DNA from: Cephalotus follicularis
Lineage: Eukaryota > Streptophyta > Magnoliopsida > Oxalidales > Cephalotaceae
NCBI GenBank assembly: GCA_001972305.1
Contig: BDDD01000876.1
Location: forward strand, 109,421-173,420
Reading direction: 5' to 3'
Length of the DNA stretch: 64,000 bases
Shown: positions 1 through 64,000 of the stretch, piece after piece
How the letters are laid out: each line of letters starts with the position of its first letter
Numbering within the stretch: the stretch's first letter is position 1
The notes under the pieces: generated by a model
What the model was told of the DNA's origin: nothing
The model's database searches: none
The model's input: only the letters and a program-made list of their open reading frames with translations
Program-made: the position numbers and the translations under genes

Positions 1-1585
1 CCTGGTTAATGACTGAACCTTAATGCATGTACTGTATAGAGTAATCTTCCTGGATTGAAGATTGTTGGTGTAAAAGACTTTGGAAACTCAAAGAGAAAGG
101 TCAATTACAATTGATCTTGGGATAGCAATTTAAGGTAGGGGTAATGACATGTTTATGGAAGATATATTATGCATATCATGTATGCTTATTTCCTAATTGA
201 TTGCATGTATTGATTGGATGGCATTAGACATTGAAAAAATTACACAACTGCTACTGCCTGCACTTTCTGGGCATAAGCAGTCGACTGTTCTTCATGGCAG
301 TCGACTACTCAACCCTATCCAGTCGACTGCTAAGGCAAAGCAGTCGACTATTCAACCGAAGCAGCCGACTGTTCTTGAGGGCAGTCGACTATCCTAGGTA
401 AAATTGCATAATATTTAATGAATTGCTACTGTCTTGTACTATTATTGAATTGCATATGCTACCATTATATAGTATATACTGTTTTGGTGTTATTTAACAC
501 CGCTACTACTTATATTTCAACGATCGAACGAACTATGTGCTATATGCACAATTCATGGTTTAACCATCATTTTCAAAATGAAAACTATTGTTTACAAGGA
601 ACTACTGATTTTCCTCCTATGTGAGGCACCTACTGTTTTGTTTCCAAATTGGAAACCACTACTGTATGGATATCGTTTTCCTCATATGAGATGTACGATC
701 ACTGAAATGTTATATGTTTCTCAAGAAAACGTTTTATATTGCATATCATATATATATATGTAATATTACTATTGAATTGCACTTATTGAATTGATTGTCT
801 ATGCATATTGCCGATTAGTCGAGTGATGGCAGATGTCACTGGCTAACAGAGGTGGTCCTATGTGCCAGGAGTTGGCTAGAGTACACACCAAAAAAAACTG
901 CCTGCAATGCAGAGCTTGATTGTTAACTGCCCTCTTAATGCCGGCAGCACTGTTTACCTCCTATCATCAGCGGAGTTGGGGTGATAGCTAGGTGGCTTGA
1001 CGTAGGCTAGGGGTTAACGACGTCTTGAGCCCAATACTGGTCTTCGGACATCCACTGGACTGATTGATTGTACCCTTGTGCGGTATTCTTGCATATGGAT
1101 TGTGTATGGCCACTTGGCATTGTTGCTTATATATTGGCACAAATAAATGATATTTTAATATAAACTGTCATACATGTTGCATTTGTATATTCCTTAGCAT
1201 GCATTATCTTCCTACTTAGCCAAGTGAGGACAACGGCTAACCCCTACAATTTTAGATTAAGCGAAGACGTGTGGAGATTGTCGCTGAAGCTTGGAGAGCT
1301 TCTCTTGTCAATTTAAGGTTGTTATTTCCTTTATGATGTACTGTATTGTATCGAACGGATCACATCCCCTGTTTATGTTGTTTTTCCTTTGTTTGAGGAT
1401 AAATGTTGGATTATGCCCGCACGTAGTATGGGCTGCGTGCGGATGACTTGTATTTATATTCCGGCTTATCGAATGCTTCCGCAAATTTATTTAATAATTG
1501 TTGCTGGAATATTATTTATGCTTATATCTGATATCACCGTATATGCTTGTCTTAACTTAACGTAATTGGAAAACGGGGTGTGACA
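1..1585 (+). mobile_element. LTR1 copy, 3' part (runs off left edge)
   Basis: This is the downstream ~60% of a long chromoviral LTR that enters from outside the window. It aligns by eye, block for block, with the LTR1 copies at 13375-14975 and 44160-45817: a palindrome cluster (278-391), a 'ggtcctatgtgccagg' block (~853), a 'gccaagtgaggacaacgg' block (~1219), a 'gcacgtagtatgggctgcg' block (~1421) and the terminal GGGGTGTGACA at 1575-1585. Satellite follows directly at 1586, so this is either a solo LTR or the 3' LTR of an element to the left. No primer-binding site follows, so it is not a 5' LTR. The short reading frames here are palindrome-derived and not genes. Confidence 0.85.
278..391. 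repeat. Phased palindrome cluster (CAGTCGACTG type), LTR1 mid-site
   Basis: Six copies of a ten-base palindrome, CAGTCGACTG or one-base variants, start at 278, 298, 320, 341, 362 and 382. The start-to-start distances are 20, 22, 21, 21 and 20. The 10-12-base spacers are unrelated to one another. This is the downstream of the two clusters found in each LTR1. Confidence 0.85.
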
Positions 1586-1794
1586 CTTATATTCTTATGG
1601 GTGTAATTGTAAATTTTAAAAAGATATGATTTAAGTCGTTTCAGGGATACTTTTTACAGGCAACATAAATGCATCGTCGTAAGTTGTTTGCCGTGATTTT
1701 GGCGTCAAATTAGCGTTCCAAGATCTTTTAGTGGGTCAATTTATCGTTCTTATATTTATTGGGACGTAATTGTAAATTTTGAAAAGTTATATTT
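1586..1794. repeat. SAT163 satellite fragment (~1.3 monomers)
   Basis: The sequence matches the tandem satellite at 39391-43094, sharing 'cataaatgcatcgtcgtaag' and 'tagtgggtcaatttatcgtt'. It is trapped between the end of one LTR1 and the start of E1, which shows both LTRs landed in a satellite array. Confidence 0.85.
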
Positions 1795-1954
1795 TGTAAT
1801 AACCGCAATTTCAATTCGTGTATATTGTACTTTTGATGAATGAAATATGCACTTACTTGAATTTTAATGTCCAATGGTTATATGAATTTGTGACTGGTTT
1901 TAATTGAAGGAATAAACTTAAAATAACCCAAAATCAGTCACCTACAGCAGGGCA

Positions 1955-2062
1955 ACAGTCGACTGCCTAGCTTATGGAGGAACAGCTGACTGTCACAGGG
2001 GAACAGTCGACTGGTTGATGCAAGGAGTGGACAGTCGACTGACAAGTGAATACAGTCGACTG
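1955..2062. repeat. Palindrome cluster (CAGTCGACTG type), LTR1 upstream site
   Basis: Five CAGTCGACTG-like boxes lie about 160-270 bp inside the LTR, upstream of the TATA-like box. Start-to-start distances alternate between ~21 and ~27-28. The same site is occupied in the LTR1 copies at 18455-18537 (inverted), 19090-19142, 43266-43360, 48430-48545 and 53770-53855 (inverted). Confidence 0.8.
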
Positions 2063-2156
2063 GTAAGGCACAGGACAAGTGTCTGTGCATGGCGCGAGAC
2101 AGAGCCAAGGCGCAGCATGCAAGGACGGTGTTGTGCGCGTGCCACCAACTGTAACA

Positions 2157-2182
2157 ACATGCAAGGGTGATGCCTTGCATGT
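2157..2182. promoter_or_regulatory. Conserved CATGCA hairpin of LTR1 (E1 5' LTR)
   Basis: A perfect 9-bp inverted repeat, ACATGCAAG paired with CTTGCATGT, surrounds an 8-base loop. Equivalent hairpins occur in the other LTR1 and LTR1b copies with changed loops and, in two cases, changed but still paired stems. Each arm contains the RY-type motif CATGCA. The role is unknown. Confidence 0.65.
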
Positions 2183-2320
2183 CCTCTATTCCTCTTGCAG
2201 GCCTGCAAGACCTGCAACCTGCAATCACAATAGAAAAGTGAGATAGAAATAAGGAAAATGAAGACATGCATGGGAGAGAGAGAAAGTTGACTAACAGATG
2301 AATTAAAGACACGAAATTGA

Positions 2321-2330
2321 GCCTTATATC
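2321..2330 (+). promoter_or_regulatory. Putative TATA box of LTR1
   Basis: A conserved 'ccttatatcag' lies ~530 bp into the LTR, followed by a conserved 'gttagaaaacactgag' block. Equivalents are found near 19380, 43620, 48812 and 50412. Position and conservation suggest the U3 promoter, but no transcript start can be shown from sequence. Confidence 0.35.
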
Positions 2331-2732
2331 AGTTGATACTTGAGTTATTTTAGTGTTAGAAAACACTGAGGAATAGAGAAACTATCTGGACAGTTGCTGG
2401 GAATTGATGAAGGTTGCATGTTGATGTTGGAAAGTTGCAAACGGAGAGTGAAGCTTAAATCTTCCTGGTAGGTCACCATTCCGAGTTGTTACTAATATTA
2501 AGTTGTTAGGGATCAAACACTGATGTTAGCTATATGTGACCTATTAATCATAACTTTGGAACTATGATTCTGGAATTAGAATGGAAATGAAAGTTGGTTA
2601 AATGTGGAACTAGAGTAAAGAGATTCACTAAGCTACTGTTTGGAATTATAGTTGTTATCATGATTAGATAACTAGTTAACTTACAGGTTTTAATGTATAT
2701 GCATGCAAACTTGCAACTGTATAGAATAACTT

Positions 2733-5700
2733 TGTAAGGCCCCGAATTTTATAAATAATTATTTTAATATTGGTACAGTGTATGGCCGTATTGAGCCGAT
2801 GGAGCCCGAATTAATAAAAGGCATCGCGTGTTGGAGCCGAAAATCATAAGACCCGAAATGATTAATAAAGTCCATTTTTAATGCGCGATAATAAGCCCCT
2901 ATGTTCGCATTATTATTGCGATTATTTTGGTACCCTTTCGGATAATTAATGTTGCCATTTTCGGATTAAACGGGACCCGTGCCTTAGTAATTTGGCTGGT
3001 AAATACCAAGAAAGGAAGCAAAAATTAAAGAAGGGGAAAGAAATGACACACGGGCGCATAAGGCGCACGTGCAAAGGAAAATGACCAGGCGTTAAAACGC
3101 CTGGTCTGTGAAATAGAAAGGGGGGAGACAAGAGAGAGATATCGGGAGAGAGAACCAGAGGGGGAGAGAGACGACGGAGAAGATGACGGCGAAGGCGCCA
3201 GACCGGGAAAGCGAGCGGCGCGACTTCACCCACGGTAACCTCCTCTTTCCCTTCTTCCTTTTCTCTTTCTTTCTTCTGCCCGATGTCGCCCCTGTCACGC
3301 TGCTGCCGTGCGTTCCACCGCCGGTTAGCGTTGCGGGTGGGTCGAGTCTTCACCTAGGAGGCCGGATAAACCCATTTCAGTGACTGGTTTGGCGTCAATC
3401 GGCCGGAAACGAACTGGCGAGTTGACTCAGTGGAGCCAACTCACTGTCGCCTGAGACCGCACAATACGCACCGAGTCTCGGCGAGTTAAGGGCTTAAATG
3501 TGTTGATATGGTGGCTGTGATGTGTTTTATGGCGTTGGCCGGAGCTGAGGACGACCGACGAGTCAACTCAGTGAGTTGAACTCACTGGCCGACCGTGACT
3601 GGGCGTTTCGGCGCCGATTCCCGGCGAGATATGGCCACCAACGGACTGGGTGAAGGATTTTAAGGTCGGTTAAGGCGATTTTGGGTTGTGACCGAGGCTG
3701 CGGTTGACCGGCGAGTTGACTCAGTGAGTTGACTCGTTACCGACCGTGACATCGCGTTTCGCGACGAGTCACGATGAGCCTCCGATGGATTTGAACATAT
3801 CGCCCAATGTGGAACATGTTGTTGGGTTTCGCCGGAGCTAAATGAGTTGGCCGAAAACTGGCCGAAGCTCCGATAACGACTGTTCTTGGTTTCCGTACGT
3901 AGAGTGTAACGGAAATGTGTTGTACATGCAGGATAAAGGAAACGATCAAGGATAGAGGATTTCCGAGCTTTACGAGCTCAGTTGCTACGAGGTAGGTTAT
4001 ACTATTGCTTGCATTGCATTCATGTATTTTAAATGATTATATGGATTGATGTGTACGAATTGTACTTGCATGGATGCATGATTGTATATACATATATACA
4101 TATATATACAAGTATTCGGATGGATATGCATATTGCATATGACATATGATATAAGGGTCGATATTAAATTAAGAGAAGATGAGTTCTTGCCTTTTCTTAA
4201 TTCACGGGCTATGGGATGAATTTTAAAAGGTTTTGAACTGTTTCGGACATAGTTCCATTGGTTTACGAACTTTTCACAAACTACATTTTCTATCAAAACC
4301 GTCGACGCTTTATGCTTTCAAAACTAAACCTGTCGACGCTTTNNNNNNNNNNNNNNNNNNNNNNNNNNNNNNNNNNNNNNNNNNNNNNNNNNNNNNNNNN
4401 NNNNNNNNNNNNNNNNNNNNNNNNNNNNNNNNNNNNNNNNNNNNNNNNNNNNNNNNNNNNNNNNNNNNNNNNNNNNNNNNNNNNNNNNNNNNNNNNNNNN
4501 NNNNNNNNNNNNNNNNNNNNNNNNNNNNNNNNNNNNNNNNNNNNNNNNNNNNNNNNNNNNNNNNNNNNNNNNNNNNNNNNNNNNNNNNNNNNNNNNNNNN
4601 NNNNNNNNNNNNNNNNNNNNNNNNNNNNNNNNNNNNNNNNNNNNNNNNNNNNNNNNNNNNNNNNNNNNNNNNNNNNNNNNNNNNNNNNNNNNNNNNNNNN
4701 NNNNNNNNNNNNNNNNNNNNNNNNNNNNNNNNNNNNNNNNNNNNNNNNNNNNNNNNNNNNNNNNNNNNNNNNNNNNNNNNNNNNNNNNNNNNNNNNNNNN
4801 NNNNNNNNNNNNNNNNNNNNNNNNNNNNNNNNNNNNNNNNNNNNNNNNNNNNNNNNNNNNNNNNNNNNNNNNNNNNNNNNNNNNNNNNNNNNNNNNNNNN
4901 NNNNNNNNNNNNNNNNNNNNNNNNNNNNNNNNNNNNNNNNNNNNNNNNNNNNNNNNNNNNNNNNNNNNNNNNNNNNNNNNNNNNNNNNNNNNNNNNNNNN
5001 NNNNNNNNNNNNNNNNNNNNNNNNNNNNNNNNNNNNNNNNNNNNNNNNNNNNNNNNNNNNNNNNNNNNNNNNNNNNNNNNNNNNNNNNNNNNNNNNNNNN
5101 NNNNNNNNNNNNNNNNNNNNNNNNNNNNNNNNNNNNNNNNNNNNNNNNNNNNNNNNNNNNNNNNNNNNNNNNNNNNNNNNNNNNNNNNNNNNNNNNNNNN
5201 NNNNNNNNNNNNNNNNNNNNNNNNNNNNNNNNNNNNNNNNNNNNNNNNNNNNNNNNNNNNNNNNNNNNNNNNNNNNNNNNNNNNNNNNNNNNNNNNNNGT
5301 GTTATCCCCCCAGGACAGATATAGTATATGTAGTTGTGGGTATAGTATTCGTGACGGTGTTCAGCCGTCCAGCTATCGACTTTATTTTGTAGTGATATAC
5401 TAGAAATCTAGAATAAACTGTTGTTTCCTCCTTCGGGAGTGTGGTTGTTGAGGGCTGAGCCCCATATGTACATAAACTGTTGATTCCTCCTTCGGGAGTG
5501 TGAAAACATATAAATTGAGTTTTTCTTTACAGGGGGTTTAGCTCTATAAACGAATACTTCATGCCGAAATTTCGGGAGATTTTAAGAGTTGGTTTTTATT
5601 TGATTTGATTAATTCCGCTGATGTATATATGGTTCTTCCGCTTATTTGACTTTGATTTAAAGTTTTAAATTTATAGCACTTTTTGGAGTATGAATTATAT

Positions 5701-5775
5701 GACTAAATGGACTGTAGGGAATGTATATCGCACGTCGGATCGTGGGGGTTTACTCTCGCGGTTTGGGGCGTGACA
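2733..5775 (+). repeat. E2 5' LTR (LTR2)
   Basis: The LTR begins TGTAAGGCCCCGAATTTT and ends GGGGCGTGACA, directly before the primer-binding site. It includes the 956-N gap. The uninterrupted solo copy at 20226-24110 is 3,885 bp, so ~840 bp more than the N run is probably missing here, unless this LTR has a real deletion. GTCGACGC-type palindromes flank the left gap edge (4301-4342). Inverted GAGTTGACTC-type arms lie at 3418-3451, 3559-3587 and 3713-3735. Confidence 0.88.
4343..5298. other. Assembly gap (956 N)
   Basis: This is a run of N inside the 5' LTR of E2. The two open frames that appear to cross it are artefacts. Comparison with the solo LTR2 copy indicates that the run does not represent the true length. 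Confidence 0.99.
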
Positions 5776-5779
5776 GATT

Positions 5780-5791
5780 TGGTATCAGAGC
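5780..5791 (+). other. E2 primer-binding site (tRNA-iMet)
   Basis: TGGTATCAGAGC lies five bases after the LTR end. It is complementary to the 3' end of plant initiator methionine tRNA, the usual primer for minus-strand synthesis in this group. Confidence 0.9.
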
Positions 5792-6275
5792 CGGTCCTAT
5801 GCTGGATATGCCAGGATAGGGTCCTTGGCTAGTGGAAATTGAGAATGATTGATGGAAATAAAGTGCTATTTAGAGTTACTTGGAATAGCGGAATGATAAG
5901 TGTTGCATGGAGTTTCATGGAACTATGAGTATAAGAAGTCGATAGTTGAATCTTTGTCTCTTAAACAAGTAGATATGGAAGGGAAAAGGAAAGGAACTAC
6001 CATACCACATTTAGACTAGTCCCACGGTCGGGAATTACCGAGGACATACAATTTGACCTAGTCTCACAGTTTTATGGTATGGGTTGGTTATACAGTTATG
6101 GATTGTACGGTTGCAGACCGTACAACCATGAATCGTACGGCTAAGGATTGTGCGATTATGGCTAAGGGATAAGGTATGGATACGGATATGATATGTTTAC
6201 GGATCGCAGTTGTCCGGATTGTGATGGTATAGTTGGAAAAAAGTCCATGTGTTTAGTTAACCCTCCTATGGATAT

Positions 6276-8870
6276 ATGATGGATTGGTTAGCAGCACATT
6301 GTACCCATGTGAATGGTTACGAGAAGGTCGTAATCTCCAATATATCAAGATAGTCTCAATTCCAGTTTATTGGGACTTTGGATCATCAGCCAGTTCAGAT
6401 GATATCAGCCGTTCATGCTGATAGACTTATGGGACAAGGTTACAGGGGATATCTGGCATATCTGACCGATAACAGGAAACTGTTACCGAGGCTTGAGGAT
6501 GTTCTGGTTGTTTGTGAATACCCGGACGCATTTCCGGATGAGTTAACATCCTTACCTCTAAAGAAGGGTTCATAGCATCTGATTGATTGTTTCTAGGGGT
6601 TTGACAAGAATTCTCCTTTGTTATCAACCCCTCTATCGATCAACACGTCGACGCATTGGTTCATAGTGTTGACACCTATGAGTGAAGAGTTGACACCCTA
6701 GAGGTGAGCAGCTGACGCAATGACCATTCTTTCGCGTTTCTGTGCATTAACCAGTGTTACAAGTTGACGCCTACAGTGATGAGGTCGACGCCTAGAGGAT
6801 GGTGTTGACGCCCAAATGTGCTGTTTCATATGAAGTTTCTGGTTTTGCTTGGGTTCTATCCTTAAAAGGGTTCCCTAGTCAAGCTAGCACCTAAGGCTGC
6901 CGAGTAGACCGACTTCGAAAAGGCAACCCCTCCGAAACCCCATGAGATATACCAATGGTGTGACAGTGAGGGCCATGACATGTGAAGCGAACAGGTCACC
7001 GACGGAGATGACCGTGGTAGATCTGTTTGGCACCGAAATGAAGGGTCGACGAGCCCTGACTACAGGACGTATAAGTACAGTTTATGGTATATGGTTATGG
7101 CATGGCAAAGATACGGTTATGGACCCGGATTCGCTCAGTTCATGTTTTGCCTTATGACTCATATGTCATGCGAATGTGAAACCAGAACCCTTATGGGATG
7201 CTATGTAAGTTAACACCCCAATTGGAGAATCTATTCATCCTGAAGGTGTGTGAGTCATGCGCTATAAAGATAGCCGACCCTACATGACGGCAACCCTCCT
7301 AGTGTTGCCGATGGATGAGTTAGAAAGTGATTACAAAGATGGATCCTTTTGGATATGTGTTATCATCGACAATCTCCAAGTCACGAAATGAACTTGTAGG
7401 TGGATCGTAGTGTCGTTAAAGGGGATGATCAATTCCCTACTACATTCACGAACTTTATGGAAGGGGTGTGTAAACCATATCTTGACCATATCATCGTAGT
7501 CTCCTTCGATGATGTGTTAGTGCATTCCAAGCTTGTGGAATGCCATGGAAAGTGGTTGTACTAAACATGGCAGGTCTTGCGAGATCGCCAATGGTATGTT
7601 AAATTCAGCAAGTATGGAGTTTTGTTGTTGGAGGTAGTTTCCTTGTTCACGTTGACCAGTGCTGGTTCGTTTGTGGACCTAACAATGATAGAAGTGACAA
7701 TGGATTGGAAATGGCCGATAAGCGTGACAATAGTCTGTGGTTTCTAAGGCTTAGCGGGTTACTATCGCCGCTTTGTCAAGGAATTTTTACGGATTACCAC
7801 ACATTTGACTCGATTGACGCAGAAAGACGGGATGTAAAAGATGACAGTGGTAAAAGGGAGCTTCCAGGAGTTAAAACATCGTCTGATATCTGCGCCGATC
7901 ATGTTTTTACCTGAGAGCAATGATGGTTTCGTGGTATATAATGATGCCTCAGGGAACGGTGCAAATTGTGTTTGAGATTGTTTGGGGAATGAGCCCCTAT
8001 GTCCCAAGGAAAGTTGGAGCCTCAGGAGTGAGTTATTCCACTAATGACCTAGAATTTGCAGCGTTAGCCGTGCGCTACGCCAATGGAGACCCTGTCTATA
8101 CGGCACAAATTAGAGGCTTTCACAGATCACAAGGGTCCGAAACATCCTTTCTCCTAAAAGGATCTAAATATGAAACAAAGAAGGTGGATAAAGCTACTCA
8201 ATGGTTACATCTGTGAGATCCAATGCCAACCAGGCGATGCTAATATGCTTGCAGACCCTTTAGGTCGCCGATTAGCTTGCTTGACGATCTCCTAAGTTCA
8301 AGCACGACCATGGTTGATGGATAGAATTGAGAGGCTCAAGGGATGGATGGTGAATTACTTAAGGCTGCATTACACGATCAAGAAGAATTCAAACCCGAAT
8401 TCTTGATTCGTGGTGATGAGTTGATAAAACCCCAAGGCAGAGTTTGTGCCCTTTACAACGAAAAGCTGATGGAGGAGCTATAGTTACAAGCTTATCGCTC
8501 CAGTTTCTCAGTACATCCGGCGATTAGCAAGATGTATCGAGATCTGTAATTCAATTTGGTGGAAAGACATGACGAGAGAGTGGGCACAGTATCCTATAGG
8601 CTTGCCTTGCCACTCAGCCTACGGGATCGGAACCTACCATATAAGGTAGTGTATATGCCTGGATCAGGGTGGCATCACAGAAGCGTGATGGATAGAGATA
8701 ACAGTTGGAATGGACTTCTGCCGTTAGCAGAACTCACACGGGAAGATCATGTAATTCATAAGGTGTTCATACCTCAATACTCAGAATGTATTATCCAGAT
8801 CCTTCTCACGTGCTACCATATGAGCCGTTAGAGCGAAGGACGGATACGAGTTTGAGGAGAACTCATATAT
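6276..8870 (+). pseudogene. Decayed Ty3 pol relic, E2 interior copy 1
   Basis: No open frame survives, but pieces in Ty3 order are readable across frames. They are a protease tail (MDWLAAH-like, 6279 onward); the protease-RT linker (VCEYPDAFPDEL, ~6510-6545); an RT start (KDGSFWICV, 7335); an RT tail in which the active-site block reads SFDDVLVHSK (~7498-7530); 'LAGYYRRF' (~7755); an RNase H start (YNDASGN, ~7937) and later fragments to 8220; an integrase linker ending KMYRDL (~8531); and an integrase tail around 8580-8850. Most of the RT palm and the integrase core are absent. A GTCGACGC-like cluster (6640-6820) lies where RT should begin. Nothing resembling gag is visible between the primer site and 6276. 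Confidence 0.75.
6640..6820. repeat. GTCGACGC / GTTGACGC box cluster in E2 interior
   Basis: Several GTCGACGC, GTTGACGC and GTTGACAC boxes are dispersed here, and a near-identical set lies at 10100-10260 in interior copy 2. Many have the TTGAC core expected if the CG of GTCGAC decays to TG. Spacing is irregular. Confidence 0.6.
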
Positions 8871-9101
8871 ATGTATATAAATATATGTTCAGAAATGGTT
8901 TTGGAATGATATAGACGCTGAAGGACGATGAAACGGGTTATACGGTCATGAATCAAATGGTTAAAGGATGAGGACGCTTCATGGGTGAATTGTGATGATA
9001 ATGCTGTAAGCTTGAGAAAGTTGTATGAGACGCGATAAAGAAACGCGGACATTCTACCCTCACATGATTTAACCTAGGAAATCTCGGGATGAGATTTTTC
9101 T

Positions 9102-9114
9102 AAGGAGGGGAGGA
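9102..9114 (+). other. Polypurine tract of E2 interior copy 1
   Basis: A purine run 'aaggaggggagga' directly precedes an LTR2 start, as expected for the plus-strand primer. An equivalent lies at 12532-12544. Confidence 0.75.
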
Positions 9115-9329
9115 TGTAAGGCCCCGAATTTTATAAATAATTATTTTAATATTGGTACAGTGTATGGCCGTATTGAGCCGATGGAGCCCGAATTAATAAA
9201 AGGCATCGCGTGTTGGAGCCGAAAATCATAAGGCCCGAAATGATTAATAAAGTCCATTTTTAATGCGCGATAATAAGCCCCTATGTTCGCATTATTATTG
9301 CGATTATTTTGGTACCCTTTCGGATAATT
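9115..9329 (+). repeat. Internal LTR2 fragment between the two E2 interiors
   Basis: These are the first 215 bp of LTR2, identical in layout to 2733-2947. It stops at 'cggataatt' and joins directly to interior sequence corresponding to 5883. The rest of the LTR, the primer site and ~100 bp of leader are missing from the second unit. Confidence 0.88.
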
Positions 9330-9737
9330 GAATAGCGGAATGATAAGTGTTACATGGAGTTTCATGAAAGTATGAGTATAAGAAGTCGATAGCTGAATCT
9401 TTGTCTCTTAAACAAGTAGATATGGAACGGAAAAGGAAAGGAACTACCATACCACATTTAGACTAGTCCCACGGTCGGGAATTACCGAGGACATACAATT
9501 TGACCTAGTCTCACAGTTTTATGGTATGGGTTGGTTATACAGTTTTGGATCGTACGGTTGTGGACTGTACAACCATGAACCGTATGACTTGGGATCATGC
9601 GGTTATGGTTAAGGGATAAGGTATGGATACGAATATGATATGTTTGCGGATCGTATCATTACGGATCGTAAGGGTCCGGATTGTGATGGTATAGTTGGAA
9701 GACAGTCCATGTGTTTAGTTAACCCTCCTATGGATGT

Positions 9738-12330
9738 ATGATGGATTGGTTAGCAGCACATTGTACCCATGTGAATGGTTACAGGAAGGTCTTAATCTTC
9801 AATATATCAAGATAGTCTCAATTCCAGTTTATTGGGACTTTGGATCATCAGCCAGTTCAGATGATATCAGCCCTTCATGCTGATAGACTTATGGGACAAG
9901 GTTACAGTGGATATCTGGCATATGTAACCGATAACAGGAGACTGGTACCGAGGTTTGAGGATGTTCTGGTTGTTTGTGAATACTCGGACGTGTTTCCGAA
10001 TGAGTTAACATCCTTACCTTTAAAGAAGGGTTCATAGCATCTGATTGATTGTTTCTAGGGGTTTGGCAGGAATTCTCCTTTGTTTGTCAACCTCTCTGTC
10101 GATCAACACGTCCACGCATTGGTTCATAGTGATGACACCCTAGAGGTGAGCAGTTGACGCGATGACCATTCTTTCGCGTTTCTCTGCATTAACCAGTGTT
10201 ACAAGTTGACGCCTACAGTGATGACGTCGACGCCTAGAGGATGGTGTTGACGCACAAATGTCCTGTTTTATATGAAGTTTCTGGTTTTGCTTGGGTTCTA
10301 TCCTTGAAGGATTCCCTAGTCAGGCTGCCGAGTAGGCCAACTTCAAAAAGGCAACCCCTCCGAAACCCCATGAGATATACCAATGGTGTGACAGTGAGGG
10401 CCATGACATGTGAAGCGAACAGGTCACCGACGGAGATGACCGTGGTAGATCTGTGTGGCACCGAGAGGAAGGGTCGACGAGCCCTGACTACAAGACGTAT
10501 ATATACAGTTTATGGTATATGGTTATGGCATGGCAAAGATACAGTTATGGATTCGGATTCGCTTAGTTCATGTATTGCCTTGTGACTCATATGTCAAGCT
10601 AATGTGAAACCAGAACCCTTATGGAATGTTATGTAAGTTAACATCCCAATGGGAGAATCTATTCATCCTGAAGGAGTGTGTGAGTCGTGAGCTATAAAGA
10701 TAGCCGACCCTATATGACGGCAAACCTCCTAGTGTTGCCGATGGATGAGTTAGAAAGTGTTTACAGAGATGGATCCTTTTGGATATGTGTTATCATCGAT
10801 AATCTCCAAGTCACGATATGGACCTTGTAGGTGGATCGTAGTGTTGTTAAAGGGGATGGTCAATTCCCTACTACATTCACGAATTTTATAGAAGGGATGT
10901 GTAACCCATATCTTGACCATATCATCGTACTCTCCTTCGATGATGTGTCAGTGCATTCCAAGCTTGCAGAATGCCATGGGAAGTGGTTGTACTAAACACA
11001 GCAGGTCTTGCGAGATCGCCAAGGGTATGCTAAATTCAGCAAGTATGGAGCTTTGTTATTGGAGGTAGTTTCCTTGTTCACGTTGACCAGTGCTGGTTCG
11101 TCCGTGGACCTAACAATGATAGAAGTGACAAGGGATTGGAAATGGCCGATAAATGTGATAATAGTCCGTCGTTTCTTAGGCTTAGCGGGTTACTATCGCC
11201 GCTTTGTCGAGGAATTTTTACGGATTACCACACATTTGACTCGATTGACGCAGAAAGACGGGATGTAAAAGATGACAGTGGTAAAAAGGAACTTCTAGGA
11301 GTTAAAACATCGTCTGATATCTGCGCCGATCATGGTTTTACCTGAGAGCAATGATGGTTTCGTGGTGTGTAGTGATGCCTCAGGGAACGATGTGAATTGT
11401 GTTTTGAGATTGTTTGGGAAATAAGGCCCTATGTCTTATGGAAAGTTGGAGCCTCAGGAGTAAGTATTCTACTCACGACCTAGAATTTGCAGCGTTAGCC
11501 GTGCGCTACGCCGATGGAGACCCTGTCTACGCGGTACAAAGTAGCGGTTTTCACAGATCACAAGGGTCCGAAACATCCTTTCTCCTAGAAGGATCTAAAT
11601 ATGAAACAAAGAAGGTGGATGGAATTACTTAATGGTTACATCTGTGAGATCCAATGTCAACCAGGCGATGCTAATATGCTTGCAGACGTCTTAAGTCGCC
11701 GATTAGCTTGCTTGACGGTCTCCTAAGTTCAAGCACGACCATGGTTGATGGATAGAACTGAGAGGCTCAAGGGATGGATGGTGAATTGCTTAAGGCTGCA
11801 TTACATGATCAAGACGGATTCAAACCAGAATTCTTGATCCGTGGTGATGAGTTGATAAAATCCCAAGGCAGAGTTTGTGCCCTTTACAACGAAAAGCCGA
11901 CGAAGGAGCTATAGTTCCAAGCTTATCGCTCCAATTTCTCAGTACATCAGGTGATTAGCAAGATGTATCGAGATCTGTAATTCAATTTGGTGGAAGGACA
12001 TGACGAAGGAGTGGGCACAGTATCCTATAGGCTTACTTTACCACTCAGCCTACGGGATTGGAACCTACCATATAAGGTAGAGTATATGCCCAAATCATGG
12101 TGGCATCACAGAAGCGTGATGGATAGAGATAACAGTTGGAATGGACTTCTGCCGTTAGCAGAACTCACACGGAAGATCATGTATTTCATAAGGTGTTCAT
12201 ACCTCAATACTCAAAATGTATTATCCAGATCCTTCTCACGTGCTACCATATGAGCCGTTGAAGCTAAGGACGGATACGAGTTTGAGGAGAACTCATATAT
12301 ATGTATATAGATATATGTTCAGAGATGGTT
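9738..12330 (+). pseudogene. Decayed Ty3 pol relic, E2 interior copy 2
   Basis: This is a second copy of the relic at 6276-8870, colinear through its whole length. It has the linker VCEYSDVFPNEL (~9970-10010), an RT tail 'SFDDVSVHSK' (~10932-10965), a readable RT/RNase H bridge at 11008-11265 including FLGLAGYYRRFVEEF, and an integrase tail YYPDPSHVLPYEP (~12216-12255). The stop after GKWLY (~10994) is shared with copy 1 (~7560), as is the missing RT core. Point differences and small indels separate the copies, so the duplication is not recent, or the two units came from different parents. Confidence 0.75.
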
Positions 12331-12544
12331 TTGGAATGATATGGATGCCAAAGGACGATGAAACAGGTTATACGGTCGTGAACCAAATGGTTAAAGGATG
12401 AGGGCGCTTCATGGGTGAAGTGTGATGATAATGCTATGAGCTTGAGAAAGTTGTATGAGACGCGATAAAGAAACGCGGGCATTCTACCCTCACATGATTT
12501 AACCTAGGAAATCTCGGGACGAGATTTTTCTAAGGAGGGGAGGA

Positions 12545-13369
12545 TGTAAGGCCCCAAATTTTATAAATAATTATTTTAATATTGGTACAGTGTATGGCCG
12601 TATTGAGCCGATGGTTCCCGAATTAATAAAAGGTATCGCGTATTGGAGCCGCAAATCATAAGGCCCGAAATGATTAATAAAGCTCATTTTTTAATTCGCG
12701 ACAATAAGCCCCCTATGTTCGCATTATTATTGCGATTATTTTGGTACCCTTTCGGATAATTAATATTTTTTGTTCATATGAGTTGAATATAAGAGTTGTA
12801 AAGAAAATAGACTTATGTTTATGATTAAGTGTATTGAGATATATAGCTTGTCATGTATAAGGATTGTGAAAAGGAATCCTATGTATAAGAGACAGATCTA
12901 AAGATATATAGTGATGTTTTATTTCAGCTATCGACCTGCCGACATGTGGCAGTGCTTATGATATGGGTGTTGATGTATATGATATAGACAGGACCCCCCT
13001 ATTGTGATAAACTGTTGTTTCCTCCTTCGGGAGTGTGGTTGTTGAGGGCTGAGCCCCATATGTACATAAACTGTTGATTCCTCCTTCGGGAGTGTGAAAA
13101 CATATAAATTGAGTTTTTCTTTACAGGGGGTTTAGCTCTATAAACGAATACTTCATGCCAAAATTTCGGGAGATTTTAAGAGTTGGTTTTTATTTGATTT
13201 GATTAATTCCGCTGATGTATATATGGTTCTTCCGCTTATTTGACTTTGATTTAAAGTTTTAAATTTATAGCACTTTTTGGAGTATGAATTATATGACTAA
13301 ATGGACTGTAGGGAATGTATATCGCACGTCGGATCGTGGGGGTTTACTCTCGAGGTTAGGGGCGTGACA
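12545..13369 (+). repeat. E2 3' LTR (LTR2, internally deleted)
   Basis: It starts TGTAAGGCCCCAAATTT after a polypurine tract and ends GGGGCGTGACA. It is only 825 bp because a deletion joins the start block (to ~12762, 'ggataattaat') to sequence from the last ~600 bp of LTR2, removing the palindrome cluster. Confidence 0.88.
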
Positions 13370-13374
13370 AACTT

Positions 13375-14975
13375 CCTGGATTTTGGAACTTTGAGTTGGG
13401 TGAAGAACTTGGAACTCAAAGAGAGGAATCAACTCAATTTGATTCCGGGATAGCAATTGAGGTAGGGGTTTTGACATGCTTTAGAAGATATAATGTGTAT
13501 ATCATGCCTGGAGGTTTCCTGTATGTTTGCACGTTATGGATTGATTGAAATTGGATTGTGAGTATGCATGCCCTGTTATTTTAAACTACTGGCTGGCGTT
13601 TCTGGGCAAAAACAGTCAACTACTCAATGTAAACAATCGACTGCTAGGGACAAACAGTCGACTACCTAATGAAAACAGCCGGCTATTCATATGAATAGCC
13701 GACTGTTAAAGGACAAAATGCTAGGATTAGCTGCTGTTAAACTTCAAATTGTGTGTAATTACCCTGGCCTCCACATGGGATGATTGTAACAGTCAATCCT
13801 GGCCTTATGTAGTTACATTACAGAAGTAAACTACTTGCGCACTACTTTTGAGAGTTGTGCAAGAATGACCAAGGTATACTAGTATCTTGTTGAACCTTGA
13901 ATTGTGAATGTTCCATTGTTGTTATTGATGTTGTTATAGAGACTGTATAACTATCAAGTGTTCATAAACTTTATTGTTACACTTAATATTAATGATTGAA
14001 CCAACTAGTGCTATAAGCACAAATATGGATTTTTCTTCTTACTGTTTCAAAATGAAAACTAATTATCAAATGATTTACTGATTTTCCTCCCATGTGAGGT
14101 ACTACAACTGTACTGAATATCGTTTCCTCCAACGAGAGGTACGATTACTGAATTGTTAAATGTTTCTAAAGAAAACAGCTATTATATTGCATATTATAGA
14201 TATATGTAATATTGCTATTGATTGATTGAATTGTTTGTCTATGCTATTATAGTTAGTCGAGTGATAGGAGACATCACTGGCTACGGGGTGGTCCTATGTG
14301 CCAGGAGTTGGCTAGAGCTTCCACCACACTTATCTGCAATGCAGATCCTGATTGTTACCTGCCCGCTAATTGCTGGCAGAATTGACCTGATCTATCATCT
14401 TCGGAGTGTAGGGTGATAGTTAGGTGGTGCACAGTTGGTGCTAGGACTTAGCGACATGTGACACCCAAACCACTGTATTGATTGATTTTACCCTTGTGCG
14501 ATATTCTTGAATTGTATTGTCTATGGCCACTTGGCATGGTTGCTTATATATATTGGAATACTTATATCTTTATGTTATTTCAGATAACTGACATGCATGT
14601 TACATTTATATATTCCTTATCATGCTTTATTCCTACTTAGCCAAGTGAGGACAACGGCTAACCCCTACAATTTCAGATTAAGTGAAGGCGTTCGGGGAAG
14701 TGCTGTTGAAGCTTTTGGAGAGCTTCTATTTTGTTAAGGTTGTTATTCATTATGTTTTATTGTAATGAACGTTCACACTCCGTTGTTGTTTACTTTCCTA
14801 TATGTAAAAGGATAATTGTTGGTACTGTATAAGCACGTAGTATGGGCTGCGTGCGGATAATTTAATAATCCGGCAATGAAATGCTTCCGCTATGGTTTAA
14901 TGAATGTTGTCTAATGTTGAGTGATGGATTATTATTTTATAACTGATATCACCATATATGCATGTCATGTGGACA
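13375..14975 (+). repeat. E1 5' LTR (LTR1), second part
   Basis: This continues the LTR broken at 2732. It contains the downstream palindrome cluster (13613-13706), the 'caagtgaggacaacgg' block (~14643) and the 'cacgtagtatgggctgcg' block. The last bases read 'catgtggaca' rather than the usual GGGGTGTGACA, so a small deletion has trimmed the end next to the primer site. Confidence 0.85.
13613..13706. repeat. Phased palindrome cluster, E1 5' LTR mid-site
   Basis: Boxes related to CAGTCGACTG start at 13613, 13634, 13655, 13676 and 13696, with spacings of 21, 21, 21 and 20. Several have lost the CG (CAGTCAACTA, CAATCGACTG), yet the spacing is unchanged. Confidence 0.85.
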
Positions 14976-14978
14976 GCA

Positions 14979-14990
14979 TGGTATCAGAGC
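14979..14990 (+). other. E1 primer-binding site (tRNA-iMet)
   Basis: TGGTATCAGAGC lies three bases after the 5' LTR end. It is a full match to the initiator-methionine tRNA primer site used by E2 and E4. Confidence 0.9.
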
Positions 14991-15081
14991 TTATTTTTAA
15001 ATAAGCTATCGCTGGGATAATTTTCTCAGAAATTAAGTGAATTGTTTCCTAATGATTATGCCATTCCATATAGGAAACCGA

Positions 15082-15465
15082 ATGGACCTACGAAGAGGTA
15101 GAAGAGGAAGGCATAGAGCCGACGAAGGAGTCAATGCACCGCCAGTGCATGGAAATGATCTGCCAGTGAATGAAGGAGACCTCTTCCAGCAGCAGATGCA
15201 AGCCGATGCGGTAAACATGGAACACATACGGCAAATGTATGAGGCTAACCGGGCCTATCAGCAGGCTCCTGAAGCTTGTCATACTGGTGAATTTGGCAGA
15301 GATTTGGAGCGGTTCATGAGACAGAATCCTCCGATATTCAATGGTGAGCTGAATGCTACTGTGGCCGAGCAGTGGATTGGAGACCTGGAAAAAATATTTG
15401 CTGCTTTGGAGTGTACTGATGAGCAGAAACTCAACTTTGCTGTATACCGTTTATGGGATAGTCCG
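15082..15465 (+). pseudogene. E1 gag fragment
   Basis: This is the N-terminal ~130 codons of a Ty3 gag, from MDLRRGRRGR to the conserved 'NFAVYRL' stretch. The ATG at 15082 is taken as the start because similar gags begin with a short basic run; an upstream ATG at 15058 is in frame. The product would be a capsid precursor that packages element RNA. The expected 'GDA..WW' continuation is missing: at ~15465 the sequence jumps to the end of the integrase catalytic core and the frame is lost. The zinc knuckle, protease, RT and RNase H are deleted. Confidence 0.8.
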
Positions 15466-16051
15466 AGCGTACTATTCAGACTCTGGAGGATATGCTACGG
15501 GATTGCATGATTGATTTTGCTGGGAGTTGGGAGGATCATCTGGCACTGATTGAGTTCTCCTATAACAACAGTTTTCACACCAGCATTGGAATGGCTCCCT
15601 ATGAAGCCTTGTATGGGAGAAAGTGCAGATCGCCTATCTGCTAGGACGAGGTAGGTGAGAGACAAGTGATGGGACCAGACTTGGTACAAGAGACGACTAA
15701 TAAAGTAGAAATAATCAAGAAGAGACTGCTAGCTACACAAAGTCGGCAGAAGAGTTACGCCGATAGCAAGAGGAGAAAGCTAGAATTCGAGAAGGGGATC
15801 ATGTTTTTCTGAAGATCTCGCCTTCGAAAGGGATACACCGTTTTGGCCTCAAGGGGAAGTTGGCTCCAAGGTATATTGGACCTTATGAGATACTGGAAAG
15901 AGTGGGGGATGTAGCATATAAGATTGCACTACCGCCTAGTTTGCCAGATGTACATAACGTATTTCATGTCTCCATGTTACAAAAATACGTGCCTGACCCA
16001 TCTCACATATTGAGCTACGACCCTCGATTCATCAGTCCTAAATTGTCTTAT
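15466..16051 (+). pseudogene. E1 integrase C-terminal part, 5' portion
   Basis: The integrase is readable from '[12 protein letters not shown]', which holds the last catalytic Glu, through '[16 protein letters not shown]' and 'FGLKGKLAPRYIGPYEILE' to 'VPDPSHILSYDPRF'. The first two catalytic Asp residues are deleted. A TAG at 15642-15644 stands where E3 has Trp, and a one-base deletion near 15799 shifts the frame. An inverted solo LTR1 interrupts the gene at 16052; the chromodomain follows at 18715. Confidence 0.85.
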
Positions 16052-18709
16052 TGTCACACCCCGTTATTCGGTTCCATACCATTAAGACCAGCATATACAG
16101 TGATATCAGTATTAAACATACATTCCAGCATTTCATTCTACAGTATATAAACAATATGCGGAAGCAGTCAATAAGCCGAAATATAAATACAAGCCGTCCG
16201 CACGCATCCCATACTACGTGTGGGTACAAGTCAAATATTATCCTTAACATAAGGAAATACAACATAAACGAGGTATGATTCGTTCATTTCATTACAATAC
16301 ATCAAAAGAAATAACAACCTTAAGACGACAAAAGAAGCTGTCCAAAGCTTCGACAGCAACTCCAACGTCTTCGCTCAATCTGAAATTGTAGGGGTTAGTC
16401 GTTGTCCTCACTTGGGTAAGTAGGAAGATAATGCATGTAAGGAATATATGAATGCAACATGTATGACAGTTTATATAAAATAACATTTGAATGTTCCAAT
16501 ATATGTAAGCAACCAAGCCAAGTGGCCATAGACAATACATATGCAAAAATACCGCACAAGGGTACAATCAATTCATACAGTGGTTGGGTGTCACATGTCG
16601 CTAACTCCTAGCACCAACTGTGCACCACCTGACTATCACCCTATACACCAAGGATGACAGAACAGGTAACGTTTACTACCGGCGTTGGCGGGTAGTTTAA
16701 CAGTAAGTTCTGCAAGGCAGACATTTGGGTGATACTCTGGCCAACTCCTGGCACCCAGGATCACATCTGTAGTCAGTGATATCCTCCATCACTAACTACG
16801 GCAAAAAGCATAGACAAACAATTCAAGCAGTTAAATAGTGATATTACATATATCAATAGTATGCAATATAAAAGATGTTTCTTTAGAAACATATACTATT
16901 TCAGTGATCGTACATCTCATATGAGGAAAACGATATCAGTACAGTAGTGGTCTCCAATTTGGAACAAAACAGTGGGTACCTCTCATATAGGAGGAAATTC
17001 AGTAGTTCTTTTTAGGTAAAAAGTGATCATTTGAAAATGATAGGATAATATCATGTATTGTGCATATAGCACATAGTTGTTCCACCTTTGGAACATGAAA
17101 ACAGTAGGTTTCTAACAGTCATTGGTATATACTAATATGAGGTAGCATATACAGTAACAATAATTAAAGGCAGTAGTAATTTAAGGAATCACAAGACAAT
17201 AGCATTTCATAGTCAATTCATATGCAACTCTCGCAAGGAGTGCGTACATTGTGTAATTTTGGAATGTAATTGTATATGAGGCCAGGATTGATTGTTCTAA
17301 TCACCCGTATGGAGGCCAGGTTCATTACATTCAAAATTGAGGCCTTAACAGGACTTATATCAGTAAAATTTCCCAGAACAGTCGGCTGCCTTCAAGAATA
17401 GCCGGCTGCCTTGGTTGAGTAGTCGACTGCTTTGCCTTGGCAGTCGACTAGGCAATTTTCAATCTATAATGCCAATCAATTCAATGCAAGTAGAAATATA
17501 ACATACATGATATGCATATAATATCTTCCATAACATATCACTACCCCTACTTCAATCGCTATCCCAAGATCAATTGGGTTTGATCTTTCTCTTTAAAGCT
17601 TCCAAAGCCTTTTCCAAACAATCCTCTGAATCCAGCAAGATTAATCTATGCATGCAGGTTTATGGATACATGCATCAGCACAGGGAGTTCAATAACCTTA
17701 TGACAACTATGATCTAACAGTAGTTACTCTCTAGATCATTAAGCTTCATAACTATCCCCTTTTTACCACATATCTATGAACCTTGTTAATTATCTTTCTA
17801 TACCAGGTTCTTTGATCTTGAACATGTGGACAGAAGGTTTATGCATGCTCAAGGAAATCAAGAAGCATATATTCAGTCATAAACAACAACTATAACTCTA
17901 TTCAAAGATTATAATCTTCATTTTATTTGAACCATATGCTACATTCCATATCAAGTCAATCTAGAAGTTTGTTATCCTTAACCATGTTAACAGAAGATCA
18001 AACATCCTCCTAGTTACCTTATCAACACATAGCAGAGATTTCGGATTTGGAACTTACCAGGAGAAGTCCAAGCTTCCAAGTTCCCCCCCTTCAGCTCTAA
18101 ACCATCAACATGCAAGCTCCTTTAATTCTCCAGCAATTCCCCTCTATCTCCAGTGTTTTATAACACTCACACACAGTGCTAGCAGTTGATATAAGGCTCA
18201 GGAATCTTGAATTCGCCAGAGCCATAACTCAGCCTTCTCTCATCACATGCACCTCTCTTTCTCTCTTCTCTCTATCTCTTTCTCACCTTTATTTCTTTTG
18301 TTTCTGCAGGTACAGGTCTGCAATCTTGCAGAGCACATGCAAGGGATTTCCTTGCATGTCATGGCAACTGATGTCTGCCCCAAACACCTGTCCTTCATTC
18401 AATTACCCATGATTCAGTTTCACACATGCACAGACACCTGTTCTGCTACAATTCCAGTCAACTGCCTTAGGTGGCCAGTCGACTGTCACTCCATGAATCA
18501 ACCCAATCGACTGTTGCCCTATGACAGTCGACTGTTGAGGCTGATTATTTAAGTTTACTTAGGTTGTTTTGCCCATTTACACATCAATTCAACCTTGGCA
18601 TACAAGCAAAGCTTATGACATAGTAATTGGACAAATAATTCAATTAAAATGTATATTTATTTTAACAATGGAATCAATATATACATTAATTGAATTTGCG
18701 GTCATTACA
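16052..18709 (-). mobile_element. Solo LTR1, inverted, inside E1 pol
   Basis: It is flanked by a perfect 5-bp duplication CTTAT (16047-16051 and 18710-18714). On the plus strand it starts TGTCACACCCCG and ends TCATTACA, the reverse complement of a full LTR1. At 2,658 bp it gives the intact LTR1 length. No internal sequence is present, so it results from LTR-LTR recombination. Palindrome clusters lie at 17379-17452 and 18455-18537, and the hairpin at 18335-18359. Confidence 0.95.
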
Positions 18710-18714
18710 CTTAT

Positions 18715-18906
18715 GAAGAAAGGCCGACGAGAATAGTGGATCGTATGGAGAAGGTGCTAAGGAATAAGACTATTCCTATGGTAAAAGTGCTGTGGCGTTT
18801 TCACAGAGCAGAGGAAGCTACGTGGGAGCGTGAGGATGAAATGATGGAGACATTTCCCCACTTGTTTGGAATGGTAGGGCTAAATTCGAGGACGAATTTT
18901 CTTTAA
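18715..18906 (+). pseudogene. E1 chromodomain tail of integrase
   Basis: This resumes the integrase reading after the solo LTR: 'RPTRIVDRMEKVLRNK' then 'VKVLWRFHRAEEATWERE' and 'FPHLFGM'. This is a chromoviral chromodomain, which in the family tethers integration to modified histones. It matches the E3 tail (54069-54240, minus) with few changes. The frame ends at TAA 18904-18906. Confidence 0.85.
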
Positions 18907-18917
18907 GGAGGGGGGAA
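18905..18917 (+). other. E1 polypurine tract
   Basis: 'aaggaggggggaa' lies directly before the 3' LTR start. The same tract is seen inverted in E3 at 54028-54041. Confidence 0.85.
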
Positions 18918-20225
18918 TGTAATAACCGCAACTTTCAATTAATGTAAATTGCTCCAATTTTAAATAAAATGTACATTTTAATTGAGATTACATGTCAAAT
19001 TATCATAATAATTGTGATTCGTGAATGCTTGGATTGAATGGAGATGCAAATTGGTAAAACAAGCTTAAGGAACCCTAAAAATAGCTTAAACAGCCGACTG
19101 TCACATGGTAACAGTCGATGCGTGGTGTGACAGTCGACTGGAATGGTACAGACAAGGTGTCTGTGCATGCTTGTGAGACAGAGCAGAGGCAATGCATGAT
19201 GGACAGGTGTCACGCGAGCCAGCAGCTGCCATAGCATGCAAAAAGGAGTGCCTTGCATGTGCTCTGCAGACCTGCAACCTGCAAAACAGAAATGGGAAGA
19301 AGAGAAAAGTGAGAAAGAAGTGAACATGTGAGAGAGAGGAGGAGGAAATGTTGAAGGGAAGTAATGACACGAACTGAGCCTTATATCAGTTGTACATGAG
19401 CTGACTGAGTGTTAGAAAACACTGAGGATAGAGGAGAGCTTGCTGGAGAATTGTTGGAGCTTGCATGTTGAAGGATTAGAGCTCAAAGAAGGAGTTGAAG
19501 CTTTGATTCCTGGTAAGCTTCCAATTTGGTATTATGGTTGAAGTTGTAGGCTAACAGTAGTACATACGGTTTACATGTATACTATCCATAATGTCAAATT
19601 TGTAAATGGTAATGAAAGGGGTCAAAAATGTGAATGTGAAACTTAGGGAATTGTTGATAACTCTAATTCGAATTATAGTTGTCGTTATGGTTGTCAATAG
19701 ATATATGTATACTGATCACCATCTATATATACCTTCGGTAACATGCAAACATGGTATTTGCTGAAATTGGAGTTGAATAGTGGAGAGATGTTGTTAAATG
19801 TAAAAATGGAGGCTTAATGAACTATTGATGAGCTACTGTTAGAGTAGTAATTTGTAACTAGATAATTAGTTAAACTTACTGATTAAATATCTGAACCTTC
19901 AGGCATGCATTGTTATAGATCAATTCTGCTGAGATCGGAAGGTTAAGTTGGTGAAAGAGCTTTGGAGTTTAAAGGGAGAAATCAATCCAAATTGATTTCG
20001 GGATAGCGTTTAAGGTAGGGGTAATGACATGTTTTCGAAGATATAATATGCATATCATGTATGGTTAATTTTCTGTTTGATTGCATGTGTTGATTGAGTT
20101 AGCATTTGGTCATTGGATATGTATACCCTGCTACTGCCTGCCAATTTTTGGGCAAAGCAGTCGACTGTTCTTCATCATAGCCAACTACTCAATCAAACCA
20201 GCCGACTGTTCAGAGCAAACAGTCA
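18918..20225 (+). repeat. E1 3' LTR (LTR1), first part
   Basis: It starts TGTAATAACCGCAACTTTC. The upstream palindrome cluster is at 19090-19142, a less perfect CATGCA hairpin at 19234-19260, and the downstream cluster begins at ~20157. The inverted solo LTR2 cuts it at 20226. Confidence 0.88.
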
Positions 20226-21034
20226 TGTCGCACCCCGAACCGAAAGGGTAAACCCCCACGATCCGACTCGTGATATTCATTCTCTTCAGTCATTCAATCA
20301 TATATAATCATACTCCAAAAAGTGCTATAAATTTTAAACTTTAAATCAAAGTCATATAAGCAGAAGAATCATATATACATCAGCGGAATAATCAAATCAA
20401 AATAAAAACTAACTCTTAAAATCCCCCGAAATTTCGGCACGAAGTATTCGTTTATAGGACTAAACCCCCTGTAAAGAAAAACACATTTTATATCTCAAGA
20501 CTCACGAAGGAGGAATCAGCAGTTTATGTATATATATGGGCTCAACCCTCAGCAATCACAACTAAACCAGTATCATATCATTCTAATGCCTCAAATGATG
20601 GGCTTGTCCCTGTTTAATACATCAATACACATATCATAAGTACTGCCACATGTCGGCAGGTCGATAGCTGAAATAAAACATCTCTAATATATCTTTAGAT
20701 CTGTCTCTTATACATAACAAGCCTAACATATCAGTACAGTTCATTTATAACTCGAGGCCCATTTTACAACTCATATAAACAAACTCATATCATTTACCAT
20801 AAGTAAGACCATGTACAATAGGGTAAATCAAAATATTCTACAAAGAATCCATCCGTCTCAGCCTGTCTCATTTAATACAATTCATATACAACTAACTCCA
20901 TATACAATTGGCTAACAAAATCTGTTATAGAAAACCTGTCCATCTCAGCTTACCTCACTGCAGTCCATCACCTGTGCCTGAGCCTAACCCATTCCGCACA
21001 CAGGGGAAATGGGTCATCGACATAATGTGGTGTA

Positions 21035-21225
21035 GGTATACTATGCTATGCATGCACCAGTATAATAGTGATATGCGTGTAACAATATATCAATGTATGT
21101 CATATAGTGCATCAGCATAATAGTGATATGCATGCAACAGTATATCAATGTATGTCATGTAGTGCATCAACATAATGGTGATATGCGTGCAACGGTATAA
21201 TATATATGTATGGCATGTCATGTGC
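21035..21225. repeat. ~60-bp tandem subrepeat in LTR2
   Basis: About three imperfect units share 'agtgatatgcgtg', 'caacagtatatcaatg' and 'tatgtcatgtagtgcat'. This expansion lies in the part of LTR2 lost in the gap of the E2 5' LTR. Confidence 0.75.
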
Positions 21226-21469
21226 ACAAATGACATTTGCGGACATCGTCAGTATACCAACTGTCCCTAAGCAGTGGTATACTGGGCTAGTCCTAATCAC
21301 ATAAAAGGCCATAGGCCTGCAGACAATCCATATAACAATCCATATAAATCATAGGGACAAACAGTCCACAGGGTCCATCCCACCCTCGACGCACTTTTGG
21401 TGTCGTGGAGGTGTGAGGAATGAGATAACACTGACCACGGTGTCGTATCATAATTCATATCGGTCCTCT

Positions 21470-21670
21470 AACAACGTGGGGTAAGCTCTTTTGTATGGTC
21501 CACACCACGATGTGACATAAGTCCTGTACCTAATGGTCCGCAATCACAATGTGAGGTAACCTCTTTTGTATGGTCCGCAATCACAATATGAGGTAAGACG
21601 GGTACAGAATAGTCAACCACAAGGTGAGGTAAGCTCTTTTGTATGGTCCGCGATCACAATGTGGTATAAA
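21470..21670. repeat. ~50-65-bp tandem subrepeat in LTR2
   Basis: Several units carry 'ctcttttgtatggtccgc' followed by 'aatcacaatgtgaggtaa'. Unit length and order are irregular. Confidence 0.7.
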
Positions 21671-22339
21671 CTGTGGTCTAACATTCATGACATTCACGAC
21701 GGAAATGAAAGTCAGGAATGGGTTATCTCGTTAGTCTCATACAATACAATCAATAATCCATCCCGTAGTTGTGACCCAAAAGCATGTGTGCTTTAAATAA
21801 TAGGGACCATTTTGTAAAGGATCTCATGGGATCCACATCCGTCAAAACATGTAATATCATTTCTGTAATCATGAGTCATTTTGTTTCATATTCAATGGCC
21901 ATTTTGTGTCCATAATCCAATTTGTAATCAATTTTTCATATATCATTTAGTTGGTCCCTATCGAAGTTATAACGAATGGAAAGGGAGTCCGAATGGGAGT
22001 ATCCGCGTCCAGATGTCCCAATGGAAGCACCTGACCATTCTAAAATCCATAAAACAATGCAGAGGAAGTCCAAATAAGATATATGCGTCTCGATATCCCA
22101 ATGGAACTATCCTAACCATTTTGAAAACCATTTAGAAACCATTTGCGTAAAACTCTTTTATGGAGCACTTTCCTTAAAACTTCACTTAAACATCGATTTA
22201 GAAATCGAAAGTGATACATAAGGATTTCCATAGGTTACAAAGCCCTAGGGAGGTTTTCTATGGAATCCGGTTGAAGATAAAACCATTTTGGATGGAAAAC
22301 CATGTAAAACAGTGTGTTTGGGATGAATAGGGCACTAAG

Positions 22340-22550
22340 CGTCGATGCTTAGCCCCGGGCGTTAACAGTTTTAAAAAGCACAAGAATAAAACGTCAACGG
22401 TTTGTTTTAAAGCATAAGGCGTCGACTTTTTGGTTTAACTCATAAAAGCATCGACTGTAAGTTTAACACATAAAAGCGTCGACTGTAAGTTTAACACATA
22501 AAAGCGTCGACAGGTTTAGTTTTGAAAGCATAAAGCGTCGACGGTTTTGA
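22340..22550. repeat. GCGTCGAC box cluster in LTR2
   Basis: Boxes such as GCGTCGACTTT, GCATCGACTG and GCGTCGACGG recur with ~28-31-bp spacing and near-identical spacers ('aagtttaacacataaaa'). The period is longer than in the other families. Confidence 0.75.
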
Positions 22551-24115
22551 TAGAAAATGCAGTTTGTGAAAGAGTTCGTAAACCAATGGAACTATGTCCA
22601 AAACTGTTCAAAGCCCTTTTTAAGATTCATCCCATAGCCCGTGGATTGAGAGAAGGCAAGAATTCATCTTCTCTTAATTCAACGTCGAACCCTTATATCA
22701 TATGCCATAAGCAGTACATATATCCATCCGTATGCTCATATTTAGACATATATATATATATATATATATATAAATACAATCATGCATCCATACAAATACA
22801 ATTCGTACACATCAATCCATATAATTATTTAGAATGCATGAATGTAATGCAAGCAATAGTATAACCTACCTCTTAGCGATTGAGCTCGTAAAGCTCGAAA
22901 ATCCTCTATCCTTGATCGTTTTGCTTATTCTTGATCGTTTCCTTTATCCTGCCTGTACAACACATTTCCGTTACACTCTACGCAGGAAAACAATGAACAG
23001 CCGCCATCGGAGCTTCGGCCAGTTTCCGGCCAACTCATTTAGCTCCGGCGAAACCCAAAAACAGGTTCCACATTGGACGATATGTTCAAAACCATCGGAG
23101 GCTCACCGTGACTCGTCGTGAAACGCGCTGTCACGGCCGACAGTGAGTCAACTCAATGAGTCAACCTGCCGGTCAACCATAGCTTCGGTCACCACCCAAA
23201 ATCATCACACAATCATCAATTCTACGCGTCACTGCCAGAGACTCGCCGTGAAACGCGCTGTCACGGCCGGCCAGTGAGTTCAACTCACTGAGTTGACTCG
23301 CCGGTCATCCTCAACTCCAGCTACCACCATAAAACGCATCACAATCATCATATAAACACACTACCAGCCTTAACTCGCAGAGACTCGGTGCACATTGTGT
23401 GGTCTCAGGCTGCCGCGAGTCGACTCACCAAGTCGACTCAGTTGACACATCCCGGCCGATTTTGGCCAAACCACGCCTCACCGGTGGTCAAAATGGATAG
23501 AGCGGGCCTTCTAGATGAAAACTACCTCCATCTGCAACATTAACGGCACCGAGAAACGCACGGCAATGCGCAACAGTGATGGGGAGAACGGAGGAAAAGA
23601 ATGAAAAGAAGAGGAAGAGGAAGGTTAATAGGCACGGAGGAACCACCGTGATGCTCGCCGCGTCACTGGCCGGCGTCTCTCTCTTTCTTCTCCGGCGCCT
23701 GGCTCTCTCTCCCGCTCTCTCTTGCTTTCTCTCCCGATATCTCTCTCTCTCGTCTACGTTCTTCTAACACACACGGGTGCCTTATGCGCCCGTGTGTCTC
23801 TTTTTCCCCCTCTTCAATTTTTTCTTCCTTTCTTGGTATTTGCCAGCCAAAATACTAAGGCATGGGTCCCGTTTAATCCAAAAACGGAAATATTAATTAT
23901 CCGAACAGGTACCAAAATAATCGCAATAAAAATGCGAACATAGGGCCTTGTTGTCGCGCATAAAAAAATGCGCTTTATCAGTCATTTTGGGCCTTATGAT
24001 TTGCGGCTCCAATACGCGATGCTTTTTATCGATTCGGGATCCATCGGCTGAATACGGCTATACACTATGCCAATATTAAAATAATTATTTATAAAATTTG
24101 GGGCCTTACAAGTCG

Positions 24116-25458
24116 ACTACCGAATCAAAACAGCCGACTGTTCTTGGGGACAGTCGACTGTCCTGGAATGAATTTCTGATATAGGTTCTGTTTAGACCCT
24201 AAATTGAATGTAATTACCCTGGCCTCCATATGGGATGACTAGAACAGTCAATCTTGGCCTTATATAATTACATTTCAGAGATTAAACAAAGTATGCACTC
24301 CTTGAGAAAGTTGTGCAAGAGTGACTATGGTATGCTAATAACCTTATTGAATCTTTGGAATTGCTACTGTCCTTTACTGTTTTGCTGCATATGCTACTGT
24401 TACAATTAGTACATACCAGTTGAGTGTTCATAAACACTACTGTTCCATTGCTTTCAAAGGATTGAACCGACTAAGTGCTATATGCATAATTAATGATTTC
24501 AACTATCATTTTCAAATAAAACCAAATGATTACTGTTTTCCCTCCAATGAGAGGTACTGTTACTGTACTGAATATCGTTTTCCTCCAACGAGATGTACGA
24601 TTACTGAACTGTAAAATTGTTTCTAAAGAAAACAACTTTTATATTGCATAATATTGATATATGTAATATTACTACTGAATGGATTGAATTGTTTGTCTAT
24701 GCTATTGTCGTTAGTCAAGTGATAGGAGACATCACTGGCTACGGAGGTGGTCCTATGTGCCAGGAGTTGGCTAGAGTATCCACCCAAATTGTCTTCAATG
24801 CAGATCTTGATTGCTAAACTACCCGCTAATGCCGGTAGTAATTGACCTGATCTATCATCTTCGAAGTGAAGGGTGATAGATAGGTGGTGCACAGTTGGTT
24901 CTAGGAGTTAGCGACATGTGACACCCAAACCACTGGATTGATTGATTGTACCCTTGTGCGGTATGGTTGAATTGTACTGTCTATGGCCACTTGGCATGAT
25001 TGCTTATATATTGGATTATTAAATGTTATTTTAAATATAAAATGTCATACATGTTGCACTTATATATTCCTTATCATGCATTATCTCCTACTTAGCCAAG
25101 TGAGGACAACGGCTATCCCTTACAATTTTAGGTTAAGCAAGGGGGTTCGGAAGGTGCTGCTGAAGCTTGGAGAGCTTCTATTCTGCTTAAGGTTGTTATT
25201 TTTATGTTGTTATGGTAATTGTAATGAACGTTCACACTCCGCGTTGTTGTTTACTTTCCTTATGTAAAAAGGATGATTGTTGGTATTGTACATGCACGTA
25301 GTATGGGCTGCGTGTAGATGACTTTTATTTTATAATCCGGTTTATGGAATGCTTCCGCTGGGGTTTTGTGAATGTTAATATTATTGTTGGATTATTTTAC
25401 TTATTCCTGATATCATCACATATGTTGTCTAAATGTATTGGAATAACGGGGTGTGACA
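24116..25458 (+). repeat. E1 3' LTR (LTR1), second part
   Basis: This continues the LTR after the solo LTR2, starting within its downstream palindrome cluster (to ~24165) and ending AACGGGGTGTGACA at 25458. With 18918-20225 it makes ~2.65 kb, equal to the solo LTR1 length. Confidence 0.88.
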
Positions 25459-26790
25459 GTTTCTATTCAAGCGTCGACGGTTGTGGACTAAGCGTTGACA
25501 CTGGATGCACGATCAAAGCATAAGCGTCGACATTCTAATCCTTAGCATTCCATTTTCGCACCAAAGCATCGACTGTCTAATCCTAAGCGTTGGCGCTTCT
25601 GGTGTTCTTACGAATTCTAGGAGCAATATCAAAACAGTGCATGCAAAATTTTCATTCAATCTCAGTCCAATTCAATCATGCTATCAAATATTAACCATCA
25701 CAACACATTATACATGTTAGATGTTCAAAAACATGTCAAAACCCCTACCTTAAAAGCAATCCCGAAATCAAATCGAATTGATTTCTCACTATGTCCAAAT
25801 GTTCTTCACTCTCCTTCAATCTTCCAAATTTTTTGAATTAATCTACACAATTGCATGTTTACAGGTTTTAGATACGAATCCAGTAAGTTAACTAGTTATC
25901 TAACCATGATAACATCAAGGGGTTGAACCCGAAGCTTATAATCAAATTCCTCAGTTCCATTTCTTTTGAATAACATAACAATTTCAAGTTCTAATTCTCA
26001 GGTTCTCTCCATAATTGTTTGTTAACGATGGCTAGGTATATCAATTTCAGTCTGTTTTCATTACTAAAACCATAATAACATCAAGGAATTCGGGCTACTT
26101 ACCAATTCCAGGTGATGTTCCAAGTTCCACTTTGAACTTCAAGCTCCTTCAACATGAAATCCTAGCCACTGTCCAATTGCTCTTCCTATTACTCAGTGTT
26201 TTCTAACACTCTCATTCAATCTCTCTCACAGTTGATATAAATGGTCAACTTGTGTCTTCAATTTCGTCAGTTTTCTCCAACATTGATTGCACATTTCTCT
26301 CTCCCTCATGCATGCATTCTTTCTTTTGTCCTTTCTCTTTATTTGCTGGCAGGTTACAGGTTTCTAGGTCACATGCAAGGCTCTATCCTTGCATGTTACC
26401 CAGCTGGTGAAGGTTTCTGGTGTGCATTGACACGTTTATAGGACACTTAGCTCGCATGGAACCCATTTTGGCACCACTGCTCTGTTCTAACAGGCGTGTA
26501 TCACATTCCTGACACCACACAAAGGGTCGACGGTTTTCTCTCTAGCGTCGACGGTTTGTGCGTCCCAACTCAGCCTTCAACTGCGTGTTTTGTACACGTG
26601 TATGGCTCAAAGCGTCGACGGTACGGTGTTAGGCGTCGGCGGTTTAGCACCAAAATTTACTTCTCTATTTTCATTTAAGAATTTATCCCAAATTCCATTC
26701 TATTCAAAAGATAATCAACATAAATCTCAAAATACATATTTTATCCATCGTTGAGTACAAAATACATGAATTGAAATTACGATTATTACA
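25459..26790 (-). mobile_element. LTR1b fragment, inverted, truncated
   Basis: Read on the minus strand it begins TGTAATAATCGTAATTTC at 26790 and follows LTR1 for ~1.3 kb, then stops at 25459 against the end of E1. Its palindromes are of the GCGTCGAC type, at ~26520-26645 and ~25473-25600, not CAGTCGACTG. A perfect 10-bp CATGCA hairpin lies at 26371-26396. It is probably an insertion into the LTR1 at 26791 whose far half was deleted. Confidence 0.8.
26371..26396. promoter_or_regulatory. CATGCA hairpin, LTR1b copy
   Basis: A perfect 10-bp stem, ACATGCAAGG with CCTTGCATGT, and a 6-base loop. It occupies the same place as in LTR1, although the rest of the LTR has diverged. Confidence 0.65.
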
Positions 26791-27082
26791 ATGTGGAACT
26801 AGAGTAAAGAGATTTCACTAAGCTACTATTTGGAATTATAGTTGTTATCATGATTAGACAACTAGTTAACATACTGGTTTTAATGTATATGCATGCAACT
26901 GTATAGAATAACCTGGTGAGATTGTAAAGTTGGTGTGGAGTTGAGACTTGGGACTCAAAGAGAGAAATCAACTCAATTTGATTTTGGGATAGCAATTGAG
27001 GTAGGGGTATTGACATGTTTTAGAAGATATGATATGTATATCATGCCTGGATGTTTTCTGTATGATTGCATGTTATGGATTG

Positions 27083-28235
27083 TGAAATAAAACACTCTTG
27101 CAATATACAAGAGGGGGGGTGAATTGAATATTGAAGTAATATCGGGAATTTAAAAACTTTCAAAGTAAATAGTAAAGGGAAAGAAAAACTTCTCTGAATT
27201 TAGAGTGGTTCGGCTAATTCTTGCCTACGTCCACTTTTCCCAAGGGAGCTCCTTGAGTTTCCACTATCTCGAATTGATTAAGGCAGCAATTCGTTACACC
27301 TTACAACTTCGTGATTGACCTCAATCACAAGACCTTGACCTCAAGACCTTAGAGGATTCTCCTCTTTTACAAGTAAAATGTGAAAGTGTTTAAAAGATAA
27401 CCTCTCAAATAGGTTGATATGAATAATACAGCTCTCAATATGAAACACTCAGAAAATCTCAAAGGATAAAGCTTAGAAGCTTGTTAGAACACTATTGATC
27501 ACTTTGAGCTTTTTGCACACTAGAATGCTTGAATATGAAATTTCTCTTGATTGTGTGATTCTTGTTAGAAGCAATCTTTGAATTTTTGTCTTCTGATATA
27601 AAGACGTCGATGTCTTCCAAAAATGCATCGATGTCTTTGGTCGTTGATAGCCGTTGGAAGTGCGCAAACTAGCCGTTCCATGTTTCTCGGGTCTTGTTCA
27701 TTTAAAAAGACGTCGATGTCTTTTTAAAGGCATCGATGTCATTTATGTGAAATCTCCAGGATTTGAATCTTTGAACATCACATCGACTTCTTCTGTAGGG
27801 GTCGATGTCTTTTCTGAGAAATGCAGGTATCTCTAGAAAGGCGTCGATGTCTATTTAAAGGCGTCGATGTCTTTCGTATGGACGTCGATGTCTTTACTGA
27901 TAAGCATCGATGCCATCACTTGAAATTGTCCTGTAACTTTGGCACCTAAAGACGTCGATGTCTTTAAGATAGGGATCGACTTCTTTCGTACGGACATCGA
28001 TGTCTTTAATGATAAGCATCGATGTCATCACTCGAAATTGTCCTGTAACTTCTGGCATGAAAGGCGTCGATGTCTTCTTTAAAGGAGTCGATGTCATTAC
28101 TTGAGAGTCGATGTCTTCTTCTGCATATGGTATTTTTGCTTTGGTATTGAACTTGTAATTTCTTGCACATCAAGTAAACTTGTCAAATGCAAATATGTTA
28201 TCATCAAAACTAAGATTGAGACTAAATCGTCAACA
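27083..28235 (-). repeat. COP1 3' LTR
   Basis: On the plus strand it runs from TGAAATAAAACACTC to AATCGTCAACA. The minus-strand LTR therefore begins TGTTGACGATT and ends TTTTATTTCA. It lacks a ~120-bp block that the other LTR has (near 33990-34115). A GACGTCGATGTC cluster fills 27603-28115. Confidence 0.88.
27603..28115. repeat. Phased GACGTCGATGTC cluster, COP1 3' LTR
   Basis: More than fifteen boxes resemble GACGTCGATGTC or GCATCGATGTC. Measured TCGA-to-TCGA distances include 27607 to 27628 (21), 27713 to 27733 (20) and 27844, 27864, 27885, 27907 (20, 21, 22). Non-box sequence separates subgroups. Confidence 0.85.
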
Positions 28236-28236
28236 A

Positions 28237-28250
28237 TCTCCCCCTTTTTT
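28237..28250 (-). other. COP1 polypurine tract
   Basis: Plus-strand 'tctccccctttttt' is a polypurine run on the coding strand, adjacent to the 3' LTR start. It confirms the minus orientation. Confidence 0.8.
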
Positions 28251-28886
28251 GATGATGACAAAAATTTGCTCAAAAGGCATAAATTAAAGTAATACCAATT
28301 TAAAAACATAAGCAAATATCAATAGAGATAAATTATAATGTAATCAATGGCAATGTTCATGCAATAAATAAGGAATGAGTTTGAGTCTTAATATCCCATT
28401 TTGAGCCTTTTCTCCCAAAATTCATAACCTCAAGCATTTTGAGCTTATTCTTCCCAAACATATTTCTTTTGAGCCATTAGCATTTCTCCCCCTTTTTTGT
28501 ATAGCATCAAAAAGTTCTACAAAAGGCAGAAATCATTAGCTCCCCCTTAATAAAAGCAAGGGTAAAGAGAGTGAATATAGGCGTTATGCATAAAAATATC
28601 AAAATATCGGCAATGAACATAATTATCGGCAATAGTTGAGAAAACACATTCATTCAACACAATTATATCATAAATTAAATATATATTCATACAACACAAT
28701 TGATAAAGCTGTATAAACATCAACTCATAAACATAATTTCATAAACACATAAACATTTCATTAATATCATAAATTCATTAAGAAACTTTGTTCTTACAAA
28801 ATTATAAATAAACACTTAGTTTCATTACAACACAACTAAAAACAAAAAACAAACAGCAACAAAACAGAACAGAAACAACAACAAGA
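28251..28886. other. COP1 spacer between extra ORF and polypurine tract
   Basis: This is an A/T-rich stretch with 'tctccccc'-type runs near 28485 and 28540, resembling decayed duplicates of the polypurine region. No gene is seen. Confidence 0.5.
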
Positions 28887-30251
28887 TCAGGCAGCAGGAG
28901 GAGGGGCATCGGAATCGGATTCATCGCCCGAAGTCTCTTCGCAACCATCAATAGTCTTGGAATCGGCAAGTTTTCGTTCCATTCTTTTGAGACACCTCTT
29001 TGCGACTTTTAGATCGTAATAGATGGTGTCATCCATGGTTTCGAAATCAGAACGAATCATCTCATGATCTTTCTCCAACCTAGTGAGCCGCGTGTTGACT
29101 TGCTCAAATTTCTCTTCAAGCAAAGCTTGCATAGAATCAAATTTTGAGCGCATGAACTCCATCACTCTATCATAATCAGTAGAGGATGAGCTTTCTTGAG
29201 CTTGAGCCTGAGTAGGTGCAGCTTCTCCTTGAGCTTCCCAAGCAGGGTACTCTTCTTGCTCTTCAATTGCAATCCTTGGCCCTTGATCCACTTTGGGGCA
29301 ATAAGTCAAAATCCCTTCCTGTTTCTTCCACCCCATCCGATTCAAAGTACTCTTGTTGTACGTGTCTTCTTTCTTCAATTTTGTTGCGATTTCTCCTTCT
29401 AGCCGAATATGACAATGTTGGAAGACTTTGGTAAGAATTGATCTGAAAGGGAGTACGGATTTCTTTTGTGAGAATGCTCTTACCATAGTCTTGAGCATGA
29501 GGAGAGGAAAACAAAATTCAATTTTAGAAAGGATGCACCACATGAGAAAAACTTGCATCCGAGACAACTTTGCATACCCTCCACCGGTAGGTAGAATTTG
29601 ATGTACAATAAGATGGTGGAGAAGTCTATGGTCTACTGATAATCTATTGGTGGTCAGTGCCATATTGGGATGAACATTTGGATCATTTGGGTACAAAAGA
29701 GACAAAATTTGGTTAGGGTGAAAACCCTCAACCTCCGGCCATTTTTTGTGTTCAAAAACATATAAACCGGTATGTGGAATGTGTAAGATAAAGGCAAGAA
29801 TTCTAGAATTTAGATAAATTCTCTCCCCTTTAACAGATGAGGACAGTGCAAATTCCTCATTGGGGCTTGAAACCATTCGAAGGTTTGAATAAAATTCCTT
29901 GACCAATTTTATGTAAAAAGGGTCAGAAATTTGAACAAGAGGGAGGAGATGGAGATCATCTAACCAAGAAACAAACGAAAACTCGGAAGAACAGAAATCC
30001 AAGTCGATATTTCTGCCTCCCATGACTCTTTTATCAAAAAACACAACATTTCTCAAAGGAACTTGCTCTTCGGATTCGGAATCCGATTGGAGAGCAGGGT
30101 CGGGAGAAGGTTCTCTAATCTCAAGCCTCTGCTTTTTAGCAGATTTCGTTGGCTGAGAGGAAGATGCAGCCTTCTTTTTGGCAGCAAGTTTTGACCTAAC
30201 CATTTTTACAAACAGTTGGTGAGCACAATGGAAAAACATAGAGAATGACAC
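28887..30251 (-). CDS. COP1 extra ORF (plant-transposon-type domain plus coiled coil)
   Basis: This is the only long uninterrupted frame in the window (454 codons). The start is likely the second in-frame Met at 30203, giving 438 aa beginning MVRSKLAAKKK. It has a basic, Ser-rich N-terminus that looks like a nuclear-localisation signal, an acidic stretch around residues 50-65, and a globular middle (~75-300) resembling the domain often annotated 'putative plant transposon protein' in retroelement third ORFs; that match is from memory. A predicted coiled coil follows (~375-435) and an acidic, Pro-rich tail. There is no clear signal peptide. It lies between pol and the 3' LTR, where SIRE-type elements carry an extra gene of debated function, and has no stop although gag and pol are broken. 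Confidence 0.7.
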   Translation of the reverse strand: MSFSMFFHCAHQLFVKMVRSKLAAKKKAASSSQPTKSAKKQRLEIREPSPDPALQSDSESEEQVPLRNVVFFDKRVMGGRNIDLDFCSSEFSFVSWLDDLHLLPLVQISDPFYIKLVKEFYSNLRMVSSPNEEFALSSSVKGERIYLNSRILAFILHIPHTGLYVFEHKKWPEVEGFHPNQILSLLYPNDPNVHPNMALTTNRLSVDHRLLHHLIVHQILPTGGGYAKLSRMQVFLMWCILSKIEFCFPLLMLKTMVRAFSQKKSVLPFRSILTKVFQHCHIRLEGEIATKLKKEDTYNKSTLNRMGWKKQEGILTYCPKVDQGPRIAIEEQEEYPAWEAQGEAAPTQAQAQESSSSTDYDRVMEFMRSKFDSMQALLEEKFEQVNTRLTRLEKDHEMIRSDFETMDDTIYYDLKVAKRCLKRMERKLADSKTIDGCEETSGDESDSDAPPPAA

Positions 30252-30404
30252 AAATAGACGGATTGGACAAGACGAAAAGAGTTTTTGAAGTCGGAGAAGG
30301 AATCAGAAAGCGGTTTACGACCTAATAGAACGATTTTTTACAGAAAAACAAAGAGAGTAGAAATTTTCAGAAAACTCATAAATAGGTTAAAATGAGAAAT
30401 GAGC

Positions 30405-30690
30405 ATGAGATCGACGTTTTTATGAAGAAGTCGATTTCTAAGTAAAAGACGTCGATGTGATTAAAAAGAAGTCGACGCGTTCTTTAAATGAACGGAAGAA
30501 ATCGATACAGAAAACGCTGTGTTTTGAAAAGCATCGGCGCGTTTGAAAAGAAGTCGACGTGTTTCAAAGAGATCGATGTTTTTCAAAAGAGATCGACGTA
30601 ATTTTCATAAGTCATAATTTTTTGCAGAAAAGAGGTCGACGCGTTTGTATAAAGCATAGAATTTCCAGAAAAGAAGTCGACGTTTTTGTG
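30405..30690. repeat. GTCGACG box cluster upstream of COP1 extra ORF
   Basis: About ten boxes (AAGTCGACG, GATCGACG, GACGTCGATG) lie between the end of pol and the start of the extra ORF on the minus strand, some 20 bp apart (~30553-30600). The position would suit a promoter or RNA-processing signal for that ORF. Confidence 0.75.
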
Positions 30691-30790
30691 AAGCAGAACA
30701 CAAAATCAAGCAAAAACATAACTATAACCAAAGAAAATCATCACATCAATTTAACATTCAATCAAACATATCATTCACAAATAATAAACA

Positions 30791-32534
30791 TCATTCAAGC
30801 TCACATAAACCTAATTCTCTTCTAAACTTAGAGAAAGAATTCTCATCTAGAGGTTTGGTGAAAATATCCGCCACTTGTTTTTCGGTGGGAATATACTCTA
30901 AAACAATGTCACCACATTCTATGTGTTCTCATAAGAAATGGTATCTAATGTCAATGTGTTTTGTCCTAGAGTGATGAACAGGGTTCTTAGCTAGGCAAAT
31001 ACTACTAGTGTTATCACATTTGATAGATACATCCTTAACAAATACACCATAATCAACCAATTGTTGCTTTTGCCAAAGAACTTGAGCACAACAACTATCT
31101 ACAGCAATATACTCAGCTTCAGTGGTAGATAAAGCTACTGAATTTTGCTTCTTGCTAAACCTAGAGACTAGCATGCTTCCTAGGTATTGACATGAGCCAC
31201 TGGTGCTCTTGCGGTCAACTTTATATCCACCAAAGTCGGCATCCGAGTAAGAATGTAAATCAAAACTAGAGTCTCGGGAATACCATAAGCCTAATGTAGA
31301 AGTGTATGCAAGATATTTAAAAATCCTTTTCACAGCAAATAAATGGGATTCTTTAGGATTGGATTGAAAACGGGCACACAAGCACACACTAAACAAAATA
31401 TCGGGTCTACTTGCGGTTAAGTACAATAAAGAACCTATCATACTTCTATAAAGCTTTTGATCGATACATTTACCTTGTTCATCTTTGTCAAGCTTTGTAG
31501 AGGTACTCATAGGTGTCTTCCTTGTTTTAGCATTCTCCATCCCGAACTTCTTGAGAATATCCTTTGTATATTTTGTTTGGTTGATGAAGATCCCATCTTT
31601 GTTTTGTGTGACTTGTAGTCCAAGAAAATAGTTGAGCTCTCCCATTAAACTCATTTCAAATTCAGATTTCATTGTATTTGAAAATTCCTTGCATAAAGAG
31701 TCATTAGTAGATCCAAAGATAATATAATCAACATAAATTTGAACAATAAGTAAATCATTACCTTTAGATTTTGTAAAAAGAGTGATATCAACATTTCCTC
31801 GTTTAAAATCATTTTCAATCAAAAACATTGTCAATCTCTCATACCAAGCACGAGGGGCTTGTTTGAGTCCATATAAAGCTTTGTTTAACTTGAAAACATG
31901 GTTTGAAAAGTGAGGATCCTCAAAACCTTGAGGTTGTTCAACATATACCTCTTCTTTAATAAAACCATTTAGAAAGGCGCTTTTAACATCCATTTGATAT
32001 AATTTGAAATTATTAAAACATGCAAATGCAAGCAACAATCGAATGGATTCTAGTCTAGCAACCGGTGCATAAGTCTCATCATAATCTATTCCTTCTTCTT
32101 GTGAGTAGCCTTGGGCAACTAGTCTAGCCTTGTTTCTAACAATGGTTCCTTGATCATCCATCTTGTTTCTAAAAACCCATTTAGTCCCTATAACCAAATG
32201 GTCCTTTGGTCTAGGTACTAAACACCAAACTTTGTTTCTATCAAATTGGTTTAGCTCTTCTTGCATAGCTAAAATCCAAAATTCATCTTTTTCCGCTTCT
32301 ACAAAGTTTTTTGGGTTCTAGGTGAGAGAGGAATGCAACATAGTTACAAGTGTTTGCTCTAGATCTAGTTCTAATCCCTTGTTGAATGTCACCTATGATA
32401 GCCTCATGAGGGTGGTCTCTAACTACCTTATAAGTCTTATCTATAAGTTCTTTTTGGTAGTCTTCCTTAGGTTCNGCTAGATGAGATCTTTTCCTTATCC
32501 TTCTTTTCAAGATATTTTTGAAAATGTTTAACAT
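30791..32534 (-). pseudogene. COP1 pol remnant: RT and RNase H
   Basis: The remnant begins in the linker between integrase and RT (RSRANTCNYVAF, ~32340-32385), shifts frame between 32283 and 32266, and continues through a full-length Ty1-type RT and RNase H. Visible RT blocks are '[14 protein letters not shown]', '[16 protein letters not shown]', '[12 protein letters not shown]' and '[16 protein letters not shown]'. The catalytic YVDD reads YVDY (~31725), which should abolish polymerase activity. RNase H shows 'SYSDADFGG' and 'STTEAEYIA'. A TGA at 30926-30928 interrupts 'HFL*EH', after which the frame continues to a natural end at 30791 with 'KQVADIFTKPL'. One N lies at 32475. Protease and integrase are deleted upstream. 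Confidence 0.88.
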
Positions 32535-33909
32535 TATTCATCTCATCATAACCTAGGCCAGCTTTGTTAAAAACACATCTATGAAGACCTAAGAGTTTAT
32601 CAAGTTTCTCACTACTATTTGAAAATTTTGAAAAAGTCCTTTTAAGAGCATCAATTTCAACTTTTAAAATCTCATTTTATTTTTCCAAAGAAATAATCTT
32701 ATCATCTAATGACTTATTTGATCAACATTCTAATTCATGTTTTAAACTAACATTTTCTTTATTAAGAGTTTTGATGGCCCTTTTAAGAGAATAATTTTCA
32801 AAACTAAAATTTTCAAGTAGTTCAAGAAGTTCACTTACCTCATTTTCATCTTCATCTTCATCTTCATCTTTGTCACTATCGTTGATTGCCATCGATGCTA
32901 TTTGTGCTACTTCTTGGTCTTCTTCTTCCTCGGAACTTGATTCATCACTATCCGACCAAGTAGCAAGCATTGCTTTCTTCTTTTTGATAGTGTCCTTTGC
33001 TTTCTTCAATCTTGGACATTCGCTATTGTAATGTCCGGGTTTATTGCATTCGAAACAAACTATTTCTTCCTTCTTTGTTTCGGATTTTGATAGGAATGTC
33101 TTCTTGAAATGTTTGTTCCCAAACTTTTTCTTAGCTAGATACTTCTTGAATCTTCTTGTGATTAAAGCCATTTCATCGTCACTATCATCTACACTTGAGT
33201 CCGTTGTAGAGGACTTGAATGCAATGACTTTCTTCTTCTTTTTGTCTTGTTCTTCATCATCCTCATGATTTTTTATGGTCATTTCATATGTCATGAGTGA
33301 TCCAAGAAGTTCTTCAAGCGGCAAGGTGTTGAGGTCTTTAGCTTCCTCTATAGCCGTAACTTTAGGCATCCAACTTTTCGGTAGACACCTAGGTATCTTT
33401 CTTACCATCTCACTATTAGTGTAGCATTTATTCAAAGATTGTAAGGAATTAATAATATTTGTAAATCTAACAAACATACCGGAAATGTTTTCGTTTTCCT
33501 TCATAGAGAACATTTCGTATTCTCTTACAAGCATATTTATTTTTGCATCCTTGACTTGGTTGGTACCTTCATAGGTAACCTCTAATCTATCCCACATCTC
33601 TTTTGTGGTGGCACAAGATGATACTCTATTGAATTCATTTGAATTTAAGGTACATATAATAACGTGTTTTGCTTTAGCATTTAATTGTACCTTTTTTTTA
33701 TCATCATCCGTGTATGAACTTCTCGGTTTGAGGGTTTTGATACCTTCTTACGAGATGATGTGAGGAAGTTCGGGGCCGTCAATGATGATGACTCATAGGT
33801 TGAAGTCAAGAGCTTGAATAAATATAGTCATCTTTGCTTTCCAATGACTATAGTTGTTTCCATCGAAGAATGGAGGCTTTGAGATGGACATGCTTTCCTT
33901 GTTTGACAT
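32535..33909 (-). pseudogene. COP1 gag remnant
   Basis: The gag starts at 33909 with MSNKESMSISKPPFFDG, typical of copia gags of this type. TGA replaces a Trp codon after 'ALDFNL' (~33815). It is readable again as a 291-codon frame (33597-32722) with 'MWDRLEVTYEGTNQVK' and a CCHC zinc knuckle, CFECNKPGHYNSEC (~33060-33020). It ends with 'NKAGLGYDEMNN' (~32540). Gag would form the particle and bind element RNA. It joins directly to the IN-RT linker, so protease and most of integrase were removed by one deletion. Confidence 0.85.
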
Positions 33910-33929
33910 ATTCAATTCCATAATTGAGG

Positions 33930-34807
33930 ACTTTGAGCTTTTTGCACACTAGAATGCTTGAATATGAAATTTCTCTTGATTGTGTGATTCTTGTTGAATT
34001 GATGTAGTTTAGTGTTGTTCTCTTATTGTCTTCTGAGGTTTCAATCTTCCTTTTATAGGCATAAAAGATTTGTAGCCGTTGCATAAATCAGGGAAGCTTT
34101 TGATTTAATAATGTGTAGTTGCAATCTTTGAATTTTTGTCTTCTGATATAAAGACGTCGATGTCTTCCAAAAAGGCGTCGATGTCTTTGGTCGTTGATAG
34201 CCGTTGGAAGTGCGCATACTAGCCGTTCCATGTTTCCCGGGTCTTGTTCATTTAAAAAGACGTCGAGGTCTTTTTAAAGGCGTCGATGTCATTTCCGGGA
34301 AATCTCCAGGATTTGAATCTTTGAACATCACATCGACTTCTTCTGTAGGGGTCGATGTCTTTTCTGGGAAATGCAGGTATCTCTAGAAAGGCGTCAATGT
34401 CTATTTAAAGGCGTCGGTGTCTTTCGTACAAACGTCGATGTCTTTACTGATAAGCATCGATGTCATCACTTGAAATTGTCCTGTAACTATGGCACGTAAA
34501 GACGTCGATGTCTTTAACATAGGGATCGACTTCTTTCGTACGGACGTCGATGTCTTTACTGATAAGCATCGATGTCATCACTCGAAATTGTCCTGTAACT
34601 TCTGGCATGAAAGGCGTCAATGTCTTCTTTAAAGGAGTCGATGTCTTTCTGTACGGACGTCGATGTCATTACTTGAGAGTCGATGTTTTCTTCTGCAGAT
34701 GGTATTTTTGCTTTGGTATTGAACTTGTAATTTCTTACACATCAAGTAAACTTGTCAAATGCAAATATGTTATCATCAAAACTAAGATTGAGACTAAATC
34801 GTCAACA
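33930..34807 (-). repeat. COP1 5' LTR, truncated
   Basis: It matches the 3' LTR from its equivalent of 27501 onward and lacks the counterpart of 27083-27500 plus the primer site and leader. A deletion places LTR sequence 20 bp from the gag ATG. Its palindrome cluster (34153-34685) has one more box than the 3' LTR near 34640-34675. Confidence 0.85.
34153..34685. repeat. Phased GACGTCGATGTC cluster, COP1 5' LTR
   Basis: This is the same array as 27603-28115, with independent point changes and an extra ~22-bp unit around 34650 ('gtcgatgtctttctgtacgg'). Period 20-22. Confidence 0.85.
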
Positions 34808-34881
34808 GATTGATTGAAATTGGATTGTGAGCATGTATGCCCTGTTATTTTAAACTGCTGCCAGGTGATTCTGGACAAGAA

Positions 34882-34995
34882 CAGTCGACTGTTTAATCCC
34901 AACAGTCGACTACTCAATGTAACCAGTCGACTGTTAAGGATAAACAGTCGACTACCTAATTAAAACAGACGGCTATTCTTATGAACAACCGACTG
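34882..34995. repeat. Phased palindrome cluster, LTR1 mid-site (exact 21-bp)
   Basis: Boxes start at 34882, 34903, 34924, 34945 and 34966, four consecutive steps of exactly 21, then 34986. The sequence is CAGTCGACTG/A in the first four, decaying afterwards. Spacers share little beyond A-richness. Confidence 0.88.
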
Positions 34996-35408
34996 TTAAG
35001 TGACTAAATGCTAGGATTAGCTGCTTTTAGGCTTCTAATTGTGTGTAATTACCATGGCCTCAACAAGGGATGATAGTAACAGCCAATCCTAGCCTTGGGT
35101 AGTCACATTACAGAAAGTAATCAACTTATGCACTCATTGTGATAAGTTGCGCAAGAATGACTAGGGTATGCAAACATCTTGTTGAACCCTTGAATTGATT
35201 ATTTCGCTGTTGTTTATTGATACTGTTATACATACTGTATAAGTTGTTAAGTGTTCATAAATTGTAACACCCGGGGTTTTTGTTAATGTGTAATATTGCT
35301 TTTCCAATGTAATTTTACACATTGTGTTAATGAGAACTGTGTTTTCCCTTTTTTTTGTGTGTCAAGAAGTTGCAAGAAAGTGTGTTGTTGTGTGTTTTTG
35401 TGCAGGGG

Positions 35409-35560
35409 CAGCCGACTGCCACAGGGAGGCAGCCGACTGGACCCTTTGTTGAGGCGTGGCAGCCAGCTACTGTGAGGAAGCAGCCGGCTGGTGGGAGTGT
35501 GGGCAGAAACAGCCGACTGCCAGGCCAAGACAGTCAACTGCCATGCGCCAGACAGCCCAC
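35409..35560. repeat. CAGCCGACTG box cluster, LTR3 upstream
   Basis: About six boxes (CAGCCGACTG, CAGCCGGCTG, CAGTCAACTG) begin at 35409 and 35430 (21 apart) and continue to ~35555. This mirrors the upstream cluster of LTR1. Confidence 0.8.
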
Positions 35561-36065
35561 GTGCTGTCTGCCTTAATTGACAAAAGGTGGGGTGTTTTGG
35601 TTTTTATGGCAGATGGCAGTGTGAGGGGCTGGGGGTTTCTCCATAAAACACAGCTTTCCTCTCCTCTTCCTCCATCATTCTATGCATTTTCAAGAGTGTT
35701 TGTGAGTTTGAGAGTGAAAGTGTGTGTGTGTGTTGAGGACACGGAGCTTGTGTGTTGAACCGTGGAAGCTTGGAGGCTTGACAGTGGGAGTTCGGACCTG
35801 TGGAAGGTGGCTGGACGTGTTGGGGTTGCAAAAGCTTCGGATTTAGACATAAAGAGGTGGATTGCAGCTCCTAACTTGGAGTTTTAAAGTAGGGGGAAGT
35901 AGTTTTTGCAACGTAATTTCAATTGTAAATGTTTTTAATGGAACAAAATGCATGTTTATGTTATATTGTGAGCTTGGAACGTGTATGTGCATAAATATGT
36001 CGTTTTGGGTTGTGTTGGGTGTGTGATTGTGGCTGTTTTGGCAGCTGGTTTTTACATCTGCTGCA

Positions 36066-36360
36066 GAATCCAACCGACTGCCCGCGTTTAGCAGTCGACT
36101 GCCTATGGGTCCAGCCGACTGTTCTTGGGAGGACAGTCGACTACCCATGTTCGTTTCCAGAAAATGTCTGCAGAGGTTATGTAGTCGACTGCTGTAGGTC
36201 AACAGCCGACTGTGGGGGTGTGGACAGCCGACTGTCCTGAGGACCAGCCGACTGTCGATTGCGGGCAGCCGACTGTCTGGTTGTGTAGCCGACTGCCTGG
36301 GTAGGGCAGCCGACTACTTTGAGTGAAACAGCCGACTGCCAGTGGGAGGCAGCCGACTGT
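36066..36360. repeat. Phased CAGCCGACTG array, LTR3 downstream
   Basis: Nine consecutive boxes start at 36182, 36203, 36225, 36245, 36266, 36286, 36307, 36329 and 36350: steps of 20-22 with a mean of exactly 21.0. Four more boxes lie at 36066-36146. Most read CAGCCGACTG, a one-base variant of the LTR1 palindrome. Confidence 0.88.
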
Positions 36361-37727
36361 TGGGGGCCTATTTTTCCCGTGAACATATGTATGCATCGTG
36401 TATTGTGGTGTTTTGCTTCGTGAAGCTTTATAAACTGTTTTGAGCATCGTGATTATTGAGTTTGAACTGTTATAACACCTTTCTAGAAGTGCATTGTAGT
36501 TTAACGAAAATCATTACTTTACACGAAAATATATGTTTTGAGAAAATATATACTTTCGAACCGTGAAAATGACTTCCAAAAACACAGTGAACTGAGTTTT
36601 GTGATATCAAGAACCGTGAACCGTGACATCATGAAAATGAGTTTGTTTTCAGGTATTTTGTTTTATAAACTACTTGAAAAACTGTTTTGAGCATCGAGAT
36701 GGTTGTGATTGTGATTGAGCTTGACTGTGATTGCTGATTGTGATTTTGATTGTGGCCGTACTAGTTGCGTGGCGGAGATGCCAGCGGTGACTAGTGGTCT
36801 GGTCGACTCAGGGGCCAGGAGTTGGCTGGGTGACTTACTGTATTGTGACCTGCTTCGTGCCGTCCGGAGTCGGGGCCGATGTCGGGATGTACGACGTCGG
36901 GGCCAGGAGTTTGCGACGCTCTTCGTACCCACCGTGTACCGTGAACCGAGTATTGTGTAGTCCTTTGGACTTGTTTGAGGCCGTGCATCGTGACATTGTG
37001 ATATTGTGATACCGTGACATCGTGTTTTGGCATATGCATATCTATACTTATATATATGCATCGAGATATAGTATGTACTGCATCATCCTGCTTTCATACT
37101 TTGGTTTTATTGATCTTATGTTGTTTTTATGACTTTGGCCAAGTGAGGACAAAGGCTAACCCCCTACTGTTGCAGATTGATGCTGCGTTTTGGATATCAC
37201 CGGGCATGGCCGTATCGGACTGTGATGTGACGGAGTACTATGCTTTAAGTTCTTTGTTAGGCAGTGTAGCGAACGTGTTGTACTTTGGTTTATGTACTAG
37301 TGTTTTGCTGTTGTTATTGTATCAACTTTGGATCATACTCCGCTTGTGGGCTTTTTAACTATGTTTTACCGTGGATGTTGTGGGAATCATGCGGTATGGG
37401 ACTCATGGTTCCGTTTGTTTTCAGCATATATATAAATGCTTCCGCAAGATGATGTCTATTTAAAAGTTTTAAATTTTATCGTTCTCTGTATAAGCTGGAT
37501 ATCTGTTAAATTGCCATGTTGCATGTCGTTAATGCAAGCGGGGTTGATATGAATACCCTGGTTACACTAAAATTAATGATTGAACCAACTAGTGCTATAA
37601 GCACGCACATGGATTTCCTTATCGTTTTCCAAATGAAAACTTATTGTCAAATGAATTACTGATTTTCCTCCAATGAGAGGCACCGTTAATGTACTGAACA
37701 CTGTTTCCTCCAAAGAGAGGTACAGTC

Positions 37728-38540
37728 TGTAAGGATCCATATTTCCATGAAAGATATTAATTATGGAAATGATTTCTTTTGTGTTTTGGCAGATATTTCA
37801 GGGGACCCGTAGTATGACCCTACGCTCGGGGAGTACGGGTATGATTCCCACAACATCCACGGTAAGTGACGGTCGACGCCTAGAAGCCTTCCATCTGCGT
37901 TTTAAACCAGTGCAAACAGTCGACGCTTAGGGCTAAAGAGTCGACGCTTTGGGTAACGGTCGACGCTTTGAAGAAAATGTCGACGCTTTAGGGTCTGGTA
38001 GGTCTGTTGACGTTGACGTTGACGTTGACTCTGACGAAGACTTGAAAGCGTCGACGCTTTGTAAGAAAGCGTCAGCGCTTTAGTCGGGATTGAGGTGAAA
38101 AATTCGGGAAAAACCCTTAACCGCCGACGCTTTGAAGAAACCGTCGACGCTTTAACATTTTCTATAAATAGCAGTGTTCGGTAGAAGTAAAATTTGAAGG
38201 GAAGAGATTGAACGGGGAAAGTCGAGCTTTGGCAGGAGCTCATATGTGATATTTTCGGAAGGAAACTTTTTACGAATTATGTTACGAATATAGTTTGTGT
38301 AATAATTTATGACATTATAAACTAATATTTTCCGCTGTATTATGTCCTTTGATAGATCCTGTGAAGATGTATGATGATTTAAATAAGAGTATGAAATTTT
38401 AAGGTTTAATATATCAGGTTATTTATAGATATTAGCAATTAGTATGATTGTTAAAGGACGTGAGGTTTCACCCCACGTAACGCACCGAATCCTCGAAGTT
38501 CGCTTTGAGCATAAAATGGACTCGGATCTGGGGCGTTACA
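37728..38540 (+). mobile_element. LTR4: solo LTR
   Basis: An 813-bp insertion with perfect CAGTC duplications (37723-37727 and 38541-38545), starting TGTAAGGATCC and ending GGGGCGTTACA. It has no internal region. A GTCGACGC cluster covers 37870-38152, and a short GTTGAC run lies at 38008-38030. Confidence 0.9.
37870..38152. repeat. GTCGACGCTT box cluster, LTR4
   Basis: About nine boxes, mostly GTCGACGCTT, have measured distances of 21, 19 and 20 (37919-37979) and ~20-21 later. The palindrome differs from LTR1 but the period is the same. Confidence 0.82.
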
Positions 38541-39390
38541 CAGTCACTGAACTGTTAAATGTTACAAAAGAAAACAACTCTATATTGCATATTATAGATA
38601 TCAAAAATTGCTATTGAATTGATTGAATTGTTTGTCTATGTTATTACCGTTAGTCGAGTGATAGGAGACATCACTGGCTACGGGGTGGTCCTATGTGCCA
38701 GGAGTTGGCTAGAGCATCCACCACACTTATCTGCAATGCAGATCCTGATTGTTACCTGCTCGCTAATTGCCGGTAGAATTGACTTGATCTATCATCTTCG
38801 GAGTGTAGGGTGATAGTTAGGTGGTGCACAGTTGGTGCTAGGAGTTAGCGACATGTGACACCCAAACCACTGTATTGATTGATTTTACCCTTGTGTGGTA
38901 TTCCTGAATTGTATTGTCTATGGCCACTTGGCATGGTTGCTTATATATATTGGAATACTTATATATACGTTATTTCAGATAACTGACATGCATGTTACAT
39001 TTATATATTCTTTATCATGCATTATTTCCTACTTAGCCAAGTGACGACAACGGCTAAGCCCCCTGCAATTTCAGATTAAGTGAAGGCATCTGAGGAAGTA
39101 CTGCTGAAGCTTTTGGAGAGCTTCTATTTTGTTAAGGTTGTTACTCATTATGTTTTGTATTGAAATGAACGTTCACACTCCGTTGTTGTTGTTTTACCTT
39201 TCCAATATGTAAAAGGATAATTATTGGTACTGTATAAGCACGTAGCATGGGTTGCACGCAGATAATTTTTATAGTCCGACAATGGAATGCTTCTGCTTAT
39301 GCTCATGAATTTGTCAATTGTTGAATGCTGGATTATATTTATAACTGATATCACCATATATGTTGTCTTGACGGAAGGCGGGGTGTGACA

Positions 39391-42300
39391 AAATTAGCTT
39401 TTCGAGATCGTTTAGTGGGTCAATTTATCATTCTTATATTTATAGGAGTGTAAATGTGAATTTTAAAAAGTTATGTTTTAAGTTGTTTCAAGATTTCTTT
39501 TTGCAGACAACATAAATGCATTGTCTTAAGTTTTTTACCGTGATATTGGGGTCAAATTCTCGATCTGAGATCTTTTAGTGGGTCAATTTGTCGTTCTTAA
39601 ATTTCTATGGGCGTAAATGTAAATTTTGAGAAGTTATGTTTTAAATAGTGCAGGGTTTCTTTTTACAGACAACATAAATGCATCATCTTTAGTTGTTTGC
39701 CCTGATTTTGGGGTCAAATTTGATTTCTGAGACCGTTTAGTGGGTTAATTTACAGTTCTTATATTCTTTGGGGTATAATTGTAAATTTTGAAAAGTTATG
39801 ATTTAAGTCGTTTCAGGGTTTCTTTTTGCAGACTCCATAAATGCATCGACATATGTTGTTTGATGTGATTTTGGGGTCAATTTCGCGTTCCGAGCTCCTT
39901 TAGTGGGTTAATTTATCGTTCTTATATTCTTTGCGGCGTAATTGTTAATTTTAAAAAGGTATGATTTAAGTCATTTCATGGTGTCTTTTTGCAGACACCA
40001 TAAAATGCACCGTTGTTAGTTGTTTGCGATGATTTTGGGGTCAAATTCGCGTTCCGAGATTGTTTGGTCAATTTATCGTTCTTATATTTTCATGGACGTA
40101 ATTGCAAATTTTGAAAACTTATGTTTTTAGTAAATTGAGGGTTTCGTTTTGCAAACAACATAAATGCATCGTCTTAAGTTGTTTGCAGTTATTTTTGGGT
40201 CAAATTCGAATTCTGATATCGTTTAGTTGGTCAATCTATCGTTCTTAAATTTCTAGGGGCGTAAATGTAATTTTTTAGAAGTTATAGTTTAAGTCCTTTC
40301 CGGGTTTCTTTTTGCAGACAACATAAATGCATCGTTGTAAGTTGTTTGCCGTGATGTTGAGGTCAAATTCGCATTCCGAGATCGTTTAGTGGGTCAATTT
40401 ATCGTTCTAATATTCTTTGGAGCGTAATTGTAAATTTTGAAAAGTTATGATTTAAGTTGTTTCAGGGTTTCCTTTTGCAGACACCATAAATGCATCGTCG
40501 TAAGTTTTTTGTCGTGATTTTGGGGTCAAATTCGTGTTCTGAGATCGTTTAGTGGGTCAATTTATTGTTCTTATATTTTTAGGGGCGTAATTATAAATTT
40601 TAAAAAGTTACGATTTAAGTAGTTTCGGGGATTCTTTTTGCTGACAACATATATGCATCGTCGTAAGTTGTTTGCCGTGATTTGTGGGTCAAATTCGAGT
40701 TCCGAGATCGTTTAGTGGGTTAATTTATCGTTATTATATTTCTAGGGACGTAATTATAAATTTTGAAAAGATATGATTTAAGTCGTTTTAGGGTTTATTT
40801 TTACAGACACCATAAATACATCGTCGTAAGTTGTTTGTCGTGATTTTGGGGGTCAAATTCGCATTCTAAGATCGTTTGGTGAGTCAATATATCGTTCTAA
40901 TATTCTTTGGGGTGTAATTCTAAATTTTGAAAAGTTACGATTTAAGTCGTTTTAGGGTTTGCTTTTGCAGGCACCATAAATATATCGTCGTAAGTTGTTT
41001 GCCGTGATTTTTGTGTAAAATTCGCGTTCTGTTATCGTTTAGAGAGTCAATTTACCGTTCTTTTTGGGGCGTAATTTTAAAGTTTAAAAAGTTATGATTT
41101 AAGTCGTTTCAGGGTTCCTTTTTGCTGACAACATAAATGCATCGTCGTAAGCTGTTTGCCGTGATTTGGGTCAAATTCGCGTCCGAGATCGTTTAGTGGG
41201 TCAATTTATCGTTATTATATTTCTAGGGACGTAATTGTAAATTTTAAAAAGTTATGTTTTAATTCGTTTCAGGGTTTCTTTTTACAGACAACATAAATGC
41301 ATCGTCGTAAGTTGTTAGCCGTGATTTTGGCGTCAAATTCGCATTCCGAGATCGTTTAATGGGTCAATTTATTGTTCTAATATTCTTTGGGGCGTAATTG
41401 TAAATTTTAAAATGTTATGATTTAAGTTGTTTCAGGGTTTCTTTTTGCAGACACCATAAATGTATTGTCGTAAGTTGTTTGTAGTGATTTTGGGGAAATT
41501 TGCATTCTGAGATCGTTTAGTGGGTTAATTTATTGTTGTTATATTTTTAGGGGCGTAATTGTAAATTTTAAAAAGTTACGATTTAAGTTGTTTTAGGGTT
41601 TCTTTTTTCTGGCAACATATATGCATCAGCGTAAGTTGTTTGCCATTATTTTGGGGTCAAATTCGAGTTCTGAGATCGTTTAGTGGGTCAATTTATTATT
41701 ATTATATTTCTAGGGATGTAATTGTAAATTTTGAAAAGTTATGTTTTAAGTCGTTTCAGTGTTTCTTTTTGCAGACAAAATAAATGCATCATCGTAAGTC
41801 TTTTGCCATGATTTTTGGGTCAAATTTATTTTCCAAGATTGTTTAGTGGATCAATTTATCGTTCAAATATTCTTTGGGACGTAATTGTAAATTTTGAAAA
41901 GTTATGATTTAAGTTGTTTTAGGGTTTCTTTTTGCAGACACCATAAATGCATCGTCGTAAGTTGTTTGCCGTTATTTTGGGGTCAAATTTGCTTTCTGAG
42001 ATCTTTTAGTGAGTCAATTTATCGTTCTTTTTGGGGCATAATTCGAAATTTTAAAAAGTTTTGATTTAAGTCGTTTCAGGGTTCCTTTTTGCTGACAACA
42101 TAAATGCATCATCGTAAGTTGTTTGCCGTGATTTGGGTCGAATTTGCGTTCAAAGATCGTTTAGTGGGTCAATTTATCGTTATTATATTTTTAGGGACGT
42201 AATTATAAATTTTAAAAAGTTATGTTTTAAGTCGTTTCAGGGTTTCTTTTTACAGACAACATAAATGCATCGTCGCAAGTTGTTAGCCGTGATTTTGGCG

Positions 42301-43094
42301 TCAAATTCGCATTTCGAGATCGTTTAGTGGGTCAATTTATCGTTCTAATATTCTTTGGGGCATAATTGTAAATTTTTAAACGTTATGATTTAAGTCGTTT
42401 TATGGTTTCTTTTTGCATACACGATAAATGCATTGTCGTAAGTTGTTTGCCGTGATTATGGGGTCAAATTTGCATTTTGAGATCGTTTAGTGGGTCAATT
42501 TATCCTTCTTTTTGGGGAGTAATTTTAAATTTTAAAAAGTTAAGATTTAGGTCATTTCAGGGTTTCTTTTTGCTGACAACATAAATGCATCGTCATAAGT
42601 TGTTTGCCGTGATTTTAGTGTCAAATTCGCATTCCGAGATCGTTTCGTGGGACAATTTATCGTTATTATATTTCTAGGGACGAAATTGTAAATTTTGAAA
42701 AGTTATGTTTTAATTCGTTTCAGGGTTTCTTTTTGCAGAGAACATAAATGCATCGCCGTAAGTTGTTAACCGTGATTTTGGCGTCAAATTCGCATTCCGA
42801 TATCGTTTAGTGGCTCAATTTTTCGTTCATATATTTCTAGGGGTGTAAATGTGAATTTTAAAAAGTTATGTTTTAAGTCGTTTCAGGATTTCTTTTTCCA
42901 GACAACAAAAATGCATCATCTTAAGTTTTTTACCGTGATTTTGGGGTCAAATTCGCGTTATGAGATCTTTTAGTGGGGCAATTTATCGTTCTTCTATTTC
43001 TACGGGCGTAAATGTAAAATTTGAAAAGTTATGTTTTAAGTTGTTTCAGGGTTTCTTTTTGCAGACAACATAAATGTATCATCTTTAGTTGTAT
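39391..43094. repeat. SAT163 satellite array (~23 monomers)
   Basis: Tandem monomers of ~160-163 bp; successive 'cataaatgca' motifs fall at 39511, 39673, 39836, 39999, 40159, 40322 and 40485. Monomers share 'tagtgggtcaatttatcg', 'gtaaattttgaaaagttatg' and 'cagggtttctttttgcagac'. From ~40400 to 42700 the monomers alternate in a three-type order. Both ends abut LTR1 copies. The monomer size is in the range common for plant centromeric or heterochromatic satellites; location on the chromosome cannot be told here. No gene is seen. Confidence 0.95.
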
Positions 43095-45817
43095 TGTAAT
43101 AACCGTAATTTCAATTAATGTATATTGCTCAAAAAAAAATTTTTTTTATAAAATATACATTTTAATGGAGATTATTTGTCCAATTATCATAATAATTGTG
43201 ATTAGTGAATGCTTGGGTTGAATTGAGATACAATTTGTTAAAACAAACTGAAGGAACCCTAAAACCAGCTCAAACATCCGACTGTCACAGGGTAACAGTC
43301 GACTGGTTGATTCGTGGAAGAGACAGTCGACTGTCACAGGACGACAATCGACTGGAGTGACACAGAACAGGCTCTGGCATGCGCAGAGACAGTGATGACA
43401 AGTGTTCTAATCGTGGCATGCATGAGGGATGCGTGTCACCAGTTGCCATAACATGCAAGAGGAGTGCCTTGCATGTCCTTTATTCCTTCTGCAAGATTTG
43501 TAGACCTGCAACCTACAAAAACAGAAGAGAAAGAGTGAGGAGAGGTGCATGTGAGAGAGAGAAGGAAAAGAGGGAAGGTAGAGTTAATGGGATCCTAACA
43601 AATTCTAAGACTCTAAGCCTTTATATCAGCTGTGAAGAGCTGATTTGAGTGATAGAAAACACTGAGGAGAAGGAATTGAAGGAGAGAAAAGATTTTCTTG
43701 GAGCTTGCATGTTAGAGTGTTCAAGGAGAGTGAAGCTTTGATTCTCCTGGTAAGCCACTAATCCGAATTCCTTAAGGTTGTTATGGTTAATAGCTAGGAA
43801 AATAAACTAGGATTAGATATCCATATCTTCTGTTAACATGATTAAGAGTTAGTAGGTTTGAATTGAAATAGAATTGGTAAATGGTTCAAAGAAGAGTTGA
43901 AATAGTAAGCCACTAATTCGAATCATGGCTGCTGTTATGGTTGTCAATAGGTATATGTATACTAATCACCCTCTATAGATACCTTCTGTAACATGCAAAC
44001 TTAGTACTTGCTGAAATTGGAGTTGATTAGTGGAGAGATGTTGTTAAATGTAAAAATGGAGACTTAATGAACTATTGATGAACTACTGCTGGAGTAGTGA
44101 TTTGTAACTAGATAATTAGTTAAACTTACTGCTTAAATGTTTGAACCTTCGAGCATGCATTGTATAGATCAATTCTGCTGAGATTGGAAGGTTAAGTTGG
44201 TTAAAGAGCTTGGGAGCTCAAAGAGAGAAATCAATCCAAATTTATTTCGGGATAGCGTTTAAGGTAGGCGTAATGACATGTTTTTGAAGATATTATGTGC
44301 ATATCATGTATGGTTAATATTCTATTTGATTGCATGTGTCGATTGGGTTAGTTTTTGGAGATTGAAATGCATACCATGCTACTGCCTGCTCATTTCTGGG
44401 CAAAACAGTTGACTGTTCTTCATGACAGTCGACTACTCAAACAAACCAGTCAACTGTTAAGAACAAACAGTCGATTACTCAACCAAACAGCTGACTGTTC
44501 TTGGAAACAGCCGACTGTCCTGGGATAAAATTCTGATATAAGGTTCTGTTAGGCCTTAAATTGAATGTAATTAACCTGGCCTCCATATGGGATGACTGTA
44601 ATAGTCAATCCTGGCCTTATATAATTACATTTCAGAATTTAAACAATGTATATACTCCTTGTGAGAATTTTACAAGAATGACTAGGGTATACAATGACCT
44701 TATTGAACCCTTGGATTGCTACTGTGCTTACTGTTTTACTGTATATGTTGCTGTTATAATTAGTATATACTGTCTTGGGTGTTCATTAACACTATTGTCC
44801 CTTATTTTCAAATGATTGAACCAACTAGTGCTTTAGGCACAAATATGAGTTGCTTACGGTATTCAAATGGAAATGTATATTGTCAAATGATTACTGTTTT
44901 CCCTACAATGAGAGGTACTGTTACTGTACTGAATACCGTTTTCCTCCTAGGAGATGTACGATTACTGAATTGTTAAATGTTTCAAAAGAAAACAACCTTA
45001 TATTACATTGTAAAACCTATGTAATATTACTACTGAATTGATTGGATTGATTGTCTATGCTATTGTCGTTAGTCGAGTGATAGGAGACATCACTGGCTAC
45101 GGAGGTGGTCCTATGTGCCAGGAGTTGGCTAGAGTATCCACCCAAACTGTCTGCAATGCAGGTCTTGATTGTTAAACTGCCCGCTAATGCTGGTAGTAAC
45201 TGACCTGATCTATCATCTTCGGAGTGAAGGGTGATAGATAGGTGGTGCACAGTTAGTGCAAGGAGTTAGAGACATGTGACACCCAAACCACTGTACTGAT
45301 TGACTGTACCCTTGTGCGGTATTCTTGAATTGTACTGTCTATGGCCACTCGGCATGATTGCTTATCTATTTTAATATTTAAAAATGCTATTTTATATATA
45401 AATGTCATGCATGTTGCATCTATAGATTCAATTATCATGCATTATCTACCTATTAGCCAAGTAAGGACAACAACTAACCTCCTACAATTTCAGATTAAGC
45501 AAGGGCGTTCGGAAGGTGCTGCTAAAGTTTGGAGAGTTTTTACCTGCTTAAGGTTATTCTATTATGTTGTACTGTATTTGCAATGAACGATTCGCACTCC
45601 GTGTTGTTGTTTACTTTCCTTATGTATAAGAATAATTTGATGGATTGTTTATGCACGTAGTATGGGCTGTGTGCGGATGACTTTTATTATATAATCCGGT
45701 TTATGGAATGCTTCCACTATGGTTTTGCGAATGTTAATATTATTGTTGGATTATATTACTTATTCCTGATATCACCACATATGTTGTCTAAATGTAATGG
45801 AATAACGGGGTGTGACA
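43095..45817 (+). mobile_element. Solo LTR1 in satellite
   Basis: A full LTR1 (2,723 bp), TGTAATAACCG to GGGGTGTGACA, with TGTAT before and TGTGT after, a 5-bp duplication with one change. Satellite lies to the left, and satellite resumes after a further insertion on the right. Clusters are at 43266-43360 and 44405-44520; the hairpin is at 43451-43476. Confidence 0.92.
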
Positions 45818-45824
45818 TGTGTGC

Positions 45825-47696
45825 TGTAACACCCCCGGACGGCGGGAGTCGTCACAGGGTCGTATCATACATATCATAACTTAACAAACTCATAAAATTT
45901 ACTTTATTAACCAATAACAGCCGAAAACGTGGCAGTCTTATCAAAACATTTAAAACTTAACATATTAAGTAGTTGCGGAAAATTCAAAACATAAATCAGT
46001 TCCAATTTAAAAACATAAAACATAATAATCTATGTTTCTGACCACTAAATATAACAAACGTATCAAAATCATGAAACATCGTTGATTTCATAAACGAAGA
46101 TGCTTATCAAAACAGTTTTAGTTTGTATGTCAGATAGCCAAGGAACAGAAAATCCGTACCTTATGTGCTTGCAAAGTACTTACGAATAGGCGATCAAAAA
46201 CACATTCTCCTTTGAAGCACACAATCTAAAAGGCATTAAAAATCATACGTGTAAGAGTTTAAAATACACCAGAAGCATTAAACAGACTCTTAATAGTGTT
46301 TAGAAAAGATTCGGAATGATTTGGGGATCAAACGAATCAAAACAGTTGAAAACAGCACATTCCAGGGCAAAACAGTCGACTAAAACAGGGATCCAGTCGA
46401 TTGGGGAGGCTTGGCAATCGACTGTTCATATGGTCCAGTCGACTACACAACCCAAAATGCAGGCAGTCGACTGTGTTCTTCCCTCCAGTCGACTACACAA
46501 CCATTCCAGCCGACTGTCCACAGAGACAGCCGACTGTTCTGGGCGACAGAACTGTTGGAAATTCGACGATTTGCTACTGAAAATGGTTCAAATGGTTTCT
46601 ACGTTAAACTAGAGACGTATGAACATAAACATATGATTATATATGACTTGTAGGTGACTTACAAACACAAATTTCACAAGAAAACGACATGTCAAAGATT
46701 TAACTTGCAAAAGGAAGCAAGAAAACATTGGATGTATATGTCCAGATTCTGTTTCTAATTGATTACAGATGTTGTAAACTCAGTTTGTGACATATATAGG
46801 TGCATAAAATGTGCAGATAACGCAATGGCAACATGTTTAGACAAGAATCAAAGACCCCAAGACACCAAGAGCACAAAAACTCAAAGTAAGCCATTCAAAC
46901 AAAACTATAATTAAAGGGAATGAATTAACTGACCTTTAGTGATTCCCAGAACAGAAAAACAGTAGGAATACCACCACAACACTATCAAAATTTGGCTGTG
47001 AACAAAACAAAGAAAGAAAGATACAAAACCATGACATACTTAGACATACATAGCAAAGTAAGTGAATTTAACCCAAAAGAAACAATTAAGGGTTGAGATT
47101 ACCTCTTGAACTTTGAAGAATGAATTACACAGCAAATTATTTCACACTAATAGGGCATATTCGGCAGTGGTCTTGCAAGAATGATGGAGGTATCATATAA
47201 AATGGCAATGGCACTCAATAAAGGAGAAAGGAGGAGACATGATTTGACAAAAGGGAAAAGAAAGAAGCTTTTCTAGATTTTGAAATGGGAAAAGGAGAAG
47301 CTTTAACATGACAATTGATGGTGGGAAGAAGGAATCTACTGGAAAGAAGGAAGAAGGTGGAAGGAAGTAGGAGAAAAGTGGGAAAAATATGATAAAATAG
47401 GAAAAAGAAAATTTAAAGAATTAATAATAAAATGAATTAATAATGAAAAGAAAATAAGGAATATTAAAATAAAAGAATAATAATTTGTTTTTAATTAAAA
47501 TAATTTTGGATTAAAATAAAATAAATAAAACCCAACATAGCATAACACACCCAAATTTCGGACCGGTATCATTCCGCACAATTCACATAAACCCAAATCG
47601 TAGGGCAACCGGACTTTTAAAAATTAAACAAAATTAAAAGCCCGAAAACATAGATAAAATTTGTAAAATATATTTACGAACGAACAGGGTATTACA
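45825..47696 (-). mobile_element. Solo LTR5, inverted
   Basis: It has perfect TGTGC duplications (45820-45824 and 47697-47701). On the plus strand it reads TGTAACACCCCCGGACGG to CAGGGTATTACA, the reverse complement of the LTR ends at 56529 and 59272. At 1,872 bp it is shorter than the 2,744-bp LTR5 of E4, so it is internally deleted or a short variant. A CAGTCGACTG cluster lies at ~46373-46545. The insertion is only 7 bp beyond the end of the LTR1 at 45817. Confidence 0.92.
46373..46545. repeat. CAGTCGACTG cluster, LTR5 solo copy
   Basis: About eight boxes (CAGTCGACTA, CAGTCGATTG, CAATCGACTG, CAGCCGACTG), mostly ~20-22 apart. They correspond to 57672-57855 in the E4 LTR. Confidence 0.8.
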
Positions 47697-47701
47697 TGTG
47701 C

Positions 47702-48262
47702 CATGATTTTGGGGTCAAATTCGCTTCGATTAGTGGGTTAATTTATCGTTCTTATATTCTTTGGGGCGTAATTGTAAATTTTAAAAAGTTATGATTTAAG
47801 TCGTTTCAGGGTTTCTTTTTGCTGACTCCATAAATGCATCATCATAAGTTGTTTGCTGTTATTTTGGGGTCAAATTCGCGTTCCGGGCTCGTTTTAGTGT
47901 GTCAATTTATCGTTCTTATATTCTTTGCAGCGTAATTGTAAATTTTGAAAATGTATGATTTATGTCGTTTCTGGGTGTCTTTTTGCAAACACCATAAATG
48001 CACCGCCGTAAGTTGTTTGCGGTGATTTTGGGGTCAAATTCGCGTTTTGAGATCGTTTAGTTGGTCAATTTATCGTTCTTATATTTCCATGGACGTAATT
48101 GTAAATTTTAAAAACTTATGTTTTTGGTAATTTCAGGGTTTCATTTTGCAAACAACATAAATGCATCGTCGTAAGTTGTTTCTCGATATTTTGGGATCAA
48201 ATTCGCTTTCCGAGATCGTTTAGTGGGTCAATTCATCGTTATTATATTTGTAGGGACGTAGT
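47702..48262. repeat. SAT163 satellite block (~3.4 monomers)
   Basis: This is the same satellite as 39391-43094, continuing in phase from the point where the solo LTR1 at 43095 interrupted 'agttgtttgcc'. It ends where another LTR1 begins at 48263. Confidence 0.92.
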
Positions 48263-49829
48263 TGTAATAACCGCAAATCGTAATTCATGTATATTGTACT
48301 CTTGATGAATAAAATATGCACTTACATTGAATTTCAATGTCCATTTGTTATATGATTTGTGACTATGGTTTTAATTGAAGGAATAATCTTAAGTAACCAA
48401 AAAAACATCAGCCACCTCCAGCCAACTGTTACAGGGTAACAGTCTACTGCCTAGTTATGGGAGAACAGCCGACTGTCAAAGGGGAACAGTCAACTGGTTG
48501 ATTCGTGGAGTGGACAGTCGACTGCCATATAAATACAGTCTACTGGTAATGCACAAGACAAGTGTCTGTGCATGGCGCGAGACAGAGCAGAGGCGTGGCA
48601 TGCAATGGACAGGTGTTGTATGCATGCCACCAACTGTAACAACATGCAAGTGTGATGCCTTGAATGTTCTCTATTCCTCCTGCAGACTTGCAGACCTGCA
48701 ACCTGCAAAACAGAAGAGAAAAGAGTGAGAAAAGGTGCATGTGAGAGAGAGAAGAGAAAAGAGGGAAGGCTGAATTAATGGGAATCTATCAAATTCTATG
48801 GTTTTAAAACCTTTATATCAGCTGTGAGAGTTGCATGTCAGTGTTAGAAAACACTAAGAGATAGAGGAACGATCTGAACAAATTACTGGAGGAATTGCTA
48901 AAGCTTGCATGTTGATTTTTGGAGTAGACTCAAGTGAGAGTGAAGCTTGATTTTCCAGGTAAGTCGCAAATTCGAGTTGTTACTGATATTAAGGTTGTTA
49001 GTGAATTAAACATACTGGTGTTAGCTATATGTATTCACTGTTAAACATAACTTTGGAATTATAATCCTGGAATTAGAATGGAAATGAAAGTTGGTTAAAT
49101 GTGGAACTAGAGTAAAGAGATTTCACTAAGCTACTATTTGGAGTTATAGTTGTTATCATGACTAGATAACTACACAAACATACCGGTGTTGATATCTAAA
49201 CCTGAAAACATGCAACCATATAGATTAATTGCTGAATTTTTGAAGATTGAGTTGGGTGAAGAACTTGGAACTCAAAGAGAAGAATCAGTCCAATTTGATT
49301 CTGGGATAGCGATTGAGGTAGGGGTATTTACATGTTTTGGAAGATATGATATGTATATCATGCCTGGATGATTTCTGTATGATTGCATGTTATTGATTGG
49401 TTGGAATTTGATTGTGAGCATGCATACTCTGTTTTATTAAACTACAACCTGACGATTCTGGACAAAAACAGTCGATTGCTTAATCCCAACAGTCGACCGC
49501 TCAATGTAAACAGTCGACTGCCTAATGAAAACAGCCGAGTGTTAAGTGACAAATTACTGATATTAGCTGCTGTTAGGCTTTATTTTTTGTGTAATTACCC
49601 TGGCCTACACATAGGATGATTATAACAGTCAATCCTGGCCTTAGGTGGTTATATTACAAAAAGTAAACAACGTATGAACTCCTTGTGAGGGTTGTGCAAG
49701 AATGATTAGGGTATGCTAACATCTTGTTGAACCCTTGAATTGTGATTGTTCCGCTACTGCTTAATGATGCTGTTATACGTACTGTATATCTATTAAGTGT
49801 TCATAAATACTATTGTTACACTTAATATT
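48263..49829 (+). mobile_element. LTR1 fragment (5' 60%)
   Basis: It starts TGTAATAACCGCAAATCG after satellite and carries both palindrome clusters (48430-48545; 49470-49535, spacing 21, 21, 21) and the hairpin (48642-48667). LTR1b begins at 49830 and the rest of this LTR is not found in the window. Confidence 0.85.
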
Positions 49830-50319
49830 TGTAATAACCGCAATTTCAATTAATGTGTATGGTACAACGATGAATAAAATATGCATTTTCTTGAGATTTT
49901 ATGAAGGGTTATCTTTAGAATAGAATGAAAATTGGGATAAATTCTTAGATAAAAATTAAAGAAATAAATTCTGGTGCTAAACCATCAACGCCTAACACCA
50001 TACAATCGACGCTTTGAGCATAGACACGTGTACAAAACGCGCAGTTGAAGGCTGAGTTATGACGCACAAACCGTCGACACCAGAGAGAAACCGTCGACGC
50101 TTTGAATGGTGTCAGAACTGTGATACACACCTGTTAGAACAGGATAGTGGCACCAAATGGTTTCCATGGAAGATAAGTGTCCAGCGACGTGTCAACCATG
50201 CAATGAGACATTACCAGCTGTTGACAATGCAAGACTGAGGAGTCTTGCATGTGCTATTCCACCTGCAAGTCTGCAACCTGTAAGACTTTGAGAATGAAAC
50301 AAAAGAAAAGAAGGCATGC

Positions 50320-50353
<34 letters not shown>

Positions 50354-50928
50354 TGAGTGCTGTAATTTTTGAGTTAATGGAATCTGACGGATTTCTAAAC
50401 TTTTGACCCTTTATATCAACTATAAACACTGAGTAATAGGAAGAACAATTGGACAGTGGCTGAGATTTCATGTGAAGGAGCTTGAAGTTCAAAAAGAATT
50501 GAACTTGGAACATCACCTGGGAAGTTGGTAAGTTACTAATCCGAGTTTCCTTGATATAGTTAAGGTTGTTAGTGAGGTAGCATATTGATATTAGCTATAC
50601 ATATCCATTGTTAACAAACAATTATGGAGTAAGCTTGGAATTAGAGATTGGATGGGTATAAATTGTAAAAGAGGATTTTGAAGCTAATGATAAGCTATGG
50701 TTCAAGTTATAAGTTGTTACCATGATTAGATAACAAATAAACTTACTGGTATTAATCTATAAACCTGTAAACATGCAATTGTTTAGGCTAATTTCTGCAA
50801 ATTGGAAGATTGACTTGGTGTGAAGAACATTGGACATAAAGAGAGAAATCAATTCAATTTGATTTCGGGATAGCGATTGAGGTAGGGGTTTTGACATTTT
50901 TTTAACATATAACGTGTATAATGTGTAG
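49830..50928 (+). mobile_element. LTR1b fragment
   Basis: It starts TGTAATAACCGCAATTTC and has the same layout as the inverted copy at 25459-26790. GTCGACGC-type boxes lie at ~49985-50105 where LTR1 has CAGTCGACTG. It includes a (GA)n tract at 50325-50351. It is lost at ~50928 against GC-rich sequence. Confidence 0.82.
50227..50250. promoter_or_regulatory. CATGCA hairpin, LTR1b with rearranged stem
   Basis: A perfect 10-bp stem, ATGCAAGACT with AGTCTTGCAT, and a 4-base loop. Compared with 2157-2182 the inner stem has changed on both sides and still pairs. Confidence 0.65.
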
Positions 50929-51323
50929 TAGAGTTGCAAGGGGTCCGGGCCGTGGCCCAGACCGGTCGGGACCGGCGAAAGGCAGTCCGGTTCTTGAACC
51001 GGACCTATTTTGTCACCGTCCGGGCTAGTCCGGTTCATAGAGCTAAAAAATGAGAACCGAACTGGCCCGTGAACCTTAACCATGAGTGAGACTTGCCAAT
51101 CCGGGCCGGTTCGGGCCGGTTCGGTTCATATTCATGTTGACGCGTATGTATAACGTTGACGCTAATGTCATTTGTGCTGATATTCGTCAACGCTATCTTA
51201 TGACTATGATGACCTAGAATCTTTTCATCTTGTGCGTCAACGCTATCTATTAGCGTTAACGTCATGTTTTTGCGTCTACGATGACGTTAACGCCTATGTT
51301 AAAAAATCAAATGGTACTCGATA
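50929..51323. mobile_element. GC-rich segment, possible hAT-like fragment, plus GTTGACGC boxes
   Basis: It starts TAGAGTTGCAAGGGGTCC and continues with repeated CCGGG/GGCC/ACCGG words, resembling the terminal inverted repeats of some plant hAT elements (from memory). It includes a perfect 9-bp hairpin, GTCCGGTTC-tt-GAACCGGAC, at 50985-51004. No matching right terminus or 8-bp duplication is seen. From ~51130 the composition changes and GTTGACGC, GTCAACGC and GTTAACGC boxes appear. No gene is present. Confidence 0.4.
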
Positions 51324-54027
51324 TGTCACACCCCGTTATTCCATTACATTTAGACAACATATGTGGTGATATCAGGAATAAAATAACAATCCATCATTCC
51401 ATTCAACATTTCATAAATAAGTGGAAGCATTCACATCTAGATTATAAAATAAAAGTCATCCGCACGCAGCCCATACTACGTGCTTATACAATCCAGCAAT
51501 TTTCGTTGTACATAAGGAAGTAAAATAGCAATACGGAGTGTAAACGTTCATTACAATTACAATTCAACATAAAATAACAACCTTAGCAGGTAACAACTCT
51601 CCAAGCTTCAGCAGCACCTTCCGAACGCCCTTGCTTAATATGAAATTGTAGGGGTTAGCCGTTGTCCTCACTTGGCTAAGTAGGAAGATAATGCATGATA
51701 AGGAATATATGAATGCAACATGTATGACATTTTATATTGAAAATAACATAATTAAGTATTCCAATATATAAGCAACCATGCCAAGTGGCCATAGACAATA
51801 CAATTCAAGAATACCGCACAAGGATACAATCAATCAGTACAGTTGTATGGGTGTCACATGTCGCTAACTCCTAGCACCAACTGTGCACCACCTATCTATC
51901 ACCCTTCACTCCGAAGATGATAGATCAGGTCAATTACTACCGGCATTAGCAGGCATTTTAATAATCAAGATCTACATTGCAGACAGTTTGGGTGGATACT
52001 CTAGCCAACTCCTGGCACATAGGACCACCTCCGTAGCTAGTGATGTCTCCTATCACTCGACTAACGGCAATAACATAGACAATCAATTCAATCAATTCAG
52101 TAGTAATATTACATATATCAATAGTATGCCATATAAAAGTTATTTTCTTTAGAAACATTTAACAATTCAGTAATCGTACATCTCATAGGAGGAAAACGAT
52201 ATTCAGTACAGTAGCAGTATCTCACGTTGGAGGAAAAACAGTAATCATTTGACAATATACATTTCCAGTTTGAAAATCGTAAGGAACTCGTATTTGTGCT
52301 TAAAGCACTAGTTTGTTCAATCATTTTAAAATAAGGGACAGTAGTGTTAATGAACACCCAAAACAGTATAAATTAATTATAACAATATCATATACCGCAA
52401 AGCAATAAGCACAGTAGCAATCCAAGGGTTCAATAAGGTCATTGTATACCCTAGTCATTCTTGTAAATTCCCACAAGGAGTATACACATTGTTAAAATTC
52501 TGAATGTAATTATATAAGGCTCGGATTGAATATTACAGTCATCCCATATGGGGGCCAGGTTAATTACATTCAATTTAGGGTCTAAATAGAATCTATATCA
52601 AAATTCTATCCCAGAACAGTCGGCTGTTCTCAAGAACAGTCGGCTGTTCGGGTTGAGTATTCGACTGTTTTCACTTAACAGTCGACTGGATAGGTTGAGT
52701 AGTCGACTGTCATGAAGAACAGTCGACTGCTTTGCCCAGAAACTGGCAGGCAGCAGCAGGGTATGCATGTTCAATATCCAATACTAAATCAATCAATACA
52801 TGAAATCAAACAGAAATTTAACCATACATGATATGCATAATATATCTTAAAAAATCATGTCATTACCCCTACCTTAACGCTATCCCGAAATCAATTTGGA
52901 TTGATTTCTCTCTTTGAGCTCCCAAAGCTCTTTCACCAACTTAACCTTCCAATCTCAGCAGAATTAATCTATAACAATGCATGCTCGAAGGTTCAGTCAT
53001 TAAATCAATAAGTTTAACTAATTATCCAGTTACAGATTACTCTCCAACAGTAGCTTATCACAATTCCATTAAGTCTCTTATTCACATTAATAAACAACTT
53101 CTAATTTCATCTTAATTCCCAGGTTTAATCATTCGTTCTCATGTCAACAATGGATTTATATTACTAACATTGGTATGTTTAATCCACTAACAACCTAATA
53201 TCCAACTAGTAGCTCATCATTAGCTCATAAATTCCACTCTTATTGAACCATTTACCCTTTCTATCTCACTTCAACTTATTAACTCTTAATCAAGTTGGCA
53301 GTGGTCATTATACTTAGATTCAGTAACTTAACTATCATCCCCATAATCATGGAAACGAATTCGGATTAGGGACTTACCTGGAAAATCAAAGCTTCAAAGT
53401 CTCCTTGAACACCCTAATCCTCAACATGCAAGCTCCAAAAATTCTCCAGCAAGCTTCCCTCTATCCTCAGTGTTTTCTAACTCTCAGAACACTCAGGCAA
53501 CCTCTGTTTATAGGGGGAAGTATTCACAATCCCATTTCCATTCTTTAACCCTATCATTTAACATTTTCTCCCTTTTCTCTCTCACATGCATAACTTTCTC
53601 TCACTTTAGTTCTTTCAATTCTTATGTTTGCAGGTTAGCAGGTCTGCAGAGCACATGCAGGGCACTCCTCCTGCATGTTATGGCAGCTGATGTCTCGCAT
53701 GACACCTGTCCAGCATGTACTTCCTTTGGCTGCGTCTCACATGCATGTACAGACACCTGTTCTGTACCATTCCAGTCGACTGTCTTTAACAGGCAATCGA
53801 CTGTCACACCACGCATCAGACAGTAGACTGTTACCCTGTGACAGTCGGCTATTTGAGCTGGTTTTAGGGTTCCTCAAGTTTGTTTTACCAATTTGCATTT
53901 CAAACCAACCAAAGCATTCACAAATCACAATTATTATGATAATTGGACAAATAATCTCAATTAAAATGTGTATTTATTATTAAAAAAATTTGAGCAATAT
54001 ACATTAATTGAAATTGCGGTTATTACA
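51324..54027 (-). repeat. E3 3' LTR (LTR1)
   Basis: A full-length inverted LTR1 (2,704 bp), TGTCACACCCCG to GGTTATTACA on the plus strand, joined on the right to E3's polypurine tract and pol. Palindrome clusters are at 52617-52735 (steps 20-21) and ~53770-53855. The 5' partner LTR is not in the window. Confidence 0.92.
53653..53678. promoter_or_regulatory. CATGCA hairpin, LTR1 with compensatory stem change
   Basis: The stem is ACATGCAGG with CCTGCATGT. Relative to ACATGCAAG/CTTGCATGT an A-T pair has become G-C, with both sides changed, so pairing is kept. Confidence 0.65.
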
Positions 54028-54041
54028 TTCCCCCCTCCTTA
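54028..54041 (-). other. E3 polypurine tract
   Basis: 'ttcccccctcctta' on the plus strand is a purine tract on the coding strand, adjacent to the LTR and equal to the E1 tract at 18905. Confidence 0.85.
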
Positions 54042-54068
54042 AATAAAATTCGTCCTCGAATTTAGCCT

Positions 54069-55303
54069 TTACATTCCGAACAAGTGGGGATACATCTCTA
54101 TCATTTTGTCTTCACGCTCCCACGCAGCTTCCTCTACTCCGTGAAAACGCCACAATACTTTTACCATAGGAATAGTCTTATTCCTTAGCACCTTCTCCAT
54201 TCGATCCACTATCCTTGTCGGCCTCACTTCATAGCACAATCTAGGACTGATGAATCCATGGTCGTAGCTCAATATGTGAGATGGGTCAGGCACATATTTT
54301 CGTAACATAGAGACATGAAATTTGTTGTGCACATCCGAAAAACTAGGCGGTAGTGCAATCTGATATGCTACATTCCCCACTCTTTCCAGTATCTCGTAAG
54401 GTCGAATATATCTTGGAGCCAACTTCCCCTTGAGTCCAAAACGGTGTATCCCTTTCGAAGGCGAGATCTTCAGGAAAACATGATCCCCCTTCTCGAATTC
54501 TAGCTTCCTCCTCTTGCTATCGGCGCAACTCTTTTGTAGACTTTGTGCAGCTAGCAGTCTCTTATTGATTATCTCCACTTTATTGGTCGTCTCTTGTACC
54601 AAGTTCGGTCCTAGCACCTATCTCTCACCTACCTCATCCCAGCAGATAGGTGATCTGTACTTTCTCCCATACAAGGCTTCATAGGGAGCCATTCTAATGC
54701 TGGTGTGAAAACTATTGTTGTAGGAGAACTCAATCAGTGCCAGATGATCCTCCCAACTCCCAGCAAAATCAATCATGCAAGCCCGTAGCATATCCTCCAG
54801 AGTCTGAATGGTACGCTCGGACTGTCCGTCGGTCTGAGGGTGGAATGCAGTGCTAAAGTTCAAGGTTTTTCCCATTGCTTCTTGGAACTTCTTCCAGAAC
54901 CTTGAAGTAAATCTAGCATCTCAGTCACAAACAATACTGACCGGCACCCCATCCAATCTCACCATCTCCCGGATATACAATCGAGCAAGCTTCTCAATAT
55001 AATACGTCATGTTCATTGGAAGAAAGTGAGCAGACTTCGTAAGTCTTTCTACTACTACCCACACCGCTTCATGTTGATTCTGTGACCTCAGTAATCCTGA
55101 CACGAAGTCCATTGTCACATGCTCCCATTTCCATTCAACCACTGGTAGCGATTATAGTAGTCCCACAGGTTTCTGATGTTTAGCCTTCACTCTCTGACAG
55201 GTCAAACAACTTACTACATATTCAGCAATCTCTATTTTCATACCACTCCACCAATAGTTCTTTTTCAGGTCGTGCCATATCTTGGAACTTCCCGGGTGGA
55301 ATG
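54069..55303 (-). pseudogene. E3 integrase with chromodomain
   Basis: From its N-side (right) it shows 'HPGSSKIWHDLKKNYWW' (~55300-55250), the zinc-binding 'CLTCQRVKAKHQ' region, catalytic 'MDFVSG' (~55105), 'VSIVCD' (~54925), and '[17 protein letters not shown]' with the third catalytic residue (~54800). The C-terminal 'FGLKGKLAPRYIRPYEILE' and chromodomain 'RPTRIVDRMEKVLRNK...AWERED' follow. The enzyme would insert element cDNA, with the chromodomain guiding it to heterochromatin. At least three stops break it: one near 55152, TGA at 54918-54920 and TAG at 54618-54620. Upstream gag, protease and RT are missing because the gene is cut at ~55300 by a head-to-head junction with E4. Confidence 0.9.
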
Positions 55304-56475
55304 GAATGAAAAGGGATGTAGCGGAGTACGTTGGGAAGTGTTTGATCTGTCAACAAGTAAAGATTGAGCACCAGTGTGCTAGTGGTTTGTTGCAGCCCTT
55401 GGAGGTTCCGGTTTGGAAATTGGCAAGCATATCGATGGACTTCGTTACGGGTTTGCCGAGAACTTTCAGAAGGAACGATGCTATCTGGGTAGTAGTGGAT
55501 CGATTGACTAAATCGGCTCACTTCTTGGCTATTCGAGAGGACTTTTCGGTTGATCGTTTGGCTGAAGTGTTTCAGCAGGAGATAGTGAGACTACATGGGA
55601 CTCCGGTATCCATTGTTTCAGATAGGGATCCTCGTTTCACTTCGCAGTTTTGGAAAGGGTTTCAGAAAGCTTGGGGTATTAGGCTCAGTTACAGTACAGA
55701 TTTCCATCCACAGACAGATGGGCAGACTGAGAGAACCATCTAGACCTTAGAATATATGTTGAGGTCTTTTGCTTTTGAGTGGACTGGGAGCTGGGATGAG
55801 TATTTGAGCTTGGTGGAGTTTGCCTACAATAACAGTTGGCATGCTAGTATCGGTATGGCTCCGTTTGAAGCTCTGTATGGGAGGAAGTGTCGTGCTCTGA
55901 CATATTGGGATGAGGTTGGAGAGCGAGTTATCGAGGGACCTGAGCTAGTGCAGATCACTACGGAGAAAGTGGCAATAACAAGGGAGAGATTGAAAGCAGC
56001 TCAATCCCGACAAAAGAGTTATGCGGACAGACATCGGAGGGATTTGGAGTTCAAGGTAGGTGAACATGTGTTTTTGAAAGTTTCACATTGGAAAGGTGTC
56101 CGACGTTTTGGGCTGAAGGGAAAGTGGAGTCCGCGGTTTATCGGGCCTTTCGAAGTTCTGGAGAAGATTGGCGTGGTTGCTTATAGGTTAGCTTTGTCTC
56201 CGTAGTTAGCACATGTCCATAACATGTTCCACGTGTCTTTGCTGAGGGGTTATCAGTATCATCCCCTACATGTGGTTCCCTATCCGTTGGACCGTATTCG
56301 GGAGGACCTATCTTGTGACGAGGAGGCCGAGGCTATTCTGGATCGACAGGAACGGGTGACACGTAGCAAGACCGTTTCTTTTGTGAAAGTGCTGTGGAGG
56401 AATCATCCCGAACGTGAGGCTACTTGGGAGCTTGAGGAGCATATTCGGGAGTGTTATCCGCACTTGTTTGTTTGA
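55287..56475 (+). pseudogene. E4 integrase with chromodomain
   Basis: It begins at 'WNGMKRDVAEYVGKCLICQQVK' and retains all three catalytic positions: 'MDFVTG' (~55436), 'VSDRDPRF' (~55617) and the Glu of 'QTERTI' (~55730). It continues with '[20 protein letters not shown]', 'FGLKGKWSPRFIGPFEVLE' and a chromodomain ('DRQERVTRSKTVSFVKVLWRNH'), ending naturally at 56475. Two TAG stops, at 55741-55743 and 56203-56205, split it into three frames. It differs from E1/E3 throughout and belongs to a related lineage that carries LTR5. The N-terminal zinc-finger start and everything before it are absent. Confidence 0.92.
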
Positions 56476-56514
56476 GGTATGTTTGTGTTTGTGATTTCGG
56501 GATGAAATCTTCTT

Positions 56515-56528
56515 TTTAGGGGGGTGGA
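56515..56528 (+). other. E4 polypurine tract
   Basis: A G-rich run ('aggggggtgga') lies immediately before the LTR5 start. A T interrupts it. Confidence 0.65.
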
Positions 56529-59272
56529 TGTAATACCCTGCTTGTTCGTATGTATTTTACGGACTTTTATGTGTGTTTTCGGGCTTTTTAATTTGGTTAA
56601 TTTTAAAGTCCGGTTGCCCTATGTTTTGGGCCTATGTGATTTGGGCTGTTTGATGCCAGCCTAAATATTTTGGATATGTTATGCTATGTTGGGTTTGAAT
56701 TTTATTTATTTTATTATAATCCAAAATTATTTTATTAAAACAATTACTTTGTTTTATTTTAAAATTCTTAATTCCTATTATTCTTTTATTTTAATTCTTT
56801 TAATTCTTTTATTTCCTTTCCTTCCTAATTTCTTTTCTTTCCTATTTCTTCCCTTCTTCACCCGAATTCTCCCTCCCCTCATTACTTCCACACGGCAAAA
56901 ATCTCTTCTTTCAATTCTAAATCCCTGGAAATCCTTTCTTCTTCCTTTTTTGGGCAGATTTTATCCTCTCTTTTCCTTTTGGAGAGTGACAATACCATCA
57001 TATATGTGTCTTCATCTTTTATGCAAAAGCCACTGCCGAATTCTTCATTGTGGACTTTGTTTGATCTGTTGTGGAGTCGTTTCAGTAAATTTGAAGAGGT
57101 AATCTCAGTCCTTTAGTCGTTCTTATGAGTTGAATTCATTTGGTTTGCTAAGCATCTCCTTGTTTTGGTTTTCTTTGGTTTCCTTTTGTCCCTGTGTGCG
57201 GCCGATTATGATATGTTGTAGTGGTATTCTTGCTGTTTTTCTGTGTTCTTTAACCATTACAGGTCAGTTAATTCATTCCTTTCTGCTATGGTTTTGCTGC
57301 AATGTTGTAATTTGAGTTTTATGTTCCTACTGTCCATTGGTTTTGATCTCCTGTGTATATAGATATTCTGTCATGATGTTAGTAAGTGTCAGCATGTTTT
57401 GTATACCTATACTTGTAACAAACTGGTTTTAAAAATCTACAAATTACACTGGACATAAATCTGGACATATAGGTATGCTTTGTCTTCTTGCTTCCTTTTG
57501 AAAGTTAAGTCACTGTCCAGAAAATTCTATGTCAATCATGTGTTTCTATGTCACCTAAATGTCATATATGGTCATATAATTGTGTCCTTGTGTAACTGGA
57601 TTAGTGTTGTGCTTATTAGAACTCGTTTCTGTATTGAATTGTCTAGTTTACTACTGTTCTGTCTTCCAGAACAGTCGGCTGTTCCTGTGGACAGTCAGCT
57701 GGATTGGATGAACAGTCGACTGCCATATGAACACAGTCGACTGTCTTGGGTTGAGTAGTCGACTGCCTACATTCTGGTTTGAGTAGTCGACTGGCCCTTG
57801 CGATTAGTCGACTGCCAAGCTTTCCAGTCGGCTGGTGCTCTGTAATAGTCGACTGTTTTGCCCAGAAATGTACTGTTTTCAACCGTTTGGATTTGTTTGT
57901 TCCTCGAATCGATCCGAGTCTTTTCCAAACACAGTAATGAGTCTGTTTAATGCTTCTGATGTGTCTTAGACTCTTATACGTATGGCTTTGGTGTCTTTTA
58001 GATTATTGTGCTTCAAGTGGAGTTTGTTGAATCATCTATCCGTAAGTGCATTGTAAACGCATAAGGTACGGATACTTCGTTCCTTGATACACTCTTATGA
58101 TTTTATCAAATAAAATCAGTTTTGCTTTATGCGATGCTTCTTCGTTTACGAACTTGGAAATGTTTTATGGTTTTGGATATGTTTCGAAAATAAAGTTGGT
58201 TTTGACATTATAAATGCTTCCGACTTTATTCATATGATACGAAATGATACGATATGTTATGATATGTTATGATCATCTCTTTTATGGTGGAAATAAATGA
58301 GTTGATATCGTTTGTGAACGATTTGCGAATATGTTTTATGAAAGCATATTTTATGTGTTTTAATTTGATTTTGATAAATCAATGTTTTCTAAATGATTAA
58401 GTACTGAGTATTGTACCCACCTATGGGGCGTACCATAGGCACGTCGTAGGCCTGGCACGGGGACGTGACACTTCCGTAGCGGTGTGATTAGACTACGGCG
58501 TCTCTGAGTGTATGAATAAATCCCATGAGGTGGATTTATGGATCCGCTATGTATGATAGAGGCGTATGAATCGATTCTAGTTTATGTGATCTGAGGTTTT
58601 ATCAGATATGTGATCCGAGGTGTGATCGGGTATGTGTTATGTGAGAATTGACTTGTGTAGTGCCGTACACTTCAATTCTAGTGGGCATGTGGAATTAGCG
58701 CCTCCCTTGCCAAATTTATGTTATGTGATATGTATGTGGCTCAGTATGACTTATGATTCGTAAATGATTTTGTGAAATGTTTCGTAAATGTTTCGAAAGA
58801 TATGAAATTGATATTTCAATATGATTAAACTATTTTAACTACTTAAGATTTCTGTTACGATATTCTTGAAATCTTACTGCTCTTAAATTATCGTTTACTG
58901 TTTTCCCTTATCCGTACTGAGGTTTGCTCAGCCGCGTTTTTGTTTCCATGCGGCAGGTTATCGGGAGCAGCGGGGAAATGTGTGACGAGAGATGACCACC
59001 TTGTGTTTTGGATCCCTAGGAGTGTGATCCCTATGTTATTATGTATAGTGGTCATAAACAATGATTTTTATATTTTTATGTTTCAAATTTTAGAACTGGA
59101 ATATGTTTTGAGTTTTTCCGCAAATGCTTAATATGCTAAATTTTTAATGATTCAGTTATGATAAGACCACCACGTTTTTGGCTAATAAAGTAATGTTATG
59201 ATTAGTCATGTTATGATTTGATAAGTTCTGTATTATGTCCTGTGATGACTCCCACCGTCCGGGGGTGTTACA
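56529..59272 (+). repeat. LTR5 of E4
   Basis: A 2,744-bp LTR runs from TGTAATACCCTGCTTG to CCGGGGGTGTTACA. It has pol and a polypurine tract on its left and a primer site and gag on its right, so it serves as 3' LTR of one unit and 5' LTR of the next. A T/C-rich region (56690-56970) precedes the palindrome cluster at 57672-57855. Termini match the solo copy at 45825-47696 in reverse complement. Confidence 0.9.
57672..57855. repeat. Phased palindrome cluster, LTR5
   Basis: Nine boxes start at 57672, 57692, 57713, 57734, 57756, 57784, 57805, 57825 and 57846. Steps are 20, 21, 21, 22, 28, 21, 20 and 21. The boxes read CAGTCGACTG, TAGTCGACTG or CAGTCGGCTG. Confidence 0.88.
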
Positions 59273-59277
59273 GATTT

Positions 59278-59288
59278 TGGTATCAGAG
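59278..59288 (+). other. E4 primer-binding site (tRNA-iMet)
   Basis: TGGTATCAGAG follows the LTR end by five bases; the next base is A where E1 and E2 have C. Initiator-methionine tRNA is the likely primer. Confidence 0.85.
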
Positions 59289-59442
59289 AATTAGGTTTTG
59301 TTTCCTTAGAAGACCTAACTAGGTTTGACCTGTGAGATTGGGTAGACACTGGGTAAAGCTGTTTCGGTTTTGATTTTATGATATGTTTTCTGTTTCGGTT
59401 TTGTTCTTTGTGATGTTTTATGTTTTGGGTGCCTTTTCGTAG

Positions 59443-60301
59443 ATGGCACGTACAAGGAATGCTGCTCGGAGGACTGCACCCGTGGAGGCTCAGGGAGTCC
59501 GAAATGAGCCTTCTAAGGAGGAGTTGGTACGTCAGGCGGTCTCTCAAGAGGTACGACGCGTGTTGGGTGAACAGAATCAGAATCAGGGCCGTAGGGAGCC
59601 GGTTGTTGCTGAGGATGCTCCAGCTGATGTTCAGTCGGGAAGAGAAGCTGAGGGCAGGACTAACACGCCCACTTATATCTGGCTAGAGCGGTTCCAGAAG
59701 CAGAGACCGCAGTCTTTCAGCTCGGCCATGACTCCTGTGGAGGCTGAGCACTGGATTGTTCATATGGATAAGATCTTTGATGTGCTTGGTTGCAGTGATG
59801 AACATAAGATTAAGTTAGCTGTTTACAAGTTTGAGGGTGACGCTCAGAAATGGTGGAAAGCTGTGGATTTGGCTAAGGGTGGTAGCTATGCTGAGACTTT
59901 GACCTGGTCTGAGTTTTGCGAGGTTTTTTATCAGCAGTACTTTCGCATGCTGATAAGGAGGCTTACGCCAGGGACTTTATCAATACCAGACAGAAGGATG
60001 GAGAGTCGGTGAAAGAGTTTCTGACTCGTTTCACTATGCTTGCTGGTTTTGCTGGGTCCGTGGCGGGGACAACACTGGAGCAGGCAGAAAAGTTCAAGTG
60101 GAAGTTGCATTATCAGCTCCGGGGTAAACTGATCAACGCCAGGTTTGCTGATCTTTCTGAACTAGCAAATGTAGCAAAGAACATAGAGCTGGAAAGGTTA
60201 GATTTCCAGGCAGCTCGTCAGGAGAGTGACAGGAAGAGAAACAGAGGAGATTCTCAAGGGCAAGGTTCTGGACATAACTATAAGAATAGAAATGGCAAGT
60301 G
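59443..60301 (+). pseudogene. E4 gag, frameshifted
   Basis: The gag starts MARTRNAARRTAP, like other chromoviral gags, and carries the conserved retrotransposon-gag block ('EAEHWIVHMDKIF' and 'FEGDAQKWW', codons ~102-147). A single-base loss near 59943 shifts the frame; the other frame continues with 'DKEAYARDFINTRQKDGESV' to a stop at 60301. The nucleocapsid part lies after that stop. The product would be the capsid precursor of the particle. It is the best-preserved Ty3 gag in the window. Confidence 0.88.
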
Positions 60302-61230
60302 AGGGAAGAGAAATGATAACCGGGGACAGCAACAGCCCGGTAATGACCAGAGGCAGACACAGGGAGCTGCGGATGTCCAGATTTCCAAGTGTGATATATG
60401 TGGTAGACAGCATCCAGTGGGAGTGTGCTACAAGGCTATCGGGGCTTGTATTGTGTGTGGTCAGAAAGGGCATTTCGTGAAGGATTGCCCTGATCCTCGT
60501 GCGAAGAAAAGGAAGGGGAACAATGCAGATCATGGACAGCACAACGTGGGAGGTCGTGTCTTTGCTATCATGACTCAGCAGGCTACTAATGCACCAGGTA
60601 CTGTTTCGGGCTTTATTTCTATTGGTAACCGTAGGGCTTATGTTTTATATGATACTGGATCGACCCACTCGGTTGTAGCGAGGTCTTTTGTTCGGCATCT
60701 TGGGATGTCTTCACAGTTGCTTGATCCAGCTTTGGTTCTTTCGACCCCTACGGGTACATCTGCTGTGATATCGGAGTGTTTCTATGCTTGTCCTCTTGTT
60801 TTCAATGATCGGGTTCGTGATGCGGATCTTTTGCCTATCGATATGTATGACTTCGATATGATTCTGGGAATGAACTGGTTGGATCGTCATCCGGCTACGA
60901 TCGACTGCTACACTCGGAGGATTCTGTTTGGGGATGTGAATAGACCTGATTTTGTTTATCAAGGTTCACAGCCGAGGAAAGAAGTGAAAGTAATATCAGC
61001 TCTGAAGGCTCGGATATTGGTGGCTAAGGGCGCTGAAGGTTTCTTAGCTGTTGTGAAGGATGTCTCAAAGGTTGAGCCTCGCCTTGAAGACTATCCTGTG
61101 GTACGAGAATTTTCTGATGTGTTTCCGGAGGAGTTACCGGGTTTGCCACCGCAACGGGATGTGGAGTTTACCATCGAACACATTCCTGGAGCGGCACCTA
61201 TATCTAAGGCACCTTACAGAATGGCACCAT
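60302..61230 (+). pseudogene. E4 nucleocapsid and protease, to start of RT
   Basis: This continues in the gag frame after the stop at 60301. It has a CCHC knuckle CIVCGQKGHFVKDC (~60447-60488) that binds element RNA, then an aspartic protease with catalytic DTGSTHS (~60652) and 'GMNWLDRH' (~60870). The linker 'VVREFSDVFPEELPGLP' follows, then the start of RT, 'KAPYRMAPLEL', where the sequence is cut at ~61230. The long open stretch 60417-61256 shows this part is little decayed. RT, RNase H and integrase of this unit are missing. Confidence 0.88.
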
Positions 61231-61286
61231 TGGAACTGCATGATGGAATCGAATAAACCGACTCCGGTGCCAAAATGGACATAGGG
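61231..61286. other. Junction between E4 and COP2
   Basis: 56 bp not assigned to either element. RT coding ends on the left and the presumed COP2 LTR end TGTAAGAGTG begins at 61287. Confidence 0.5.
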
Positions 61287-62175
61287 TGTAAGAGTGTAGA
61301 ATAAAATTTTTAACAACCAATCATGCAGCGGAAGAACACCCAATATAACTAAAACAAGTCCATAAAGGCACATCCACAGATCCCATGGATCACCACAACA
61401 TCAACAGAATTGAAATGGTGTCACCATTGCATTCAATGGTGACACACAAACATGGCAAAAAGAAGAGGGGCCAAAGGTTATACCAGTTGGTGAAGGCTCC
61501 TTAATTCTTTGCCGCTACAAGCGTGAGCAGATTCCCTTTGATCTTCTCCAAGCCTCAGGAATAGCAAGCAATCCTTCCAGCAAACACCAAGAGCTAGAAC
61601 TCACTCACTCTCTCACTTAGCTTAGAAAAGGAGTATTGATTATGACCAAAGAAGTCAGTAATCAATCCACCCTAGATAAGCCTTGCTTGGTGTATATCAA
61701 TAAAAGGAACACACACTTGCAGACAAGAATTCGTAGTCCAATTGCCCAGCAAAAGTTTCTCAACTCTCACTCTTTCACTTACTCAAATTCATTTCTGCAA
61801 AAATGCTTAATATCAGTCCCCTAATTCTCTCTCCCAATCTCCCATTTACTCAGATCATGGCCTTCACTCTGTTGGAGTCCGAAGCCATGATTCCCATGTT
61901 TCTAAAACGTGCAAGAACAGGAGCTGGATGCTGGAAACGAGGGAGAGATCGTGCCCATGATTTGAGCTCGTGCACAGGTTGCACGTTTTGCTCAAAGACG
62001 TCGACGCCTTCCAAAGGACGTCGACGCCTATGCATCGTGGCACAAAAGCACATCGATGCTTTCTAAAAGACATCGACGTCTTTATCAAGGATATGCATCG
62101 ATGTCTTTCAAAAAGATGTCGACGCCTTCTGGCTAGTGAAGCACAAAGAGTCTAACTCCTTTAGTGTTCTCATGT
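61287..62175 (-). repeat. COP2 LTR (partial)
   Basis: On the plus strand it starts TGTAAGAGTGTAGAATAAAA, taken as the outer end of a minus-strand LTR. It contains 'atgcagcggaagaac' (~61323) and, near its inner side, a GACGTCGACGCC cluster (61997-62135). The inner border and polypurine tract are not found, so the LTR probably continues into a deletion near 62180. The assignment rests on its position beside the copia genes. Confidence 0.6.
61997..62135. repeat. GACGTCGACGCC cluster, COP2 LTR
   Basis: Six boxes (GACGTCGACGCC, ACATCGATGC, GCATCGATGTC, ATGTCGACGCC) lie at distances of 20, 20, 25 and 21 within subgroups. The period matches the Ty3 LTR clusters. Confidence 0.8.
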
Positions 62176-62200
62176 CCCTTCGAATATTGGTTAAGTAAGA

Positions 62201-62820
62201 TCAAACATAAGTGTTTCCACAAAATGTAAGATCCACACAACCGATATATATAGGACCACATACGTCAGTATGGACTAAGCCCAGTAAGTCCATTGCCCTT
62301 TCTCCTTGACCAGAGAAGGGTGATTTAGTCATCTTTCCCAATAAACAGGATTCACAAGTTGGATAGGACTCTAAGTCCCGGATATCAAGGAGATCATCCT
62401 TAACCAACTGTGATAGTCTTGCATCACTAAGATGACCAAGTCTACAATGCCAAGTATAGGTTTTATTTAGCTCAGTTTCTCTTTGTCTTTTCTTATTACT
62501 TTGCTCAATGGACAAGATATTTGTTTGTGAAGTATTTAAGACATATAATCCATTGTCGATAATACCATTACCAACATAAACATTGTTTGAATATATAAGA
62601 CATCCAATGTCTTGGAACTTAAGCTCCAAGCCCATACTACATAAGTTAGAAACACTTACAATGTTCCGAACAATATTCATAACATAATAACAAGGATCCA
62701 ATGTCAAAATAAAATTATTACACAAACTAATATCATAAACACCAACAGCTTGAGCAATGATCCTAGATCCATCCCCAAGCCGTAAGTCCAAGTCTCCAGC
62801 TCTAAGCTTTCTAACTATTC
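62201..62820 (-). pseudogene. COP2 pol remnant (pre-integrase zinc finger region)
   Basis: Readable from 'LRLGDGSRIIAQAVG' (~62790) through 'NIVSVSNLCSMGLELKF' to the GAG-pre-integrase/HHCC region 'WHCRLGHLSDARLSQL' with 'CESCLLGKMTKSPF' (~62455-62310) and 'LVHTDVCGP' (~62270). This is the N-terminal zinc-binding domain of copia integrase. The catalytic core, RT and RNase H are missing, and the frame runs into a short unrelated tail. The protease active-site motif is not visible. Confidence 0.85.
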
Positions 62821-63614
62821 TTAGTCCCTGATGTACTCGCACCATGCGGGTTATCAGCAGAGACAGTAGCAACAGCAACACGACAATCCTTTTTCCAGTG
62901 TCCGGTCTTACCGCACTGGAAACAAGCACCTTCAGCTGCCAACTACTTCATTCGCTTCTTGGCATCGCTCCCACTAGCTCCAAGCTTGCCCTCCTGGGCT
63001 GGGATCTCTGACTTTTTAGAGTCAAGATTGGCCTCTGCCGTTCTCAACATAGAAACTAACTTAGAAAGAGTTACTTCTATTTCAATCAAGTGAAAACACT
63101 CCACAAACTGTGAGAACGAACCAGGGAGGGATGTAAGAATAAGATCTATCTGCAGATCGTGATCCATGAAAAAACCTAATTGAGTAAGCTGCTCAATCAT
63201 GTTTATCATCTCCAGTCCATGATCATGGACCGAAGCTCCCTCTAGCATCTGCGCCTTGAAGAGTTTGCGTGAGAGATTAAGCCTCCGAGTCCTAGACTCG
63301 GCCCCATACATCTCCTCGAGATCTTGAAGTATAGCGGATAAGGTCTCAATCTTCTCATACTTGCGTTGCAGCTCCGGTGTCATCCCCAAAAGGGCGATAC
63401 ACCGAGCATGCTCATCGTCCTCTAGCCACATGGCCAGACGATATCACTCATCAGGCGTAGGATCATCACCTAGTGATGGAGGCCCCCATTTCATCACGTA
63501 TGCCAATTTATTGGCCGTTAGGATGAATTTGAGGTTACGTTGCCAATCGTTGAAGTTGGGCCCCTCAAGTTTATTTGTCTCTAGAATGCGGAACATAGCA
63601 GATTGTAAAGCCAT
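62821..63614 (-). pseudogene. COP2 gag
   Basis: The start is at 63614 with MALQSAMFRILE, then 'GPNFNDWQRNLKLIL', a UBN2-type copia gag. TGA at 63445-63447 stands where a Trp is likely. The frame continues 63431-62943 with 'LEEMYGAESRTRRLNLSRKL', stops at TAG 62943-62945, and the same frame then gives a CCHC knuckle CFQCGKTGHWKKDC (~62925-62885). The product would form particles and bind RNA. It is more complete than the COP1 gag. Confidence 0.88.
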
Positions 63615-64000
63615 ACTAGCAACCTGGATAAGGATATATAAGTTGAGTCAGCATCTATTCCAGTTTTAATATATGACAACCATAACACTTGGCCTTTAGT
63701 GCTTATGGTCCCTCCCACTATTCTAATCGTATCCCATACCCCCATATGGAATTCGAGAAGTCCAACTTCCTAGTAGGGATTGGAATCCATCGCAATCATA
63801 TTATAGCCTCAGCTAGGGCATGGCAAACTATAATATATCCAATGGGTAGGCTTTCTTGCCAATTCGTATCCAATAGAAGATCCAATCATAGTATTCGGCC
63901 TTAGATTCAATATGGCCTCAGCTAGGGCATGACAAACCATCAGAATCTTAATAAGTCAAGTGCCCACAATTTTCATTGGAATGCACTAGTTTTAACACCC
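63615..64000 (-). other. COP2 leader region (runs off right edge)
   Basis: Sequence upstream of the COP2 gag. It holds a direct repeat of 'cctcagctagggcatg' (~63808 and ~63914). No primer-binding site or LTR end is identifiable before the window ends. Confidence 0.45.

Follow-up and report, generated by a model that had tools for sequence, protein, structure and literature searches.

Our analysis confirmed that the palindrome arrays noticed in one stretch of Cephalotus follicularis DNA are real and that the pattern spans the whole genome. The boxes occur in Ty3/gypsy LTRs, and one of their two flavours is also found in a Ty1/copia Sirevirus-like element; the 20-22-bp mode of their steps is seen separately in the CAG-type and the CG-type flavours. 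Boxes are kept better than their flanks and spacers are the least kept, yet the length of the spacers is constrained. We think it probable, by a modest measure, that the arrays serve retrotransposons as enhancers, to which a dimeric host transcription factor or close paralogues would bind. The held step, the free spacer and the two flavours provide a direct test of the evolution of cis-regulatory grammar and of convergence between unrelated elements.

Abundance and step of the boxes

The window is the whole stretch analysed, 64,000 nt of contig BDDD01000876.1, from an assembly of 1.58 Gb. GTCGAC is its most over-represented hexamer (160 both-strand counts vs 12.5 expected), with 80 sites; 200 dinucleotide shuffles, made without the satellite, gave 5.6 +- 2.3 and never more than 12. 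Ten clusters in the window hold three or more GTCGAC sites, and 17 of the 32 adjacent steps within them measure 19-22 bp; randomising positions inside the same clusters gave 3.5 +- 1.8 such steps (maximum 13 in 5,000 runs). GTCGAC was again the top hexamer in an independent sample of 200 kb, made of 20 contigs of 10 kb each. Among the 63 adjacent GTCGAC steps below 130 bp in that sample, 27 fell at 20-23 bp and 7 at 28-29 bp, with none below 20, at 24-27 or at 30-41 bp. By flavour, and counting adjacent sample steps of up to 75 bp, 69 of 106 CAG-type steps measured 20-22 bp and 45 of 97 CG-type steps 19-22 bp.

The assembly as a whole contains 197,377 copies of CAGTCGACTG, against 939 of its reversed control, and 146,985 of AARRCRTCGAYGYYTT, the second flavour, against 596 of the control. 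Exact CAGTCGACTG pairs show the genome-wide 21-bp peak expected from the preliminary description, with 25,896 pairs at step 21, 8,471 at step 20, 5,531 over steps 22-27, 6,092 over 28-38 and 1,082 over 10-19. The existence of GTCGAC-type arrays at a 20-22-bp step is thus borne out by the counts in the window, the sample and the assembly. The box pair had no match in IMG/VR and was present in 13 records of a prokaryote genome set.

Array families and conservation

Homology of the arrays was judged pair by pair, since automatic grouping had merged nested neighbours. A common LTR sequence, roughly 70-90% identical, unites LTR1, LTR1b and, outside LTR3 and LTR5, most of the CAG-type arrays. This group includes the downstream array of an LTR1-type Ty3/gypsy LTR at 278..389 (+ strand; 6 boxes, steps 20, 22, 21, 21 and 20 bp), which is homologous to 44281-44700 and 52430-52854, as well as the downstream (52619..52727, - strand) and upstream (53775..53849, - strand) arrays of LTR1; after the upstream one, TATAAA starts 268 bp downstream of the last core's start. 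The assignment to gypsy follows from an integrase end beside the LTR1-type LTR (54072..54617, - strand; SH3_Tf2-1, 2e-25), adjoining the LTR that starts near 54027. Further CAG-type arrays lie on the + strand at 1958..2060 (4 boxes, steps 48, 28, 21), 24112..24158 (interrupted by a nested insertion ending at 24110), 34884..34993 (5 boxes, steps 21, 21, 21, 41), 43298..43352 (in an LTR1-type LTR; steps 28, 21) and 49471..49518 (3 boxes, steps 21, 21). The LTR5 array at 46375..46534 (- strand, 8 boxes) is homologous to that at 57674..57853 (+ strand, 8 boxes), which lies in a 2.7-kb LTR. LTR3 has two arrays of unassigned strand, one of CAGCCGACTG at 35411..35557 and one at 36073..36357 with 14 sites, chiefly GCCGAC, and steps mostly of 20-22 bp. 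Two of the motifs first listed need correction: CAGCCGACTG is an imperfect palindrome, and GTCGACGCTT makes up one half of AAAGCGTCGACGCTTT.

CG-type arrays are found at 22341..22542 (strand unassigned; GCGTCGAC, in a tandem unit of ~28 bp located at 22386-22511), within the nested element 20226-24110; at 25473..25573, a sparse array of unassigned strand (3 boxes, steps 53 and 42); at 26526..26640 (- strand; steps 21, 67, 21), in an LTR homologous to that at 49829-50926; in LTR4 at 37872..38148 (+ strand; GTCGACGCTTT), where TATAAA starts 20 bp downstream of the last core's start; and at 62000..62123 (- strand; GACGTCGACGCC) in COP2, a putative LTR. The Sirevirus-like element COP1, on the - strand, holds arrays in its 3' LTR (27606..28112; AAAGACGTCGATGTCTTT) and in its second LTR (34156..34684), with 21 and 17 dyad-symmetric sites in the two LTR clusters. 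Between them lie a Ty1/copia gag (32725-33747; Retrotran_gag_2, 1e-26), a Ty1/copia reverse transcriptase (30932-32317; RVT_2, 9e-82) and an extra 3' ORF in the ENV-like position (28890..30302; Pfam Transposase_32, E 8e-21), with CG-type boxes immediately 5' of the latter at 30410..30681.

Another CG-type array, at 50005..50098 (+ strand), has LTR1 homology on both sides, where LTR1 holds CAG-type boxes, which suggests a possible switch of flavour inside one promoter lineage. The core-by-core alignment of this switch scored only marginally above shuffles, and this slightly lowered our confidence in the enhancer explanation. Its identity of 0.83 was discounted, as shuffles reach 0.82 at those gap costs and only scores count.

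With boxes masked, no homology of their own was detected among the LTR1 group, COP1, LTR3, LTR4, the 46375/57674 pair, the 22341 array and the 62000 array. For COP1 and the gypsy LTRs no common LTR ancestor was found, as expected if these families are unrelated, but that proposal fails for the LTR1 group. The number of independent families first given is unsupported, many of the named LTRs being one superfamily. What does survive is a constrained array whose core and step are common to a Ty1/copia element and Ty3/gypsy LTRs, with conserved boxes and a held spacer length.

This conservation was measured on 129 alignments of homologous stretches, which have copies in common and are not independent: counting boxes present in either copy, identity was 0.897 in boxes, 0.823 outside and 0.733 in spacers, and the values for shared CG dinucleotides were 0.70, 0.43 and 0.25, respectively. 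An earlier estimate of box identity was dropped, having conditioned on an intact query box. The CpG observed/expected ratio reached 1.43 for the COP1 array, compared with 0.40 elsewhere in its LTR, and 1.74 for LTR4; array and rest stood at 0.82 and 0.77 in LTR1, 0.68 and 1.05 in LTR3, and 0.71 and 1.16 in LTR5. Single changes near exact box pairs, pooled by symmetry, numbered 18 at C1, 8 at T4, 3 at G3, 2 at C5 and none at A2; in the window, A2 was changed once in 58 one-mismatch boxes.

In alignments that likewise have copies in common, spacers at most 60% identical kept the same step in 38 of 46 cases and were one off in the other 8, never further, whereas 37 of 226 control intervals shifted by more than one. 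Steps differed by a whole unit between homologues in 3 of the 156 compared, so cassette shuffling also shapes the arrays. Such differences, together with the two recurring spacer types that alternate in LTR1 and the 28-bp tandem unit at 22386-22511, would fit arrays made without any protein platform, by duplication, gene conversion and template switching at boxes during reverse transcription, the 21-bp unit being inherited. We regard this origin as unlikely: step-21 spacers are diverse (75 fall into 20 clusters), boxes are better conserved than flanks, and the same step recurs amid flanks without detected homology. The claim that spacers are unrelated is mostly correct, the alternating types of LTR1 being where it breaks down.

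A proposed host factor and its alternatives

Under the enhancer explanation, we infer protein binding, dimers, cooperativity and activation. Each dyad-symmetric site would be taken up by one dimer of a host transcription factor, and the 20-22-bp (two-turn) step would help neighbouring dimers. The stricter model of the preliminary description, with all boxes on one face of the helix, is rejected for CAG-type arrays because 27-28-bp steps occur; this second permitted step falls between full turns of the helix. CAG-type steps of 24-75 bp fit a 7-bp period (R 0.72 and 0.86) better than a 10.5-bp period (R 0.45 and 0.60), and CG-type arrays follow the 10.5-bp period weakly (sample R 0.37; window R 0.27, not significant). 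The 27-28-bp steps also count against enhancers with two-turn phasing, as does the placement of some arrays downstream of a likely TATA word (52619-52727 and 36073-36357) or deep inside a long LTR, more than 1 kb in (57674-57853). Of 12 LTR stretches searched, 7 have a TATA-like word after the array and 5 have none, a count with no chance control; two of the seven words are CATAAAA and one lies outside the aligned LTR.

The factor could instead be encoded by the elements. VANC proteins, whose recognition is element-specific, bind clustered short motifs in VANDAL DNA transposons, which encode their own factor. The preliminary description named an anti-silencing protein of this kind as one option. 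The boxes resemble the VANC-bound motifs in being short and clustered in non-coding element DNA, and COP1 does have one extra ORF. We find this very improbable and the proposal unsupported. The boxes are common to Ty1/copia and Ty3/gypsy elements; the extra COP1 ORF matches Transposase_32 only (Pfam, threshold E 0.01); and in the one gypsy copy inspected the integrase frame ends ~45 bp before the LTR (54072-54027), leaving no room for an ORF. Whereas VANDAL transposons have their own factor, none was found between the integrase and the LTR of this gypsy copy; the extra ORF of COP1 or other element parts might conceivably encode one.

For the host factor of the enhancer explanation, a DREB-type protein is the leading named candidate, possible though doubtful. 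GTCGAC, GCCGAC and ATCGAC, all with the DRE/CRT core RYCGAC, are enriched in the window, while ACCGAC is absent from the 40 top words listed for it. We kept our confidence low because constraint also reaches the symmetric flanks outside the core, which a lone AP2 domain would not require. To our knowledge, no known DRE/CRT element takes the form of an extended palindrome repeated at 21-bp steps. The core word itself is identical, RYCGAC and GTCGAC being entered in PLACE as sites of barley CBF1/CBF2 (AP2/DREB), according to an excerpt of PMC4222965.

More broadly, Ty1/copia and Ty3/gypsy elements may have converged on one enhancer grammar, consisting of a GTCGAC-type dyad, a two-turn step, flanks that can be exchanged and, besides these, a longer composite cassette of 28 bp with a CGTG core. 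One host factor family would then read at least 340,000 boxes and couple the expression of many LTR families. This is a tentative extension, plausible but short of probable. If one factor family does bind the boxes, retrotransposons of different ancestry depend on the same host regulator, and they may titrate it through hundreds of thousands of sites per genome.

The arrays could also act at the level of RNA, as hairpins that give rise to small RNAs or contain an RNA signal. Folding was stronger than in dinucleotide shuffles at 61990-62130 (z -7.7), 270-400 (-5.4), 27590-28125 (-5.2) and 57665-57860 (-4.1), but 6 of 10 arrays gave z of only -1.2 to -2.9 and one of four controls reached -2.8. 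In excerpts of PMC10760457 and PMC5311732, which cite Bousios et al. 2016, the palindrome-rich LTR arrays of maize Sireviruses are small-RNA hotspots, and an RNA-level role is proposed for them. Like those arrays, ours lie in a cis region of the LTR that is rich in palindromes and changes fast; they differ in that their folding is not uniformly strong. Pairing between boxes needs no 20-22-bp step, and since being silenced harms the element, a role as silencing target would not alone account for conservation. We consider a role of this kind improbable.

Finally, the boxes might be integration targets or chromatin-positioning signals instead of enhancers. One nested element does sit within a box, with the target duplication AGTCA/AGTCG, and a weak preference for palindromes is reported for insertion of plant LTR elements in an excerpt of PMC6911290. 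This is a single event, the same excerpt describes LTRs as not commonly targeted, and targeting offers no reason for conservation inside the element. We give this explanation very little credence.

Comparison with known systems

The recruitment of host factors by LTRs has precedents. According to an excerpt of PMC12786077, the ONSEN LTR recruits HSFA2 and the EVADE/ATCOPIA93 LTR recruits WRKY. The enhancer arrays proposed here would likewise pair an LTR with a host transcription factor, here putative. Those cases concern one family each, whereas here hundreds of thousands of like sites are spread across families. For one palindrome in unlike elements, a precedent comes from excerpts of PMC10760457, where a maize Copia palindrome is the top motif in structured regions of Helitrons; that work also cites arrays of palindromic repeats from the cis regions of further elements.

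The closest relatives are the RM boxes of Sireviruses. As described in excerpts of Bousios 2010 (PMC2829016), these are palindromic, number at least eight per element, cluster in the LTR, where they form a CpG island ahead of a TATA box, and just upstream of ENV, and are specific to Sireviruses among Ty1/copia elements; stress-factor sites were proposed for them. COP1 has the Ty1/copia gag and pol plus an extra 3' ORF, many box copies in its LTRs, and boxes 5' of the ORF, whose ENV identity comes from position only. As to multiple PPTs, a polyC-rich LTR end and an inverted repeat at the PPT, further marks of Sireviruses, inspection by eye showed C-rich tracts beside the LTR and a polyC run. 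Relatives of its reverse transcriptase occur in many plants (at best 76% identical among the 120 matches listed of 8,000 scored), and a Vitis relative likewise joins PF20167 and RVT_2. Among the papers listed from the open-licence literature, a weak basis for a negative, none announced box arrays in Ty3/gypsy LTRs in its title or the opening of its abstract, and no CAGTCGACTG was met; GTCGAC in PMC5893645 is a cloning site only. The boxes resemble RM boxes in being short dyads, clustered in LTRs, with extra copies 5' of the ENV-position ORF in COP1. They differ in their core, GTCGAC/RTCGAY here, without the CGG-CCG that the excerpts of PMC2829016 give for all RM boxes except that of Tnd-1 (ACAATCGATTGT, which includes ATCGAT); the Vitis box, CGGTCGACCG, includes GTCGAC. 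The step is mostly 20-22 bp here, and the excerpts of that account note no fixed step. Palindromic LTR box arrays are thus already known from Sireviruses, a precedent that the preliminary description leaves out. Their presence in Ty3/gypsy LTRs here takes the RM box beyond the one group of Ty1/copia elements for which it was described as specific.

The boxes and their step

The preliminary description held that GTCGAC-type palindromes recur at 20–22-bp steps (start to start) in several LTRs, and this is borne out: the window contains 80 GTCGAC sites, against 5.6 ± 2.3 in 200 shuffles. GTCGAC ranks first among hexamers both in the window and in a separate 200-kb sample from 20 contigs of the same assembly. 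In 10 GTCGAC clusters of the window, 17 of the 32 adjacent steps measure 19–22 bp, versus 3.5 ± 1.8 when positions are randomised within the same clusters.

These boxes come in two flavours, which we call CAG-type (CAGTCGACTG and near variants) and CG-type (AAAGRCRTCGAYGYCTTT-like). The CAG-type step is sharp, with 69/106 (sample) and 43/62 (window) of the adjacent steps up to 75 bp lying at 20–22 bp, whereas the CG-type step is looser (45/97 and 28/45 at 19–22 bp, respectively). Both retrotransposon superfamilies carry arrays. In the window, COP1 (Ty1/copia) carries CG-type boxes, as do two LTR1-related LTRs (50005–50098, plus strand; 26526–26640, minus strand), LTR4 and the LTR of the 22341–22542 array, these last two having no superfamily assignment. 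LTR1 and LTR5, both gypsy to judge from adjoining genes, carry CAG-type boxes, and so does LTR3, which has no superfamily assignment. LTR1 is classed as Ty3/gypsy because an integrase end at 54072–54617 adjoins the LTR starting near 54027, and the other LTR1-type copies take the label from their homology to that LTR.

Over the 1,577,397,061 bases of the assembly searched, where counts are lower bounds for large families, CAGTCGACTG occurs at least 197,377 times (939 for the reversed sequence) and AARRCRTCGAYGYYTT, the second flavour, at least 146,985 times (control 596). Pairs of exact CAGTCGACTG, with the reversed pattern as control, number 1,082 at steps 10–19 (control 5), 8,471 at step 20 (36), 25,896 at step 21 (89), 5,531 at steps 22–27 (14) and 6,092 at steps 28–38 (14), so that steps 20 and 21 make up 34,367 of the 47,072 pairs over steps 10–38. 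The breakdowns of the pooled classes are samples, since the matches listed start from the first contigs: among 50 distinct places listed for steps 10–19, tallied by eye, 48 have step 19 and 2 step 18; among 50 matches listed for steps 22–27, 25 have step 22, 24 step 27, 1 step 26 and none steps 23–25; and among 50 listed for steps 28–38, 44 have step 28, 1 step 29, 1 step 30, 4 step 31 and none steps 32–38.

The 28-bp step differs from two helical turns. CAG-type steps of 24–75 bp agree better with a 7-bp lattice (R 0.72 and 0.86) than with 10.5 bp (R 0.45 and 0.60); for CG-type arrays the fit to 10.5 bp is weak in the sample (R 0.37) and non-significant in the window (R 0.27). CGTG or CACG is present in 34 of the 44 step-28 spacers (18 bp) listed genome-wide, or 25 of the 34 distinct ones, and in one listed step-20 spacer; in the window and sample together it is found in 4/13 spacers at step 28, 0/2 at step 27 and 0/110 at steps 20–22. 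The longer spacer might, at a guess, hold a second site. Many of the step-28 spacers listed resemble variants of a single cassette, and common descent is therefore as likely as repeated gain.

Conservation and a possible change of flavour

Boxes are more strongly conserved than the sequence around them, and spacers least of all. Over 129 alignments of homologous stretches (at least 250 bases, at most 97% identical), with boxes scored when present in either copy, identity is 0.897 in boxes, 0.823 outside and 0.733 in spacers, and the shared fraction of CG dinucleotides is 0.70, 0.43 and 0.25, respectively. Between neighbouring homologous boxes whose spacers are at most 60% identical, the step is unchanged in 38 of 46 cases and one off in the other 8; in control intervals whose middles have diverged to the same degree, the length shifts by more than 1 in 37 of 226 measurable cases (from 230). 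A whole-unit difference (21 or 22) appears in 3/156 compared steps. The conservation and step alignments have copies in common and are not independent. Step-21 spacers are diverse, 75 falling into 20 clusters.

The upstream LTR regions 49820–50450 and 53440–54040 are homologous (alignment score 301 vs 134 ± 10 in 40 shuffles); the homology is clear where the LTR begins (95 vs 40 ± 5) and past the array (155 vs 74 ± 8). Across the array itself the score of 67 (45 ± 6 shuffled) barely exceeds the best shuffle, 65, and the core-to-core alignment is therefore marginal. One region has CG-type and the other CAG-type boxes in the matching place. The array thus keeps its position and differs in box type, which suggests a possible flavour switch, perhaps by core-to-core descent.

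Arrays within the elements and the window

In LTR1, TATAAA begins 268 bp downstream of the last-core start of the first array; about 800 bp beyond that word comes a second array. A splice-donor-like CAGGTAAGT occurs at 53373–53380 (minus strand), about 135 bp past the TATA word, so the second array may sit in a leader intron. In LTR4, TATAAA begins 20 bp downstream of the last-core start. A TATA-like word is present in 7 of the 12 LTR stretches searched and absent from 5. Both LTRs of COP1 carry arrays, and another group of boxes, at 30410–30681, lies immediately 5' of its extra ORF. This ORF (28890–30302) matches Pfam Transposase_32, a domain that a Vitis Pol protein combines with RVT_2. CpG observed/expected is high in the arrays of COP1 (1.43) and LTR4 (1.74) and shows no rise in those of LTR1 (0.82), LTR3 (0.68) and LTR5 (0.71); a CpG-island role would therefore not be shared by all arrays. 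Some arrays fold strongly as RNA; the folding of others is ordinary.

The interval 20224–24111 holds a nested element (20226–24110, minus strand) whose insertion, with target duplication AGTCA/AGTCG, interrupts a GTCGAC box in one of the LTR1-type arrays. A 3.45-kb tandem duplication at 5883–12765, with copies 92% identical, apparently lies within one nested element (2733–13369), and an assembly gap of 956 N spans 4343–5298. A 163-bp tandem satellite occupies 39391–43092 (about 23 copies) and 47726–48267 (about 3 copies), with further matches at 1586–1800. It is a candidate centromeric repeat, and the window may thus be pericentromeric.

Possible function and known systems

We somewhat favour the reading that the arrays are enhancers read by a dimeric host factor, which would bind the boxes as a dimer and activate the element. 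A DREB-type factor is a candidate, no more, because the CBF sites tabulated in PMC4222965 include RYCGAC and GTCGAC. More tentatively, and with rather less confidence, Ty1/copia and Ty3/gypsy elements could have converged on one enhancer grammar read by one host factor family. The weaker evidence for a flavour switch slightly lowers our confidence in both readings.

Palindromic LTR boxes are already known from Sireviruses (Bousios 2010, PMC2829016, in excerpt). Other elements, too, are noted to bear arrays of palindromic repeats in their cis regions, and a single maize palindrome is common to Copia elements and Helitrons (PMC10760457, in excerpt). As far as our limited literature search shows, the following are new: the occurrence of boxes in LTRs of Ty3/gypsy elements, a step maintained across freely varying spacers, two flavours built on a single core, and the number of boxes. 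The layout of COP1, with boxes in both LTRs and 5' of the extra ORF, is like that of the repeated motif (RM) boxes of Sirevirus LTRs, as these appear in the excerpted text of Bousios 2010 (PMC2829016).
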